Position numbers and translations under genes: made by a program | Shown: one piece after another, positions 1 through 64,000 of the stretch | Layout: each line of letters starts with the position of its first letter | Numbering within the stretch: position 1 is the stretch's first letter | DNA from: Plantactinospora mayteni | GTDB lineage: Bacteria; Actinomycetota; Actinomycetes; Mycobacteriales; Micromonosporaceae | Assembly: GCF_016862935.1 (NCBI RefSeq) | Contig: NZ_BONX01000028.1 | Coordinates: 62,001-126,000, forward strand | Length of the DNA stretch: 64,000 nucleotides | Direction of reading: 5' to 3' | The notes under the pieces: generated by a model | Database searches by the model: none | What the model saw: the letters and a program-made list of their open reading frames with translations, nothing else | Told to the model about the DNA's origin: nothing

Positions 1-501
1 GCCCGCCTCGACCACCCCGTGCGTCGGCTCCAACAGCACCGCGAAGTCGGCGGTCAGCCACTCCGGATGCGCCTGCGCGACCAGGGTCAGCCCGTTGTAG
101 CGGGACTCGATCTCCTCGGCCTCGTAGAAGAAGTAGGTCACGTCGTATCGAGGCTCGGGCACGCTCACCGCCAGGTGCAGCGCGTACGCCACCCCGGACT
201 TCATGTCCGAGGTGCCGCAGCCGTAGATCAGGTCGCCCTGCACGCTGGACGGGAAGTTGTTGTTCAACGGCACGGTGTCCAGGTGCCCGGCCAGCACCAC
301 CCGCTGGGCCCGGCCCAGGTCCGTACGGGCCATGATCGTGTTGCTGTGCCGCGCCACGGTCAGGTGCGGTGCGGTCCTGAGCACCTCCTCGACGCAGTCC
401 GCGATCTCCTTCTCGTCGCGCGAGACGGACTCGATGTCGACCAGGGCGCGGGTCAACGCCACCGGATCGGCCAACACCTCGGGGGTGAGCGGGTTCTCCA
501 T
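1..501 (-). CDS. dapE: Succinyl-diaminopimelate desuccinylase, C-terminus outside window
   Basis: Zinc-dependent M20-family hydrolase of the succinylase branch of lysine and meso-DAP synthesis. It removes succinate from N-succinyl-LL-2,6-diaminopimelate in the cytoplasm. The reading frame starts at ATG 501-499 (MENPLTPEVLADPVAL) and stays open to base 1, giving 167 codons. The visible M20 signatures are GHLDTVP (metal His/Asp), YGCGTSDMKSG (bridging Asp) and the EAEEIES glutamates. About half of the normal 350-residue protein is missing past the window edge. The gene is divergent from dapD across a gap of about 116 bp, which suggests a shared control region for two consecutive DAP steps. Confidence 0.93.
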   Translation of the reverse strand, partial: MENPLTPEVLADPVALTRALVDIESVSRDEKEIADCVEEVLRTAPHLTVARHSNTIMARTDLGRAQRVVLAGHLDTVPLNNNFPSSVQGDLIYGCGTSDMKSGVAYALHLAVSVPEPRYDVTYFFYEAEEIESRYNGLTLVAQAHPEWLTADFAVLLEPTHGVVEAG

Positions 502-617
502 GGTGGGAGACGGTACCGTCAAGGTCGTATCGGCGGGACGCGTCCAAGGCTCGGAAATGACGTTCCACACTCACGGCTGAGCCGAGGTCCCAGACGGATG
601 ACGGAGAGGTAGACCCG

Positions 618-1571
618 GTGACGACCGCACAGCCCGCCTGGGGGATCGGAGTGGCCACGCTCGCCGGAGACCAGGTGCTCGACACCTGGTATCCGACCGG
701 CAAGCTCGGGCTGGGTTCGTCGCCGCTCGTCGCGGGTGAGGACGGCGACACGCTCGACCTGCCGCCGGGCGCGATCGGCGAGCGGGGGCTGCCCGGGCTG
801 CGTACCGCCGTGGTGGTCACCGAGATCGGCTCGCTGGCCGACCCGATCAAGGACGCCGCCGACGCGTACCTCCGGTTGCACCTGCTCTCGCACCGCCTGG
901 TCCGGCCCAACGAGCTGAACCTCGACGGCATCTTCGGGGTGCTGGCCAACGTCGCCTGGACCTCGGCCGGCCCGTGCCCGCCGGAGCGGGTCGACGAGCT
1001 GCGGGTGCTGGAGCGGGCCGCCGGCCGGCACCTGGCGGTCTACGGGGTCGACAAGTTCCCCCGGATGACCGACTACGTGGTCCCGTCCGGGGTCCGGATC
1101 GCCGACGCCGACCGGGTACGCCTCGGCGCGCACCTGGCCAGCGGCACCACCGTGATGCACGAGGGCTTCTGCAACTTCAACGCCGGCACCCTCGGCACCT
1201 CGATGGTGGAGGGCCGGATCGTCGCCGGAGTGGTGGTCGGGGACGGCTCCGACGTCGGCGCCGGCGCCTCGATCATGGGTACCCTCTCCGGCGGCGGCAC
1301 GGAGAAGGTCCGGATCGGCGAGCGGAGCCTGCTCGGCGCGAACGCCGGGATCGGGATCTCGCTCGGCGACGACTGCGTGGTCGAGGCCGGCTGCTACGTC
1401 ACCGCCGGCTCCAAGGTGACCCTGCCGGACGGCCGGGTGGTCAAGGCCCGCGAGTTGTCCGGGGTCGACGGGCTGCTGTTCTGGCGCAACTCGGTGACCG
1501 GCGCCCTGGAGGCGAAGCCGCGTACCGGGCGGGGCATCGAGCTGAACGCCGCCCTGCACGCCAACGACTGA
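618..1571 (+). CDS. dapD: Tetrahydrodipicolinate N-succinyltransferase (actinobacterial type)
   Basis: Transfers succinate from succinyl-CoA to 2,3,4,5-tetrahydrodipicolinate, the step that commits flux to the succinylase DAP pathway. The protein has 317 residues, the usual size of the long actinobacterial DapD. Hexapeptide left-handed beta-helix repeats fill the C-terminal half, from about residue 150 ([18 protein letters not shown]) through [17 protein letters not shown] and [21 protein letters not shown]. The glycine-rich [12 protein letters not shown] loop is also present. The GTG start at 618 is preceded by GGAGAGG about 9 nt upstream. The gene is divergent from dapE and followed after 16 bp by an acetyltransferase read in the same direction. 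Confidence 0.95.
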
Positions 1572-1587
1572 ACGGGCCGGGCCGGGA

Positions 1588-2175
1588 ATGGGTGCCGAGA
1601 CGGATCCGCGCTCGCCACGGGAGCGGATGCTCGCCGGTGACCTCTACCGGGCCGACGACCCGGAGCTGGCGGCGCTGATCCGCCGGGCCGCCCTGCTCGT
1701 CCAGCGCTACAACTCGACCGCCGCCGACCAGCCGGAGCGGTACGAGGCGCTGCTCCGGGAACTGCTCGGCGCGGTCGGCGACCGGGTGGTGGTCCGGCCG
1801 CCGTTCTACTGCGACTACGGCACCCAGATCCGGATCGGCGACCGGTCGTTCCTGAACTTCAACGCCGTGCTGCTGGACGTCGCCGCGATCGAGATCGGCG
1901 CCGACGTGCAGATCGGGCCGAACGTACAACTGCTGACCCCGCACCACCCGCTCGACCCGGAGCAGCGCCGGGCCGGCTGGGAAGCGGCCCGGCCGATCAC
2001 CATCGGCGACAACGTCTGGCTCGGCGGCGGGGTGATCGTGCTCGGCGGCGTCACCATCGGCCCGGACACAGTGGTCGGGGCCGGCAGCGTGGTCACCCGG
2101 GACCTGCCGGCCGGGGTACTGGCCGTCGGCAACCCGGCCCGGGTCCTGCGGCCACTGACCTCGACCTCCGACTGA
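1588..2175 (+). CDS. Maltose/galactoside O-acetyltransferase-like protein
   Basis: A 195-residue hexapeptide acetyltransferase of the LacA/Maa/NodL group, expected to move acetyl from acetyl-CoA to a sugar or sugar-like hydroxyl. An N-terminal Mac domain (RERMLAGDLYRADDPEL) is followed by the hexapeptide beta helix from about residue 75. The loop LLTPHHPLD carries the catalytic histidine position of this family. IGDNVWLGGGVIVLGGVTIG and VVGAGSVVTRDLPAGVLAVGNPARVL are typical of the last coils. It lies 16 bp after dapD and may be cotranscribed. The natural acceptor is unknown and a DAP-related role is not implied. The start is ATG 1588. Confidence 0.88.
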   Translation: MGAETDPRSPRERMLAGDLYRADDPELAALIRRAALLVQRYNSTAADQPERYEALLRELLGAVGDRVVVRPPFYCDYGTQIRIGDRSFLNFNAVLLDVAAIEIGADVQIGPNVQLLTPHHPLDPEQRRAGWEAARPITIGDNVWLGGGVIVLGGVTIGPDTVVGAGSVVTRDLPAGVLAVGNPARVLRPLTSTSD

Positions 2176-2196
2176 GCGGGCCCGCCGCCCCGTCGA

Positions 2197-2320
2197 CAGC
2201 GGGACGGTCGGGGTCACTCGGTGGCAGGGCGGTCGGTGTCACGCAACAGCGGGGCGGTCGGGGTCACTCGGTGGCAGGGCGGTCGGTGTCACGCAACAGC
2301 GGGGCGGTCGGGGTCACTCG
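2197..2320. repeat. Tandem repeat, 50-bp unit, straddling the GGDEF-EAL stop codon
   Basis: Two exact 50-bp copies (2221-2270 and 2271-2320) and a partial third (about 2197-2220). Each 50-mer is itself two diverged 25-bp halves. Read on the minus strand, the first copy begins in the last codon of the GGDEF-EAL gene, and every half-unit repeats a GAGTGACC- or GCGTGACA-like stop context. Confidence 0.95.
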
Positions 2321-5300
2321 GCGGCGGGGCGGGGCTTGGGCACTGTGCCGGGTGCGGGGGCGTCGTCGAGCCAGCGCAGCACGTCGCGGTCCTTCAGCGG
2401 GCGGGCGAAGAGGTAGCCCTGCCCGGACGCGCAGCCCATGTCCAGCAGGATGGTCCGGACCGCCTCCGTCTCCACCCCCTCGGCGATGATGTCCAGGCCG
2501 AGGGTGCCGGCCAGCCGGATGATCCCCTCCACCAGCAGCCGCTGCCGCCGTGACGACGCCACCGTCTCGGTGAACGACCGGTCGATCTTGAGTACGTCGG
2601 CCGGCATCTGCTGGAGATAACTCAACGACGAGAACCCGGTGCCGAAGTCGTCGATCGCGACCCGCAGACCGTGGGCGCGCAGCTCGGACAGCTCGGCCCA
2701 GACCGGCTCCTGGTCCCGCAGCAGCAGGCTCTCGGTGATCTCCAGCATCACCCGGTCCGGCGGTACGTCGGCGGCGGCCAGCGCCGCGCGCACCGTACCG
2801 ACGAAGCCCGGGGTACGGAGCTGTCGGGCCGAGACGTTGATGCTCACGTACGGCGCACCGGTCGCGCCCCGCTCGGCCCGCCACCGGGCCACCGCACCGG
2901 CCGCCTGGCGCAGTACGTAGTCGCCGATCGGTTCGATCAGCCCGGTCTCCTCGGCCAGCCCGATGAACAGCTCCGGCGGTACCGGTCCCCGGGCCGGATG
3001 GTGCCACCGGGCCAGCGCCTCGAAGCCGACCGCCGCCCCGGTCCGCATGTCGACGATCGGCTGGTAGTTCACCGAGAAGCTGAGCTTCTGCACCGCCTCG
3101 GTCAGCGCCGCCCGCAGCTCCAGCCGCTCCACGATCGCGGTGTGCAGCTCGGACTGGTAGCGGCACCAGCGCCCCTTGCCGGCCCCCTTGGCGACATAGA
3201 GCGCCAGGTCGGCGCGTTGCAGCAGCTCACCCGCATCGCTGGCGTCGGCGGTGGTGGCCACCCCGACGCTGACCGACCCGTTGACCACGGTGTCGCCGAC
3301 CTCCAGCGGTTCGGCGAGCGCCCGGACCAGGTGGTCGGCGACCCGCTCGACCTGCTCCGGATCGTCCGCGTCCGGGATGAGTACGGCGAACTCGTCGCCG
3401 CCGAGCCGGGCCACCAGGTCGTTCGGCCCGACGATGTCCCGCAGCCGCTCCCCGGCGGCGATCAGCAGCGCGTCCCCGATCGCGTGCCCGTGCGTGTCGT
3501 TGACGGCGGTGAACTCGTCGAGGTCGATGGAGAGCGTGCCGACGGTACGGCCGCCGTCCCGGGCCTTCTCCACCGCCTCGTACACCTGGTCCTGGTAGGA
3601 GGCCCGGTTGGCCAGTCCGGTCAGCGAGTCGTGCACCGCCCGGTGGGTCAGCTCCTGCTCCAGCCGGACCCGTTCGGTGATGTCCCGCATGGTCAGTACG
3701 AAGCCGCGTACGGTCCGGTCTTTGCGCAGGTCCCGGCAGGTCACTTCGAGCTGCACCCGCTGCCCGTCCGGTCGCCGTACGCTCCAGTCGACGCCTCGGC
3801 GCTCCGATTCGGCGAGCGCCGTGTCGAGCAGGGCGGCGACCGAGAGCTGGTCCTCGGGGGAGAGCACGGTACCCAGGTCGGTGCAGTCGGCCGGCTCGAC
3901 CCCGAGCACGGTCCGCAGGGACGGGCTGGCGTACCGGACCCCGTGGTCGTCGTCGACGATCAGGATCACGTCCGCCGCGTTCTGCACCAGGCTGCGGAAG
4001 TATGCCTCGCTGTCCCTGCGGTTGATCTCCTGGGCCAGGCTGATCCGTTCCAGCGCCATCGCCGCCTGCGCTGCCAGTACCTCCAGCGAGTCCCGCAGCG
4101 TCGGCAGCAGCCGGCTGTCGGTGGCGACCAGCAGCGCACCGACCCGGGGTGCCCCGCTGGCCCCGCCGACCCGGCCGTCACCGACCAGCGGGCAGAGCGC
4201 CACGGTCTCGAAGCCGCGCAACTGCTCGGCCAGCGCCGGTTGCAGGGTCCGGACCCGGAGCAGCCGGCTGCGCCGCGCGGCGGCTGCGGTCGGGGCCGGA
4301 TAGAAGGGTGACGGCGTGGCCATCCCGGGGCCCCAGATGCTCACCGCCGCCGCCGGCACCCCGTCGGTGTGGTTGATCGTGAAGACGATCCGGTGCGTGG
4401 ACTGCCGGGGCACCAGCCGGGCCACTGCGGTCCGTACCGCCCGGCGCACCTCGGCGGTGTCGGTCGCGGCCACCAGTTCGGCGCCGGACTGCCGCAGGCT
4501 CCGCTCCCGGGCCACCGCCTGCCGGTGCCCGTCCACCGCGTCGCCGAGCCGGCTCAGCACCAGGGCGAAGACCATCCCGCCGGCCACGGCGATCACCGCG
4601 CCGTCCCGGACGTCCCCGTTCACCACCTCGACCAGCAGCACCGCCGGGGCGAGCGTCGCGGCGATGCCGAGCAGGACCAGCCGAGCCTTGTCGATCTCGC
4701 TGTCCGGTGGCGCGGCCGGCTCGGTCAGCGTCGCCATCGACGGATGCAGCGCGGCGGCACCCCAGCCCATGTAGAAGGCGAGCCAGCCCAGCTCGGTCGG
4801 CCCGCCCGGCTGCCAGTCGCCACGCAACAGCGCCGCGCCGTAGACAAGGTCGGCGAGCAGCATCCCGGCCGCGCCGGCGGCCAGCAACAGCCCGGCGACG
4901 CTGCCCCGCGAGGTCACCGCCACCCGTACGGCGGTGGCCAGCAGCAGCACGTCGAGCAGCGCGTACGCGGCCAACACCGACTGCTCGAACGTGCTCGGCC
5001 CCGAACCGACCAGGTACGGCCGGATCACCAGTACCCAGAGCAGGAAGGCACCGGCGGTGGTGAAGATGAGGAAGTCGAGCAGTCCGGACCGGTCCCGGGC
5101 CCCGGTGGTGGAGCGGGTCAGCCCGAGCAGCCCGGCACCGAGCAGCGGCACCATCACCAGATAGCAGAGGTCCGAGACGAGCCCGGAGTCGGCCGGGGAG
5201 TCGCCGAGCGGCAGGTTCGCGGCGAGCAGGTAGACGGTGTCGCCGGCCGCGAAGACCCCGAGTGCCGCGACAAAGAGCCACCAGGCGTACGCGCGCTCCG

Positions 5301-5454
5301 GCCGGTAGCGGCGGATTCCGACGGCGACGGCCGCCATGCTGGTCAACCCGAACGCGACGGTCACCACCGTACGCGGCACCGGCAGGGCGAAGAAGCCGAC
5401 CAGCAGTACACCGTTCACCCCCGCGTACCCGGCCAACAGTTTCCGAACTGACAC
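2314..5454 (-). CDS. Membrane GGDEF-EAL protein with PAS domain
   Basis: Predicted cyclic di-GMP turnover enzyme of 1,046 residues. Roughly residues 1-340 form eight or more hydrophobic segments. A GAF-like stretch (about 370-510) and a PAS domain (about 515-630, YFRSLVQNAADVILIVDDD) follow. The GGDEF domain (about 640-795) has an intact active loop, RLGGDEFAVL, and DLDEFTAVND. The EAL domain (about 805-1040) keeps FEALARW, INVSARQL, EITES, DDFGTGFSSLSYL, KIDRSF and AEGVET. Both activities could therefore be present, although in many tandem proteins only one is used. GTG 5454 was chosen because AGGAG lies just upstream and any longer frame would run into the kinase gene. Confidence 0.93.
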   Translation of the reverse strand: MSVRKLLAGYAGVNGVLLVGFFALPVPRTVVTVAFGLTSMAAVAVGIRRYRPERAYAWWLFVAALGVFAAGDTVYLLAANLPLGDSPADSGLVSDLCYLVMVPLLGAGLLGLTRSTTGARDRSGLLDFLIFTTAGAFLLWVLVIRPYLVGSGPSTFEQSVLAAYALLDVLLLATAVRVAVTSRGSVAGLLLAAGAAGMLLADLVYGAALLRGDWQPGGPTELGWLAFYMGWGAAALHPSMATLTEPAAPPDSEIDKARLVLLGIAATLAPAVLLVEVVNGDVRDGAVIAVAGGMVFALVLSRLGDAVDGHRQAVARERSLRQSGAELVAATDTAEVRRAVRTAVARLVPRQSTHRIVFTINHTDGVPAAAVSIWGPGMATPSPFYPAPTAAAARRSRLLRVRTLQPALAEQLRGFETVALCPLVGDGRVGGASGAPRVGALLVATDSRLLPTLRDSLEVLAAQAAMALERISLAQEINRRDSEAYFRSLVQNAADVILIVDDDHGVRYASPSLRTVLGVEPADCTDLGTVLSPEDQLSVAALLDTALAESERRGVDWSVRRPDGQRVQLEVTCRDLRKDRTVRGFVLTMRDITERVRLEQELTHRAVHDSLTGLANRASYQDQVYEAVEKARDGGRTVGTLSIDLDEFTAVNDTHGHAIGDALLIAAGERLRDIVGPNDLVARLGGDEFAVLIPDADDPEQVERVADHLVRALAEPLEVGDTVVNGSVSVGVATTADASDAGELLQRADLALYVAKGAGKGRWCRYQSELHTAIVERLELRAALTEAVQKLSFSVNYQPIVDMRTGAAVGFEALARWHHPARGPVPPELFIGLAEETGLIEPIGDYVLRQAAGAVARWRAERGATGAPYVSINVSARQLRTPGFVGTVRAALAAADVPPDRVMLEITESLLLRDQEPVWAELSELRAHGLRVAIDDFGTGFSSLSYLQQMPADVLKIDRSFTETVASSRRQRLLVEGIIRLAGTLGLDIIAEGVETEAVRTILLDMGCASGQGYLFARPLKDRDVLRWLDDAPAPGTVPKPRPAAE

Positions 5455-5455
5455 G

Positions 5456-5491
5456 GCTCTCCTGCCGATCGTCGCTCTCCTGCCGATCGTC
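5456..5491. repeat. Exact 18-bp tandem duplication carrying the ribosome-binding site
   Basis: gctctcctgccgatcgtc occurs twice in perfect tandem (5456-5473 and 5474-5491) immediately upstream of the GGDEF-EAL start. On the minus strand each copy reads GGCAGGAGAGC, so the Shine-Dalgarno sequence is duplicated. The inner copy is at functional distance from GTG 5454. Confidence 0.95.
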
Positions 5492-5693
5492 GTTGGCGGC
5501 GGCACTGGTCCAAACTGTTTCGCCGATCGGTCTACCAGTCCTCGATGCGCTTCGCCATCACCCCGCCGGGTACTGGTACCAGCCGATGGGCAGTAACCAG
5601 TCCGGAATCCTCCGGTGACTGGCCGGAATGGACCCGACGCCGAGCCGGACGTGGGTCCGACCAGCCCGACTGGTTCCAGCCGTGCCGGTGACG

Positions 5694-6416
5694 TCAGGCC
5701 GGATTGGACGGTGCCATCCGGACGACGAGGTCGGCCCGGTCGATCGTGCCGGCGATCAGGTCGGCGTTGCGCTGGTCGGTACCCCGGGCCCGGGCCGCCG
5801 CCGCCAGCGGCTCCCGACCGAACGCGATGTGCCGCTCGGTCAGCCGGTGCAGTCGCTCCGCCTCGTCGAGGTCGAGGAACCACACCTCGTCGAGGAGGTC
5901 GCGTACCTCGCCCCAGGGCTGGTCGGGCAACAGCAGGTAGTTGCCCTCCACCACCACCAGCGGCACCGACGGGGGTACCGGGATCGCCCCGGCGACCGGC
6001 TCCTCCAGCTCCCGGCGGAACTCGGGCGCGTACACGGTCTCGGTGCCGGTACGCAGCCGGCGCAGCAGCGCGACGAACCCGGCACCGTCGAAGGTGTCGG
6101 GCGCGCCCTTGCGGGCGTGCCGGTCGAGCCGGTGCAGTTCGGCCTCGGCCAGGTGGAAGCCGTCCATCGGCACCAGCTCGGCGATGCCGTCCAGGGCCGT
6201 CACCAGCAACCCGGCCAGGGTCGACTTGCCGGCGGCGGGCGCGCCGGTGATGCCGAGCAACCGGCGCGGCCCGGTCGACGCCAGCGCCCGGGCCCGGTCG
6301 ACCAACTGGTCCAGCGTGTACGGAGACGGGACCTGCGGAGACGGGGTGTACCGAGACGGGCGGTACGGAGACGGGACCTGCGGCGACGGGGTGTCTGGGA
6401 ACGGTTCGGGGCGCAC
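5694..6416 (-). CDS. Nucleoside/nucleotide kinase family P-loop protein
   Basis: A 240-residue P-loop kinase of the uridine kinase/phosphoribulokinase-like superfamily. Walker A is GAPAAGKST (about residues 56-64), followed by a substrate-side MDGFHL motif. VVVEGNYLL is the Walker B-like strand, and RHIAFGREP is the lid region. Related actinobacterial proteins are annotated as fructose or pantothenate kinase-like, and the substrate cannot be told from sequence. The only usable start, GTG 6416, gives an N-terminal tail of proline-rich repeats (PSPQVPSPY) encoded by 15-bp DNA repeats. The gene begins 7 bp after the metG stop, so the two are probably cotranscribed. Confidence 0.82.
   Translation of the reverse strand: MRPEPFPDTPSPQVPSPYRPSRYTPSPQVPSPYTLDQLVDRARALASTGPRRLLGITGAPAAGKSTLAGLLVTALDGIAELVPMDGFHLAEAELHRLDRHARKGAPDTFDGAGFVALLRRLRTGTETVYAPEFRRELEEPVAGAIPVPPSVPLVVVEGNYLLLPDQPWGEVRDLLDEVWFLDLDEAERLHRLTERHIAFGREPLAAAARARGTDQRNADLIAGTIDRADLVVRMAPSNPA
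6318..6394. repeat. In-frame 45-bp repeat (three 15-bp subunits) in the kinase N-terminus
   Basis: Copy 1 spans 6318-6362 and a partial second copy 6363-6394. Subunits resemble gtacggagacgggac. Because the period is a multiple of three it encodes repeated PSPQV/PSPYR/PSRYT-like pentapeptides ahead of the P-loop domain. Confidence 0.9.
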
Positions 6417-6423
6417 CCGGGAA

Positions 6424-7911
6424 CTATCCCACCCGGTCGGCCGCCGCGAGCCGGGGGAAGAGCGGCGCGGCCCGGGTCACCGGACGGCCGCCCGGATATC
6501 CGCCCCAGGCCAGGGCGTCGGGGACCCGTGGGGCGTACTCGTCGAGCCCGATCTGCCGCCAGATCCGCTCGGCGGTCTCCGGCACCGCCGGCGCGGCCAG
6601 TACGGCGACGATCCGCAGCGCCTCCAGCGCGTCCCCGAGTACGGTGGCCGCCTCGGTCGAGTCGGCCGGCAGCCGCCACGGCTGCGCCGAGACCAGGTAG
6701 GAGTTGGTCGCCGCCACCAGCCGCCACGCGGCGGCCAGCGCGTCGGAGGGCTGTCCGGCCGCCCAGCCGTCCGCACTGGCCTCCGCCCAGCGGGCGGCCA
6801 CCGGGGCGAGCGGGGAGTCCCGGCTCGGCGCCGGTCCGGTCCCGGCACACCGGGACACCACCAGCGCGGTCACCCGGGAGAGCAGGTTGCCGAGCGAGTT
6901 GGCCAGGTCGGCGTTGTAGCGCGCCTCGACCGAGCCGAGCGAGAACTCCCCGTCCGGGCCGACCGGGTTGTCCCGGAGCAGGTGGTAACGCAGTCCCTCC
7001 GGGCCGAACCGGTCGAGCAGGTCGTCCAGGGCGACGGTCCGCTCCCCCGACTTCGCGATCTTGCTGCCGCGTTGCAGCAGGAAGCCGTGCACGGTGATCC
7101 GCTCCGGCAACGGCAGGTCGGCGGCGAGCAGGATCGCCGGCCAGTAGATGGCGTGGAACCGCAGGATGTCCTTGCCGATCACGTGCCGGGCCGGCCACCA
7201 GCGGGAGTACTCCGGTCCGGGCCAGCCGGCGGCGGTGAGATAGCTGCCGAGGGCGTCGAACCAGACGTACGTCACCTGGGTCGGGTCCCAGGGCAGCGGA
7301 ATTCCCCAGTCCAGGCCGGCCCGGCTGATCGAGAAGTCGGTCAGTCCCCGGCGCAGCCAGCCGAGCGCCTCGTTGCGGCGGCTGGCCGGCCGGACCGCGT
7401 CCGGGCACCGGTCGAACCACTCGGCGAGCGGCCGGGCGAACTCACTCAGCCGGAAGAACCAGTTCTCCTCGCCGACCAGCTCGGTCGGCCGGCCGTGCAC
7501 CGCGCAGACCAACTCCGCCGTGTACGCCTCACAGCCGACGCAGTACCGCCCGTCGTACCGGCCGGGGCGGAACTGACCCGCGTCGTGTACCCGGGTCAGC
7601 AGTGTCGTCACCGTCTCCCGGTGCCGGGCGGAGGTGGTCCGGACGAACTCGTCGTACCCGATGCCGAGCCGGTCCCAGGTGGCCCGGAACCGGCCGGCGG
7701 TGCGTTCGGCGAGCGTGGCCGGCGCGATGCCCGCCTCGGCCGCCGCCCGGCGCACCTTGGCGCCGTGCTCGTCGGTGCCGGTGACCAGCCGGGCGGGCCG
7801 CCCGGCCAGGCGCTCCCAGCGGGCCAGCGCGTCGGCGAGCACTGTCGTGTAGGCGTGCCCCACGTGCGGCAGGTCGTTGACGTAGTAGATCGGCGTGGTC
7901 AGGTAGGTCAT
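6424..7911 (-). CDS. metG: Methionyl-tRNA synthetase (short form)
   Basis: Class I aminoacyl-tRNA synthetase that charges tRNA-Met, 495 residues. The HIGH motif appears as HVGHAYT near residue 15, and the KMSKS loop as SKIAKSGERT. The connective peptide has one CxxC pair (YCVGCEAYTAELVC). The C-terminal half is the alpha-helical anticodon-binding domain, and there is no EMAPII/Trbp111 extension. ATG 7911 was chosen because GGAGGA lies 6 nt upstream and TYLTTPIYYVNDLPH is the normal beginning. A short ORF and strong hairpin precede the gene and probably regulate it. The P-loop kinase follows after 7 bp. Confidence 0.96.
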   Translation of the reverse strand: MTYLTTPIYYVNDLPHVGHAYTTVLADALARWERLAGRPARLVTGTDEHGAKVRRAAAEAGIAPATLAERTAGRFRATWDRLGIGYDEFVRTTSARHRETVTTLLTRVHDAGQFRPGRYDGRYCVGCEAYTAELVCAVHGRPTELVGEENWFFRLSEFARPLAEWFDRCPDAVRPASRRNEALGWLRRGLTDFSISRAGLDWGIPLPWDPTQVTYVWFDALGSYLTAAGWPGPEYSRWWPARHVIGKDILRFHAIYWPAILLAADLPLPERITVHGFLLQRGSKIAKSGERTVALDDLLDRFGPEGLRYHLLRDNPVGPDGEFSLGSVEARYNADLANSLGNLLSRVTALVVSRCAGTGPAPSRDSPLAPVAARWAEASADGWAAGQPSDALAAAWRLVAATNSYLVSAQPWRLPADSTEAATVLGDALEALRIVAVLAAPAVPETAERIWRQIGLDEYAPRVPDALAWGGYPGGRPVTRAAPLFPRLAAADRVG

Positions 7912-7960
7912 GGCGTCCTCCACGAGTGGTCGGGAGGGGCCCGGCCCGGCGCACACGGAA

Positions 7961-7990
7961 ACGGGCCCCTCGAAGAATCGAGAGGCCCGT
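7961..7990 (-). terminator. Terminator-like hairpin in the metG leader
   Basis: A 13-bp inverted repeat (arms 7961-7973 and 7978-7990, one mismatch) around a 4-nt loop, followed on the minus strand by GTTTCC. It lies about 50 nt upstream of metG and about 27 nt after the stop of an 18-codon leader ORF. That is the position expected for a transcription attenuator. Confidence 0.7.
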
Positions 7991-8016
7991 CGACGCGGGC
8001 GGTTGGCGCGCGCGAC

Positions 8017-8073
8017 CTAGCTCCGGCCCCTCCGGGGCCGGCGCATGACTCGGGTACGGGTCGCGGCGGTCAT
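8017..8073 (-). CDS. Putative Arg-rich leader peptide of metG
   Basis: An 18-codon ORF, ATG 8073 to TAG 8017, with sequence MTAATRTRVMRRPRRGRS, seven of whose 18 residues are arginine. TAGCCT (8086-8081) ends 7 nt before the ATG, so the transcript is probably leaderless and starts at this codon. Its last codons overlap an 8-bp perfect stem (8023-8041) whose arms are CCGGCCCC and GGGGCCGG. A second, terminator-like hairpin follows at 7990-7961, then metG. This is the usual layout for ribosome-mediated attenuation, although methionine codons are not enriched. The peptide itself is probably not functional. Translation is inferred, not shown. Confidence 0.55.
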   Translation of the reverse strand: MTAATRTRVMRRPRRGRS

Positions 8074-8147
8074 GACGTCCAGGCTAGTCCGGCGGGCCGC
8101 CGTGACGCACCGGCATTACCGCGCCGCGAGCCGGCACGGCACCTGCA

Positions 8148-8810
8148 TCATTCGCTCGCGAGTCGGGGCGGGCTGATCGCGAACCCGGCTTCGATGGTGG
8201 CCTGCACGGTCTGTACCTGCGGGTCGAGTTCGAGTTCCGGCGGAGCCCCGCCGGCCGCCCGGTAGCCCATGGTGTGCGCGGCCCGGGTCATCATCATCGG
8301 CTGCTGCGCGGTCAGGCCGGCGTCGGAGAGGTGCAGCAGGGCGGTCACCTCGGCGCCGAGCGCGTCGGCGTACTCCCGGGCCCGGGTGATCGCCTCCGCG
8401 ACGGCGGCCTGCCGGGCCTCCCGGTGCACCGGGCTGTTCGGCCGCAGTTCCCACCACGGGCCGGCGACGGTGGTCTGGTCCTGGTCGGCGAGCCGCAGCA
8501 TCAGCTCGCCGAGTATCCCGAAGTCGGTCACCGTGACGATGGTGGTGGCGCTGCCGGCGTAGCCGGTCACCTTCTCGCCGGAGCGCTTCAGTTCGGGGCG
8601 TACCCACAGGTCACCGGTCTCCCGGCGGTCGATGGCGTCGCCGTAGCCGTCGACCAGCGCCCGGACCGCCTCGGACCGCTCGGCGAGCCGGGACAGTGCC
8701 GCCGGTCGGTTCTTGTCCCGGGCGGCGACCGTCACCGAGAACCGGGCGATCTCCGGAGGTACCTCCCGGACCACCTCACCACGCACCAGCACGAAAGGTT
8801 GCTCCTTCAT
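8148..8810 (-). CDS. SIMPL-domain (DUF541) protein
   Basis: A 220-residue SIMPL/DUF541 protein. The family folds into a mixed alpha-beta domain and has no agreed biochemical role. The N-terminus reads VRGEVVREVPPEIARFSVTV, the usual first strand. Central ARDKNRPAALSRLAERSEAV and a C-terminal helix (EARQAAVAEAITRAREYADALGAEV) are conserved. There is no signal peptide, so unlike many family members it is probably cytoplasmic. ATG 8810 is followed at once by KEQPFVLVRGE. A decayed copy of its first 30 or so codons is present at 10205-10290. Confidence 0.88.
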   Translation of the reverse strand: MKEQPFVLVRGEVVREVPPEIARFSVTVAARDKNRPAALSRLAERSEAVRALVDGYGDAIDRRETGDLWVRPELKRSGEKVTGYAGSATTIVTVTDFGILGELMLRLADQDQTTVAGPWWELRPNSPVHREARQAAVAEAITRAREYADALGAEVTALLHLSDAGLTAQQPMMMTRAAHTMGYRAAGGAPPELELDPQVQTVQATIEAGFAISPPRLASE

Positions 8811-8866
8811 CCGCTCACCCTAGTGCGGGTGAGGCGCGGCGGCAGATCCGCAGGCTGAACCGCGGC

Positions 8867-9463
8867 TCAGGATGGCTGGCGTGCGGCGTGCGTCCGGATG
8901 AGTCCTTCGACACCGCGGAGGAAGGTCTCGCAGATCAGTACCCGGTCGAACAGGCAGCCTGCCGCCATGGCGCCATCGCGGAGCATGACGAGGTGCTGCG
9001 CGGCGGGCTCGGCCTCGGTTTTCTGGATGCTCGCCATCAAGGTGTTGATCGTGTCGAGGAACCACTGCCGATGCGCGAGGACGGCTTGGTGCACCGGGTG
9101 GTCGGGATCGGGATACTCAGCCACGGCGTTCAGGAAGGCGCAGCCGCGAAAGCCGGCGGACCGGATGCTCTGGGCAATCGACTCCGCAATGGCCCGGAGG
9201 GCGTCGGGCGCCGGAAGGCCGGCGCTGACGGCCGTGTCCACCTGGCGACGAATGGCCTGATCGGCCGCGTGCAGATAGGCGAGGACGAGATCCTCCTTGC
9301 CGGGGAAGTGCCGATAGAAGGTGGCCCGGGTCACTTTCGCCTCGGTGATGATCCGATCGACCCCCACCGAGTGGATTCCCTCCCCGTAGAAAATCCTGGT
9401 CGCCGTGTCGAGAAGCCGTTGTCGCGCCTCGGACGGCCGGATGTCGGTCTCGCTACGTGCCAT
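8867..9463 (-). CDS. TetR/AcrR-family transcriptional repressor
   Basis: A 198-residue TetR regulator. The HTH is ARQRLLDTATRIFYGEG...ITEAKVTRATFYRHFPGKEDLV (about residues 12-60), and the remainder is the ligand-binding helical domain. ATG 9463 (MARSETDIRP) was preferred over an upstream start at 9508, because the longer frame would run into operator DNA. The divergent partner is a small membrane protein 152 bp away. The space between carries two near-palindromic AGAACG-NN-CGTTCT sites, so autoregulation and control of the membrane gene are likely. The inducer is unknown. Confidence 0.92.
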   Translation of the reverse strand: MARSETDIRPSEARQRLLDTATRIFYGEGIHSVGVDRIITEAKVTRATFYRHFPGKEDLVLAYLHAADQAIRRQVDTAVSAGLPAPDALRAIAESIAQSIRSAGFRGCAFLNAVAEYPDPDHPVHQAVLAHRQWFLDTINTLMASIQKTEAEPAAQHLVMLRDGAMAAGCLFDRVLICETFLRGVEGLIRTHAARQPS

Positions 9464-9477
9464 GAAGCCATGGTAGT

Positions 9478-9545
9478 GACAGAACGTTCGGTCTTGCCAG
9501 CTCGACACGAAGTCGCTACCGTGAACGAGACAGAACGTTCGTTCT
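9478..9545. promoter_or_regulatory. Twin TetR operators and divergent promoter
   Basis: Site 1 (9481-9494, AGAACGTTCGGTCT) and site 2 (9532-9545, AGAACGTTCGTTCT) share 6-bp inverted arms around TT. Site 2 is exact in the arms, and site 1 has one mismatch. Their starts are 51 bp apart, about five helical turns. Between them lies TTGCCA (9494-9499), 17 bp, then TACCGT (9517-9522), a plausible promoter for the rightward gene. Site 2 overlaps its expected initiation region. Confidence 0.75.
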
Positions 9546-9615
9546 TCCTGGTGGTTTCGACCGCGCTGCCCCGCTTGGTCGCGGTCTTCCCTCAGTCGCC
9601 ACCGAAAGGATCGTC

Positions 9616-10173
9616 ATGACCACCGCTACCGCACCCGGCAGCTCGACGACCGCGTCCACCCTGCGGCGGCTGTACTTCGTCCGCTTCGGGTTCGCCATCG
9701 TCTGGGCCCTCCTGGCGTTCACGACCGCCAGTCACCTCGGCCCGCTCACCGTGACGCTGCTCGTGCTCTACCCGCTGTTCGACGTCGCCGCCGCCGTCAT
9801 CGACGCCCGCGCGTCGCGCGCCAACGGATCGCCCACCCTGCTGTACGTGAACGTCGCGGTCAGCCTGCTCGCCGCGATCGGCCTGGCCATCGCCGGCGCG
9901 TCCGGAATACCTGCGGTCCTGCGCGTATGGGGTGCCTGGGCGGTCGTGGCCGGGTTGGTTCAGTTGATCGTGGGAGTCACCCGCCGCGAGATGGGTGGCC
10001 AGTGGCCGATGATCATCAGTGGTGGCATCTCCGTACTCGCCGGCGCGTCGTTCATCGCCGGTGCCTCCGCGGACAACCCGGTGCTGACCAACGCGATCGG
10101 GTACGCCATCCCCGGCGCGATCTTCTTCCTCATCTCGGCCATCCGCCTCGGTCGCGCCGCCAGGGCGAACTGA
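9616..10173 (+). CDS. DUF308/HdeD-like membrane protein
   Basis: A 185-residue integral membrane protein with about six hydrophobic helices (e.g. FGFAIVWALLAFTTASHL and VAVSLLAAIGLAIAGASGI). It ends in the short basic tail RLGRAARAN. The composition and repeated helix pairs fit the DUF308/HdeD-like family, whose E. coli member is linked to acid resistance. No enzymatic motif is visible. AAAGGA lies 6 nt before ATG 9616. It is divergent from the TetR gene, which probably represses it. The two genes look like a transferred module, because SIMPL-gene sequence flanks them on both sides. Confidence 0.82.
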   Translation: MTTATAPGSSTTASTLRRLYFVRFGFAIVWALLAFTTASHLGPLTVTLLVLYPLFDVAAAVIDARASRANGSPTLLYVNVAVSLLAAIGLAIAGASGIPAVLRVWGAWAVVAGLVQLIVGVTRREMGGQWPMIISGGISVLAGASFIAGASADNPVLTNAIGYAIPGAIFFLISAIRLGRAARAN

Positions 10174-10204
10174 GTAGTCTGCGGCCGGATGTTTGCTGAA
10201 GAGC

Positions 10205-10290
10205 CGCCCGGACCACCTCGCTCCGCAGCAGCACGAAGGGTTACTCCGTCGTCCGCCCACCCTGGTCCCGGGTGCGGCGGGCGGCGGGTT
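10205..10290 (-). pseudogene. Decayed duplicate of the 5' end of the SIMPL gene
   Basis: About 80 bp resemble 8763-8850, the first codons and upstream region of the SIMPL gene. The stretch starts with an identical 13-mer (cccggaccacctc) and continues with agcacgaaaggtt/agcacgaagggtt. On the minus strand it reads PFVLLRSEVVRA, compared with PFVLVRGEVVRE in the intact gene. The ATG has become ACG and a TAA follows, so it is not expressed as such. Its position marks the far border of the TetR/DUF308 cassette. Confidence 0.8.
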
Positions 10291-10398
10291 TTCGGGGCCG
10301 GCCGGGTGGTGCTGCGGCCGTAGTCTCGGTCAACGGGTCCCCCCAGGACGGTCATTATGCTGTGCCGGTGCCGTTGGCCGGCAGAGATGGGGGGCCCG

Positions 10399-10830
10399 AT
10401 GCAGGACGAGCTGTTCAGCCCGACGATCCAGGAGCAGCCCGCGCCCGGCAAACCGCCATGGCGCCCCGAGTCGATCCTGTACCCCGCCGTCTTCGGCGGC
10501 CCGCTGGCAGCGGCTGCGCTGGGCGTACTCAATGGTGGGCGGCTGGGACTCTCCAGCCGCCGCCTGCTCACCATCGGCGCGGCCGGGCTGGTGGGTTTCT
10601 GCGCGCGGCTCGCGGTCAGCGCGGCCGTCGACGGCAACTCCGGGGTACGCCTGGCCGGCATGGTCATCGGCGCGCTCGTCTGGCTGGTGGTACTCGCCTT
10701 CCAGCGTGCGCCGTTCCGGGTCTATTCGTACCGTGGCGGTGAGCCCGCCAGCCTGGTCGGCCCCGGCTTCGCCGCGGTCATCGGCTTCGGCGTGCTGGAG
10801 GCCATTCTCATCCTGGTGCTGGTCCGATGA
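10399..10830 (+). CDS. Small membrane protein of unknown function
   Basis: A 143-residue protein with four hydrophobic segments (ILYPAVFGGPLAAAALGVL, LLTIGAAGLVGFCARLAV, LAGMVIGALVWLVVLAF and GFAAVIGFGVLEAILILVLV) after a short polar N-terminus. I do not recognise a family. ATG 10399 is preceded by GGGGGG about 6 nt upstream, and an in-frame ATG at 10387 is possible. The gene overlaps the following TPR gene by ATGA, so they are translationally coupled and probably act together. Confidence 0.75.
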   Translation: MQDELFSPTIQEQPAPGKPPWRPESILYPAVFGGPLAAAALGVLNGGRLGLSSRRLLTIGAAGLVGFCARLAVSAAVDGNSGVRLAGMVIGALVWLVVLAFQRAPFRVYSYRGGEPASLVGPGFAAVIGFGVLEAILILVLVR

Positions 10831-11696
10831 CCGCGCCGTCTCCGGTCCTGGCCCGCGCCGAGGCCCTGCTGCTGGCGGACCGGCCGCAGGAAGCCCTGGC
10901 GGAACTGTCCCGGCTGCCGGCCGACGAGGCGATCGACGTGCCCGCGACCCGGCTGCGCTGCGCCGCGCTGGGCCAACTGGACCGCTGGTCCGATGTGGTC
11001 GAGGCGGCAGGCGCCGGTCTGGCCACCGCCGGGCCGGACCCGGACCTGCTGTGGCACCTGGGCCGAGCCGAGCACCGGCTCGGCCGGCCGCAGGTCGCCG
11101 AGCGGGCACTGCTCGACGGGCTGGCGCAGGCACCACACGACGTCGATCTGCTCTGCACCTACGCCGACGTCTGCGCGGCCAACGGCCAGCCCGACAAGGC
11201 GGCAAAGCTCGTCGAGCGGGCTATGGCCCTGGAGCCGGAAGCACCGATCGTGTACGCCACCCGCGTCCAGGTGGCTTACACCAGCGGCGACGACCGCACC
11301 GCCGAGCGGATCAGCCGCGAGTTCGTCGCCGCCCACCCGGAGCACCCGGCCGCCCACGCCCTACTCGGCGGCACCAGTGCCGCCCGAGGCCGACTCGGCA
11401 CGGCGTACGAGGGCTACCGTCAGGCCGCCGCCTCGATGCCCACCGAGCAGGCGTTCGCCGAGTCCGCACTGGAGCTGAAGATCGCGCAACACCCCCTGAT
11501 GCTGCCGGTACGGCCAGTGCTGCGCTTCGGCCCGCTGAAGGTCTGGCTGGGCGCGATCGCCGTGATCCTCGGGCTGCGCGCGGCCGGTCTACCCGCCCTC
11601 GCAGGGGTGGCCGGACTGCTGTGGCTGCTGTTCTGCGCCTACTCCTGGATCGTGCCGCCGCTGGTGCGACGTTGGCTCCGCCGCAACTGGCGCTGA
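10827..11696 (+). CDS. TPR-repeat protein with C-terminal membrane anchor
   Basis: A 289-residue protein with about five tetratricopeptide-like repeats between residues 5 and 220 (RAEALLLADRPQEALAELSRL; LLWHLGRAEHRLGRPQVAERALLDGLAQA; YADVCAANGQPDKAAKLVERAMALEPEAP). Two hydrophobic segments near the C-terminus (LGAIAVILGLRAAGLPALAGVAGLLWLL) end in a basic tail. TPRs normally mount other proteins, so a membrane-tethered scaffold working with the coupled upstream membrane protein is a reasonable inference. Its ATG overlaps that gene's stop (ATGA). Confidence 0.85.
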   Translation: MTAPSPVLARAEALLLADRPQEALAELSRLPADEAIDVPATRLRCAALGQLDRWSDVVEAAGAGLATAGPDPDLLWHLGRAEHRLGRPQVAERALLDGLAQAPHDVDLLCTYADVCAANGQPDKAAKLVERAMALEPEAPIVYATRVQVAYTSGDDRTAERISREFVAAHPEHPAAHALLGGTSAARGRLGTAYEGYRQAAASMPTEQAFAESALELKIAQHPLMLPVRPVLRFGPLKVWLGAIAVILGLRAAGLPALAGVAGLLWLLFCAYSWIVPPLVRRWLRRNWR

Positions 11697-11828
11697 GGAC
11701 CCGAACCGATCGCGCCTGGGAAGGCTTGATGTTCCCGCTGGCTGGCGCGGCCCCGAGGAATGCGGGTAGCTCCACCACCGCGCATGACGCCCGGTCGGCG
11801 GCATGACGGTACGTCGAGTCGCTGTCGA

Positions 11829-12323
11829 TCAGGTTCGTGTCATCGCCCCGTGACCGATGCCGAAGCGTCGAGCGAGATGGCCCATCCGTTGTGCCATGCG
11901 CGACGGCATCGAGTCGGGCGGGGGGATACGCACGGGCCGTACCCGACCGTTGTGCAGGGCAGCGAATCGCCAACCTTCGGTGGTCCGTACGGCCACCAGT
12001 GTCTGTCGGGACAGGCGTCGTTTCGGGAGTTTCGACCGCCAGGGCATGAGCACGGAGGCGGTGCCATGCACCACGGCGACGCTGGGTGCGATCTGCCGGA
12101 TCGATTCGACTTCCCCGACGAGTGCGGAGCCGGCCAGTACGCCGCGGAACAGGCGGTCGTGGGCGTCCTGCATCGCTGTGCGGCCGACGGCACGGGTGCC
12201 GTCGTAGGAGACGTAGTCGGAATCGGTGGTGAAGCATGCGGCGTAGGCGGCGGAGTCATTGTCGGTCCACGCCTGCATGAGTCGCGCGAAGAGTTCCCTG
12301 ATCTGGTGGTCATCGCTCGTCAT
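11829..12323 (-). CDS. SgcJ/EcaC-type NTF2-like protein
   Basis: A 164-residue protein of the SnoaL/NTF2-like cone fold, SgcJ/EcaC group. The conserved start is IRELFARLMQAWTDNDSAAYAACFTTDSDYVSYDGTRAVGRTAMQDAH. The later strands VAVVHGTASVLMPWRSKLP and QTLVAVRTTEGWRFAALHNGRVRP are typical. Members include polyketide-pathway proteins and stress-linked small proteins of unknown activity, so no substrate can be given. It is divergent from a MarR gene 59 bp away, a common arrangement in which the MarR protein controls both. Confidence 0.85.
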   Translation of the reverse strand: MTSDDHQIRELFARLMQAWTDNDSAAYAACFTTDSDYVSYDGTRAVGRTAMQDAHDRLFRGVLAGSALVGEVESIRQIAPSVAVVHGTASVLMPWRSKLPKRRLSRQTLVAVRTTEGWRFAALHNGRVRPVRIPPPDSMPSRMAQRMGHLARRFGIGHGAMTRT

Positions 12324-12345
12324 GGTGACTCCCAGGCGAGTAGTG

Positions 12346-12391
12346 TTTGAACGTCGAAGTCTACGATAGCAGGAAGTTTCGAATGTCGAAG
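12346..12391. promoter_or_regulatory. Direct repeats in the MarR/NTF2 divergent promoter
   Basis: tttgaacgtcgaag (12346-12359) and ttcgaatgtcgaag (12378-12391) are 14-bp direct repeats with starts 32 bp apart, about three helical turns. The second covers the MarR start codon. Binding there would block translation-start DNA, as expected of an autorepressor site. Confidence 0.5.
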
Positions 12392-12865
12392 AGTAGCTTG
12401 ATTCGCGAGGTGGCGGCGGAGATCCGACTGCTACAACAGAGCTTCGACGCCTTCGACGAGGCGGCAGCGGCGCGGCTACGGCTCAACCGCACCGACTTGC
12501 GGGCCCTGGACATCATCCTCGGCCGCCAGGCCCTTACCGCAGGTGACCTCGCCGCCGCGCTCGGCATGAGCCCCGCGGCAACCACCACGGTCATCGACCG
12601 GCTCGAACGCGCTGGCTTCGTCGTGCGAACCCGCGACACGGGAAACCGGCGGCGGGTCATGGTGGAGCCCACCGACACTGCCCGGGCCGCCGAGCGAGAC
12701 GTCTATCTTCCGGTCGGGACCGTAGGCGCGAAGGCCCTGCGACGCTATGACGAGAACCAACTCGCCACGATCCTCGACTTCCTGCGGACCGCGCGTCGGG
12801 TACAGCAGGATCAGACCGTACGACTCGGCAGCCCGGCGGGCACCCGTGAAGAACCACCTGGGTAG
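12383..12865 (+). CDS. MarR-family transcriptional regulator
   Basis: A 160-residue winged-helix regulator. The core is LTAGDLAAALGMSPAATTTVIDRLERAGFVVRTRDTGNRRRVMVEPTD (about residues 55-105), followed by a dimerisation helix. ATG 12383 (MSKSSLIREV) is supported by AGGAAG 6 nt upstream, whereas an upstream in-frame ATG at 12347 has no ribosome-binding site. It is divergent from the NTF2-like gene. The 215 bp after it, up to the convergent ThuA/sugar-dehydrogenase gene, hold nothing I can identify. Confidence 0.9.
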   Translation: MSKSSLIREVAAEIRLLQQSFDAFDEAAAARLRLNRTDLRALDIILGRQALTAGDLAAALGMSPAATTTVIDRLERAGFVVRTRDTGNRRRVMVEPTDTARAAERDVYLPVGTVGAKALRRYDENQLATILDFLRTARRVQQDQTVRLGSPAGTREEPPG

Positions 12866-13080
12866 CCAACCCACGCTGACCCGTACCCGTGTCGGGGGCT
12901 GGAGCCAGGACAGAAGATCGAGGTGCCGCTTGTCGTCCCAGTCCGAATGCTTGCCGAAGGGTTCCGGCCGGCAGCACCGTGCCGGACCTTCCCACCGACC
13001 CGGGAGGGTCTCGATGTGGCCAGGCAATCCGGCCACCCGCCGGAACCCCTTCAGCAGCTACCAGTAAGACGGTCGACCCG

Positions 13081-16000
13081 TCAGCTCGGATACGCCTCCA
13101 GTTCCCAGAGCGAGTAGCCGTAGCCGGTGCCCCGGGCGGTGCCGTTGATCCGCAGGTAGCGGCCGGTGGCGCCGAGTCCGGTGTGCTCGTCGGTGCCGCC
13201 GTCGCCGCCGGTCACCGACCGCACCGTGGTCCAGGCGGTGCCGTCGGCCGAGGTCTGGATCTGGTACGCGCTGCCGTACGCCGCCTCCCAGACCAGCTTG
13301 ACCCGGCCGATCGGCTGGGTCGAGCCGAGGTCGACCCGAATCCACTGTGGATCGGCGAACAGCGAGGACCAGCGGGTGCCCGGGTTGCCGTCCACCGCCG
13401 CCGAGGCGGGCACGTCGGCACCCTCCATGCTGGACGCTGTCGCCGGCCGGTTCAGCAGCAGGTTGCCACCGCCGCTCGGGCCGGCCGGGGTGCCGTAGAC
13501 CTCGAACTCCCAGAGCGAGTAGCCGAAGCCGGTCCCCCGGGCGGTGCCGTTGATCCGGACGTACCGGCCGGTGCCGGTCAGCCCGGGGTGGTCGTCGATC
13601 CCGCCGTCACCGCCGGTCACCGACTTCACCGTGCTCCAGGCGGTGCCGTCCGCCGAGGTCTGGATCTGGTACGCGCTGCCGTACGCCGCCTCCCAGTTCA
13701 GCCGTACCCGAGTGAGCTGGTACGACGCGCCGAGGTCGACGGTGATCCACTGCGGGTCGGCGAACGCCGACGACCAACGGGTGGCCGGGTTGCCGTCCAC
13801 CGCCGCCGAGGCGGGCAGGTCGGCACCCTGCACGCTGGACGCGGTGGCCGGCCGGTTCAGTGCCAGGTTGCCGGTCGGCTCGGGGTCCGGCCCCGGCCCG
13901 CCGCCCTCGCCGAGCAGGGTGAACTCGTCGATGTCGTAGAGCCCGCCACCGGTGCCCCGGAACACCAGATACAGCTCGTGGGTGCCGGCCGGTGCGGTGA
14001 TGCCGCCGGTGACGTCGCGGAACTCGCCGTAGCCGCCGGTGGCCGGTACCGTCGCCGAGCCGATCAACTGGCCGGTCGGCGAGTCGATCCGGAACTCCAG
14101 GGTGTGCCCGCCGACGTTGGCACCGACCCGGGCCGAGAACGACCGCACCCCGGTCAGGTCGTACGGGGTGAACGCGATCCAGTCCCCGTTGTCGATATAT
14201 CCGACCGCCCGGCCGCCGTGCGCCTGCCCCGGAGCACTCGTCTGTACGCCGTTCGCCGACGAGTAGTGCTCGGCCTGGCGTACCCGCGGTTGCAGGATGC
14301 TCTGCGCGTGCGTGGTCAGCGGCGCCTGCCCGCCCCCGCCGTTGTCGGTGTATTCGGCGTCCACCACCCCGAAGATGTTCGCGGCGGTGTCGTGCTCGCC
14401 ATCGGCGAGGGTCCGGAGTGTGCCGGTGCAGCCCTGCGCGCTGGCCAGCAGGTGTCCGTGCGCGTCGTGCCCGAGCAGATAGTTGACCTTGACCCGGGCG
14501 CAGTCGATCGTGCCGTCCTGCGGGTCGGTGACCACCACCCGGAACGGCACCGTGTCGCCGAAGGTGAAGGTCTGGCCGTTGGCCGGCAACTCCAGCCGGA
14601 CCGTCGGAGCGGTGTTGCCGACCGTGATCACCACGCTGCCGGTGGCCGTCTTGCCGGTCGAGTCCCGCACGGTCAGCGTCGCGCTCCGGGTGCCGTTCGT
14701 GGTGTAGGTGAAGGTGGGGTTCGGTGCGGTGGAGTCGGTGCTGCCGTTGCCGTCGAAGTCCCAGGCGTAGCTGATCGGGTCGCCGTCCGGGTCGAGGGTG
14801 CCGGCCGAGGAGAAGCTGACGGTCAGCGGCGCCACCCCGGAGGTCGGGGTCGCCGCGACCACCGGCTTCGGGGCCCGGCCGCTGCGGGCGTACTCGATCC
14901 GGTAGACGGCCGAGTGCTCGTCGCCGTTGAAGAAGCCGGTGCCGTAGTCGAGGACGTAGAGCGCGCCGTCCGGGCCGAACTCCAGATCCATCACCTGGGT
15001 ACCGGACCACGGGAACGGATTGATCTTGAACGGCTTCCCCGTCTCGTCCAGCACGATGTTCTTGATCCAGCGCCGGCCGAACTCACCGGCGAAGAACGTA
15101 CCGTCGTAGTACTCCGGGAAGGCCACCTCGGAGGTCGAGTTGGGGTCGTACCGGTAGACCGGCCCGGCCATCGGCGACAGCCCGCCGCCCTCGAACTCCA
15201 CCGGCTGCGACCCGGTGTACGGCAGCCAGGCCGGCACCGCCGCCGGCAGGTTGCGGATCCCGGTGTTGTTCGGCGAGTCGTTGACCGGCCCGCCCGCGCA
15301 GTTGTACTTCGGCCCCGACGGCCCGGACGGGAAGGTGAACTCGTTGTACGCGTCGTTGTTCCCGGTGCAGTACGGCCAGCCGTAGAAGCCGGGCGCGGTG
15401 ATCCGGGCGAACTCCACCTGCCCGGCCGGTCCCCGGTTCGGGTCGGCGGTGCCGGAGTCCGGGCCGTAGTCGCCGAGGTAGACCGCGCCGGTGGCCCTGT
15501 CCACGCTCATCCGGAACGGGTTGCGGAACCCCATCGCGTAGATCTCCGGCCGGGTGTTCGCGGTGCCGGGCGCGAACATGTTGCCGGCCGGCACGGTGTA
15601 GCCGCCGGCCGCGCTCGGCTTGATCCGCAGTACCTTGCCGCGCAGGTCGTTGCTGTTCGCCGAGGTCCGCTGGGCGTCGAACGCCGGGTTGCGGCCGGGC
15701 CGCTCGTCGATCGGGCTGAACCCGGCCGAGTCGAACGGGTTGGTGTCGTCGCCGGTGGAGAGATAGAGGTTACCGGCGGCGTCGAAGTCGATGTCCCCGC
15801 CGACATGGCAGCACATCCCGCGACTCGTCGGCACGTCCAGCACCAGCGTCTCGCTCGCCAGGTCCAGGGTGTTGTCGGCCCGTACGGTGAACCGGGCGAG
15901 CCGGTTCACGCCGTTCCACGGGGCGAAGTCGGCCGGCGTACCGGTGGCCGGGGCGCCGCCGCCCGGGGTGTTCAGCGGTGGCGCGTAGAAGACGTACACC

Positions 16001-17013
16001 CAGCGGTTGGTGGCGAAGTTCGGGTCGGCCTTGATGCCCTGCAACCCCTCCTCGTCGGAGGTGTAGACGGCGAGCCGGCCGGCGACCTTGGTGTTGCCGA
16101 CCGCGTCGGTGTGCCGGATCGTGCCGTCCCTGGCCGTGTGCAGTACGCCCCGGTCCGGCAGCACGGTCAGGCTCATCGGCTCGCCGACCTCGGCCACTCC
16201 CTTGGCCAGGGTCACCTGCTGGAAGCTGCTGTCGACGGTGCCGCCGCAGACGCCGGGGTCGACCCCGGCCGCGCTGCGCAGGCCGCCGAGCAGGTGGGTC
16301 CGGAAGAGCGGCTCGGCGAACGACTCGTCGGTGTGCCCGCCGCCGGTATACCAGGACCGCCCGCCGTCGTAGTTGTGGCACCAGGCGATCGGGTGGTCGT
16401 GCCCGTTGCCCCCGCCGGAGTACGTCGTCTCGTCCAGGGTGGCCAGCACGTGCACCTTGCCGCGCGGGTTGGCCCGGAAGTTGTACCACTCGTCGGTGCG
16501 GTTCCAGCGCAGCGGCAGCGCAGCGGTCGACGGGTGCACCCGGTCGGCGACCTTGATCGTGGCCGGCTGCGGTGCCGGATGCGAGGCGAAGTACGCCCCC
16601 ACCAGGCCGCCGTACCACGGCCAGTCGTACTCGGTGTCGGAGGCGGCGTGCACCCCGACGTACCCCCCGCCGGCCTGGATGAACCGTTGGAAGGCGCCCT
16701 GCTGCGCGGTGTCGAGTACGTCCCCGGTGGTGGAGAGCCAGACCACCGCGTCGAACCGGGCCAGGTTGGCGTCGGTGAACGCCCCGGCGTCCTCGGTCGC
16801 CTCGACGGCGAAGTTGTTGGCCGCGCCGAGTTGCTGGACGGCCGCGATGCCGGGGCCGATCGAGCCGTGCCGGAAGCCGGCGGTCTTGGAGAAGACCAGC
16901 ACGGTGAAGGCGGGTGCGGCGGCACTCGCCACCGGTGGTGTCACCGCCACCCCGACGATGACGAGAAGCATGCTCAGCGCAGCGCCGAGCCAGGTTCGTG
17001 TTGTCCTACGCAC
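13081..17013 (-). CDS. Secreted ThuA-sugar dehydrogenase-PKD-CBM6-discoidin protein
   Basis: A 1,310-residue exported multidomain protein. A signal peptide (residues 1-34, ending ASAAAP) precedes a ThuA-like domain (about 35-260; FRHGSIGPG, GGYVGVHAASDTEYDW, GGGHTDESF). Then comes a six-bladed soluble glucose/sorbosone dehydrogenase propeller (about 270-720; ISVDR-like MSVDRATGAVYLGDYGPD, LEFGPDGALYVLDYGTG). A PKD domain (about 735-815; DPDGDPISYAWDFDGNG), a linker strand domain, a CBM6 domain (about 905-1035) and two nearly identical F5/8 type C (discoidin) domains complete it. Families of this kind oxidise or bind sugars outside the cell. PQQ dependence is known for GSDH relatives but not demonstrated here. 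The start is GTG 17013. Confidence 0.92.
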   Translation of the reverse strand: MRRTTRTWLGAALSMLLVIVGVAVTPPVASAAAPAFTVLVFSKTAGFRHGSIGPGIAAVQQLGAANNFAVEATEDAGAFTDANLARFDAVVWLSTTGDVLDTAQQGAFQRFIQAGGGYVGVHAASDTEYDWPWYGGLVGAYFASHPAPQPATIKVADRVHPSTAALPLRWNRTDEWYNFRANPRGKVHVLATLDETTYSGGGNGHDHPIAWCHNYDGGRSWYTGGGHTDESFAEPLFRTHLLGGLRSAAGVDPGVCGGTVDSSFQQVTLAKGVAEVGEPMSLTVLPDRGVLHTARDGTIRHTDAVGNTKVAGRLAVYTSDEEGLQGIKADPNFATNRWVYVFYAPPLNTPGGGAPATGTPADFAPWNGVNRLARFTVRADNTLDLASETLVLDVPTSRGMCCHVGGDIDFDAAGNLYLSTGDDTNPFDSAGFSPIDERPGRNPAFDAQRTSANSNDLRGKVLRIKPSAAGGYTVPAGNMFAPGTANTRPEIYAMGFRNPFRMSVDRATGAVYLGDYGPDSGTADPNRGPAGQVEFARITAPGFYGWPYCTGNNDAYNEFTFPSGPSGPKYNCAGGPVNDSPNNTGIRNLPAAVPAWLPYTGSQPVEFEGGGLSPMAGPVYRYDPNSTSEVAFPEYYDGTFFAGEFGRRWIKNIVLDETGKPFKINPFPWSGTQVMDLEFGPDGALYVLDYGTGFFNGDEHSAVYRIEYARSGRAPKPVVAATPTSGVAPLTVSFSSAGTLDPDGDPISYAWDFDGNGSTDSTAPNPTFTYTTNGTRSATLTVRDSTGKTATGSVVITVGNTAPTVRLELPANGQTFTFGDTVPFRVVVTDPQDGTIDCARVKVNYLLGHDAHGHLLASAQGCTGTLRTLADGEHDTAANIFGVVDAEYTDNGGGGQAPLTTHAQSILQPRVRQAEHYSSANGVQTSAPGQAHGGRAVGYIDNGDWIAFTPYDLTGVRSFSARVGANVGGHTLEFRIDSPTGQLIGSATVPATGGYGEFRDVTGGITAPAGTHELYLVFRGTGGGLYDIDEFTLLGEGGGPGPDPEPTGNLALNRPATASSVQGADLPASAAVDGNPATRWSSAFADPQWITVDLGASYQLTRVRLNWEAAYGSAYQIQTSADGTAWSTVKSVTGGDGGIDDHPGLTGTGRYVRINGTARGTGFGYSLWEFEVYGTPAGPSGGGNLLLNRPATASSMEGADVPASAAVDGNPGTRWSSLFADPQWIRVDLGSTQPIGRVKLVWEAAYGSAYQIQTSADGTAWTTVRSVTGGDGGTDEHTGLGATGRYLRINGTARGTGYGYSLWELEAYPS

Positions 17014-17094
17014 GGACCGGTCCCTTCGTCGACCGGGCGGTCCGCCGTGTCACGCCCTCTGGCTCGCGCCACCGGCGACCGCCGGAGCGCGAAA

Positions 17095-17167
17095 GATGTG
17101 CATACATCGTTACGAGCGTGTTGCCGTGCCGTCAAGCGGTGCCGACCAAATTTCCGAGAGCGCTCTC
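17095..17167 (-). promoter_or_regulatory. Promoter and LacI-type operator of the ThuA/sugar-dehydrogenase gene
   Basis: On the minus strand TTGACG (17135-17130), 17 bp, then TAACGA (17112-17107) forms a good sigma-70-type promoter about 95 bp upstream of the start. The perfect 12-bp palindrome GAGAGCGCTCTC (17156-17167) resembles operators of actinobacterial LacI-family sugar repressors and lies about 20 bp upstream of the -35. An imperfect palindrome, GATGT-GCAT-ACATC (17095-17108), overlaps the -10. Confidence 0.72.
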
Positions 17168-17204
17168 CGGCGGGCGCCGGGAGCAGCCGACCCGAAGAGC
17201 CCCT

Positions 17205-17345
17205 TCGATCCGGAGAGCCCTGTCGGTCAGGAGAGCCGTCGGTCAGGAGAGCCCCGTCGGTCCGGGGAGTCCCGTCGATTCGTAGGGGCCCGTCGATTCG
17301 GGGGCCCCGTCGGTCAGGAGAGAAGGGCGGTCAGGAGAGCAGGCG
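17205..17345. repeat. Degenerate tandem repeats after the dapC stop codon
   Basis: About nine copies of an 11-20 bp unit, best seen on the minus strand as CTCTCCTGACCGACGGGG. The first copy is the end of dapC itself (CTC TCC TGA CCG). Later copies have drifted to CCCGAATCGACGGG and CTCTCCGGATCGAAGGGG. They occupy the space between dapC and the ThuA promoter. Confidence 0.9.
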
Positions 17346-18473
17346 GTCCGCGGCGGCGGCGACCCGCTCGTCGGTCGCGGTGAGCGCGACCCGGACGTGC
17401 CGGTTGCCGGTCGGGCCGTAGAACTCGCCGGGCGCGGCCAGGATGCCCCGCTGGGCGAGCCAGTCCACCGTGGCCCAGCAGTCCTCACCCCGACTGGCCC
17501 AGAGATAGAGCCCGGCGGTGGAGTAGCTGATCTCGAAACCGGCCTTGACCAGCGCGTCGCGCAGCACCTCGCGGCGGGCGGCGTACCGGGTGCGCTGCTC
17601 GACCACGTGTGCCTCGTCGCCGAGCGCCGCGACCATCGCCGCCTGCACCGGAGCCGGCACGATCATCCCGGCGTGCTTGCGTACCGTCAGCAGGCTGCCG
17701 ACCAGGCTCGGGTCACCGGCGACGAAGCCGGCCCGGTAGCCGGCCAGGTTGGAGCGCTTGGAGAGCGAGTGCACGGCCAGCAGGTTGGTGTGGTCGCCGC
17801 CGCAGACCGCCGGATCGAGGATCGAGGTCGGCGTCTCCTCCCAGCCCAGCGAGAGATAGCACTCGTCGCTGGCCACCACGACGCCGCGCTCGCGGGCCCA
17901 GTCCACCACCTTGCGGAGATGTTCCGGCGGCAGTACCCGGCCGGTCGGGTTGGACGGCGAGTTGACCCAGAGCAGGCGTACCCGGGGGTCGGGGCCGAGC
18001 GCGGTCAGGGAGTCGGCCCGGACCACCTCCGCGCCGGCCAGCCGGGCCCCGACCTCGTACGTCGGGTAGCAGACCTGCGGGATCACCACCACGTCGCCGG
18101 GGCCGAGCCCGAGCAGCGTGGGCAGCCAGCCGACCAGCTCCTTCGAGCCGATGGTCGGCAGCACGCCGACGGCCGCCGGGTCGGCGCCGCAGAACCGGGC
18201 CACCCAGTCGGCGAGCGCGGCACGCAACGCCGGCGAGCCGGCGGTCAGCGGATAGCCGGGCGCGTCCGAGGCCGCCGCCAGCGCGGCCCGGATCGACGCG
18301 GGCACCGGGTCGACCGGGGTACCGATGGAGAGGTCGACGATCCCGTCCGGGTGCCGCCCGGCCAGCACCTTCGCCGGCTCCAGCAGATCCCAGGGGAAGT
18401 CGGGCAGGTTGCCGGTACGGCCGGAGGAGGCCCGGTCAGGCGTCCGACCGGCAGCCGGTGTCGTGCCGCTCAG
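17331..18473 (-). CDS. dapC: Succinyldiaminopimelate transaminase, apparent CTG start
   Basis: A fold-type I PLP aminotransferase of the actinobacterial DapC group. It makes N-succinyl-LL-DAP from the keto acid, the step between dapD and dapE. The PLP lysine lies in [15 protein letters not shown], and [12 protein letters not shown] is the conserved substrate and cofactor loop. Family members begin just before LPDFPWDLL. Here that segment is present, but no ATG or GTG lies between the upstream in-frame stop and it. A CTG at 18473-18471 overlaps the fdxA stop as CTGA, with GGGGTGA upstream, and gives 380 residues. The first GTG (18368) would remove conserved N-terminus. Confidence 0.88.
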
Positions 18474-18793
18474 TGCTCACCCCGGGGCGGCTGGGCCGCG
18501 ATGAACGGAGTGTCCTTGTCGATCTTGCCGCTCTTGGAGGCCCCACCCGGCGAACCGAGATCCTCGAAGAACTCGTAGTTGGCTGTGGTGTAGTCCTTCC
18601 ACTGCTCCGGTACGTCGTCCTCGTAGAAGATCGCCTCCACCGGACAGACCGGCTCGCACGCCCCGCAGTCGACACACTCGTCGGGGTGGATGTAGAGCAT
18701 CCGGTTGCCCTCGTAGATGCAGTCGACCGGGCACTCCTCGATGCACGCTTTGTCGAGCACATCCACGCACGGCTCGGCGATGATGTAGGTCAC
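18470..18793 (-). CDS. fdxA: Seven-iron ferredoxin
   Basis: A 107-residue bacterial 3Fe-4S/4Fe-4S ferredoxin, a soluble low-potential electron carrier. The cluster cysteines are in [19 protein letters not shown] and [22 protein letters not shown] tail of about 50 residues follows, as in mycobacterial FdxA. GTG 18793 ([12 protein letters not shown]) has GGAGGAGAA upstream. Its stop codon overlaps the proposed CTG start of dapC, the conserved actinobacterial gene order, so the pair is cotranscribed and probably translationally coupled. Confidence 0.95.
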
Positions 18794-18872
18794 CGATCTT
18801 CTCCTCCGCAAGCCACGCCGCGATCGACCGCGACGGTAAGAGCCTAGTATGTCGCCGGGGAGGGGGTCGATC

Positions 18873-19940
18873 GTGCTCGGACGCCGCGATGTGGGACACC
18901 GGATCGTCGTACGCCGGATTGTCGGAAATCAGAGCGGACGTGCCCTGTTCAGCGACGCCCTCGGCGAGCTGGTCGACCTGAGCGAGACCCATCTCACGAT
19001 CGCCACCGCGACCGGGCCGCTCCGGGTACCGCTCGGCGAGGTGCACCGGGCCAAGCGGGTACCGCCAGCCCGGCGCCCGAACGCGGCGGCGGTGGTCGAA
19101 CTCGAACTCGCCGCGGACGAGGCCTGGCCGGCTCCGGTACGCGACCGGCTCGGCGACTGGCTGTTGCGTACCGCCGACGGCTGGTCGGGGCGGGCGAACA
19201 CCGCGCTGCCGGTGGGTGACCCGGATCGTCCGCTCGACGCGGCGATCGACGCGGTTGTCCGCTGGTACGCCGAACGCGGCCGACCGGCCATGGTCAACGT
19301 ACCGCTCCCGCTGGCCGCGCCGGTCGGGGCGGCACTGGACGACCGCGGCTGGTCGGCCCGGCCACTGGTACTCGTGCAGACCGCACCGCTGGCGGCGATC
19401 CTGGACGCCGTCCCCGCCCGGCCGGACCTGCCGGCGCCGGAGCTGGCCGAGACGCCCTCGCCGGAGTGGTTCGCCCTGGCCGCCCAGCGCAAGGCGAAAC
19501 AGACTCGGCAGTACGCCCGGCGCGACACGGCCGTCACCGGGCCGCCCGGCGGCGCCGAGGACTCCCCGGACCCCGGTACGCCGGCCGAGCTGCCTGCCGC
19601 CGCCCGGCACATCCTCACCGCCGTGCGGCAGATCCGCTTCGCCCACCTACACGGCGCGCCGTCAGCGGGCGAGGAGCCGGAGTTGATCGCGGTGGCCCGG
19701 GGCACGGTCACCGGCCGGGACCGCTGGCTCGGGTTGAGCCTGATCGAGGTGGTCCCGTCGGCCCGGCGGCGAGGGCTGGCCCAGCACCTGATCCGGGCGC
19801 TGGCCCAGTGGGCGGCCGGGCTCGGCGCGACCCGGGCGTTCCTCCAGGTCGAGGAGCGCAACGAGGCCGCCGTCTCGCTCTATCGCCGGCTCGGCTTCAC
19901 CACGCACCACACCTATCAGACCCGGGTCGCGCCGGACTGA
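18873..19940 (+). CDS. GNAT-family N-acetyltransferase
   Basis: A 355-residue protein. The N-terminal part is specific to an actinobacterial family ([18 protein letters not shown]...[16 protein letters not shown]). The C-terminal GNAT domain (about 255-350) has the acetyl-CoA loop [15 protein letters not shown] and the terminal [17 protein letters not shown]. The substrate is unknown. GTG 18873 was chosen because GGGAGGGG lies 7 nt upstream and homologous proteins usually begin at LGxRDVGHR. An ATG at 18849 adds eight residues without a ribosome-binding site. It is divergent from fdxA. Confidence 0.87.
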
Positions 19941-19948
19941 CCGGTCAG
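19937..19948. other. Palindrome encoding both convergent stop codons
   Basis: CTGACCGGTCAG is a perfect 12-bp palindrome that contains the TGA of the GNAT gene (19938-19940) and the TGA of the convergent membrane-protein gene (19947-19945). The two coding regions are separated by 4 bp. Confidence 0.85.
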
Positions 19949-20409
19949 CGGCGGACCACCCGGCGAGGCTTGGACTGCTTCGCCTCGGCGTACCGCTTGA
20001 GCGACTGCGAGCGGTAGTCCCGGCCGAACGCGGTGAGCAGCAGATAGCCGACGAGTACGCCGCCGAGGGTGAAGCCGGCGTAGAGCCAGATCTGCGAGAA
20101 GAACGCCCCGGCCCCGGAGGCGAACGGCTGGCTGCCGCTGACGAACGGCCCGACGAAGATGGTCAGCACCATCGCGACCAGTACGGCGAGCGCCATCTCC
20201 CCGCCCCAGTCGGGCAGCGGACGGCGCTGCCCCCGGAGGAACGCCAGGACCGCCAGGACCACCCCGATCGCGGCGAACATGCCCAGCGAGATCCGATCCT
20301 GCATCTCGGTGTTGTCACCGAAGCCGAACCGGGCCACCAGTCGCGCCACCACGTTGATCCCGAACAGTCCGCCCGCGAGTACTCCGACCGGCAGCCAACG
20401 CTCCTTCAT
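19945..20409 (-). CDS. Four-helix membrane protein of unknown function
   Basis: A 154-residue protein with four hydrophobic helices (WLPVGVLAGGLFGINVVARL; ISLGMFAAIGVVLAVLAFL; MALAVLVAMVLTIFVGPFV; FFSQIWLYAGFTLGGVLVGYLLL). It ends in a strongly basic tail (QSLKRYAEAKQSKPRRVVRR). ATG 20409 (MKERWLPVG) follows GAGGGA. I do not recognise a named family. It may share a promoter region with the next upstream gene in the mshB cluster, 173 bp away. Confidence 0.78.
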   Translation of the reverse strand: MKERWLPVGVLAGGLFGINVVARLVARFGFGDNTEMQDRISLGMFAAIGVVLAVLAFLRGQRRPLPDWGGEMALAVLVAMVLTIFVGPFVSGSQPFASGAGAFFSQIWLYAGFTLGGVLVGYLLLTAFGRDYRSQSLKRYAEAKQSKPRRVVRR

Positions 20410-20514
20410 CGCACGTCCCTCTTGGCCTCGGGCCCCCACCCGTCCGGGGGCGTCTTGCCACAGAGTTCTACCACCCGTGGCTGAGTGGATCCATGGTGCG
20501 AGCGAGCCGGAGCC

Positions 20515-20588
20515 GAGCACGGGCCGGCGCGGGGCACGAGCACGGGCCGGCGCTGGGGACCGGAGCACTGGCCGGCCGGGGATCAGAG
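20515..20588. repeat. Degenerate 23-25 bp repeats after the membrane-gene stop
   Basis: Three copies starting at 20515, 20538 and 20563 share gagcac(g/t)ggccggc. On the minus strand they begin at the TGA of the gene ending at 20583. Confidence 0.8.
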
Positions 20589-21062
20589 CCCGAGCTGCCG
20601 GGACTCCGGGCCGGGCGGATTCATGAGCATGCGGAAGCCCATGATCGCGAAGGTCACCGAGCCCGCGAAGATCATCACCAGCCCGACCCAGTTGTCGGCG
20701 GCGATCAGCACGTCGCCCTCGGAGGTACCACCGGCCGCGACCACCATCAGGGCGAACCAGACGACGGCGGGCAGCGCGAGCGCCCAGCGGCGGCCCACCA
20801 CCCGGGGCGCGAACCAGCCCAGCGCCACGTTCGCCAGCACGGTGACCAGCACCGAGACCCCGATCAGCGCGCCACCGACCCGGAGCATCGACAGGATCAG
20901 CTCCAGCACGACGGTGACCGCCGCGGCCACCACCGCGACCACGCCACCGACCACCCGCAGCGCCAGGTCGACCGCCCGGTCCGCCGCCGACGGCTCGGTG
21001 GGCGGCGGCGGGACGGGCTCCAACTCCGGCGTCGTGGACACGGACGGGCTCGGCAGGCTCAC
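20583..21062 (-). CDS. Membrane protein coupled to mshB
   Basis: A 159-residue protein. A proline-rich cytoplasmic N-terminus (about 1-30, [19 protein letters not shown]) is followed by four hydrophobic helices. [21 protein letters not shown] is the first, and [22 protein letters not shown] the last. Its GTG start overlaps the mshB stop as GTGA, so translation is coupled. No catalytic motif is visible and no link to mycothiol chemistry is known from the sequence alone. Confidence 0.8.
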
Positions 21063-22075
21063 CGCACGCCCGCCTCCGCCGGCGTACCGGTCGGGGGCGT
21101 CGGGACCACCGCTGCCGGGGTCGGCGCGGTCGGGCTGCCGTCCGCCACCGGCAGGCCGGCGAAGAGGTCGTCTTCCCAGCCGTACGGGCCGGAGCCCGGG
21201 CCCCGGGAGCCGACGGCCAGGGTGTAGTACTCCACGCCCATGAACTCGCCGCCGAAGTTGCCGGCGATCGAATAGAGCCACGAGTCGTCGGGGATCTGCG
21301 TGGCGTGCGCCCGCATCGCCGCCTCCTTCGCGGCGTGCTGGTCGGTGCCGTCGACCCGGGCCGCGATCTGCTCGTCCGGAGTGCCGAACGGGAGGTCGTC
21401 GGCCTGCTCGGTGCCGGCGAACGGGTTGTCCCCGGCCTCGGCGAAGGCGACCAGGCCGGCCTCCAGCACGCTCCTCGGCATCGCCGTCCAGTAGATCTTG
21501 TCGGGGCCGAAACCCTCGGCGGTGGCGAGTTCGGCCGCCCGCATCGCCACCCGGTGCGCCTGGATGTGGTCGGGGTGCCCGTAGAAGCCGTTCGGGTCGT
21601 ACGTGACCAGCACCTGCGGGCGTACCTCGCGGATGATCTCGACCAGGTGACCGGCCGCCTCGTCGAGATCGGCCTGCCAGAAGGCCCTCGGGTGGTCGTT
21701 GGTGGCCAGCCCCATCATGCCCGAGTCGCGGTACCGCCCGGCGCCGCCGAGGAACCGGTGGTCCCGTACGCCGAGCGCGGCACACGCGGCGACCAGCTCG
21801 GCTATCCGGTATCCGCCGAGCTGGTCGGCCTCGGCGGCGGCCAGCCCGGCCAGCGCCGGTACGTGGATCTCGCCCTCCTCGCCGAGGGTGCAGGTGACCA
21901 GGGTGACCCCGGCGCCGGCCGCCGCGTAGTACGCCATCGTGGCGCCGGTGCCGATCGCCTCGTCGTCGGGATGCGCGTGCACCAGCAGCAGCCGCCGGGC
22001 CGGCCGGGCCGGATCGGCGGGACCGAACGGCTCGGGCGGATCAGCCGGGACGGCCACCTCGGTCGGGTTCGTCAC
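21059..22075 (-). CDS. mshB: Mycothiol deacetylase MshB
   Basis: N-acetyl-1-D-myo-inositol-2-amino-2-deoxy-alpha-D-glucopyranoside deacetylase, the zinc enzyme that exposes the amine of GlcNAc-inositol before cysteine ligation by MshC. The 338-residue protein has the PIG-L/LmbE signatures [11 protein letters not shown] (zinc His, Asp) and [13 protein letters not shown] (zinc His). TCTLGEEGE is the usual second strand loop. A 40-residue proline/alanine-rich tail follows the catalytic domain. The start is GTG 22075. It is divergent from the S9 peptidase gene across about 100 bp and couples to a membrane protein downstream. Confidence 0.95.
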
Positions 22076-22176
22076 CCGGGCAACTCTACGCGGCCAGGCC
22101 GGTTCACCCTACCCAGGGAGTTAGTCGACACCTCCGCAGAGTAAGCATTCCACTACCGGTACCCGACCGGGCGGCG

Positions 22177-24489
22177 ATGGCCGGCTCCACCACATCGTCG
22201 ACCCCTCGGCTCTACGATCACGATGTGGACTACCCGGAGTTGGCCGCCCGTACCCGCCGGTTCAGCCGCGGCGCGCCGCGGGCCGTGACGGTGGCCGGCG
22301 ACGGCTCGCGGGTGCTCTTCCTCCGCTCCGGCGGCCCCACCGACCCGGTCGACGCGCTCTGGCTGCTGGACGTCGCCGACGGCACCGAACGGCTGGTCGC
22401 CGACCCCGCCGACCTGCTCGCCGACCCGGCGGCCGACACCGACCCGACCGCCGCCGGTCCGGTCGCCGACCCCGTCGAGCTGGCGGTGGCCGCCGCCGGT
22501 GCCCGTTCGACCGGCGTCCCCGGTGCCGAGCCGACCGTCGACACCAAGCAGGCCGGCGCGCCCCACTCGACCGAGCGGGCGCTGCGCGAACGGCTCCGGC
22601 TGAGCGCCTCCGGCATCGCCTCGTACGCCACCGACCCGGCCGCCCGGATCGCGGTCTTCACCCTCGACGGCCGGCTGTTCCGGGCCGACCTGGTGCACGG
22701 GGACGTGGTCGAGGTCGCCGTCTCCGGCCCGGTGGTCGACCCCCGCCCGGACCCGACCGGCCAACGGCTGGCGTACGTCACCGACGCCGCCTGCGACGGT
22801 GGCCGGGTCGGGCAGTTACGGGTGGTCGACTCCGACGGCACCGACACCCTGCTGGCCGGCGAGGACGCCGGAGTCACCTGGGGGCTGGCCGAGTTCGTCG
22901 CGGCCGAGGAGTTCGACCGGTTCCGGGGCTACTGGTGGGCGCCGGACGGGCGGTCGATCCTGGCCGCCCGGGTCGACGAGTCCCGGCTGCCCCGCTGGCA
23001 CCTGCACGACCCCGGTGACCCGGCCAGCCCGCCGCGCTCGGTGGCGTACCCGCGCTCGGGTGGGCCGAACGCCGAGGTGAGCCTGCACCTGCTCGATCTC
23101 GACGGTGGCTGGGTCGACGTGCACTGGGACCGGGAGACCTACCCCTACCTGGTCTCGGTGGAGTGGGCCGAGACCGGGCCGCTGATCACCGTACTGCGCC
23201 GGTTGCAGCAGCACGGGCTGGTGCTGGCGGTGGACCCGCGTACCGGCGAGACGCAGGTGCACGCCGAACTCGCCGATCCGCGCTGGGTCGATCCGGTCGC
23301 CGGCACCCCCCGGCACCTGCCCGACGGGCGGGTACTGGTCGGCGGCGAACTCGCGCACGACGGGTACGACGCCCGCTGCCTCTTCGCCGACGGCACCCTG
23401 CTCACCCCGCCGTCGCTCTACGTGCGCCGGGTGGTCGGCTGGCTGCCGAACCGCAACGGCAGCCCCGACCTGCTGGTCGAGGGGAGCGACGGCGAGCCGA
23501 GCCAGCAGCACCTGTTCCGGGTGCGTACCGCGATCGGGGCCGGCGGGATCGACGCCCGGCGGCTGACCGGCGACCCGGGCTGGCACAGCGGGACGGTCGG
23601 CGGCGACGTACTCGTGGTGCAGTCCCGCTCGCTCGACCAGGCCGGCAGCACCTGGACGGTCTGGCACGGCGACCGGGAGGTGGGCCCGCTGCGCTCGCTC
23701 GCCGCGACCCCGCCGTACGCACCCCGGCCCGCACTGGAACGGGTCACCGACCGCCGGCTGCCGGCCGCGGTGGTCTATCCCGGCAACCACGTCGCCGGCC
23801 GCCGGCTGCCGGTGCTGCTCGACGTGTACGGCGGCCCGGGCCACCAGGAGGTGGTGGCCGCCCGGTCGGCGTGGCTGGAGCGGCAGTGGTGGGCCGACGC
23901 CGGCTACGCCGTGGTCACCATCGACAACCGGGGTACCCCCGGCGTGGCGCCGTCGTTCGAGAAGGTGGTGCACCGGCGGCTGGCCGACGTGATCCTGGCC
24001 GACCAGGCGGACGCGCTGACCGCGCTCGCCGGCAAGCACCCCGACCTCGACCTGGGTCGGGTGGCGATCCGGGGCTGGTCGTTCGGGGGCTGGCTGGCCG
24101 CGCTCGCCGTACTGCGCCGGCCCGACCTGTTCCGGTGTGCCATCGCCGGCGCCCCGGTCACCGACTGGACGCTGTACGACACCGCGTACACCGAGCGCTA
24201 TCTCGGGATGCCGACCGACAGTCCCGAGGTGTACGCCCACCACTCGCTGCTGGAGCTCGCCGCCGAACCGGTACGCGGCTCCGACGAGGTCCGGCCGATC
24301 CTGCTGGTGCACGGGTTGGCCGACGACAACGTGGTGGCCGCGCACACCCTGCGGCTCTCCGCCGCACTGCTCGCCACCGGCCGCCCGCACTCGGTGATCC
24401 CCCTTACCGGTGCCACCCACATGGCTGCCGGTGGCACCGCCGAGCGGCTGCTCGCCATCGAACTCGACTTCCTCCGGCAACATCTCTGA
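22177..24489 (+). CDS. S9 family dipeptidyl-peptidase IV-like protease
   Basis: A 770-residue serine peptidase. An N-terminal beta-propeller (about 20-500) carries a DPP IV-type glutamate motif, FVAAEEFDRFRGYWWAPDG, which in that family anchors the substrate amino terminus. The C-terminal alpha/beta-hydrolase domain has nucleophile Ser in GWSFGG, Asp in HGLADDNV and His in TGATHM. No signal peptide is visible, so it is probably cytoplasmic. The start is ATG 22177, and a GTG at 22225 is possible. The last seven codons and the stop are tandemly duplicated just after the gene. Confidence 0.92.
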   Translation: MAGSTTSSTPRLYDHDVDYPELAARTRRFSRGAPRAVTVAGDGSRVLFLRSGGPTDPVDALWLLDVADGTERLVADPADLLADPAADTDPTAAGPVADPVELAVAAAGARSTGVPGAEPTVDTKQAGAPHSTERALRERLRLSASGIASYATDPAARIAVFTLDGRLFRADLVHGDVVEVAVSGPVVDPRPDPTGQRLAYVTDAACDGGRVGQLRVVDSDGTDTLLAGEDAGVTWGLAEFVAAEEFDRFRGYWWAPDGRSILAARVDESRLPRWHLHDPGDPASPPRSVAYPRSGGPNAEVSLHLLDLDGGWVDVHWDRETYPYLVSVEWAETGPLITVLRRLQQHGLVLAVDPRTGETQVHAELADPRWVDPVAGTPRHLPDGRVLVGGELAHDGYDARCLFADGTLLTPPSLYVRRVVGWLPNRNGSPDLLVEGSDGEPSQQHLFRVRTAIGAGGIDARRLTGDPGWHSGTVGGDVLVVQSRSLDQAGSTWTVWHGDREVGPLRSLAATPPYAPRPALERVTDRRLPAAVVYPGNHVAGRRLPVLLDVYGGPGHQEVVAARSAWLERQWWADAGYAVVTIDNRGTPGVAPSFEKVVHRRLADVILADQADALTALAGKHPDLDLGRVAIRGWSFGGWLAALAVLRRPDLFRCAIAGAPVTDWTLYDTAYTERYLGMPTDSPEVYAHHSLLELAAEPVRGSDEVRPILLVHGLADDNVVAAHTLRLSAALLATGRPHSVIPLTGATHMAAGGTAERLLAIELDFLRQHL

Positions 24490-24510
24490 TTCCTCCGGCA
24501 CCATCGCTGA
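24469..24510. repeat. 21-bp tandem duplication of the S9 peptidase 3' end
   Basis: Copy 1 (24469-24489) is the final six codons plus TGA. Copy 2 (24490-24510) matches at 19 of 21 positions and also ends in TGA. The second copy lies wholly outside the gene. Confidence 0.95.
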
Positions 24511-24636
24511 CCTGCCCGCGAGTACCCTGAGATCCCGCCGGAACCCGGTGCGGGACGGGTGTCCGGAACCGCCGGCCGGCTCCGACGTCTCTGCTGAACC
24601 GGCACCGCGGGTGGTGCCGACGGGAGAGGAGTGACC

Positions 24637-25050
24637 GTGAAATACATGATCATGATGGGCGGGTCCCAGCGCGACTACGACGCGATGGCGGGCAAGGGCA
24701 GCGAGGGCTCGCCGGCCTGGGCGCCGGAGGACACGGCGGCGCTGCACGAGTTCATGGTCACCTGGAACAACGACCTGGTGGAGTCGGGCGAGTTCGTCGA
24801 CGCCCGAGGGCTGACCGCACCCGTGCACACCCGGCGGATCTCGCTGCGCGACGGGGTGCCGGTGGTGACCGACGGACCATACCCGGAGACCCAGGAGGTA
24901 CTGGCCGGCTACACGATCGTGGAGTGCGCCAGCTTCGACCGGGCGACCGAGATCGCGGCGAAGCTGGCGAAGACGCCGCACCCGGAGAACGCGACCCAGG
25001 AGTGGTACGTCGACATCCGGCCGATCGCCGAGGGCATCGAGGACCTGTAG
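24637..25050 (+). CDS. YCII/DGPF-domain protein
   Basis: A 137-residue YCII-related protein (KYMIMMGGSQRDYDAM...VTDGPYPETQEVLAGYTIVECASFDRATEIAAKL). The family is typically encoded next to ECF42-type sigma factors, as here, with 13 bp between stop and sigma start. TDGPYPET is the local form of the DGPF motif. GTG 24637 was chosen because GAGAGGA sits 6 nt upstream and members begin MKYM. GTG 24631 would directly abut that site. Its function is unknown, but the pairing suggests it is a target or modulator of the sigma factor. Confidence 0.9.
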   Translation: MKYMIMMGGSQRDYDAMAGKGSEGSPAWAPEDTAALHEFMVTWNNDLVESGEFVDARGLTAPVHTRRISLRDGVPVVTDGPYPETQEVLAGYTIVECASFDRATEIAAKLAKTPHPENATQEWYVDIRPIAEGIEDL

Positions 25051-25063
25051 GTCCGTCGCCAGC

Positions 25064-26377
<1,314 letters not shown>

Positions 26378-26469
26378 TGAATCTTTTTCAACCTCCCCTT
26401 GCGGTCCGTCGGGGCCGCAGGCGGAAGTCGGGGCGCTTGCGCCGCGCGGTTCAGGTTGAAAAAGGTTCA
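26378..26469 (+). repeat. Dispersed ~92-bp palindromic element, copy 1
   Basis: The ends are inverted repeats: TGAATCTTTTTCAACCT (26378-26394) and AGGTTGAAAAAGGTTCA (26453-26469). They pair at 16 of 17 positions, and fully in RNA if G-U is allowed. A GC-rich core of about 58 bp carries CTTGCGGTCCG and GGAAGTCGG. A diverged second copy is at 63228-63318. The element starts at the base after the sigma factor stop and ends about 215 bp before metH. It could act as a large 3'-end stem-loop or be a miniature mobile element. Confidence 0.8.
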
Positions 26470-26576
26470 GTGGCCCGCACGAGTCGCTGAGGCCACCACT
26501 TCCCGGAAGTAGTGCGCCCCACCCGGATCCCGTCCCACAGTGCGCGAAGATTTCGGCCTTGTCGGGTCCTTTCCGG

Positions 26577-26582
26577 TAGTCT
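26577..26582 (+). promoter_or_regulatory. Probable -10 element of metH
   Basis: TAGTCT fits TAnnnT and would place transcription start near 26589, one or two bases before the first aptamer helix. The -35 is weak and not assigned. Confidence 0.45.
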
Positions 26583-26590
26583 CGGTGCCC

Positions 26591-26679
26591 GGTCGAGAGG
26601 CGCTGCAACGGGCGGAGACGCCCGCCACGCTCGACCGAGGATTCGATCTTCCAAGGGCGCCTCCGTTCGACGACGGAGG
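26591..26679 (+). promoter_or_regulatory. SAH riboswitch controlling metH
   Basis: The aptamer resembles the S-adenosylhomocysteine class. P1 is GGTCGAG/CTCGACC (26591-26597 with 26630-26636), and the conserved AGGCGCTGCAAC follows at once. P2 is GGGCG-GAGA-CGCCC (26610-26623), and P4 is GAGGAT-TCG-ATCTTC (26637-26651). The pseudoknot is AGGCGC (26598-26603) with GCGCCT (26657-26662). Three pseudoknot bases (26660-26662) also belong to a competing 7-bp hairpin CCTCCGT/ACGGAGG (26660-26666 with 26673-26679) that buries the metH Shine-Dalgarno. Ligand binding should therefore free the ribosome-binding site, an ON switch, as known for this class upstream of SAH-recycling genes. Confidence 0.86.
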
Positions 26680-26684
26680 TGGCC

Positions 26685-30332
<3,648 letters not shown>

Positions 30333-30424
30333 TCGGGTACCCACCTATTGGCCGACCGGCCGCCCACCCATTTGTCTCCGCCTATCCCCCGTTCGGGTCA
30401 CTACCCTGGTCAGTGGCGGCCTAG

Positions 30425-30585
30425 GGCGCGTCCTGTCGATCATGGCGAGCCGAGGCGGAGTCCAGGCGGCGATCCGGCAAGGCGGAGATTCGGCCGGATA
30501 CCGAGGTTGTATCCGGCCGAATCTCCAACGCCGCCGGTCGTCGTCTGGGCCCGCCGCAGGCCGCCAATGATCGGCAGGACACGCC
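30425..30585. mobile_element. MITE-like palindrome flanked by CTAG
   Basis: A 161-bp non-coding element flanked by CTAG on both sides (30421-30424 and 30586-30589). Including CTAG the terminal inverted repeats match at 21 of 23 positions (outer GGCGCGTCCTGTCGATCAT versus GGCGTGTCCTGCCGATCAT). The centre is an 18-bp perfect inverted repeat (30484-30501 with 30509-30526) around a 7-nt loop. The CTAG duplication and terminal GGCG recall IS5-group elements that target YTAR. No transposase lies inside, so it would need one in trans. The right end abuts the ribosome-binding site of the next gene. Confidence 0.85.
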
Positions 30586-30603
30586 CTAGGGGAGGAGACG
30601 CCG

Positions 30604-31203
30604 GTGGAACTGCGAGGCCCGCTCTCCTGGCGGATCGGCATCCGCAGGTGGGACCACCTGGTCGACTGCGCGTTGTGGATCCGGGCGAGCGAGCGCATCG
30701 AGGTGCCGGCGCACCGGTTGGTGCCCGGCCCGCTGGACGTCGACGAGCCTCCGGCGCCGACCAGGCCGCTCGGCTTCGTGCCGGGCGCGGAGTGGCTCGG
30801 CTGGTGGCTCTCGCTGGTCGACCCGGCGGGACAGCGCCCGGCACCGCGCGCCGACCTGGAGCCCGCCGACGACACCCCGGATCCGCTCGGCCTGGCACCG
30901 TGGCCGGCGCTGCGCCGGCTGGTCGCCGAACGCTGGCCGGCGGCACGAGACTGGCACACCGCCCGGCAACGCGACTCGTTCGCCCGGCCCGGCCCGGGTA
31001 CGTCGACCACCGACGTGGTACGTCAGGTCGAAGAGTCGCTGGGCCGCTCGGTACGCCCGTTCCGGATCGAGATCGTGCTGCTCCCGGTACGCGACGAGGT
31101 GATACGCCGGGTGGACCACGAGCGCTACCTCGTCCCGGAACGGGTGTACGACAGTCCACGGTGGCCGGTCTGGCTCCGCGCCCTGGTGCTGCGGATCGGC
31201 TGA
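30604..31203 (+). CDS. Hypothetical actinobacterial protein
   Basis: A 199-residue soluble protein that I do not recognise. It is rich in Trp, Pro and Arg (e.g. PGAEWLGWWLSLVDPAG and YDSPRWPVWLRALVLRIG) and has no signal peptide or membrane helix. GTG 30604 is preceded by GGAGGAG 6 nt upstream, a strong site. Its natural promoter region has been replaced or separated by the 161-bp MITE-like element, which ends 18 bp before the start. It is followed after 58 bp by a PemK/MazF-like gene on the same strand. Confidence 0.75.
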   Translation: MELRGPLSWRIGIRRWDHLVDCALWIRASERIEVPAHRLVPGPLDVDEPPAPTRPLGFVPGAEWLGWWLSLVDPAGQRPAPRADLEPADDTPDPLGLAPWPALRRLVAERWPAARDWHTARQRDSFARPGPGTSTTDVVRQVEESLGRSVRPFRIEIVLLPVRDEVIRRVDHERYLVPERVYDSPRWPVWLRALVLRIG

Positions 31204-31261
31204 CCGGGCACCGCCGCCGCACCGGTCGGCGGAGCGCACCGACGACGGGTAGGGTTCCGCC

Positions 31262-31750
31262 GTGGCGAATCTCTGGAAGGGCGTGACCGCGACGGTCAGC
31301 CGGATGGCTCGGCGTACCCCGGCTCGCACCGCTGGTCCCATTCCCGCCCAGCCCGCACGGCGACGCCAGGTCTCCGCGTTGCAGCGTCGGGAGCTGCTCT
31401 ACGCCCCCGAGCTGGACGGGCAGGCCGACCCGGGCGAGATCGTCTGGACCTGGGTGTCCTACGAGGACGATCCGCGCCAGGGCAAGGACCGCCCGGTGCT
31501 GGTGGTCGGGCGGGCCAGCCGGACCCTCTTCGGGCTGATGCTCTCCAGCAAGAGCGACCGGGACGGTCAACGGCACTGGCTCGCCCTCGGCCCCGGCGAG
31601 TGGGATCGGGACAACCGCCCGAGCTGGGTCCGGCTCGACCGGGTCCTCACGATGCGCGAGGACGGCATCCGGCGGGAGGGCGCGGTGTTGGACCGGGCCC
31701 GCTTCGACCGGGTCGGCCGGGCGCTCCGCGCCGGATACGGCTGGCGCTGA
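31262..31750 (+). CDS. PemK/MazF-like domain protein, no adjacent antitoxin
   Basis: A 162-residue protein. A basic alanine-rich N-terminus of about 55 residues precedes a PemK/MazF fold (PGEIVWTWVSYEDDPRQGKDRPVLVVGR, then FGLMLSSKSDRD, and RVLTMREDGIRREGAVLDRARFDRV). Classical members are mRNA interferases neutralised by a small antitoxin encoded just upstream. No such gene is present: the upstream neighbour is a 199-residue unrelated protein. It may be a housekeeping derivative common in actinobacteria rather than an active toxin. The start is GTG 31262 with a weak GGTAGGG. Confidence 0.8.
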   Translation: MANLWKGVTATVSRMARRTPARTAGPIPAQPARRRQVSALQRRELLYAPELDGQADPGEIVWTWVSYEDDPRQGKDRPVLVVGRASRTLFGLMLSSKSDRDGQRHWLALGPGEWDRDNRPSWVRLDRVLTMREDGIRREGAVLDRARFDRVGRALRAGYGWR

Positions 31751-31796
31751 CGCGGTCGACGGAATCACCGGCGGCGCCGACGGGCTGAGACGCGCC

Positions 31797-31833
31797 GGGC
31801 CCCCTCCGGTACGAACCGACCGGAGAGGGCCCC
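31797..31833. terminator. Bidirectional terminator-like hairpin
   Basis: The inverted repeat GGGCCCCCTCCGGT (31797-31810) and ACCGGAGAGGGCCCC (31819-31833) encloses an 8-nt loop. It lies between the convergent PemK-like gene and the ABC binding-protein gene, 13 bp beyond the latter's stop. Confidence 0.75.
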
Positions 31834-31845
31834 GCACGGACCCGG

Positions 31846-33606
31846 CTACTGCTTGATGTGGCTGTTGTAGAAGACCGGGATGCCGAACTGCTCGGAGATG
31901 ATCAGTCCGCCGACCTTGGCACCGGTCACCACGAAGGCGTTGTCCTGGTAGATCGGCACGACCGGGACGTACTTCTCCATGATCGTCTGGTCGAGCTTGG
32001 CCCACTCCGGACCCGCCTCGCCGGCCGGCAGGTTGCTCACCCGGTCGATCTCGGCGTTCACGTCGTCGGCGTTGAAGTACGACACGTTGGAGTTGCCCTG
32101 CGGCCCGAGCTTGCGGCCGTCCCAGAGCACCGGGATGGTCGACACCGCGCTCGGCCAGTCCGCCGCCCAGTTCGACAGGTAGATGTCGTACGGGTTGCCC
32201 CGGGTCCGGGCGGTCGGGTTGTGTGCCGGCTGGTCGACGTACTGCACGGTGACGTCGAAGCCCGCCTTCTCCAGGCTCTGCTCGACGATCGGCGCGGTCT
32301 GCTGGCCGAAGGCGCTGTTCCGGGACATGAAGACCAGCTTCGGCTTCTGCCCGCCGAGTAGTTCCTTGGCCTTCTCCGGGTTGCCGGTCGGCCCACCGTC
32401 GTACGGGTTCGGGTAGTCGGCCCGGCCGATGGTGGTGTCGGCCAGCAGCGTGTGGGTCACCTTCCCGGAGGCGTCGCCGCCCTGGGTGGCGAGGATGCCC
32501 TGCTTGTCGATCGCGTACGCGATGGCCTGGCGCACCTTCACGTCCTTGATCCGCTCGTTGTTGATGCTCAGGTACCAGACCGACGGGGCGGTCTTGCGCA
32601 GCGCCCGCTCACCGAGCGAGGAGTCGCCGAGCACCTGGTTGACCAGCGCCTGCGGGACCTCGTCCCAGGCCACGGCGGACTGGTCGGCGCCCTGCCCGGC
32701 GAGCGCCCGCTCGGTCGCGGCGGTGTCGTTGGGGCCGATCTCGACCTCGATGCCGTCCGGGTAGGCGTGCCGCAGCGGGTCGGTCTTCGGGTCCCAGTTC
32801 GGGTTGCGCTCCAACACGAACCGGGTGTCCTTGACGTACTCCTTGATCTTGTATGGCCCGGAGGCGACGACCCGGCGGTCGTACTCGGCCCGGGTGTCCT
32901 GGGCCTTCGGCACCGGCACCGAGGTCGGCAGCGACAGCGCGAACGGCAGGTCGCAGTGCGGCTTGGCGAAGTTGAAGACCAGGGTCCGGTCGTCCTTCAC
33001 GGTCAACCCGGGGACGGTGTCGGTGCCCGAGGTGTACGGCCCCTTGTAGCTCGCGTTGTAGGTCGAGTTGTCGGCCAGCCACTCCTGGATGTACGTCGGG
33101 CCGCCGTCGATGGTCTCCTCGAAGGAGCGGGCGATCCCGTACGCCACGTCGGCCGCCTTGATCGGCGTACCGTCCTCGAACTTCACCCCCTCCTTGAGGG
33201 TGTACTCCCAGGTCTTGCAGTCCTTGTTCACGTCCTTGCCGGGGTCGGTGGCGAGGTCGCCGACCAGCAGCACGTTGCCGTTGCCGTCCTCCTTGAAGAC
33301 GGTCAGCGTCCGGACGAACATCTGCTGGATCGACATCCCGAAGAAGGTGTACGTCCGCTGCGGGTCCAGGTGCTCGAAGTCGTCTTCCTGGATCAGCTTC
33401 AGCGTGCCGCCGGGCTTCGCCCCGGGTACCTCGGCCGCCGGCCCCTGGGAGTCCTTCGGGTCGGTCGCGATCGAGCTGGTGAACTGCTTGCCGCCGCCGT
33501 TGTCGGAGTCACCGTTCTCTCCGGTGTTCTCCGAGCAGGCGGCCAGCGCACTGGCCGCGAGCACGAGCGCGGCGCTCGACGCGGCCACCGCGAGCCTGGG
33601 TCGCAT
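31846..33606 (-). CDS. Peptide ABC transporter substrate-binding lipoprotein
   Basis: A 586-residue family 5 extracellular solute-binding protein. The signal peptide ends in lipobox LAAC (residue 24 is the lipidated Cys), followed by an acidic linker (SENTGENGDSDNGGG). The SBP_bac_5 core begins GGTLKLIQEDDFEHLDPQRTY. KTWEYTLKEGVKFEDGTPI is the family signature. KVRQAIAYAIDKQGIL and YDIYLSNWAADWPSAVSTIP are later conserved strands. It delivers peptides or peptide-like solutes to the adjacent permeases. The ligand cannot be predicted. It is transcribed last in the cluster and separated from the permease gene by 203 bp with its own probable promoter. Confidence 0.93.
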   Translation of the reverse strand: MRPRLAVAASSAALVLAASALAACSENTGENGDSDNGGGKQFTSSIATDPKDSQGPAAEVPGAKPGGTLKLIQEDDFEHLDPQRTYTFFGMSIQQMFVRTLTVFKEDGNGNVLLVGDLATDPGKDVNKDCKTWEYTLKEGVKFEDGTPIKAADVAYGIARSFEETIDGGPTYIQEWLADNSTYNASYKGPYTSGTDTVPGLTVKDDRTLVFNFAKPHCDLPFALSLPTSVPVPKAQDTRAEYDRRVVASGPYKIKEYVKDTRFVLERNPNWDPKTDPLRHAYPDGIEVEIGPNDTAATERALAGQGADQSAVAWDEVPQALVNQVLGDSSLGERALRKTAPSVWYLSINNERIKDVKVRQAIAYAIDKQGILATQGGDASGKVTHTLLADTTIGRADYPNPYDGGPTGNPEKAKELLGGQKPKLVFMSRNSAFGQQTAPIVEQSLEKAGFDVTVQYVDQPAHNPTARTRGNPYDIYLSNWAADWPSAVSTIPVLWDGRKLGPQGNSNVSYFNADDVNAEIDRVSNLPAGEAGPEWAKLDQTIMEKYVPVVPIYQDNAFVVTGAKVGGLIISEQFGIPVFYNSHIKQ

Positions 33607-33713
33607 AGGAATTCCTCCTGGTCTCGTTCCCGCAGGTCAAATCGGCGTCGGCCTGTTGACGCGTTGATCTTGTTGACGCGCTGATCTCTTGAAAGAAATA
33701 TTCACCCAGGCGG

Positions 33714-33737
33714 GCGTGAAGGTAAGTTTCATAGCAG
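33714..33737 (-). promoter_or_regulatory. Motif upstream of the binding-protein gene shared with the oppD-like gene
   Basis: The plus strand reads gcgtgaaggtaag...atagcag, nearly the same as 38064-38085 upstream of the first ATPase gene. It lies about 110-130 bp before the binding-protein start. Confidence 0.5.
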
Positions 33738-33809
33738 TAACGATGGGACAACGTTTCCGCACCCGTCACCTCGCCGCCTCGTGGACGCCGACGGGTCGGC
33801 ACCGGGCGG

Positions 33810-34808
33810 TCATCCGAGCCGGACCCGGGGGTCGACCACCGCGTACAGCACGTCGACCAGGACGTTGGCGGCGATCACGAAGACGGCGGCGAGCAGCACC
33901 GTCGCCATCACGATCGGCATGTCCAGGTTGAGCGCCGCGTTCAACGCCGTCCGGCCGAGCCCGGTGAACCCGAAGACCGTCTCGGTGATGACCGTGCCGC
34001 CGAGGTAGGCGCCGAGGTCCAGCCCGGCGATGGTGATGATCGGGGTGATCGCGGCGCGCAGCGCGTGCCGGCCGTACACGGTGATTTTGGCCAGTCCCTT
34101 GGCCCGCGCGGTCCGGACGAAGTCCTCGGAGAGGGTCTCCAGCATCTGCGCCCGGGAGAGCCGGGCATAGGTCGCCGAGTTGAGGAAGCCGAGCGCGAAC
34201 CAGGGCAGCAGCATCGCGGAGGCCCAGGCCAGCGGATTCTCGGTCAGCGGGGTGTAGCGCGGATAGCTCAGCACGCCGGTCTCGTAGACCAGTCCGATCA
34301 GCAGCAGCGGCCCGAAGAGCAGGATCGGCATGGAGGCGCCGACCAGCGAGGTACCGACCGCGAGCTTGTCGAAGGCGGTCCCCCGGCGCAGCGCCGAGAC
34401 CATCCCGATCGAGACGCCCAGTACCAGCCAGACCACCGCCGCGCCGAAGACGATGCTCAGGGTCACCGGCAGGGTGCGCCCGACGATCCCGGTCACCGGC
34501 TCGTCGTTGCGGAACGAGAAACCCAGGCAGGGCGCCGGGCAGTCCCGGGCCGTCTCGCCGGCCCCGATGGTACGGCCGACGAAGACGCCCCGCATGAAGT
34601 CGCCGTACTGCGCCGGAATGGGCTTGTCCAGCCCCATCCGGCGCTCGATCATCTCGATGCGCTCCGGGCTGCACACGTTCTTGCTGTCCCCGCACATCAG
34701 CTCGGCCGGATTGTTCGGCACCGCGAAGAACATCCCGAAGGTGATCACGCTGACCGCGAGCAGGGTACTCAGCGCCAGCAGTACCTTCTTGACCACGAAT
34801 CGCAGCAC
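33810..34808 (-). CDS. Peptide ABC transporter permease, DppB type
   Basis: A 332-residue inner-membrane permease with six helices, beginning VVKKVLLALSTLLAVSVITFGMFF. The cytoplasmic coupling EAA loop is EDFVRTARAKGLAKITVYGRHALRAAITPI. A periplasmic-side insert of about 60 residues (MCGDSKNVCSPERIEMIERRMGLDKP, then ETARDCPAPCLGFSF) contains four cysteines. GTG 34808. Nine bases separate it from the DppC-type gene, so they form one translation unit and one heterodimeric channel. Confidence 0.93.
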   Translation of the reverse strand: MLRFVVKKVLLALSTLLAVSVITFGMFFAVPNNPAELMCGDSKNVCSPERIEMIERRMGLDKPIPAQYGDFMRGVFVGRTIGAGETARDCPAPCLGFSFRNDEPVTGIVGRTLPVTLSIVFGAAVVWLVLGVSIGMVSALRRGTAFDKLAVGTSLVGASMPILLFGPLLLIGLVYETGVLSYPRYTPLTENPLAWASAMLLPWFALGFLNSATYARLSRAQMLETLSEDFVRTARAKGLAKITVYGRHALRAAITPIITIAGLDLGAYLGGTVITETVFGFTGLGRTALNAALNLDMPIVMATVLLAAVFVIAANVLVDVLYAVVDPRVRLG

Positions 34809-34817
34809 GGACGCCTC

Positions 34818-35882
34818 CTACCTGCTCGACTTCGGGTCGAGCGCGTCGCGCAGCGAGTCGCCGAAGAGGTTGAACGCCAGCACCAGCAGGAACAGCGTGG
34901 TCCCGCCCACGATGGTGAAACTCGGTACGTCCCGGATGAAGCGCACACTGTCGTTGATCAGCCGGCCCAGGTCGGGAGTCGGCTCCAGCACCCCGATGCC
35001 GAGGAACGACAGCGCCGCCTCGGCCGTGATCAGGGCCGGTACGTTCAGCGAGAAGGTCACCAGGATCGGCGCCCAGAGGTTCGGCAGGAGCTGCCGGAAC
35101 AGGATGTGCCCCAGCCCCGCCCCGGAGGCGCGGGCCGCCTCCACGAACTCGCGCTCGCGCAGCGAGAGCACCTGTCCCCGGACCAGCCGGGCGGAGATGG
35201 TCCAGTTGAAGAGTACGAAGATCAGCACTAGTAGCGCCGGTCTGAACCAGGACGCCACCTCGTCGCGCGGCCCGTAGAACTGGTTGACCGCGAGCGGCAC
35301 GAACGCGAAGCAGAAGATGTAGAACGGGAAGGCCAGCGCCAGGTCGATGACCCAGGTGACCACGGCGTCGACCCAGCCGCCGACGTACCCGGCGACGATG
35401 CCGACCACCACGCCGAGCGCGATCGTCAGTACGGCGGCGGTGAAGGCGATCATCAGCGAGGTACGCAGCCCGTAGACCACCTGGATGAAGATGTCCCGCC
35501 CGATCCCGGGCTGGATGCCGAACCAGTGCTCGCCGGAGACCCCGGCGTAGCCGAGCGGGAAACCGTTGCGGTCCAACCGTTCCGGGAACCGGTCCTCCGG
35601 GCCCTTGCCGTAGAGCCGGGCCACCAGTGGCGCGGCGGCGGCCAGCAGGACGAAGAAGACCAGTACCCCGCCGCTGAGCAGCGCCACCCTGTCCCGGCGC
35701 AACCGCCGCCAGGCGAGCTGCCCCGGCGACCACCCGACGATCTCGCCCGCCCCGGCCGCCTTGGTCGCGCTCCCGTCGGGTGGCGTGCCGCCGTCCGGTG
35801 TGTCCGCCGGCCCCGGCGACACCGGGTCGACGCCGGCCGCCGCGACCGCCCCGGCCTGGGCCGCCATCTGCTGCTCACTCAT
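34818..35882 (-). CDS. Peptide ABC transporter permease, DppC type
   Basis: A 354-residue permease partner. An N-terminal cytoplasmic tail of about 70 residues, rich in Ala, Pro and Gly, precedes [28 protein letters not shown]. The coupling loop is [30 protein letters not shown], and the C-terminus [13 protein letters not shown] is typical of the family. ATG 35882 overlaps the preceding ATPase stop as ATGA, showing translational coupling within the operon. Confidence 0.93.
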
Positions 35883-36919
35883 CGCAGCTCGCCCTCCTCG
35901 GGGAAGTGGCAGGCCACCGCGCCGGTCCCGCCGCCGCTCCCACCCGGGTACCCGGTCAACGCCGGCTCCTCGGTCGCGCAGATCTCCTGGGCCTTCCAGC
36001 AGCGCGTCCGGAACCGGCAGCCGGACGGCGGGTCCAGCGGCGTCGGTACGTCCCCGGTCAGCCGGATTCGCCCCGCCGGCCCCAACTTCGTCACGTCCGG
36101 TACGGCCGAGAGCAGCGCCCGGGTGTACGGATGCCGTGGCCGCTGGTAGATCTCCACCCGATCCCCGGTCTCCACGATCTTCCCGAGGTACATCACCGCG
36201 ATCCGCTGGCAGAAGTGCCGCACCACGGCGAGGTCGTGCGCGATGAAGACGAAGGCCAGACCCAGCTCCCGCTGCAGGTCGCGGAGCAGGTTGACCACCT
36301 GCGCCTGGATCGACACGTCCAGCGCGGAGACCGGCTCGTCGGCCACGATAAGTTTCGGCCGCAGGGCGAGCGCACGGGCGATCCCGATCCGCTGCCGCTG
36401 GCCGCCCGAGAACTCGTGTGGATAGCGGTTGTAGTGCTCGGGGTTCAACCCGACGAGTTCCAGCAGCTCGCGTACCCGCTGCTTCACCCCGCCGGGCGGG
36501 ACGATCCCGTTGACCTGCAACGGCATCGCGACGATCCGCCCGACGGTGTGCCGGGGGTTCAGCGAGGCGTACGGGTCCTGGAAAATGATCTGGAGGTCCT
36601 GGCGGAGCGGCCGGAGGTCGCCCCGGGAGGCGTGCGTGATGTCCCGCCCCTCGAAGACGATCTTGCCGGCGGTCGGCTCCAGCAGCCGGACCAGCAGCCG
36701 ACCGGTGGTGGTCTTGCCGCAACCGGACTCGCCGACCAGTCCCAGGGTCTCCCCCGCCCGCACCTCGAAGTCCAGCCCGTCGACCGCCCGTACCAGCCCA
36801 CGACGGCGCAGCCCGGCCCGCACCGGAAAGTGCTTGGTCAGCCCGGTCACGGTCAGCAGCGGCTCGCCGCCCCCGGACTCGACCGGCTGCTCCGGTGCCA
36901 CCTCTGTCCGCGCGCTCAC
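35879..36919 (-). CDS. Peptide ABC transporter ATP-binding protein, OppF type
   Basis: A 346-residue ATPase. Walker A is [11 protein letters not shown], the Q-loop is [13 protein letters not shown], the signature is FSGGQRQR, Walker B is [12 protein letters not shown], and the switch is AHDLAVV. The oligopeptide-transporter C-terminal domain ([14 protein letters not shown]) has the cysteines associated with an iron-sulfur site in related ATPases. GTG 36919 overlaps the OppD-type stop as GTGA. It pairs with that protein as the second half of the motor. Confidence 0.94.
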
Positions 36920-37992
36920 AGTGCCACCCCCACCTGGGCGATCTCGTCGGCGTAGTAGCGCTGCCGGTCGGCCTCGGGCAGGTGGCAGGCGACCCGGTGA
37001 CCGGCCTCGGCCACCGGCAACAACTCGGGGACCTCGGTCGAGGAGCGACCGCCGGTCCGGTCGGCGTACCGGCAGCGGGGGTGGAAGGCGCAGCCGGGCG
37101 GCAGGTGGATCAGGCTCGGCGGGTTGCCCCGGATCGGCACCAGGTCCGCGTCCGCGTCACCGTGCAACGACGGCACGCTGGAGAGCAACCCCCAGGTGTA
37201 CGGATGCTGCGGCCGGCGCAGCACCTGCTCGACGCTGCCGTGCTCGACGGCCCGGCCGGCGTACATCACGAGTACGTCGTCGGCGACCTGGCTGACCACC
37301 CCGAGGTCGTGGGTGATCAGCACGATCGCCGAGTTGAACTCGGCTTGCAGGTCGGCCAGCAGGTCGAGGATCTGCGCCTGCACAGTGACGTCCAGCGCGG
37401 TGGTCGGCTCGTCGGCGACCAGCAGATCGGGGTCGTTGACCAGCGCCATCGCGATCATCACCCGCTGCCGCATCCCGCCGGAGAACTCGTGCGGGTAGTC
37501 GTCGACCCGGCGCTCGGGCTGCGGGATCCCGACCCGCCCCAGCATCTCGATCGCGCGCCGCCACGCCGCCCGCCGGCCCGCCTCCGGATGGTGCACCCGG
37601 TACGCCTCGGCGATCTGCCGCCCCACGGAGTAGTAGGGATGCAGTGCGGAGAGCGGATCCTGGAAGACCATCGCCATGTCCCGGCCACGCAGTTTGCGGC
37701 ACTCGGCATCGGGCAGCCCGACGATGTCCCGCCCACCGACCCGGATCTCGCCACTGATCTCCGTACGCCTCGGGTCGTGCAGGCCGAGCACGGCGAGGCT
37801 GGTGACGCTCTTGCCCGAGCCCGACTCGCCGACGATGCCCAGGGTGCGACCCCGCTCGACCCCGAACGAGAGCCCGTCGACCGCCCGCACCACCCCGTCC
37901 TCGGTACGGAACCGCACCCGCAGATCTCGCACCCGCAGATATGGGTCGACCGTCGGGGTCGCGGACGACGCTGAAGATGCCGGCGTTCCCAC
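36916..37992 (-). CDS. Peptide ABC transporter ATP-binding protein, OppD type
   Basis: A 358-residue ATPase and the first gene of the importer operon. Walker A is GESGSGKSV, the Q-loop is [17 protein letters not shown], the signature is FSGGMRQR, Walker B is [12 protein letters not shown], and the switch is THDLGVVSQ. The C-terminal oligo/dipeptide domain has [10 protein letters not shown] and a later Cys in [12 protein letters not shown] 37992 has GGAGGG upstream. The start region is preceded by a motif also found before the binding-protein gene, so the two transcripts are probably co-regulated. Confidence 0.94.
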
Positions 37993-38063
37993 CCGGGCCC
38001 TCCCCTTCCTGCTCCGTCACCGGTCCCGCCGCCCGGCCGGCGGATCCGCGCCAACCCCGGGGA

Positions 38064-38113
38064 GCGTGAAGGTAACCTACAGCAGAGTCCAGAGAGTGAA
38101 AATAAGCTACAGG
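38064..38113 (-). promoter_or_regulatory. Promoter region and direct repeats of the peptide importer operon
   Basis: gtgaaggtaacctacagc (38066-38083) and gtgaaaataagctacagg (38096-38113) are direct repeats with starts 30 bp apart. On the minus strand they offer TTTTCA, 17 bp, TAGGTT as a promoter. A third related copy lies at 33714. Confidence 0.55.
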
Positions 38114-38159
38114 TGCCGATCTCGTCGGTCTCCCCCGGCCAGCGGACCGACGCATCGCC

Positions 38160-38428
38160 CTATTCAAATAGCTCCCGTCCACCCCTGTCGACCCCGCCCA
38201 CCCTGTCAATGTCGCTCCGGATCCGGTCCGCGATCCGGCGTACGTCGTCAAGGGTCTTTGGCCCTCGCGGCGCCGCCGCCACCGCATCCTCGACAGCGTC
38301 ACCGCCGCCCACTCGTCCGCCGGGCAGCCCTCCGGGGTGCAGCGGCGACATGTGGCGTTCTGGTGTGGCCCGACGACGCGCCGTGCGACACCCAGGACGT
38401 CGGCCGGCGACGGGCGGTCACCGCGCAT
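38160..38428 (-). pseudogene. Small Cys protein gene, probably frameshifted
   Basis: ATG 38428 overlaps the end of the preceding small gene by 11 nt and opens a frame reading RPSPADVLGVARRVV, then CRRCTPEGCPADEWAA. This looks protein-like but runs without a stop into the ABC operon. From about 38300 the next frame looks coding instead (EDAVAAAPRGPKTLDDVRRI...GGRELFE) and ends at 38160. A single frameshift would join them into a protein of about 88 residues. Alternatively the second part is a separate 63-codon ORF starting at ATG 38351. Function is unknown. Confidence 0.4.
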
Positions 38429-38714
38429 GTCGGCGTAGCACGTCGAGGCGCACCATCAGTTCGATGCATGGTGCGTGCGGCTCCACCGACGACCATGAGC
38501 AGGTCGGATGGTCATGGCCGGTGACCCAGACCCAGAGATGGCCACCGTCCTCCCGCGTCACGCCGGCATGCACCTTCGCCACCGTCATGTCGCAGTACGC
38601 GTTGCAGGGTAGGTCGTGGATGTGGTGCCAGTCCCCTGACCGGAGCCGGAGCAGAGTCCCGGCCGCCAGTTCGGGTATCTCGGGCGGGTAAATGTGTGGT
38701 GGCTTCGTCGTCAT
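38418..38714 (-). CDS. Small Cys/His-containing protein in regulator-linked cassette
   Basis: A 98-residue protein, MTTKPPHIYPPEIPEL...HHIHDLPCNAYCDMTVAKVHAGV...DHPTCSWSSVEPHAPCIELMV, with four cysteines and several histidines in the middle, possibly a metal site. I do not recognise a family. ATG 38714 overlaps the stop of the 34-codon gene upstream as ATGA, so it depends on translation of that gene. The next small frame overlaps its end. Confidence 0.65.
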   Translation of the reverse strand: MTTKPPHIYPPEIPELAAGTLLRLRSGDWHHIHDLPCNAYCDMTVAKVHAGVTREDGGHLWVWVTGHDHPTCSWSSVEPHAPCIELMVRLDVLRRHAR

Positions 38715-38815
38715 CGCTTCGGCCCCGGCACCCTCACCCACCGACGACCATCCCACCGGTAGTCACGCACCCTGCGCTGCCGCAGCCATATCCATCCTCG
38801 GGTTCGTGTCAGCAT
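38711..38815 (-). CDS. 34-residue Arg/Trp-rich peptide
   Basis: A very short gene, ATG 38815 to TGA 38711, with a strong GGAGGA site about 3-4 nt upstream. The peptide starts MLTRTRGWIWLRQRRVRD and ends VRVPGPKR. Ten of its 34 residues are Arg and five are Trp, so it is highly basic. It is translationally coupled (ATGA) to the 98-residue gene. It could be a leader for coupling or a functional nucleic-acid- or membrane-binding peptide. Confidence 0.6.
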   Translation of the reverse strand: MLTRTRGWIWLRQRRVRDYRWDGRRWVRVPGPKR

Positions 38816-39062
38816 CGTTCCTCCTTCATCTGGAGCCGCCGGCCCGAACGCCAGCCCGAGCCGGCGGCAGATAGCGGATGCACTCGGAGGACCTCGTTGC
38901 CGCTCGGTCGGCGCGCATCCAGACCTCGCAGGGAGCAGGACGCCCAGCGCAGTCGTAGGCACAGGATGTATCTGATGCGTCACCAGGCGCGACGACAGCA
39001 ACGGCGGCGAACCGACGGCATTTGGGGCGACATTCCGGCGACATTGGCGTTACGGTGAACCT

Positions 39063-39815
39063 ATGACCGCGCCGAACAGCGCCCTCCGAGCCGTCCGACT
39101 GGGCATGCGGATGAGTCAGGACGACTTCGCCCGCGCTCTCCAGGACGCCGGCCGTCGAGCCGGCCAGCCCAACGACGCCAACAAGCGACTCGTACAGCGC
39201 TGGGAATCGGGCTCGATCGCTGCCCCCCGGCCCGTCTACGCTCGCGCCCTGGAGGTGGTCACCGGGTTGCCCGTCGAGTCCCTGGGCTTCGCGGCCACCC
39301 CGTACACCAGCGTGACGCCAGACGGTCGGGGCGGACACGATCTCGAACCGCCGGCCGGCAGTACGGTGGTTCCCGCCGGCGCACCGGCATCACAGGGCAG
39401 TCCGCATCGCAACTACTCGGGCATCTGGCTGAGCCGATACGAGTACTTCTCCAGCGGACGGGACGGGGCGTTCGTCGGCCAGCATTACGTGGTCGTGTTG
39501 CAGCACGGCGACCGGTTGACGGTACGCAGCCTGCCGAACACCGCGGAGGGTTCGCTCACCATCGACATGACGATCGACGGCAGCGTCGTCACGGGTACCT
39601 GGATCGAGCAGACCGACCCGAGCGGCTACTACCGTGGCGGCCGGTATCACGGGGCGATCCAGATGCTGGTCGAGCCGACCGGTCGGCGAATGGCCGGCAA
39701 GTGGATCGGGTTTGGCAAGGACATGGACATCAACACCGGCCCCTGGGAACTAGTTTTCCGAGATGCCTCGACGAACAAGGTCACGATGGACCGCTACAAT
39801 CGGGTACCGGATTGA
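39063..39815 (+). CDS. XRE-type HTH regulator with C-terminal calycin-like domain
   Basis: A 250-residue protein. The N-terminal HTH (about 1-75) reads LRAVRLGMRMSQDDFARALQDAG...NKRLVQRWESGSIAAPRPVYARALEVVTGL. After a Gly/Pro linker (about 85-115) comes a beta-rich domain (YSGIWLSRYEYFSSGRDG, VVVLQHGDRLTVRSLPN, TGTWIEQTDPSGYYRGG, GPWELVF) that looks like a lipocalin/calycin-type barrel. It may sense a small hydrophobic ligand, though that is an inference from fold pattern only. It is divergent from a cassette of coupled small ORFs, the arrangement seen for regulators controlling adjacent small genes. Confidence 0.8.
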   Translation: MTAPNSALRAVRLGMRMSQDDFARALQDAGRRAGQPNDANKRLVQRWESGSIAAPRPVYARALEVVTGLPVESLGFAATPYTSVTPDGRGGHDLEPPAGSTVVPAGAPASQGSPHRNYSGIWLSRYEYFSSGRDGAFVGQHYVVVLQHGDRLTVRSLPNTAEGSLTIDMTIDGSVVTGTWIEQTDPSGYYRGGRYHGAIQMLVEPTGRRMAGKWIGFGKDMDINTGPWELVFRDASTNKVTMDRYNRVPD

Positions 39816-39900
39816 GGACAGTAAAAGTGACCAACTGAGACATGGTTACAAGTTGCAAACTTTGCGCAGCCAAGACGTGCGGAGTTTGATCCCGGGAAAT

Positions 39901-40230
39901 TCATTTGACTTCCGCTGAACTTGCAAGGTGGCGCAGGCGGTCAGCAACGGCGAAGGCACTTTTATGCGCTACCACCCGCTGCCGATCCTCTACGATTGCA
40001 TCGGCAATGGCCTGGAGCTGGCGTGGCGGCAGGATGACGTTACCCTTCTTGACTAGAATTTCGTCACGAATACCCGTGACCAACTCGGTTACGACTAACG
40101 TCTCGACAACACCTGTCGGGTCAGCACGTCGCAATTCCACGTGTGCCGTTCGAAGGTCCGTGTGCGGGAGCGGCGAACGATGCGGCGCTGGATGAGAATC
40201 GACCCCCTGAGCCACATAGCCGTCCTCCAT
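39901..40230 (-). CDS. Hypothetical protein in lower-GC accessory DNA
   Basis: A 109-residue protein, ATG 40230 to TGA 39901. Its core, TAHVELRRADPTGVVETLVVTELVTGIRDEILVKKGNVILPPRQLQAIADAIVEDRQRV, is protein-like, without signal or membrane helix. It overlaps the 3' part of the membrane-protein frame by 136 nt in another frame of the same strand. The part of the membrane frame inside the overlap looks like non-coding Arg-rich translation. The two may be one gene split by a frameshift near 40240. Confidence 0.55.
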   Translation of the reverse strand: MEDGYVAQGVDSHPAPHRSPLPHTDLRTAHVELRRADPTGVVETLVVTELVTGIRDEILVKKGNVILPPRQLQAIADAIVEDRQRVVAHKSAFAVADRLRHLASSAEVK

Positions 40231-40463
40231 ATTCGAAGAAACGCCCAGCTCATAGCCGCGACGGCATAGGCGACGAGAATCAGGAACACTAGACCGAGAA
40301 TTATCCAAAGCATTGATCCGATACCGCCACTTTCTCCGAAGAGAGGCGGCACAATCATAAACGCTGCGCCGACAACGAGGCCAGCCGTGATCGCAACCAT
40401 GGGGACCGCCGCGAGAAGTGCCAGCAGCCTGCAACCCGGGGTCGCTCCTATAGATAGCCTCAC
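40095..40463 (-). CDS. Small membrane protein, C-terminal part doubtful
   Basis: GTG 40463, with GGAGGG 6 nt upstream, opens a 122-residue frame. It has two hydrophobic helices, CRLLALLAAVPMVAITAGLV and MLWIILGLVFLILVAYAVA. Beyond about residue 78 the frame becomes Arg-rich and unconvincing where it overlaps the 109-residue gene, so the real C-terminus may lie in that other frame. No family is recognised. A perfect hairpin and a transposase remnant lie just upstream. Confidence 0.5.
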   Translation of the reverse strand: MRLSIGATPGCRLLALLAAVPMVAITAGLVVGAAFMIVPPLFGESGGIGSMLWIILGLVFLILVAYAVAAMSWAFLRIWRTAMWLRGSILIQRRIVRRSRTRTFERHTWNCDVLTRQVLSRR

Positions 40464-40496
40464 GTCCACCCTCCGATTTCGTCCCGTGATGCACAC

Positions 40497-40529
40497 GTAT
40501 GGGTGGCAGGCGTTCCCTGCCACCCATAC
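40497..40529. repeat. Perfect 14-bp inverted repeat at the transposase border
   Basis: GTATGGGTGGCAGG (40497-40510) and its exact complement (40516-40529) flank the 5-nt loop CGTTC. It separates the leftward membrane gene from the broken ISAs1 transposase. It could be a fused transposon end or a terminator. Confidence 0.8.
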
Positions 40530-41224
40530 GCATCGTCCTGGCCCAGGTCACCATCGAGACCAAGAGCCAGATCCCCGCCTTTGGACCGCTGCTCGACGCC
40601 GTGGAGGAGGTCCTCGGTGACCTGACCGGGGTGCCGTTCATCGCCGACGCGCTGCACGCCCAGACCGACCACGCCCGCCAGGTCCACGGCCGGGACGCGC
40701 ACCTCGCTGTCCAGGTCAAGGGCAACCAGCCCACCCTGTACCACCAACTCAAGACCCTGCCCTGGGCGCAGATCCCGATCGGCCACCAGACCCGCGACCA
40801 CGGCCACGGCCACGGCCGCCGAGAGACCCGCACCGTCAAAGCCGTCACCCTGGCCACCCCGGACGGCATCAGCCTCCCGCACGCCCAGCAGGCCGTACGC
40901 ATCACACGTACCCGACCTCGTCATCTCGATCCCCGCCACCGACGCCGCACCAGCCGACCGACAGGACTGGATCCGCCGGGAGTGACGCATCGAGAACTGG
41001 CTCTACCACGTCCGAGGTGTCACATTCGGTGAGGACCTGCACCAAGCTCGGTCCGGTACCGGACCGGTACCGGACCCGCCGTCATGGCAACCCTGCGTAT
41101 ACCTCGATCGGCTACCCCGCGTCCATGGCCACACCAACATCGCCCGCCCCAGTCCGAGGCGCCAATCGCCGACCACACGACCCTCATCGTCGCCGTGACC
41201 AGCAGATATCCCACAACGCAATGA
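40530..41224 (+). pseudogene. ISAs1-family transposase remnant
   Basis: The C-terminal half of a DDE transposase of the ISAs1 group. Clear blocks are VLAQVTIETKSQIPAFGPLL, DALHAQTDHARQVHGRDAHL, QVKGNQPTLYHQLKTLPW, then in another frame HIENWLYHVRGVTFGEDLHQARSGTG. Shifted again, the final AVTSRYPTTQ stops at 41224. The first half, including the start codon, is absent. At 41055-41076 an exact 11-bp tandem duplication (ggtaccggacc twice) accounts for one frameshift. The element is inactive. Confidence 0.85.
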
Positions 41225-41282
41225 CCTGCAACAAGGGCACAGCCAAGGCATCGTTCAACGTGTCTCGTTACCACAAACTCAG

Positions 41283-41810
41283 TTATTGATCATTTCTTAT
41301 CAGCGCACTCCGAAGGCCATCCAACTCGAGCTTGATGGACATCGGTAACAGATCGTCAAACTGATGGGCAGTCGCCATAAATTCGCCGGCGGCAGTCGAA
41401 AGTCGGGCCGGATCGTTGAGGTAAACCAACGACTCCTCCAGCTCGTCCAGATCGCCATCCAGCTCCGCTTCAGCCCGACCATCAAGTTCCCCAGCCAGTT
41501 GGGCGGCGCGAGTGACGTGGACGACTCTGCGTGAAGCGGCATGAACAGCAAGGAACCCCGACCAGTAGGACGAGGGCTTTGCATCGTCCAGGACGAAGGG
41601 CGTAGCAAACTCTGATTCGACCCGAAGACACAAGAGTCCGAGTTGCCCTATAGCTTGTCGAAGATCATTCTCTGCCCCATCCTCGGCGCACTGAACCTTA
41701 GATGCATGCCTGGAAGGGTAGCCAATCCTCGCCAATGTATCTGCCGCAATGTCTACTGCTTCATCGAATGCAAGTCCATATGCTAACAAAGCATCTCGCC
41801 GATCACTCAT
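41283..41810 (-). CDS. Candidate immunity protein for the RHS toxin
   Basis: A 175-residue acidic, helical, soluble protein (MSDRRDALLAYGLAFDEAVDIAADTLARIGYPS...AELDGDLDELEESLVYLNDPARLSTAAGEF). I do not recognise a family. It begins 50 bp after the stop of the RHS gene, on the same strand, in DNA of lower GC than the surroundings. This is where polymorphic toxin systems keep the gene that neutralises the toxin tip. An acidic composition is common among such inhibitors. The immunity role is inferred from position only. Confidence 0.6.
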   Translation of the reverse strand: MSDRRDALLAYGLAFDEAVDIAADTLARIGYPSRHASKVQCAEDGAENDLRQAIGQLGLLCLRVESEFATPFVLDDAKPSSYWSGFLAVHAASRRVVHVTRAAQLAGELDGRAEAELDGDLDELEESLVYLNDPARLSTAAGEFMATAHQFDDLLPMSIKLELDGLRSALIRNDQ

Positions 41811-41860
41811 CTACACTCCGAACAGTTTGGAAGGACCGAAAGCTAGATGAGCCATACATA

Positions 41861-44800
41861 CTACCAGTCCTCCGGGAAGCGGCTCGGGTTCGCCTCGATA
41901 TCCAGCCACGGCAAGAAATTCTGGCAATGCCTGGTACAGGGTGCCATCGGCGTACCATGCGGTTTACCGAACGCACCTCCCACGGTGATCGACCGCATGG
42001 TCGACCCGCGAAACGGAACCCCCTCCTTGTATGCCTGCGAAATACAGTGCATCTCCGCACACTTCAGATGCCGATTGTTCCCGGTGGCCGCCTTATAGCT
42101 CTCGGCAAGTTCTTTAAGGTTGATATTGTTAACACCATTGTGACCATAGAACTTTCGTCCACTCGGAGTCGTCATTTCCGTCGCAACCTTGATAGGCTGA
42201 CCATTCGGAGCATTCTTGTTAACCAAGCCGTCCGCGTAAGCCCTGAGCGCACCTCCTGATCCCGCGGAAAGAGAAGATCGCGCATTGGTGAGTGCCATCT
42301 GGCCGGCGGCCTTTAGGCCGATTCCTGCACTCCAGGCGACTCCGGCACCGAAGGCAGCCGCTCCGAGGAGCGCTCCACCTGCGCCGAGTGCGGCACCTAT
42401 TCCTCCCCCGAGGATCGCTTCGCCTGCAATTTGCCAGCCGCTTTCGTCTTCGGCATCGAGGGCATTGGTGACGAGAGAGCCGACGGCGCCACCGACGAAT
42501 CCGCCGATGGCCGCACAGCCGACCGCGCCTACTCCCCACGTCCCTGCGGTGCACAGTGCGCCGACGGCAACGCCAGCGGCGATGCCTGCGGCGGCGCCGA
42601 CCTTTCCGGCGTTGCGGCACCAGAAGCTCGCTTGGCATTCGCGCTGCTTGCGTACACGTTCGCGAGCTTGATCGACAACCTTCTGCGAGCCCGGATTGAT
42701 CTTGGTCCTGGTGTCTGGCCACTTACCCTTGTTGACCTCGGGGTTGGCCTTCGGCACGTTGCTGCTGCAGTCGATGGTGCCGGTACCGCCACCACAGTCC
42801 GGCCGCAGGCCGGTCGGGTCGGAGTTGGTGATCGGACTGTTGTAGCTGTACGCGTATGGGTTCCACTGCTGCGGATCGGACAGGTCCAGCACCGGGTCCA
42901 CGGAGATGAACCGGCCCAGGACCTTGTCGTACTGCCGGGCCCCGATGTTGACCAGGCCTGTCGGATCGATGTCACCGCCGACGAAGCCCTTGTTGTTGAC
43001 CCAGACGGGATTTTCGCCTCGGGCGTCGCCGTACGGCGTCTGCCGACGGACCGTAACCGCCTGGGTACCGGCGTTGATCGCGGTCTGCTGAGTGCCCTGG
43101 TGATCCGGATAGAGCCAGGTCAGATCGGTGATGCTGGAGGCACCCTTGCGGCTGGCGCAGATCGTGCCGGCGAAGCTGTAGTACCTGGTCCCGGTGTTGA
43201 CCCCACCCTCGCGGCGGATCTCCTGTCCCGGCAGATACAGGGTCGTCCCGGTCGCGTCACGCCGGATCAACCGCACGCCTTCGGCGTCGTAGATGTTGGT
43301 CTCGATCGTCTGCCCGCCGGTAGCGACAGTGGCGAGTTTGCCCTCGGCGTCCCAACCCAGGGTCTGACTGTTCGCCACGGTGGCACAGTCGTTCGCGTTG
43401 GTCCCCGCGGGCCGGCAGGTGGTGTTGCCCGCCTGGTCGTAGCCGTACCTCGAAACCACATCCGGCTGCCCTGGAGCGGCGGTGGTCATCGAGGTGACCG
43501 CGTGCGGCCGGGCGACACCCTGCCCACCGGTCGGCAGAGCGTAGTTGCGGGTGGTGTCACCGCCGGCGGTGTGACTGGTCTCGGTCAACCGGGAACCGGT
43601 CGAGTCGAAGGTCCAGTCGTGCCAGTACGGCGCCGGGCCGCCCAGATTGGCAACCGTCGGATCGGCCTGGCAGTTCACCCCACTCTTCGGCGTCCAGGCG
43701 GTCGCCAGCCGGCCGAGGGCGTCCTGCCGGAAACACTGGGTATCTGCCTGCCCCACCTCCGGGGTGTCGGCAATCGAGGTGATGTTTCCGGCATCGTCAT
43801 AGCTGTATGCCCGGTCGGAGACGGTACCGGCGACGGTCTCCCGCTCCACCGTGGTTCGGGTGACACGTCGGGTGGCCTCGTCCCGATAGACCCGGTCCTG
43901 GGTGTACCTGCCGCTCGGCATCTTGTAGATCGAGCCCGAACGCTCGCCGTACGCGGTGTACGAGGCGGTGGCCATGGTGCCCGCCGAACCGGTGAGACTG
44001 GTGTCCAGCCGGATCGGCATACCCGTCGTCGAGTCGTAGTCCGTCGTCAACTGCTCCGTGACAAGCCCACCGGCCCCGGGATACGACATCGACGTCTGGG
44101 TACCGGTGAATGCCGAGTAGCCGTACGCGTAGATGTACGTGGCGTCGAGACCCGTCTCCACCGCTGGAATGACGTAGTCGACCCCGCTCGGCTGGTAACG
44201 GTTGTTGAACTGGGCTACCCGCCACCGGTAGGCGTTACTCGAACCGGCCGGCTCGTACCGGATGGCCTGGGCCAGGTGGCCCTTGAAGCCGGGCTGGCCG
44301 CTGAAGAGGGTGTCGTACTTCCACTCCGCGCGCAGTGCACCGGTGGCGGAGTCGTCCCGCAGCTGCGTCTTGCGACCGATCTGGTCGTAGACGTACCACA
44401 GCGACTCGCCACGAGCGTCGGTCGTCTTGACCAGCTCGTCGTAGTCGTTGTAGGTGCTGGTGGTGACGCCCTTGTCGGGGTCGGTGACCCGCCACTGCCG
44501 GCCCTGGACGTCGTACTCGTTGATCCACTCGTTTCCGGCCGTGTCGATGGTCTTGACCATCTGGTCCTTGTGGTTGAAGACGTACCTGGTCTCCTGGTAC
44601 GCCCCAGTGACGCCCGCTGGTGTGGTGTGCTGCCGCACCGCCACGGTCCGGTCCTGCGTGTCGGTTACCGTCGTGGTGGGAGTCGCGCCAGCCGGCGGGG
44701 TGACCTTGGTGAGGTCGCCTTCGTGGCTGGTGGTGGTACGCCACTTCTCGACCAGGTTGGTGACCCCGTCCCCGGCCAGGAAGATCTCTGCGGTCGGCCG

Positions 44801-47800
44801 GGACGCACGGTCGAAGAGGGTCTTCGACACCGCCGCCACGGACCATTCCGGTTCCCACCACAACACACCCGTTGGCGCACCGGGCTTGGCGCGCGCACCG
44901 TAGGAGACCGCCGCTCGCCCGAACTCGTCGTAGATGGTGTCGGTGACCACCCGGTCGCCGCTGCCGCCAAGCGAGATCGACTGGCTCTGCCGAGGACGCA
45001 ACAGGGCGTCGAGGATCTGGAACGAGGTGATGTAGTTGCCGTCCGGGTTCAGCGTCAACGAACGGACGAACGGGTAGGCGTCGCGGCCCGACGCGTACGT
45101 GTAGTAGTACTGCGCCGACGGCCGGTTCGGATTCGCGGACTTCAACCAACCGAAGTCCCACACCTTGGCGACGCGCCCGAACGCGTCGTACTCCACCTCC
45201 GAGGTGGTCTTCCCGTTCTGGTCGGTGCCCTTGACGGCCGAACCCCAGTACGGGTTGAACTCCTCGCTGGTTACCCAGTTGAACGGCGCCGGTCCGGTGG
45301 TGGTGGCCTTGCTGACCGGCCCGCCGACCGTCGGCGTGTAGGCGGTGGTGGTGACGTTGCCCTTGATGTCGGTGTTGGTGAGCTGCCGCCCGGTGCTGTC
45401 ATAGGTGGCTTGGGAGACGGTGTGCCACTCCGTTCCGGTGGCGCGAGCCCAGTCCTTGAGTTCCTCGGTCCTTGTTACGGACCCGAACTTGGGTGCGGTG
45501 TCGACGCTGGTGGCGCCGTCGTAGTAGTTGCGCCCGTCGGTGATCATGTCGTGGACGCTGGTCGGCAGTGCGTCGCAGGTCACCGCGGTGGTGGTGGTCT
45601 GCTTGACGAGCTGGGTGAGGTTCTTGGCGAGGTTGCGGTTGTAGCTGTAGGTGACGCACTTCTCGTCACCGGTCTCGGCGATGTCGCCGTCGTCCTGGGA
45701 CCAGTTGATCGTGCCGTAGGTGTGGTCGAAGTTCTGGTTGCCTCGGGAGACCCGCCACCCCCGGTCGCCATCGACACCGAGCGCGGTGGCGGTGTAGGTG
45801 GTCTGAGTGTCGGTGAAGCGTGCTTCCACCAGGTCACCGTTGATCGTACGGCTGGCGGTCGGGTTGGAGCGCCACGGGACGTGCACGGTCTTGGAAACCG
45901 GCTTGGTGTCGACACCGTTGTAGACGATCTGCTCGCGGATCTGCCCGGCGAACTGGTCCTCGTCATAGACGGTTTCCGAGCCCAGTGACGCCGGCACCGG
46001 CACCGTGCGAGTACCGCCCGAAGGGCCAGCGCGGTCACCGTGCATGCCACGCATGAAGGTGGTCACGGACAAGGTCCGGGTCGCCGGGTCGTCACCCACC
46101 CGAGTCTTGACCTGCGCGTAGCCGCGCCACTGGCTCCACGTCTTGCGATCCGGCTTGGACAGGCCGTCGTCGTCGGCGTAGTGCCAGGCCGGACTTCCGA
46201 CATATTCGTACCAGGTGTGCTTCGACGGCGCCTGGTGCCCGTCTTTCAACTGCACGTCGTCCTCGGCGACATGCTCGACCCGGTACTTGTGCCACCACTC
46301 GGTGACCAGTGCCTTGCCGGTCGGATCAGCGGGGTCGGGCACCTTCACCGGATAACAGCGCTTGGTGTTGGTGTGCGGCGCAAGCGTCTCCACCATTGCC
46401 TCGGTGCACTCCGGCAACGAGTAGTCGACCTTGATCCGCGCGCCGGTCTCCGTGACGATGCTGGAGATCCGAAGCCAGTTGTCGGTGGTGCCGTGTTCGG
46501 TCAACACCCGGTTCGGCAGTGACTCGGCCTCGAACGTCACCGGCGGCAGGTTCACCGTGCCGCCCACCAACCCCGCGTGGTCGATCCGGTCCAGCCACAG
46601 GCCCTCGTGAGTGGAGTCCGCCGTCGCGGCGAACGTGTGCGACAGTGTCCACGACTCCACGTTCTGCCAGGCCGGGGGCGCCTTGGTCGTGTCCCACACT
46701 CGGGTGGTGATCTTCTTCAGCCGCTTCGAGGTCCAGAACGTCGGGGTGTACTGCTGCGGGCACGATGTCGCCGACGCCTTACAGTCCTGGTCCCAGGGAG
46801 TGTCCTTCCAGCTCTCCTTCACCGGGGCGGACTCGGTCCCGCAGTTGGCGGTGCACCGCATATCGGTCTCGAACACCACCTGGGCATACGGGGTGACACT
46901 GCGCTCGGTCACGTCGTGCGTCGCGGCGGCACGGTCGTAGGTGCCGTAGTCAATCCGGGTCAGATAGCCGGACCGGTCGTACTCCACGTCGTCAGAGTCG
47001 GTGGCGTTGCGGGCGTACTTGTTGGTCTCCTTGCCATACCACAAAGACATCGTGTTGCCGCGCACGTCCACGACGTAATCGAGATTCCACCGCCACGCCT
47101 GGACGCAGTCGGAGCCGGCGAAGGTGCTCTTGCGGCACGGCTCGCCCGAGTGGTTGCCGAAGACCGGAACGGTCAAGGTCGAGTTCGTCCTGCCGCTCTG
47201 GCCCGGCAGGCTGTGCAGGCCGAAGAAGTACTGAGTACCGTCGGTGGTCGTCACCTTCCAGTACTCGCCGACGTCACCGTAGGCCGGATCACCCGCGTCG
47301 CCATTGGACGCCCCCGTCAGCTTCTCGATCTTCGACCCGTCCTCGCCGCGGGAATGCCACCCCTTGCCGGCCTGGAAGATCAGTTCACCGCCGCGGCCGT
47401 TGAGGCTCATCGTCGCGTTGTCCGACCGCCAGCACTGGTCACCACTTGAGGTGGGGCTGTTCGCCCCGTCCTTCGAGTCCTCCGCACACGGCACGTACCG
47501 ACGCTCGATGTAGCCGGGCGAGTAGTCGAACCCCTCCCCGATCCACGACGGCTGGTTGTTGGTGACCTCGGAACGGCCGTCCACGGACGACGACGAGTAG
47601 GCCAGCGAGATGTCCGGCACCGGGCCCGTCGCCGGCGGCATCCGCACCGGGTAGTTCCAGGAGAAGTCACCCGACGACCCCCCGGCCGACCACGTCGACG
47701 AGGAAGCCAGGCTGGTGGCGGCGAAGTCACCGTCGCTGCCATCCGCACCCGCCGCGAGCACCACGAACGAGTCGGCCGTCTCGGCCACCGACGGGTCCAG

Positions 47801-48511
47801 CGCCCGAACAGCGGCTGGCGATGGCGACGGCGGCACCTCCACTACAGCCGACGCCACTCCCGACGCCAGGTCGTTGGAGGTACGCAGAGGCGTCGACCTG
47901 CATGGCGGCGCGTCAGGGGTGGTGAGCGCGCAGGCCGGCACCTGCCACAGGCGCAGCCGAGATGCCCACGATCCACCGGCCGCGTACCGGAATCCGCTGT
48001 AGTCCACCGACAGCTTCGCCGCGCCACCGCTCGCCCCGGATGGGACGCCCACCTTCAGCACCAGGCCGTCCCGCCACGCCTGCGGGACACTGTCGCGATC
48101 GACGACCTGTAGATCAAGAGCGGCCAGGCGGCCGCCATCGGCGCTGTCCACCCACACCGGCATACTTCCGGCTTTGACGCCCATGCCTGCGGCCTTGCGC
48201 GCGTTAGCCGCCGGAAGTTCGACCCGGGCAGTCGCGGGATCCGGCCAGCGCGGTGTCGGGGCTGGATCGGAGGTGACCCGCTTCTGCGACCAGGCCCGGC
48301 CCGCCACCGGCCCACCATCGCGGTCGAGCTTCTCCGCCGGGATTGCCGCAGGCTCTCTCGACGGGACGTCCGGGGCAGCCCGCCCCGGACTGCCTGGCAG
48401 CAATGCCCCCAGCAGTGCCGCAACCAGCCCGACGACCACCCAGCGCCGATTACCGGTGGCGGAATGCCACCGATGTCCGCGCCGCGAACCGCGTACCGAC
48501 CCTGCGAACAT
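41861..48511 (-). CDS. Secreted RHS-repeat polymorphic toxin with C-terminal deaminase
   Basis: A 2,216-residue exported protein. Its signal peptide (RRWVVVGLVAALLGALLPGSPGRAAP) is followed by the long actinobacterial RHS N-terminal region. YD/RHS repeats then run from about residue 1000 (YDAFGRVAKVWDFG, YDEFGRAAVSYG). The RHS core lies near 1855-1900 (YDKVLGRFISVDPVLDL...NPYAYSYNSPITNSDPTGL). A Gly/Ala-rich hydrophobic pretoxin segment follows. The last 110 or so residues resemble YwqJ-type nucleic-acid deaminases, with KCAEMHC (about 2150) and PCTRHC (about 2192) as the CAE and PCxxC zinc motifs. ATG 48511 has GGAGGG 7 nt upstream. The tip is AT-richer than the rest. Confidence 0.9.
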   Translation of the reverse strand: MFAGSVRGSRRGHRWHSATGNRRWVVVGLVAALLGALLPGSPGRAAPDVPSREPAAIPAEKLDRDGGPVAGRAWSQKRVTSDPAPTPRWPDPATARVELPAANARKAAGMGVKAGSMPVWVDSADGGRLAALDLQVVDRDSVPQAWRDGLVLKVGVPSGASGGAAKLSVDYSGFRYAAGGSWASRLRLWQVPACALTTPDAPPCRSTPLRTSNDLASGVASAVVEVPPSPSPAAVRALDPSVAETADSFVVLAAGADGSDGDFAATSLASSSTWSAGGSSGDFSWNYPVRMPPATGPVPDISLAYSSSSVDGRSEVTNNQPSWIGEGFDYSPGYIERRYVPCAEDSKDGANSPTSSGDQCWRSDNATMSLNGRGGELIFQAGKGWHSRGEDGSKIEKLTGASNGDAGDPAYGDVGEYWKVTTTDGTQYFFGLHSLPGQSGRTNSTLTVPVFGNHSGEPCRKSTFAGSDCVQAWRWNLDYVVDVRGNTMSLWYGKETNKYARNATDSDDVEYDRSGYLTRIDYGTYDRAAATHDVTERSVTPYAQVVFETDMRCTANCGTESAPVKESWKDTPWDQDCKASATSCPQQYTPTFWTSKRLKKITTRVWDTTKAPPAWQNVESWTLSHTFAATADSTHEGLWLDRIDHAGLVGGTVNLPPVTFEAESLPNRVLTEHGTTDNWLRISSIVTETGARIKVDYSLPECTEAMVETLAPHTNTKRCYPVKVPDPADPTGKALVTEWWHKYRVEHVAEDDVQLKDGHQAPSKHTWYEYVGSPAWHYADDDGLSKPDRKTWSQWRGYAQVKTRVGDDPATRTLSVTTFMRGMHGDRAGPSGGTRTVPVPASLGSETVYDEDQFAGQIREQIVYNGVDTKPVSKTVHVPWRSNPTASRTINGDLVEARFTDTQTTYTATALGVDGDRGWRVSRGNQNFDHTYGTINWSQDDGDIAETGDEKCVTYSYNRNLAKNLTQLVKQTTTTAVTCDALPTSVHDMITDGRNYYDGATSVDTAPKFGSVTRTEELKDWARATGTEWHTVSQATYDSTGRQLTNTDIKGNVTTTAYTPTVGGPVSKATTTGPAPFNWVTSEEFNPYWGSAVKGTDQNGKTTSEVEYDAFGRVAKVWDFGWLKSANPNRPSAQYYYTYASGRDAYPFVRSLTLNPDGNYITSFQILDALLRPRQSQSISLGGSGDRVVTDTIYDEFGRAAVSYGARAKPGAPTGVLWWEPEWSVAAVSKTLFDRASRPTAEIFLAGDGVTNLVEKWRTTTSHEGDLTKVTPPAGATPTTTVTDTQDRTVAVRQHTTPAGVTGAYQETRYVFNHKDQMVKTIDTAGNEWINEYDVQGRQWRVTDPDKGVTTSTYNDYDELVKTTDARGESLWYVYDQIGRKTQLRDDSATGALRAEWKYDTLFSGQPGFKGHLAQAIRYEPAGSSNAYRWRVAQFNNRYQPSGVDYVIPAVETGLDATYIYAYGYSAFTGTQTSMSYPGAGGLVTEQLTTDYDSTTGMPIRLDTSLTGSAGTMATASYTAYGERSGSIYKMPSGRYTQDRVYRDEATRRVTRTTVERETVAGTVSDRAYSYDDAGNITSIADTPEVGQADTQCFRQDALGRLATAWTPKSGVNCQADPTVANLGGPAPYWHDWTFDSTGSRLTETSHTAGGDTTRNYALPTGGQGVARPHAVTSMTTAAPGQPDVVSRYGYDQAGNTTCRPAGTNANDCATVANSQTLGWDAEGKLATVATGGQTIETNIYDAEGVRLIRRDATGTTLYLPGQEIRREGGVNTGTRYYSFAGTICASRKGASSITDLTWLYPDHQGTQQTAINAGTQAVTVRRQTPYGDARGENPVWVNNKGFVGGDIDPTGLVNIGARQYDKVLGRFISVDPVLDLSDPQQWNPYAYSYNSPITNSDPTGLRPDCGGGTGTIDCSSNVPKANPEVNKGKWPDTRTKINPGSQKVVDQARERVRKQRECQASFWCRNAGKVGAAAGIAAGVAVGALCTAGTWGVGAVGCAAIGGFVGGAVGSLVTNALDAEDESGWQIAGEAILGGGIGAALGAGGALLGAAAFGAGVAWSAGIGLKAAGQMALTNARSSLSAGSGGALRAYADGLVNKNAPNGQPIKVATEMTTPSGRKFYGHNGVNNINLKELAESYKAATGNNRHLKCAEMHCISQAYKEGVPFRGSTMRSITVGGAFGKPHGTPMAPCTRHCQNFLPWLDIEANPSRFPEDW

Positions 48512-48577
48512 CACGTGTCCCTCCCCGAACGAATCCCGCCACCACGTCTTGAGAGCGAATCGATAGCTGTCACCCGG

Positions 48578-49849
48578 TCACCGCCGCCACATGACTTGCC
48601 CATTCGTATCGAGCAGGACGAGTTCCCCGTCATCGCGGAGCACCAGGCGATCGGCGGAGCTCCCCCAGGTTTCGGTATCCCACAGAGCGATGTCGTCGGC
48701 GCTGTAGAGCACCACGTTGCCGTCGACCTGGAAGAGCAGGTGTGCACCGGGATTGCCCCAGGTCGCGGTGTCCCACAGCGGATAGCCAGCCTGATAGAGA
48801 ACCAGGTTGCCGTCTCTCTGCATCAGAAGCTGATAGTTGCCGATGTCCGAGCGAAGATACTGGGCCTCGTACAGCTCCTCCCCACGCGTGAGCACATTCG
48901 TCCCCGGGGTCACCGGGATCTGCGCGTTGTACCACTCGAACATCGAGGCATCGCTCATCGCCCCCTGGAAAACCGCGACATCGTCGATGCCGCCGGTCCA
49001 CTGGTCCATGATCCCGTCGTGCCACAGCACCCGACCGACGAGCAACGGACCGGACGAGCTCATGGGCCTGAACGAAATTGTCCGCCGGCCTTCCAGTTCA
49101 CCGTTCACGTAGAGGCGGATCTCGCTGCGGGACGCGTCGTACACACCCGCCAGATGCGTCCACACCCCGGTCTCCGGCACCGATGTCGAACTGACTCCCG
49201 TCGAGACAGAGGGATTGACATCCTCAACGCTCACGTTGAACTGCCACTTGCCGTCCGCAGAGGAGTACTTCAGCCAGGCCGCACTCTCGTGCGCCCCTCG
49301 CTGAGCCACGGCGGTACGCATCCCGTCCAAGCGGTCCAGCGTCACCCACGCGGACATCGTGAAGGAGTCGTCGGTACGCAGCACCGGCGTCTCCTGCCAG
49401 GTAGTGAACTCCCGACCTTCGCTGTCGGGGGGTGTCACGCCCGTCTTGACCGCACTACGGCCGTACTCCTCGGTCGGCTCGGTGTAGCCCTCTTCCGGGA
49501 AGTACTCGTAGTCCAGCCAGAGACCGGAACCGCTGGTCGAGCGCCCGGCCCCGACAGCGGCCCCCCGGGTCAGCGACAGCCACCGGCCCCACCCCGTCAC
49601 TGTCTCCGGCACCTCACAGGTGTCCTTCAGGTTGGCCAGATAGCAGGGTCTCGCAGCCTCGAAGTCCCAGTTCCCCACCTGGACCGGCGCCAGGATCCCC
49701 GGCTCGTTGAATCCGCCCGAGAGCGGGTCCATCGCCAGTTGGCCGGTGAAGTCATGCCGCACGAGCACCCGGTCGAAGGCCTGGACGTCAGCGATAGCGC
49801 CATTCCACCAGAGCGCGGCCGCGCCGGAATTGAAGCTGTGACCCACCAC
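48578..49849 (-). pseudogene. C-terminal fragment of LamG/B-lectin surface protein
   Basis: The 3' part of an RHS-associated secreted protein. It begins within a LamG domain (VVGHSFNSGAAALWWNGAIADVQAFDRVL). A full second LamG domain (about residues 130-285) follows, then a bulb-lectin-like domain (about 320-423) with three QxDxNxVxY-like strands (MQRDGNLVLY, FQVDGNVVLY, LRDDGELVLL). It has no plausible start or signal peptide of its own. The preceding frame 49788-51185 supplies the normal N-terminus in a different frame, so I read the two as one gene broken by deletion. It stands just upstream of the RHS gene, its usual partner. Confidence 0.8.
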
Positions 49850-51185
49850 GAGCCGACCCGACGCCGCCCACGGCGCCGATCGCCGCGGTCCAGTACATCG
49901 ACGTCACCGTGTCGTCGCACGACCAGGAGTGGTCGAGTTTCATCTGCACATAGGCCGACTCAACATGCTTACCTCGCAAGGAGACGCCGTTGGCCGTCGT
50001 CGAAAACTGGAAGAACGACCGGTAGAGGGCACCGGTATCCGGGTTCAACCCGACCCGGGCCGCGCTGTAGTCGGTGTTCGACGAGCCGTTGTTGGTCGCG
50101 TACGCCCACTTCGTCTTGTAGACAGACCAAGCCGGATCGACATACAGCGGGAACACCGTATCCGGCGCGGTGAGGAACTCCGCGTCCGGGCGCAGCAACA
50201 GGTCGCTACCCGAGACCTCCACCTCCACCGGCGCGACCCTGGCAGCGTCGCCGGCCGCCGCAGCTGTCGACGCCAATCCCTCCGGCGACGCCTGCGTCCC
50301 AGCGGACCGCCCCGCCCCTTCCGTGCGCGAGTCCCACATCACCGGGGGCTCCGCCGAAGCGATCTCGCGTGAACCCACCATCGCCCGAAGCTGTCCATCC
50401 GGATCGGGAAGCACCCGCGCATCGCCGCCGAGCCCGAACCGGATCTGACGCACAGCCGGATTCGCTGCGGCACTCGCCGACTTCACCACGAAAACATGGC
50501 TGAACCCCGTCCAGGTCGCTCGGACCACCAGGTCCACATCGGGCAACACGTTCGGGTACGTCGCCGAATCACCGGAGACGGTCGGGGTCGGCAGCGCACC
50601 ACCCGGCCACGACATCACCAAGGCCCGGCCATCGCTGACCAGCGTCGCCAGCGGACCAGGACCACCGGCCGAAAAGGCCACGTCGGCCACTGACGCGGCT
50701 GGCCGCCACAGGCCGTCCTCGGCACGGACAAGGCCCAGATCGACGTCGACCCAACTCCCCGCCCGGTGGGTCCGCTGCGGTACGGCTGCGGACTCGAACA
50801 AGAACCGGCCGTCCGGCTGTGCCACCACCTGGGCGAACTCCGTCTGCGACCCGTCGACCACGACAGGTTCATCACAGGCCACAGCCAGCGCGGACGCCTG
50901 AGCCTCAGAATCAGCGACTCCCGTGCAAACCGGGGCCGGAGCCGCCACAGCAGCACGCCACGGCCCGGGATCGACCAGGCCGCTTCCGGCCGCCACGACC
51001 ACCGCCACCACCCACAGGGCCAGTCCGCGCCGTACCCGACGCCGGACACCACATCGCGAAGCGGAACTGGCCGCCACCAGACCGGGCGAACCTGCACCAT
51101 CACGCCGAAATTTGGGCGCCCAGGCACCACGCGCCGCAACCCCCCGTGATTGATTGATGACAACGTGCGCAGACTGTACAGACAT
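49788..51185 (-). CDS. N-terminal fragment of RHS-associated secreted protein
   Basis: A 465-residue frame with a signal/anchor (RRGLALWVVAVVVAAGSGL, cleavage near AVAAPAP). It has the actinobacterial RHS-partner N-terminal domain (GSQTEFAQVVAQPDGRFLFESAAVPQRTH; DLVVRATWTGFSHVFVVKS) and the start of a DNRLRE-like region (YRSFFQFSTTANGVSLRGKHVESAYVQMKL). It goes out of frame after SWSCDDTVTSMYWTAAIG and stops within 26 codons. Continuation of the family protein, late in a LamG domain, resumes in the next frame. Hundreds of residues expected between are missing. ATG 51185. A truncated secreted product is possible. Confidence 0.75.
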   Translation of the reverse strand: MSVQSAHVVINQSRGVAARGAWAPKFRRDGAGSPGLVAASSASRCGVRRRVRRGLALWVVAVVVAAGSGLVDPGPWRAAVAAPAPVCTGVADSEAQASALAVACDEPVVVDGSQTEFAQVVAQPDGRFLFESAAVPQRTHRAGSWVDVDLGLVRAEDGLWRPAASVADVAFSAGGPGPLATLVSDGRALVMSWPGGALPTPTVSGDSATYPNVLPDVDLVVRATWTGFSHVFVVKSASAAANPAVRQIRFGLGGDARVLPDPDGQLRAMVGSREIASAEPPVMWDSRTEGAGRSAGTQASPEGLASTAAAAGDAARVAPVEVEVSGSDLLLRPDAEFLTAPDTVFPLYVDPAWSVYKTKWAYATNNGSSNTDYSAARVGLNPDTGALYRSFFQFSTTANGVSLRGKHVESAYVQMKLDHSWSCDDTVTSMYWTAAIGAVGGVGSARGGSQLQFRRGRALVEWRYR

Positions 51186-51282
51186 CGAAGATCAGCGGTA
51201 AAGAGCCGTTACAACTGGTAATCACAAAACAGGCAAAGGTCTTCATCTTTATCGGACAGAGGCACTCGGCGCAGCGCTCGCC

Positions 51283-51360
51283 CACCACGTCGAGCACGCG
51301 GCGGCCAAGCCCTGCGACGTCCTGCGGCTCACCGAGCCGATCGCGGCCGGATATCCCGCC
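51283..51360 (+). pseudogene. Fragment of a second Uma2-family gene
   Basis: About 78 bp encode HHVEHAAAKPCDVLRLTEPIAAG, matching HYVEHAVAKPGDVLRLAEPIAAE at the C-terminus of the intact Uma2 gene 640 bp downstream (51926-52003). DNA similarity is also high. The rest of this copy is gone. It is evidence of an earlier tandem Uma2 pair, or of the recombination that brought in the RHS locus. Confidence 0.8.
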
Positions 51361-51465
51361 GAGAGGGCTGCGTCGGATGAGAGTCCTGATGTCGGACCGC
51401 TGTGCCAGACTGGCGCCGTACGGGAGGCGAACCGACAAGACCGCGACGACGAGCCGGAGGTGACC

Positions 51466-52020
51466 ATGACCGCAGCGGTGTTCAGCCACAGCGGGCCGTG
51501 GACCGAAACGGAATATCTCGCCCTTGGCGAGACCCGGGATCGCGTCGAACTCTTCGACGGGAGCCTCCACGTGACACCTGCCCCCACCCCTCGGCACCAG
51601 CACATCTCGCGTCGCCTCGGCAACGCGTTGGAGACCGGCGCCGAAGCCGTCGGACTACATGTGCTGGAGGCCGTGAACGTCCGCCTGCAACCGGGTCGGA
51701 TTCCGATCCCCGACCTGGTGGTCACCGGCGAGATCGACTTCGACGAGCTGGTCGTCGACGGTACGGCGGTCCGGCTGGTCTGCGAAATCAGCTCGCCCAG
51801 CAATGCCGCCACCGACAAGGTGCTCAAGATGCACTACTACGCCACCGCTCGGATCCCCTGGTATCTCCTGGCGGAGCAGGACACCGGCACACTGCGACTG
51901 CACCGCCTCGACGGCTCCCACTACGTCGAGCACGCGGTGGCGAAGCCCGGCGATGTCCTGCGGCTCGCCGAGCCGATCGCGGCGGAAATCCGGCCGGAAG
52001 GGTTGCTCCCCGGGCGCTGA
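51466..52020 (+). CDS. Uma2-family (DUF820) putative endonuclease
   Basis: A 184-residue protein of the Uma2 group, a PD-(D/E)XK restriction-endonuclease-like fold that is abundant in actinomycetes and cyanobacteria and lacks a settled function. The fold landmarks are DRVELFDGSLHVTPAPTPRHQHI, the acidic IPDLVVTGEIDF and VRLVCEISSPSNAATDKVLKMHYYA. The catalytic pattern appears as Asp in PDLVV and Glu in CEISS. ATG 51466 follows GGAGGT by 4 nt. It stands alone, without methylase or other defence genes. A remnant of a paralog lies just upstream. Confidence 0.88.
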   Translation: MTAAVFSHSGPWTETEYLALGETRDRVELFDGSLHVTPAPTPRHQHISRRLGNALETGAEAVGLHVLEAVNVRLQPGRIPIPDLVVTGEIDFDELVVDGTAVRLVCEISSPSNAATDKVLKMHYYATARIPWYLLAEQDTGTLRLHRLDGSHYVEHAVAKPGDVLRLAEPIAAEIRPEGLLPGR

Positions 52021-52103
52021 CCCCACCTCCTCGCATAAGGTCGTCCATGATCGGTTCGACCGCGGCCGATCGGTGACCGGGCGACTGCGACGAGGAGATG
52101 CCG

Positions 52104-53540
52104 ATGGCCGAGTTCGACGTGGCGACGGCGGCGGTGCAGGCGGCCCTCGACGCCGGGGCCCGGTACGCCGACGCGCGGGTGATGCACCGCCGGTACGAGT
52201 CGATGTCCGCCCGCAACGGCGAGATCGAGTCCCTCATCCAGGACGAGAGCGCCGGGATCGGGGTACGCGCACTGGTCGGCTCGGGGTGGGGCTTCTACGC
52301 CGTACCCGATCTCTCGGAGTCGGCGGCTCGGGCGGCGGGTGAGCGGGCCGCGCGGATCGCCGCCGCGAGTGGCCGGGTCGCGGGTCCCGGCAGCAGTCTG
52401 CTGCCGGTGCCGGCCAGCACCGGGTCGTGGAGTTCGCCCTGTGCGGTCGACCCGCTCTCGGTGCCGCTCTCGGAGAAGGGCGATCTGCTGGCCCGGGCCA
52501 CCGGGACGTCCCGGGAGCACGGCGCCGACCAGGCCGAGGGGCTCTACCAGATCTGGGACACCCGCAAGTGGTTCGTCTCCAGCGAGGGGCACCGGATCGA
52601 CCAGCACATCCGGGAGTCCGGGGCGGGGATCTCGGCGACCGTGATCGGCGACGGCGAGACGCAGCGCCGCTCCTATCCGAGCTGTCGGGGCCAGTACGGC
52701 AGCCAGGGCTGGGAGCTGGTCGACTCGCTCGACCTGACCGCGCACGCCGCCCGGATCGCCGAGGAGGCCCGGGAACTGGTCACCGCGCCGCTCTGCCCGG
52801 CCGGCGAGACCACGCTGATCCTCGGCAGCGAGCAGATGGCGTTGCAGATCCACGAGTCGGTCGGGCACGCCATCGAACTCGACCGGATCCTCGGCTGGGA
52901 GGCCGCCTTCGCCGGTACCTCCTGGCTGGACCTCGACCAGCTCGGCGCGCTCCGCTACGGCTCCGAGCTGATGAACGTCACCATCGACCCGACCATCCCC
53001 GGCGCGCTGGGCAGCTTCGGCTTCGACGACGAGGGGACCCCGGCGGCCAAGCGCGACGCGGTCCGGGAGGGGCGCTGGGTGGGCACCCTCGCCGGGCGGG
53101 ACTCTGCGGCGATCGCCGGCCTGGACTACGCCGGCAGCGTCCGGTCCGACGGCTGGGCCCGGCTGCCGATGGTACGGATGACGAACGTTGGACTGGAGCC
53201 GGGCCCGCACACCCTGGACGAGATCATCGCGGCCACCGACGACGGTGTGCTGATGGACCTCAACCGCTCCTGGTCGATCGACGACAAGCGGCTGAACTTC
53301 CAGTTCGGCTGCGAGATCGGCTGGGAGGTCAAGAACGGCCGGCGGGGCCGGATGCTGCGCAACCCGACGTACACCGGGATCGGTCCGCAGTTCTGGCGGT
53401 CGATGGACATGCTCTCCTCGGAGACCGTCGCCTGGGGTACGCCGAACTGCGGCAAGGGGCAGCCGGGGCAGATCGGCCACACCGGCCACCCCGCGGCCCC
53501 CGCCCGGTTCACCAACGTCCGGGTCGGAGTGCGCGGGTGA
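52104..53540 (+). CDS. tldD: TldD-type metalloprotease subunit
   Basis: A 478-residue member of the TldD/PmbA (U62) family. The TldD subunit carries the zinc motif, here HESVGHAIELDR (HExxxH). ESAGIGVRALVGSGWGFYAV is the N-terminal signature. In other bacteria TldD-TldE heterodimers trim unfolded peptides and mature some ribosomally made peptides such as microcins. ATG 52104 has GAGGAG 6 nt upstream, whereas ATG 52098 directly abuts that site. The partner subunit follows after 22 bp. Confidence 0.94.
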   Translation: MAEFDVATAAVQAALDAGARYADARVMHRRYESMSARNGEIESLIQDESAGIGVRALVGSGWGFYAVPDLSESAARAAGERAARIAAASGRVAGPGSSLLPVPASTGSWSSPCAVDPLSVPLSEKGDLLARATGTSREHGADQAEGLYQIWDTRKWFVSSEGHRIDQHIRESGAGISATVIGDGETQRRSYPSCRGQYGSQGWELVDSLDLTAHAARIAEEARELVTAPLCPAGETTLILGSEQMALQIHESVGHAIELDRILGWEAAFAGTSWLDLDQLGALRYGSELMNVTIDPTIPGALGSFGFDDEGTPAAKRDAVREGRWVGTLAGRDSAAIAGLDYAGSVRSDGWARLPMVRMTNVGLEPGPHTLDEIIAATDDGVLMDLNRSWSIDDKRLNFQFGCEIGWEVKNGRRGRMLRNPTYTGIGPQFWRSMDMLSSETVAWGTPNCGKGQPGQIGHTGHPAAPARFTNVRVGVRG

Positions 53541-53562
53541 GCGCGAGGTTACGGAGGCAGCG

Positions 53563-54951
53563 ATGACATCACCACTCGATCTCGCCGGCCGGGTCGTCGA
53601 ACTGGTCCGGCAGGTCGCCGGGCCGGGTGCCGAGGCGGAGGTCGGCACCGAGTACGCCGAGTTGGCGCTGACCCGGTTCGCGAACTCCTTCATCCACCAG
53701 AACATCGCCGAGGCCGCCACGACGGTGCGTCTGCGGCTGCACCTCGATGGGCGTACCGCCACTGGGTCGTCCACTGTGGTCAGCGGCGAGGGAGTGCGTG
53801 ACCTGGTCGAACGTACCGTCGCGGCGGTCCGGCACTGCCCACCCGACCCGGGCTGGCCGGGGCTGACCGCACCGACCACCATCGACGGGAGCGGCAACTG
53901 GGACGAGGCCACCGCCGCGGCCGGGCCGGAGCAGCGGGCCGAGCGGGTACGCGAGTTCGTCGAGACGGCCGGTGGGCTGGAGGCGGCCGGCTACTGCCGT
54001 ACCGGGCAGCGGGCGGGGGCGTTCGCCAACACGGCCGGGCACTCGGTGACCGGGCGGAGTACCGAGGCGGCGATGGACGGGATCGCCCGGTGCGGCGGTG
54101 CGGACGGGATGGCCCGGCTGGGCTCGTTCCGCCTCGCCGACCTGGCCGGCGGCATCCTCGGCGCGCGGGCGGCGGTGAAGGCGCGGGCCGGAGTCGCCCC
54201 CGTCGAACTCCCCCCGGGGCGGTACGAGGTGGTGCTGGAGCCGACCGCCGTCGCCGACCTGTTGCAGAACCTCTCGACGCACGGCTTCAACGGCAAGGCG
54301 TACAACGAGCAGCGCTCGTTCGCCGTACCCGGGACGGAACAGTTCGACCGGTCGGTGACGCTGGTGGACGACGCGCTGGCCGGCCCGGCGCTGCCGTTCG
54401 ACGCCGAGGGCACCGGCCGGGCCCCGGTCGCGCTGGTCGAGCACGGCATCACCCGTACGGTCGCGCACGACCGGCGGACCGCCGCCGAGGCCGGCACCAC
54501 GTCGACCGGGCACGCCGTCCCGGGCGGTGCGGTCACCGGGGCGGTCCCGCTGCACCTCGGGCTCGCGCCGGCCGGGTCGCCGAACGGGGTGACCCGGCCG
54601 GGTGAGGTCTCCGGACCGGTGGTCGACGCGGACAGCGCCGCGCTGGTCGCCCAGGTACGACGCGGGCTGCTGGTCACCGACCTCTGGTACACCCGGGTCC
54701 TCGACCCGAGGAGTCTGGTCGTCACCGGACTCACCCGTAACGGTGTGTGGCTGATCGAGGACGGTGAGGTGGCCGCCGCGGTACAGAACTTCCGGTTCAC
54801 CCAGTCCTATCCGCAGGCGCTCGCCCCCGGCGCCGTACTCGGGATCGGCCGGCACCCGGTGTTGCAGTCGCAGACCTTCAGCAGCGCCTGGTGGTCGGCG
54901 CTGCCGCTCCGGCTGGCCTCGTGGAACTTCACCGGCGGCGCCTCCGGCTGA
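53563..54951 (+). CDS. pmbA: TldE/PmbA-type partner subunit
   Basis: A 462-residue TldE/PmbA homolog, the non-catalytic half of the heterodimeric protease. It has the family fold but no HExxxH, as expected. FIHQNIAEAATTVRLRLHLDGRTATGS is the N-terminal strand pattern, and LPPGRYEVVLEPTAVADLLQNL the central conserved block. ATG 53563, 22 bp after tldD, so they are cotranscribed. A 33-bp tandem repeat begins at its stop codon. Confidence 0.92.
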   Translation: MTSPLDLAGRVVELVRQVAGPGAEAEVGTEYAELALTRFANSFIHQNIAEAATTVRLRLHLDGRTATGSSTVVSGEGVRDLVERTVAAVRHCPPDPGWPGLTAPTTIDGSGNWDEATAAAGPEQRAERVREFVETAGGLEAAGYCRTGQRAGAFANTAGHSVTGRSTEAAMDGIARCGGADGMARLGSFRLADLAGGILGARAAVKARAGVAPVELPPGRYEVVLEPTAVADLLQNLSTHGFNGKAYNEQRSFAVPGTEQFDRSVTLVDDALAGPALPFDAEGTGRAPVALVEHGITRTVAHDRRTAAEAGTTSTGHAVPGGAVTGAVPLHLGLAPAGSPNGVTRPGEVSGPVVDADSAALVAQVRRGLLVTDLWYTRVLDPRSLVVTGLTRNGVWLIEDGEVAAAVQNFRFTQSYPQALAPGAVLGIGRHPVLQSQTFSSAWWSALPLRLASWNFTGGASG

Positions 54952-54955
54952 CCCC

Positions 54956-55054
54956 GGCACACCCGACGCCACGACGGGTTCTGCCCCTGGCACACCCGGC
55001 GCCACGGCAAGTTCTGACCCTGGCACACCCGACGCCGCGGCGGGTTCTGCCGGT
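54956..55054. repeat. 33-bp tandem repeat after the pmbA stop
   Basis: Three units start at 54956, 54989 and 55022 with ggcacacccgacgcc or a close variant. The period is exactly 33, and the stretch stays open in one frame (PGTPDA-like peptides). It fills most of the gap before the next gene. Confidence 0.92.
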
Positions 55055-55132
55055 GGCCGGGAGCGCCAGGCCGGGCAGGTCGGCCCGCGCAGGGGGATGC
55101 CCGGATCGCGTCACGGTGCTTCACTGTGTGGC

Positions 55133-55777
55133 GTGACGGACGACGCAACCACCCCCGCCGCCGACGACGTACCCCCGGATGCGCCGGCTGGCACCGACCA
55201 GTCGGCCAAGCAGCGACGTCAGCTCGACCCGGCCGCCCGACGGCGCCGCCGGCTGACCATCGGCGGAATCGCCGGCGCGGCGGTCCTGGTACTGCTGGTC
55301 TGCGGCTGCCTCGGCGCGTTCGCGGCCGGCCTGGGCCGGTTCGCCCGGGAGTCCGACCGCGAGCGGACGGCGCAGGCCCGAGGCGACTCCGCCTGCCGTG
55401 AGCTGGAGAAGCGGCTCAACCGGTTGACCCCGCCGGGTGCCACCGGTAGCCCGGGCGAGCGGGCGGCGGCGATCCGGGACGAGAACGCCGCCGTACGGCC
55501 GTTCCTGTCCGAAATCGAGCGACTACGCGGCTGGTGGGACGACGACCGCGACGACGACCCGGACGAGGGGCGGGGTGGCCGTGGCGAGTCCTGGCAGCGG
55601 CTGGTCGACGCCCGGACCAGCTACGCGGACGCGCTCGACCGGCAGGTGACCAACGGCGAGCCGGCGTTCTTCATCGCGCCACGCGATCCGGCGGGTCGAC
55701 CGCTGGTGGACCGGTTGCAGCGCGGGCCCGACGAGTGCGCCGCCGCCGCCCGCAGACTCGCCGCACCCGACCTGTAG
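55133..55777 (+). CDS. Single-pass membrane protein of unknown function
   Basis: A 214-residue protein. A cytoplasmic acidic/basic tail (about 1-42, ending ARRRRR) is followed by one hydrophobic helix (IGGIAGAAVLVLLVCGCLGAFAAGL) and an external charged, helical domain (RESDRERTAQARGDSACRELEKRL...WDDDRDDDPDEGRGGRGESW). GTG 55133 is the first sensible start after the repeat array. Its ribosome-binding site is weak. No family is recognised. The last 120 residues contain two cysteines. Confidence 0.7.
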   Translation: MTDDATTPAADDVPPDAPAGTDQSAKQRRQLDPAARRRRRLTIGGIAGAAVLVLLVCGCLGAFAAGLGRFARESDRERTAQARGDSACRELEKRLNRLTPPGATGSPGERAAAIRDENAAVRPFLSEIERLRGWWDDDRDDDPDEGRGGRGESWQRLVDARTSYADALDRQVTNGEPAFFIAPRDPAGRPLVDRLQRGPDECAAAARRLAAPDL

Positions 55778-55865
55778 TCGGTTCGCGTTCCGCTCCTGAA
55801 CACCTCGCCTTCCGCTCGGCCACGCTGATCCGGGTGCACCGGCACGGTGGGTGGTGTCGAGTGAA

Positions 55866-55877
55866 GTTGTGCACAAC
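55866..55877. promoter_or_regulatory. Perfect palindrome upstream of sdhC
   Basis: GTTGTGCACAAC, 12 bp with exact dyad symmetry, about 207 bp before sdhC in a 306-bp gap that otherwise shows nothing. It is a candidate dimeric-regulator site for the succinate dehydrogenase operon. Confidence 0.4.
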
Positions 55878-56083
55878 CGCGCCCAGATCCGGGAGCAGGA
55901 CTTTCGTAATCGGCATGAAACCCGCGAGACTCCCTTGCGCATGTGCCTGTCAACGTGCGGCGTAACGTGTGCACCGACGCGGACGCAGGTAGCGCGGCTG
56001 CGGGTCTTCCCCTGCCCCCGCGCGCCCCGCCGGAACACCATCCGTGCCCGTCAGCCAGACCGGGCCCCGTCAGGGAGACATAG

Positions 56084-56905
56084 ATGACTACGAGGACGGC
56101 CCCACCTCCGGCCGGACTGCCGGGGAGCGTGCGTCAGCGCGCGGCCATCACGGCAAAAACCCTGCGTACCGACCGCTGGTGGTTCGCTCCGCTGCTCACC
56201 GTGATCGGGCTCGGCGCCTGGGTCACGTACGCCACGGTGCGGGTTTTCATGCACGACTACTACTGGGTCGAGGACTTCCACTACCTGACCCCGTTCTACT
56301 CGCCGTGTGTGACGCAAGCCTGCATCCCCGAGGCGGCGCACTTCGGCCGGGTACTGCCCGGCTGGTGGATCATCCCGGATGCCGCGCTGACCCTGCCGTT
56401 CCTGCTGCTGTTCCGGCTCACCTGCTACTACTACCGCAAGGCGTACTACCGGTCGTTCTGGCTCTCGCCGCCGGCCTGCGCGGTCCCGGACGGGCACAAG
56501 ACCTACTCCGGCGAGACCCGCTTCCCGCTGGTCGGGCAGAACCTGCACCGGTACGCCTTCTACGCCGCCGTGATCATCTCGCTGATCAACTCCTGGGACG
56601 CGGTGCTCGCCTTCCACAGCCCGAAGGGCTTCGGCTTCGGGCTGGGCAACCTGATCCTGCTCGGCAACGTGGTGATGCTCTGGGCGTACACGCTCTCCTG
56701 CCACTCCTGCCGGCACATCGCGGGCGGCCGGTTGAAGCACTTCTCCAAGCACCCGGTGCGGTACCGCTTCTGGACCTTCATCTCCAAGCTCAACGTCCGG
56801 CACATGCAGCTCGCCTGGATCACCCTGGGCACCCTGGCGCTCACCGACTTCTACGTCATGGCACTCTCCGCCGGCTGGTTCAACGACCTGCGGTTCATCA
56901 ACTAA
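56084..56905 (+). CDS. sdhC: Succinate dehydrogenase membrane anchor (Sdh1 type)
   Basis: A 273-residue membrane subunit resembling the anchor of mycobacterial Sdh1 (Rv0249c type). It has about five helices (WWFAPLLTVIGLGAWVTYATV; WWIIPDAALTLPFLLLFRLTCYYY; YAAVIISLINSWDAVLAF; LGNLILLGNVVMLWAYTL; LAWITLGTLALTDFYVMAL). Conserved histidines for heme ligation are plausible in SCHSCRHIAGG and HRYAFYA. It anchors the flavoprotein and iron-sulfur subunits to the membrane and passes electrons to menaquinone. ATG 56084 with AGGGAG upstream. sdhA follows after 12 bp. Confidence 0.93.
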   Translation: MTTRTAPPPAGLPGSVRQRAAITAKTLRTDRWWFAPLLTVIGLGAWVTYATVRVFMHDYYWVEDFHYLTPFYSPCVTQACIPEAAHFGRVLPGWWIIPDAALTLPFLLLFRLTCYYYRKAYYRSFWLSPPACAVPDGHKTYSGETRFPLVGQNLHRYAFYAAVIISLINSWDAVLAFHSPKGFGFGLGNLILLGNVVMLWAYTLSCHSCRHIAGGRLKHFSKHPVRYRFWTFISKLNVRHMQLAWITLGTLALTDFYVMALSAGWFNDLRFIN

Positions 56906-56917
56906 AGGGCCTCTGAC

Positions 56918-58843
56918 ATGACTACCCGAATCGAACGACACCACTACGACGTCGTCGTCATCGGTGCCGGCGGTGCCGGCCTGCGGGCGGCGATCGAGGC
57001 CCGGCTCGCCGGGAAGCGGACCGCGATCATCTCGAAGTCGCTGTTCGGCAAGGCCCACACGGTGATGGCCGAGGGCGGCGCCGCCGCCGCGATGGGGAAC
57101 GTGAACAGCCGGGACAACTGGCAGGTGCACTTCCGGGACACCATGCGGGGCGGCAAGTTCCTGAACAACTTCCGGATGGCCGAGCTGCACGCGAAGGAGT
57201 CGCCGCAGCGGATCTGGGAGCTGGAGACGTACGGTGCGCTCTTCGACCGCACCAAGGACGGGAAGATCTCGCAGCGCAACTTCGGCGGCCACGAGTACCC
57301 GCGACTGGCGCACGTCGGCGACCGGACCGGCCTGGAGCTGATCCGTACCCTGCAACAGAAGATCGTCTCGTTGCAGCAGGAGGACAAGAAGGCGCACGGC
57401 GACTACGAGGCCCGGATCAAGGTCTTCGCCGAGACCACCATCACCGAGCTGCTGCTCGACGGCGACCGGGTCGCCGGTGCGTTCGGCTACTACCGGGAGT
57501 CCGGCGAGTTCGTCCTCTTCGAGGCGCCGGCCGTGGTGCTGGCCACCGGTGGGGTCGGCCGGTCCTACCTGGTGACCTCCAACTCCTGGGAGTACACCGG
57601 GGACGGGCACGCGCTGGCGCTGCGGGCCGGCGCCACGCTGATCAACATGGAGTTCCTCCAGTTCCACCCGACCGGCATGGTCTGGCCGGTGTCGGTGAAG
57701 GGCATCCTGGTCACCGAGTCGGTCCGGGGCGACGGCGGGGTGTTGAAGAACTCCGAGGGCAAGCGGTTCATGTTCAACTACGTCCCCGACGTCTTCCGCA
57801 AGCAGTACGCGGAGACCGAGGAGGAGGCGGACCGCTGGTACACCGACCCGGACAACAACCGGCGTCCGCCGGAGCTGCTGCCCCGGGACGAGGTCGCCCG
57901 AGCGATCAACGCCGAGGTCAAGGCCGGTCGGGGTACGCCGGCCGGCGGCGTCTACCTGGACATCGCCAGCCGGCTGCCGGCCGAGGAGGTACGCCGTCGA
58001 CTGCCCTCGATGTACCACCAGTTCAAGGAGCTGGCCGACGTCGACATCACCGCCGAGCCGATGGAGGTCGGCCCGACCTGCCACTACGTGATGGGTGGCG
58101 TCGAGGTCGACCCGGACAGTGGTGCGGCGGCGGGGCACGTGCAGGGGCTCTTCGCCGCTGGTGAGGTCTCCGGCGGCATGCACGGTTCCAACCGGCTCGG
58201 CGGCAACTCGCTGTCCGACCTGCTGGTCTTCGGCCGGCGGGCCGGCGGGCACGCCTCGGCGTACGCCGAGGGGCTGGCCGCCCGCCCGAAGGTGGCGGCG
58301 GCGGACGTCGAGGCCGCGGTGGACCGGGCGCTGGCCCCGCTGGAGCGCGAGGGCGGGGAGAACCCGTACACCTTGCAGCAGGACCTCCAGGCGGTGATGG
58401 GCGACCTGGTCGGCATCATCCGACGCAAGGGTGAGCTGGAGGAGTCGCTGGTCAAGCTGGCCGACCTGCGCGACCGGGTGACCCGGGTGGCCGCCTCCGG
58501 CGGTCGCCGCTACAACCCCGGCTGGCACCTGGCACTGGACCTGCGCAACATGCTGGTGGTCTCGGAGTGCACCGCCCGGGCGGCGCTGGAGCGCGAGGAG
58601 TCCCGGGGTGGCCACACCCGGGAGGACTTCCCGACCATGGCGCCGCAGTGGCGCACCGTCAACCTGGTCTGCTCGCTCGACGGCGACAAGGTACGCCTGG
58701 AGCACAAGCCGCTGCCGAGGATGCGGGGCGAGCTGATCCAGCTCTTCGACCGCGCCGAGCTGGCCAAGTATCTGACCGAAGAGGAGCTGGCGGACTTCGA
58801 CGCCCTCACCGCAGAGGCGCACGCTGAGGAGGCGGCCAACTAA
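56918..58843 (+). CDS. sdhA: Succinate dehydrogenase flavoprotein subunit
   Basis: A 641-residue FAD subunit that oxidises succinate to fumarate. The FAD-binding GAGGAGLRAAIEA, the HTVMAEGGAAAAMG loop near the flavin-linking histidine, the substrate-site FHPTGM and RGDGGVL, and GEVSGGMHGSNRLGGNSLSD are all present. Length and order match actinobacterial Sdh1 flavoproteins (about 646 residues). ATG 56918 with AAGGGCC upstream. Its stop overlaps the sdhB start by one base (TAATG). Confidence 0.96.
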   Translation: MTTRIERHHYDVVVIGAGGAGLRAAIEARLAGKRTAIISKSLFGKAHTVMAEGGAAAAMGNVNSRDNWQVHFRDTMRGGKFLNNFRMAELHAKESPQRIWELETYGALFDRTKDGKISQRNFGGHEYPRLAHVGDRTGLELIRTLQQKIVSLQQEDKKAHGDYEARIKVFAETTITELLLDGDRVAGAFGYYRESGEFVLFEAPAVVLATGGVGRSYLVTSNSWEYTGDGHALALRAGATLINMEFLQFHPTGMVWPVSVKGILVTESVRGDGGVLKNSEGKRFMFNYVPDVFRKQYAETEEEADRWYTDPDNNRRPPELLPRDEVARAINAEVKAGRGTPAGGVYLDIASRLPAEEVRRRLPSMYHQFKELADVDITAEPMEVGPTCHYVMGGVEVDPDSGAAAGHVQGLFAAGEVSGGMHGSNRLGGNSLSDLLVFGRRAGGHASAYAEGLAARPKVAAADVEAAVDRALAPLEREGGENPYTLQQDLQAVMGDLVGIIRRKGELEESLVKLADLRDRVTRVAASGGRRYNPGWHLALDLRNMLVVSECTARAALEREESRGGHTREDFPTMAPQWRTVNLVCSLDGDKVRLEHKPLPRMRGELIQLFDRAELAKYLTEEELADFDALTAEAHAEEAAN

Positions 58844-59934
58844 TGGCGACACAGAACGCGCCGGGCGGCACCGGCAAGCCCGGCACCGCCCGCCACTTCA
58901 AGGTCTGGCGCGGTGACGAGTCGGGTGGCGAGCTGACCGACTACCAGGTGCAGGTGAACGAGGGCGAGGTGGTCCTCGACGTCATCCACCGGTTGCAGGC
59001 GACCGAGGCGCCGGACCTGGCCTGCCGGTGGAACTGCAAGGCCGGCAAGTGCGGCTCCTGCTCGATGGAGATCAACGGCATGCCCCGGCTGGGCTGCATG
59101 ACCCGGATGTCGACGTTCGAGGAGAACGAGACGGTCACCATCACCCCACTGCGGACGTTCCCGGTCATCCGGGACCTGGTCACCGACGTCTCGTACAACT
59201 ACGAGAAGGCCCGGGAGACCCCGGCGTTCGCGCCGCCGACCGACCTTGAGCCGGGTGACTACCGGATGCAGCAGGTCGACGTCGAGCGGTCCCAGGAGTT
59301 CCGGAAGTGCATCGAGTGCTTCCTGTGCCAGAACACCTGCCACGTGGTCCGGGACCACGAGGAGAACAAGGTCGCCTTCTCCGGGCCGCGCTACTTCATC
59401 CGCGCCGCCGAGCTGGACATGCACCCGCTGGACGCGAAGGCGGACCGCAAGGAGTACGCCCAGGCGTCGCAGGGCCTCGGCTACTGCAACATCACCAAGT
59501 GCTGCACCGAGGTCTGCCCGGAGCACATCAAGATCACCGATAACGCGATCATCCCAATGAAGGAACGCGTAGTCGACCGACGGTATGATCCAGTTGTGTG
59601 GCTCGGTAGCAAGATCTTCCGCCGTGGCAAGCAGAACGAGGCCGTACAGGGCCAGACTCCGCGTGACCCCGACGAACTCGGCTCCGTGCACTCGCACGCG
59701 GGCGGGTCGCACGAGCCCGAGGCCGAGGTCGGCGCCGAGCGCGGCGTGCACTGGGGCCGGCAGGTCCCGCACCCGACCGCGCCGCCGCTGGACTCCCGGG
59801 GTCGGCTGGCGATCAGCGAGTTCACCTTCGACAAGGCCGCCGCGCCCTCGCCGTTCGGCGACGACGTGACCTTCCCACTGCCGGCCGAAGGGCTCAACTA
59901 CAGCCACCCGGACCAGCCGCAGGCGAAGGACTAA
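58843..59934 (+). CDS. sdhB: Succinate dehydrogenase iron-sulfur subunit with long C-terminal extension
   Basis: A 363-residue iron-sulfur subunit that relays electrons from FAD to the membrane quinone site. The 2Fe-2S cysteines are in CRWNCKAGKCGSC, and the 4Fe-4S and 3Fe-4S ligands in CIECFLCQNTC and CNITKCCTEVCPEH. The normal domain ends near residue 250. About 110 more residues follow (WLGSKIFRRGKQNEAV, a His/Glu-rich middle, then GRLAISEFTFDKAAAPSPFG). These are in frame and unlike the 248-residue mycobacterial protein. The 3' end overlaps a 29-bp tandem repeat that contains the stop codon. Confidence 0.94.
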   Translation: MATQNAPGGTGKPGTARHFKVWRGDESGGELTDYQVQVNEGEVVLDVIHRLQATEAPDLACRWNCKAGKCGSCSMEINGMPRLGCMTRMSTFEENETVTITPLRTFPVIRDLVTDVSYNYEKARETPAFAPPTDLEPGDYRMQQVDVERSQEFRKCIECFLCQNTCHVVRDHEENKVAFSGPRYFIRAAELDMHPLDAKADRKEYAQASQGLGYCNITKCCTEVCPEHIKITDNAIIPMKERVVDRRYDPVVWLGSKIFRRGKQNEAVQGQTPRDPDELGSVHSHAGGSHEPEAEVGAERGVHWGRQVPHPTAPPLDSRGRLAISEFTFDKAAAPSPFGDDVTFPLPAEGLNYSHPDQPQAKD

Positions 59935-60022
59935 TCCGTTCCGTGCCGAAGGCGAAGGGCTGAACCGTTCCGTGCCGAAGGCGAAGGACTGAGCAGTTCC
60001 GTGCCGAAGGACTGAGCCGTTC
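59922..60022. repeat. 29-bp tandem repeat straddling the sdhB stop
   Basis: Units start at 59922, 59951 and 59980 (ggcgaaggact-like, period 29), with a shortened fourth from about 60003. Every unit carries a stop triplet, TAA in the gene and TGA in the copies. Confidence 0.93.
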
Positions 60023-60116
60023 CCCCGTGTCCCGGGCCGGTGTCGCCGACCTGGCGATCCCGGTCCGGGCGCGGTCGGCCGACCCGCACCCGGGCCCGCC
60101 GGTCGACGGCCGCCGG

Positions 60117-60641
60117 TCAGGAAGCGGCGGCCAGCACCGGGCGCAGCGCCGCCACGATCGGTACGTCCGCCGGCAGCCACGGCACGCTGTCCAGTTCCTC
60201 CGGGCGCAGCCAGCGGAGTTCGGAGTGCTCCAGGGGCTGCGGGTCGTCCCCGTCGACGAGTTCGGCCAGATAGACCCGGAGCACCGAGCGGCCATGCCCC
60301 ATCCGGACATCCGTGCCGATCCGTTCACCGACCTCGACGCGTACGCCCAGCTCCTCGGCGCACTCCCGGACCAGGGCGGCGACCTCGGACTCGCCCGGCT
60401 CGACCTTGCCGCCCGGGAACTCCCACCGGCCGGCCACCTCCGGTGGGTGAGATCGCGCACACGCGAGTACCCGTCCGGCGACCACGATGGCCGCCCCGAC
60501 CACGATCTTCGGATCCCGCCGGCCGTGTCCGGAATGTCCCCCAGTCGACCCATCACGGTCGTTACCGCTCGCCCAATCGGTCCGCACGGGCGTCCAGCGT
60601 GCCAGATCAATCGGGAATTCGGGTAGCTGCGCCGGGACCAC
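60117..60641 (-). CDS. Nudix hydrolase (MutT-like)
   Basis: A Nudix pyrophosphohydrolase. The Nudix box is GGKVEPGESEVAALVRECAEELGV (GxxxxxExxxxxxxREUxEE), and the first strand is IVVGAAIVVAGRVLACAR with EVAGRWEFPGG. This is close to the MutT/8-oxo-dGTP diphosphatase group, which cleans oxidised nucleotides, though the substrate is not proven. The start is uncertain. The long frame opens at 60641 (174 residues), but domain homology begins near residue 46, so a GTG nearer 60504 is possible. It is convergent with sdhB. Confidence 0.85.
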   Translation of the reverse strand: MVPAQLPEFPIDLARWTPVRTDWASGNDRDGSTGGHSGHGRRDPKIVVGAAIVVAGRVLACARSHPPEVAGRWEFPGGKVEPGESEVAALVRECAEELGVRVEVGERIGTDVRMGHGRSVLRVYLAELVDGDDPQPLEHSELRWLRPEELDSVPWLPADVPIVAALRPVLAAAS

Positions 60642-60772
60642 CGGTCAACAGAAGACGGAAGGGTGGACGTGGACACACCCGCCGACCAGCGACAGACTAG
60701 GGAGCACCGACCGAGACACGGGATGGCGACGATTTGGCCACAAGCCGGCAACGACGCCTGGGAGGTTTGGCG

Positions 60773-61084
60773 ATGCGTGCTCTGTGGGGTGGCCGGATGG
60801 ACCGTGACTACCTGAGCGACGCACTCACCCTACTGGGCAGCTGGACCCGCGAGGGACAGCAGATCAAAAGAACCCTCATCCTCGACGACACCCAGCACGC
60901 GGCCCTCACCGAGCGGATAAAGATCATCGCGGACGCGCTGCACCTCCGCCCGGAGATCCGGCGGCTGGACGGGCACACCCAGATCAGGATCGGTCCCCGC
61001 GACGACAGCGAGATCACCGAGGGTGAGGTCACCCTCGCCGCCCGAATCGAGGACGTCTACCGCGCGGTGACCGCTCCGAGCTGA
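60773..61084 (+). CDS. Pterin-4a-carbinolamine dehydratase-like protein, altered active site
   Basis: A 103-residue protein with the PCD/DCoH fold pattern (YLSDALTLLGSWTREGQQIKRTLILDD...IADALHLRPEIRRLDGHTQIRI...TLAARIEDVYRAV). Active enzymes have a His-His/Asn-Pro triad where this protein reads ALHLRPEI, so one catalytic position is leucine and the protein may not dehydrate 4a-hydroxytetrahydrobiopterin. It may serve only as a dimeric binding domain. ATG 60773 has GGAGGT 6 nt upstream. Confidence 0.7.
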   Translation: MRALWGGRMDRDYLSDALTLLGSWTREGQQIKRTLILDDTQHAALTERIKIIADALHLRPEIRRLDGHTQIRIGPRDDSEITEGEVTLAARIEDVYRAVTAPS

Positions 61085-61146
61085 CCGGGCGGGGCCCCGG
61101 CCCGCGGGCTGGTGCGGCAGTGGCGGGCCCCTCCTACCCTCGGATC

Positions 61147-61509
61147 ATGGCAAACGTCACCTATGACCGTCGCGAGCAGCTCAAGCAGATCGAGAGCGGC
61201 CTGCTCGACGGGGAAAAGGTCATCGCCGTCTACGACGCCATCGGCGCGGGCACCGGGTTCATCGGGCTGACCGACCGACGCGTGATCATCCAGGACAAGT
61301 CGTTCATCGGCAAGAAGTTCGCGATCACCAGCATCCCGTACTCGAAGATCACCAGCGTGAGCGTGGTCAGCAACAAGTCCTGGGGTGGTTCGTTCTTCTC
61401 CACCGGCGCGATCGCGATCAACGTCGGCACCCACACCTACGAGGTGGAGTTCCGTGGCGACCAGAAGAGTCACCACGTGCACAACGTGATCCTGCACTAC
61501 ATCTCCTGA
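61147..61509 (+). CDS. Bacterial PH-domain protein
   Basis: A 120-residue soluble protein with a bacterial pleckstrin-homology-like fold (EQLKQIESGLLDGEKVIAVYDAIG...GFIGLTDRRVIIQDKSFIGKKFAITSIPYSKITSVSVVSN...YEVEFRGDQKSHHVHNVIL). LTDRRVIIQD followed by IPYSKITSV is the signature. Function is unknown. ATG 61147 (MANVTYDRREQ) was chosen from where the homologous domain begins. A 15-bp duplication begins at its stop codon (61507 and 61522). Confidence 0.85.
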   Translation: MANVTYDRREQLKQIESGLLDGEKVIAVYDAIGAGTGFIGLTDRRVIIQDKSFIGKKFAITSIPYSKITSVSVVSNKSWGGSFFSTGAIAINVGTHTYEVEFRGDQKSHHVHNVILHYIS

Positions 61510-61534
61510 CCGGCGATCTCGTGACCGGCGACCA

Positions 61535-61560
61535 GGCCGGGCCGGGCTGACGGCCCGGCC
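61535..61560. terminator. GC-rich convergent terminator-like hairpin
   Basis: GGCCGGGCCG (61535-61544) and CGGCCCGGCC (61551-61560) form a perfect 10-bp stem with a 6-nt loop, between the convergent PH-domain and ESX-like genes. Confidence 0.65.
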
Positions 61561-61585
61561 GGGCGACCGGTTCCACCAGCTCGCG

Positions 61586-62578
61586 TCAGGCCGGGGGCTG
61601 GAAGCCGCCGGACGGGGCCGGGCGGTTCGGCTGCCGGGGCAGGAAGGACTCGACGTCGGCGGTCAGCACGTCGAGATCGTCCCGTAGCACGCGTACGATC
61701 TCGCGCTCACTCTGGTCGATGTCCTCCACGTCCTCCAGGACCATGTCGACCATCCGGGCCAGCACCTCGTCCACGCTTCCGGCGGTCAGCTCCCGCTCCT
61801 TGGGCGGGGCGAACTCGGCCGCCGCCAGCGAGCCGGCCGACGAGATGCCCGCGACCAGCGTCCAGGCGTTCACCACGGCCGGAGCGGCGGCGCCCATCGT
61901 GGCGGCGGAGGCGGCCAGCGTCGTGACGGCGGCGACCACCCCGAGCAGCAGGGACAGGTCACCGCTGCCGCCGCCCCGGCCGACCGCCTCGATCGACTCG
62001 ACAGCGGCGTCACCGATCTTCTTGAGGTCCTTCCTGGCCTCGGCGAAGATGTCCCGATTCGCGATCATGGCCAGGTGCAGCGTCCGGGCGATGACCGCCT
62101 GATGCCGTACGACGTTCGGGATCGGTACGAAGAAGTCGTTGTAGAAGGTGCTGGCGGCGCCGCCCCACCAGTTGCCCAGAGACCGCTCCGCCCTCGCGTG
62201 CGGGTCGTCGACCGGCGAGACGTCGGCATCCTTGTCGTGCAGGGCCAACTCCACCCGCCGCATCGCCTCGATCGTCGGGTCGAAGTCGGCCGGATCGGGG
62301 CCGACGTGGTTGACGAAGAACTCCTCGATCCAGGCGTACTGGGCCTCCAGCCTCGCCCAGTCCTGCTCGGTGCCGAGGAAGTTGCCATTCTCGTCGATGC
62401 CGTACGTCTCCGTTCCCGCGTACGCCTCGGCGGGTTGCCCGGCCAGTTTTCGGTCCTCGTGCTCCGGGTCCGCCGGAACGTACCGGAGTTCCCGCTCACC
62501 TCTGACCCGTACGGCGGCCCTGTGTACCTGACGGCCCAGGCTCGCGATCGCGCCGCCCGTGGGAATCTCCCCTGCCAT
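61586..62578 (-). CDS. ESX-associated-like helical protein
   Basis: A 330-residue protein. A central region (about 60-160) of long helices contains WARLEAQYAWIEEFFVNHVGPDP and AERSLGNWWGGAASTFYNDF, the latter a WxG turn followed by an amphipathic helix. A hydrophobic Ala/Gly stretch follows (LLLGVVAAVTTLAASAATMGAAAPAVVNAWTLVAGISSAGSLAAAEF), and the C-terminus is acidic and Pro-rich. The pattern recalls secreted or membrane-inserting substrates of type VII secretion, but no ESX core genes are in view. ATG 62578. The smaller partner lies 41 bp upstream. Confidence 0.6.
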   Translation of the reverse strand: MAGEIPTGGAIASLGRQVHRAAVRVRGERELRYVPADPEHEDRKLAGQPAEAYAGTETYGIDENGNFLGTEQDWARLEAQYAWIEEFFVNHVGPDPADFDPTIEAMRRVELALHDKDADVSPVDDPHARAERSLGNWWGGAASTFYNDFFVPIPNVVRHQAVIARTLHLAMIANRDIFAEARKDLKKIGDAAVESIEAVGRGGGSGDLSLLLGVVAAVTTLAASAATMGAAAPAVVNAWTLVAGISSAGSLAAAEFAPPKERELTAGSVDEVLARMVDMVLEDVEDIDQSEREIVRVLRDDLDVLTADVESFLPRQPNRPAPSGGFQPPA

Positions 62579-62619
62579 GGAACAGTCTGCCTTCCTGGAG
62601 TCGCTATCTGCTCGACCGG

Positions 62620-63072
62620 CTATTCGAGTTCGCCGTCGAATTCCCGGTTCGGCTCCCGGATCGCCGGGCGGTCCTCCGAATCCGGAATCGGGTACTCCTC
62701 GCGGTACATCTCCCGGTCCTGCACGTACCGCGACCTGGCCGCCGCGTTCTCGTCCGCGGCGGCGTACCCGTCCGCCACCTCGACCAGCGCGTCGCCGTTG
62801 TCGTAGAGCCGCTCCGCCGTACGGGCCAGGACCTGTTGGAACGTGTCGCGCAACTCGTCCCAGACCGGGAAGACCTGCCCGGTCACCGTGCCGGACATCC
62901 CCGGCGCGTTGGGGATGGCGCCATGCCGCTCGAAGGCCGACGAGTCGCCGCCGGTCCCCGCGACCAACCTGTTCGCGCCCGCGACGATCTCCGCCATCTC
63001 CGGGAAATGCAGTCTTCCGCAGAGCCACAACTCGGCGAGATTCGCCCCGAGTCGCTCGTCCTCGACCGCCAT
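62620..63072 (-). CDS. ESX-like helical partner protein
   Basis: A 150-residue protein, helical and soluble (LAELWLCGRLHFPEMAEIVAGANRLVAG; VWDELRDTFQQVLARTAERLYDNGDALVEVADGYAAAD). The C-terminal VADGYAAADENA resembles the YxxxD/E-type secretion signal of WXG100-like partners. It has no WxG itself. ATG 63072, with GGAGG 8 nt upstream. It precedes the 330-residue gene and is probably cotranscribed with it. Confidence 0.6.
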   Translation of the reverse strand: MAVEDERLGANLAELWLCGRLHFPEMAEIVAGANRLVAGTGGDSSAFERHGAIPNAPGMSGTVTGQVFPVWDELRDTFQQVLARTAERLYDNGDALVEVADGYAAADENAAARSRYVQDREMYREEYPIPDSEDRPAIREPNREFDGELE

Positions 63073-63227
63073 CCGACCATCCTCCTCGCGATATGTCCGT
63101 GCTCCGGCGAATCGGCCCGCGCGATGTCCACGGATACCGGTCGACTACCGGAGGCCGCCGAAAGTCCTACGATTTCCGCAGATCGACGCGGCGGTAATCG
63201 GAATTCCGTTCCGATCGACCGGCCGAA

Positions 63228-63318
63228 TGAGCATTTTCAACCCGGACAGCGCGGGGTGCGCGTTCCGACTTCCACCCGCGGTCGACGCGGACCGCAAAGG
63301 GGGGTTGAAAAAGGTTCA
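63228..63318 (-). repeat. Dispersed ~92-bp palindromic element, copy 2
   Basis: Read on the minus strand it aligns without gaps to the core of copy 1: by hand, 44 of 61 internal positions are identical, including TTGCGGTCCG, GGAAGTCGG and CCGCGC. The outer arm GGTTGAAAAAGG (63303-63314) is exact. The other arm has decayed (tgagcattttcaaccc, 63228-63243). It lies between the HxlR gene and the ESX-like pair, about 155 bp before the latter, the same orientation relation as copy 1 to metH. The rest of the 370-bp gap holds only a short GC hairpin near 63413-63427. Confidence 0.75.
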
Positions 63319-63442
63319 ACGGGAGCGTAGCCGGGACGGTCGCCCGAAGGCCGCACTGCGATCGAATGTCCGCCGAGTGACCGCCGAATGTCCGGCCCAC
63401 GGTTGGTGGGGAGGCCCCCCAGGGGGCTGAACTCCCGGACGC

Positions 63443-63862
63443 TCAGGCTTCCCGCGCCGCGTCGTACGCCTTCCGGGCCGCGAGGACGTCGTCCAGCCGG
63501 CCCTCGACCCAGCGGGTCAGCGCCGACACCTGCTCCGCGACCTCGCGGCCGGGCGGGGTCAGCGAGTAGTCGACCCGGGGCGGGATCACCGGTTTGGCGG
63601 CCCGGTGCACGAAGCCGTCCCGTTCCAGGGTCTGGAGCGTCTGAGCCAGCATCTTCTCGCTCACCCCGCCGACCTGGCGGCGCAGCTCGCTGAACCGGTA
63701 CGACCGGTGGAGCAGTGCGGCCAGCACCAGTACGCCCCAACGGCTGGTGACGTGTTCGAGCACTCCCCGGGACGGGCAGTCCGCCCGGTTGACGTCCGGT
63801 GCGGTGCCGAGCGGCCCGGCCGGGACCGGACCGGCGGAGGCCGACTTCTCACTTACGCTCAC
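63443..63862 (-). CDS. HxlR-family transcriptional regulator
   Basis: A 139-residue winged-helix regulator. It contains CPSRGVLEHVTSRWGVLVLAALLHRSYRFSELRRQVGGVSEKMLAQTLQTLERDGFVHRAAKPVIPPRVDYSLTPPGREV, the full HxlR domain, with a conserved Cys at residue 29 that in some relatives senses aldehydes or disulfide stress. GTG 63862. Divergent from a Rossmann-type oxidoreductase, it probably represses that gene and itself from the intergenic inverted repeat. Confidence 0.92.
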   Translation of the reverse strand: MSVSEKSASAGPVPAGPLGTAPDVNRADCPSRGVLEHVTSRWGVLVLAALLHRSYRFSELRRQVGGVSEKMLAQTLQTLERDGFVHRAAKPVIPPRVDYSLTPPGREVAEQVSALTRWVEGRLDDVLAARKAYDAAREA

Positions 63863-63865
63863 GCC

Positions 63866-63890
63866 AGTACCTTACCCGGAAGTGGGTACT
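63866..63890. promoter_or_regulatory. Candidate HxlR operator
   Basis: AGTACC (63866-63871) and GGTACT (63885-63890) are an exact inverted repeat 13 bp apart, with CTTACCC and AGTGGGT extending the symmetry partly. It lies 4 bp from the HxlR start. TACTAT (63887-63892) could be a rightward -10. Confidence 0.6.
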
Positions 63891-63977
63891 ATCACCATTG
63901 CTCATACCGCTTCTACAGTTAGCGCGGAACGCACGGCGTGCGCGCACGCCACCAGGTCGACGGGAAGAAGCACTCAC

Positions 63978-64000
63978 ATGGGCATCGTCATCACCGGGGC
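63978..64000 (+). CDS. NAD(P)-binding oxidoreductase, 5' end only
   Basis: ATG 63978 after GGAAGAAG opens MGIVITG, the first beta strand and Gly turn of an NAD(P)-binding Rossmann fold (NmrA/SDR-like proteins begin this way). Only 23 bases are in the window. HxlR regulators are commonly divergent from such genes, which supports the reading. Confidence 0.6.

What the first reader, a model, noticed from the sequence alone, without database searches (positions are those of the whole stretch)
2197..61536. Stop-codon-anchored tandem duplications at many gene ends
At least seven genes carry short direct tandem repeats that begin in or at the stop codon: GGDEF-EAL (50 bp), dapC (about 18 bp, about 9 copies), the mshB-coupled membrane gene (23-25 bp), S9 peptidase (21 bp), pmbA (33 bp), sdhB (29 bp) and the PH-domain gene (15 bp, 61507 and 61522). 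Copies usually keep a TGA. Units differ in sequence and length, so this is a positional process and not one repeat family. Possible causes are slippage or end-joining linked to transcription termination. The arrays might also act as backup stops or affect 3' RNA processing.
Basis: partly seen in the sequence, partly recalled or inferred. Interest (0 to 1): 0.72.

Follow-up and report, generated by a model that had tools for sequence, protein, structure and literature searches.

The report
Strain-specific tandem duplications at gene ends
In this actinomycete roughly one stop codon in ten that has spacer DNA behind it carries a short, recently arisen tandem duplication, most likely harmless slippage mutations that survive where they do least damage and not a device built around stop codons.

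Summary
In detail: all seven arrays are where stated, and 7 of 37 window stops with a gap of at least 20 bp carry one. In 1.66 Mb of the same Micromonosporaceae genome 89 arrays touch one of 901 such stops, 29 one of 959 starts. Shuffled spacers give 7-15 arrays, real ones 204; 225 of 231 arrays are singletons.

The stop codon is mostly not the cause. Arrays fill the whole 3' flank; convergent pairs show no extra stop contact (24 against 25.1). Copies conserve the stop no better than other columns, and periods ignore frame. Sisters lack these arrays, but two carry different ones at six of the seven gene ends. Junctions show microhomology, in genes too. Density differs three-fold or more within the genus and tracks coding duplications.

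Best reading: lineage-dependent slippage filtered by selection. Unexplained: a two- to three-fold local excess of units straddling the stop, clear only in codirectional gaps.

The parts
2196..2332 (-). 50-bp array, 2.7 copies, over the stop (2314-2316) of the GGDEF-EAL gene 2314-5454(-)
   Evidence: TRF; sequence; edge -19
17188..17322 (-). 18-bp array, 7.7 copies, beginning 8 nt after the stop of dapC 17331-18368(-)
   Evidence: DapC_actino
20514..20582 (-). 23-bp array, 2.9 copies, directly after the stop of gene 20583-21062(-), which overlaps mshB 21059-22075(-)
   Evidence: MshB
24469..24510 (+). 21-bp duplication over the stop (24487-24489) of the S9 peptidase 22225-24489(+)
   Evidence: Peptidase_S9
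54948..55049 (+). 33-bp array, 3.1 copies, from 1 nt before the stop codon of the PmbA/TldD-like gene 53563-54951(+)
   Evidence: Pfam
59916..60010 (+). 29-bp array, 3.3 copies, over the stop (59932-59934) of sdhB 58843-59934(+); not seen in six other genomes of the genus
   Evidence: SdhB
61501..61531 (+). 15-bp duplication over the stop (61507-61509) of the PH-domain gene 61147-61509(+)
   Evidence: bPH_1
5456..5492 (.). 18-bp duplication in a spacer, not at a stop
6316..6375 (.). 30-bp duplication, 48 nt after the stop of gene 6424-7923(-)
30464..30494 (.). 16-bp duplication, 131 nt after the stop of gene 26679-30332(+)
33654..33687 (.). 17-bp duplication, 122 nt after the stop of gene 33810-34808(-)
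41049..41076 (.). 11-bp array, 2.5 copies, 16 nt after the stop of ORF 40499-41032(+), which is weakly supported as a gene

Best explanation
These are independent, recent tandem duplications, mostly 12-56 bp, made genome-wide by microhomology-assisted slippage at a rate that differs strongly between species of this genus. Selection decides where they are seen. Frame-breaking ones are lost from genes, and ones close to start codons are lost because they disturb promoters and ribosome sites. Ones between a stop codon and the hairpin behind it are harmless: a unit that includes the stop leaves the first copy, and so the protein, intact and only lengthens the spacer. The stop codon is then the upstream edge of a zone of tolerance, and later slippage expands some duplications to several copies. 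Shown here: positions, absence in sister species, unrelated units, no frame or stop conservation, microhomology, the link with coding duplications. Inferred: the slippage mechanism itself and the selective filter.
For: Within-spacer shuffles: start contact 10 against 31.4 +- 4.7, stop contact 72 against 49.9 +- 4.9; convergent spacers at random expectation, 24 against 25.1. Coverage 10-27% of bases within 100 nt of stops, 3-9% within 100 nt of starts in codirectional spacers. 225 of 231 arrays singletons. sdhB array not seen in six sister genomes; different arrays at six of the seven gene ends in G002 or G006. 124 of 129 strong intragenic arrays have periods divisible by three, stop-contact arrays 25 of 72. 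Extra matched bases at junctions 3.3 on average in spacers and in genes, chance 0.8. Spacer arrays and fresh in-frame coding duplications covary over 15 genome sets (Spearman 0.68, p = 0.005). Best hairpins lie just behind the array and are about as strong as in array-free flanks.
Against: Units straddling the stop exceed the simulation in codirectional spacers: 25 against 8.1, while the next 60 nt hold 23 against 22.3 (local p = 1.6e-4); any overlap with the coding tail 29 of 76 against 11.4 (p = 6e-7), and in convergent spacers 19 of 55 against 12.9 (p = 0.04). Sparing of hairpins lowers the codirectional local excess to 2.0-fold (p = 0.013) but does not remove it. The 80 named loci show a similar tendency in both spacer types (3.3-fold, p = 0.024; 2.5-fold, p = 0.058). 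Divergent spacers stay poor in arrays even 100-150 nt from both starts (0.51-0.68 per kb against 1.84 in convergent ones), which a filter on promoters alone explains only if upstream regions are long. Recurrence at the same gene ends (6 of 27 against 7 of 106, one-sided p = 0.025) could also mean hot spots. 10 of 39 spacer and 15 of 44 coding perfect duplications have no extra matched base.
Confidence: 0.7

Rival explanations
1. Mutational hotspot at the stop: where ribosomes leave the transcript the naked nascent RNA anneals to DNA (R-loop) or transcription and replication collide, and the resulting breaks or pauses duplicate the DNA around the stop codon.
For: Excess of stop-straddling units in codirectional spacers; array density convergent 1.84, codirectional 1.28, divergent 0.73 per kb, which follows transcribed 3' DNA; recurrence at the same gene ends in sisters.
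Against: Convergent spacers, also transcribed past the stop, show no local excess at the stop in this genome. In-frame duplications inside genes covary with spacer arrays and have the same microhomology, so the process is not confined to gene ends. No transcript data.
Confidence: 0.14
2. Staggered breaks filled in and joined by the Ku/LigD pathway, not slippage, make the duplications; selection places them as in the best explanation.
For: Ku (one copy) and two or three LigD-type polymerase domains in 7 of 7 genomes of the genus. 10 of 39 perfect spacer duplications have no extra matched base. Small tandem duplications by fill-in and end joining are described for mammalian cells (PMC8355091, abstract and outline seen).
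Against: Extra matched bases in most junctions, mean 3.3 against 0.8 by chance. The pathway is present alike in array-rich and array-poor species, apart from one polymerase domain fewer in G005.
Confidence: 0.1
3. The arrays are functional: spare stop codons, or spacers tuned for 3' RNA processing and termination.
For: Copies that include the stop often keep a TGA; a second in-frame stop lies within 15 codons in 29% of array genes against 15% of others; hairpins follow the arrays.
Against: Stop columns are no better conserved than other columns (p = 0.71); no frame preference, 25 of 72; the in-frame stop distribution as a whole does not differ significantly (p = 0.068); arrays are not shared between sisters.
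Confidence: 0.06

Closest known systems
Short tandem repeats made by slippage between direct repeats in bacterial genomes (PMC4169377; abstract and section 13 seen)
   Same: De novo tandem duplications in bacteria, associated with short direct repeats, abundance differing between related genomes.
   Different: That work starts from a gene under drug selection and genome-wide counts; the section I read does not treat placement relative to stop codons.
TAACTGA direct repeats of Beggiatoaceae (PMC4679880; passages seen)
   Different: One conserved 7-mer, mostly placed upstream of start codons; here unit sequences and lengths differ and arrays avoid starts.
Mycobacterial interspersed repetitive units, MIRU (recalled, no call)
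   Same: Tandem repeats in actinobacterial spacers touching gene ends.
   Different: MIRU is one dispersed sequence family; here 225 of 231 arrays match no other.

Membership tests
Slippage-derived minisatellites / VNTRs | Head-to-tail near-identical copies beyond chance | tested here: met
   204 spacer arrays against 7-15 in shuffles
Slippage-derived minisatellites / VNTRs | Short direct repeats (microhomology) at the junctions | tested here: met
   Mean 3.3 extra matched bases against 0.8 by chance, 39 spacer and 44 coding duplications; 14 and 19 with longer runs were left out
Slippage-derived minisatellites / VNTRs | Copy number varies between strains of one species | not tested
   Only sister species of the genus were compared
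MIRU (feature recalled) | One dispersed repeat family | tested here: not met
   225 of 231 arrays singletons, three pairs
TAACTGA-type repeats | One conserved unit, mostly upstream of starts | tested here: not met
   Units unrelated; start contact depleted, 10 against 31.4
Backup stop codons | Stop in frame and better conserved than the rest of the unit | tested here: not met
   173/191 against 1509/1689, p = 0.71; period divisible by three 25 of 72
Terminators or 3' processing signals | Transcripts end or are cut inside the arrays | not testable with these tools
   No RNA data; predicted hairpins lie behind the arrays

The most novel reading that the evidence does not exclude
Termination of translation creates a lineage-specific hotspot for short tandem duplication at codirectional gene ends, so that the DNA around stop codons of some actinomycetes is duplicated repeatedly and independently at the same genes.
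Probability: 0.14. Interest if true: 0.75.

Novelty: new member of a known kind. Interest (0 to 1): 0.38.

Why it matters
It gives a quantitative picture of how a high-GC genome grows its 3' spacers: about one stop in ten with spacer DNA carries a recent duplication, and the rate differs three-fold or more between species of one genus. That makes the genus a natural comparison for finding what sets the rate of short tandem duplication in bacteria, and it warns that repeats at gene ends need not be regulatory. In ten paper searches (two of them returned nothing, most others were cut to 6-25 listed papers) I saw no listing that describes this pattern; the library holds open-licence papers only, so an earlier report may exist.

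Tried and rejected
Backup stop codons: not supported by column conservation and period frame. One repeat family: rejected. Chance in GC-rich DNA: rejected by shuffles. Strict anchoring at the stop: a first shuffle on 864 kb suggested it (41 against 28.2); convergent spacers gave none, the simulation kept a codirectional excess, and sparing hairpins lowered it. Presence or absence of Ku, LigD polymerase or NucS as cause of the rate differences: all present in 7 of 7 genomes. Age difference between stop-contact and other arrays: none seen (p = 0.29). Assembly collapse as cause of low density: unlikely, since array-poor G003 is one contig and array-rich G000 has 123, one-contig G004 lying between. 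The first sister count gave 0 of 58 for G003 and 6 of 58 for G004; more sequence made these 9 of 283 and 7 of 170. A function of the low-GC island of the window was looked for only by PADLOC and family scans.

Limits: genes were called by a codon-usage script of my own, not by an official annotation; the G000 stretches are long runs of four contigs plus the window, those of G003 and G004 spaced samples; 16 of 247 arrays touching spacers were dropped because they overlap coding DNA by more than one unit; the array-rich against array-poor comparison was grouped after seeing the densities and leaves out the intermediate G004.
Full report
What is there. The window lies in a 9.84-Mb draft genome (123 contigs, handle G000) of a genus with seven genomes held. 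The best named relatives by SdhB are Micromonospora species at about 77% identity, so the family is Micromonosporaceae; the genus is not named. TRF and the raw sequence confirm all seven arrays of the finding. Relative to the end of the stop codon their edges are at -19, +8, 0, -21, -4, -19 and -9. Of 37 stops in the window with a gap of at least 20 bp seven have an array within 10 nt; the window has 12 intergenic arrays, five of them elsewhere. Gene names hold: GGDEF-EAL, DapC, MshB, S9 peptidase, PmbA/TldD, SdhB, bacterial PH domain.

Is it more than chance? I took 1.6 Mb more of the same genome in 80 stretches, called 1340 genes with a codon-usage script of my own and ran TRF (score at least 44, period at least 10). 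Of 247 arrays touching a spacer 231 overlap coding DNA by no more than one unit on each side and were analysed. Run on the spacers alone, TRF finds 204 arrays against 7-15 in five dinucleotide shuffles, and 97 strong ones against none. Periods run from 12.5 to 55.5 (5th to 95th percentile, median 21). By blastn 225 of 231 arrays match no other array. So these are real, independent events. By extrapolation about 530 arrays of this genome touch a stop.

Where do they sit? Random placement inside the same spacers gives 49.9 +- 4.9 stop contacts and 31.4 +- 4.7 start contacts; seen are 72 and 10. Without the window it is 66 against 46.8. The stop excess is in codirectional spacers (stop 48 against 24.7, start 6 against 24.4); in convergent spacers, where both ends are stops, it is 24 against 25.1. 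Array coverage is 10-27% of bases within 100 nt of a stop, 3-9% within 100 nt of a start in codirectional spacers, and under 5% beyond 150 nt. The arrays belong to the whole 3' flank.

Is there a peak at the stop itself? I compared unit positions with all permissible places, leaving out the last 60 nt before a start, then simulated 4000 duplications and ran them through the same detector (2410 codirectional and 1194 convergent ones passed the filters). In codirectional spacers 25 arrays begin up to 20 nt before the end of the stop against 8.1 expected, while the next 60 nt hold 23 against 22.3 (local p = 1.6e-4). Overlap with the coding tail of any size up to 40 nt is 29 of 76 against 11.4 (p = 6e-7) and, in convergent spacers, 19 of 55 against 12.9 (p = 0.04), although convergent spacers show no local excess (p = 0.38). 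When units that break strong predicted hairpins are disallowed, the codirectional excess falls to 2.0-fold (p = 0.013) and the convergent value is 0.75. Five sister genomes pooled give 1.4-fold (p = 0.32) and 1.7-fold (p = 0.14); the 80 named actinobacterial loci give 3.3-fold (p = 0.024) and 2.5-fold (p = 0.058) with small numbers.

What lies behind the arrays? In 47 flanks with one array at the stop and room behind it, the best 40-nt hairpin outside the array lies soon after it (median 13 nt codirectional, n = 36; 9 nt convergent, n = 11), is about as strong as in 350 array-free flanks (medians -21 and -25 against -22 and -24 kcal/mol) and is found at 96-101 nt instead of 50-58 nt from the stop. 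That the hairpin is behind the array is partly built in, since the array starts at the stop, and best hairpins of shuffled flanks are only 2-4 kcal/mol weaker (-20.6). It fits arrays that lengthen the stop-to-hairpin spacer, but it is prediction only.

History. By eye the sdhB array is absent in the six other genomes of the genus, whose sdhAB DNA is 89-95% identical. In the syntenic region none of the seven arrays is shared with the sisters examined by TRF (four genomes; not every gene has an orthologue in each), but sisters carry different arrays at some of the same gene ends: GGDEF-EAL, dapC, S9 and PH in G002, the mshB neighbour and pmbA in G006, none in G003 or G004. Over the four sisters 6 of 27 comparisons with an own array also have one in the sister, against 7 of 106 without (one-sided p = 0.025). 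Ends with long open spacers would give this too.

Origin. Perfect duplications (two or more exact copies, period 12-90) number 117: 53 mostly noncoding, 63 fully coding, one mixed. In those with runs under 1.6 units beyond the first copy (39 and 44; 14 and 19 left out) the match exceeds two units by 3.3 bases on average in both classes, against 0.8 by chance, which speaks for microhomology-assisted slippage; 10 and 15 have no extra base. Of 129 strong intragenic arrays 124 have periods divisible by three, whereas stop-contact arrays ignore frame (25 of 72). Over 15 genome sets spacer-array density covaries with fresh in-frame coding duplications (Spearman 0.68, p = 0.005); G000, G002 and G006 have 39 of the latter in 1.63 Mb of coding DNA, G003 and G005 seven in 0.61 Mb (p = 0.044; G004, set aside as intermediate in spacers, has seven in 0.26 Mb). 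The same process seems to act everywhere and to be filtered by selection.

Rate differences. Stop contact is 89 for 901 stops in G000, 6 for 57 in G002, 9 for 66 in G006, 7 for 170 in G004, 9 for 283 in G003 and 1 for 108 in G005; G000 against G003 plus G005 gives p = 1e-6. In the 80 named loci, grouped by me, it is 1 of 47 in Micromonospora/Salinispora, 8 of 80 in other Micromonosporaceae, 5 of 194 in Mycobacteriaceae, 5 of 134 in Pseudonocardiaceae, 3 of 125 in Nocardia and kin, 1 of 55 in Streptosporangiales, 2 of 44 in Glycomycetaceae, 4 of 35 in Streptomycetaceae, 4 of 42 in Frankiales and other MAGs. So high values are not confined to this genus. Ku, LigD polymerase and NucS are present in all seven genomes of the genus, so the cause of the difference is open.

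Function. In 41 arrays with the stop in the first copy and no indels, stop columns agree with copy 1 in 173 of 191 cells, other columns in 1509 of 1689 (p = 0.71). The next in-frame stop is at a median of 43 codons in 86 array ends and 56 in 635 others (p = 0.068); within 15 codons it is 29% against 15%, as expected when some copied stops fall in frame. There is no sign of selection for backup stops.

Literature. Of the papers found I saw passages of PMC4679880, the abstract and section 13 of PMC4169377 and the abstract and outline of PMC8355091; the rest only as listings. MIRU is recalled.

Verdict. A real, strong, lineage-dependent pattern with an ordinary best explanation: slippage duplications tolerated where they do no harm. 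Open: the codirectional excess at the stop and what sets the rate.

Noticed in passing
Sister genomes G003, G005, G006; e.g. the dapC and GGDEF-EAL ends of G003 (L166-L170): A dispersed element with the core GGAAGGGCCC sits at gene ends of G003, with the stop codon (TAA or TAG) next to or inside it: 36 per Mb in G003, 40 in G005, 30 in G006, 0 in G002 and G004, at most 0.6 in G000. Array-poor species of the genus carry it, array-rich G000 and G002 do not; G006 has both.
   Followed up: partly
13103-13872: A 405-bp, 1.9-copy, 85% tandem duplication inside the ThuA/GSDH/CBM6 protein 13081-16971(-); Pfam finds two F5/8 type C stretches in this protein.
   Followed up: no
about 39800-51000: A stretch of lower GC (0.63-0.67 from 40 to 52 kb) whose genes mostly lack orthologues in the fetched parts of four sisters; it holds an Rhs-core/YD-repeat protein of 2107 aa (41861-48184, -) beside a Laminin_G_3 protein.
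   Followed up: partly
L001:1-93 and L021:1-87 (starts of contigs C23 and C2 of G000): Two contigs begin inside perfect tandem arrays (16 and 31 bp units), so some arrays probably break the assembly and counts are lower bounds.
   Followed up: no
20583-21062 (-): The gene overlapping mshB has no Pfam or NCBIfam hit.
   Followed up: no
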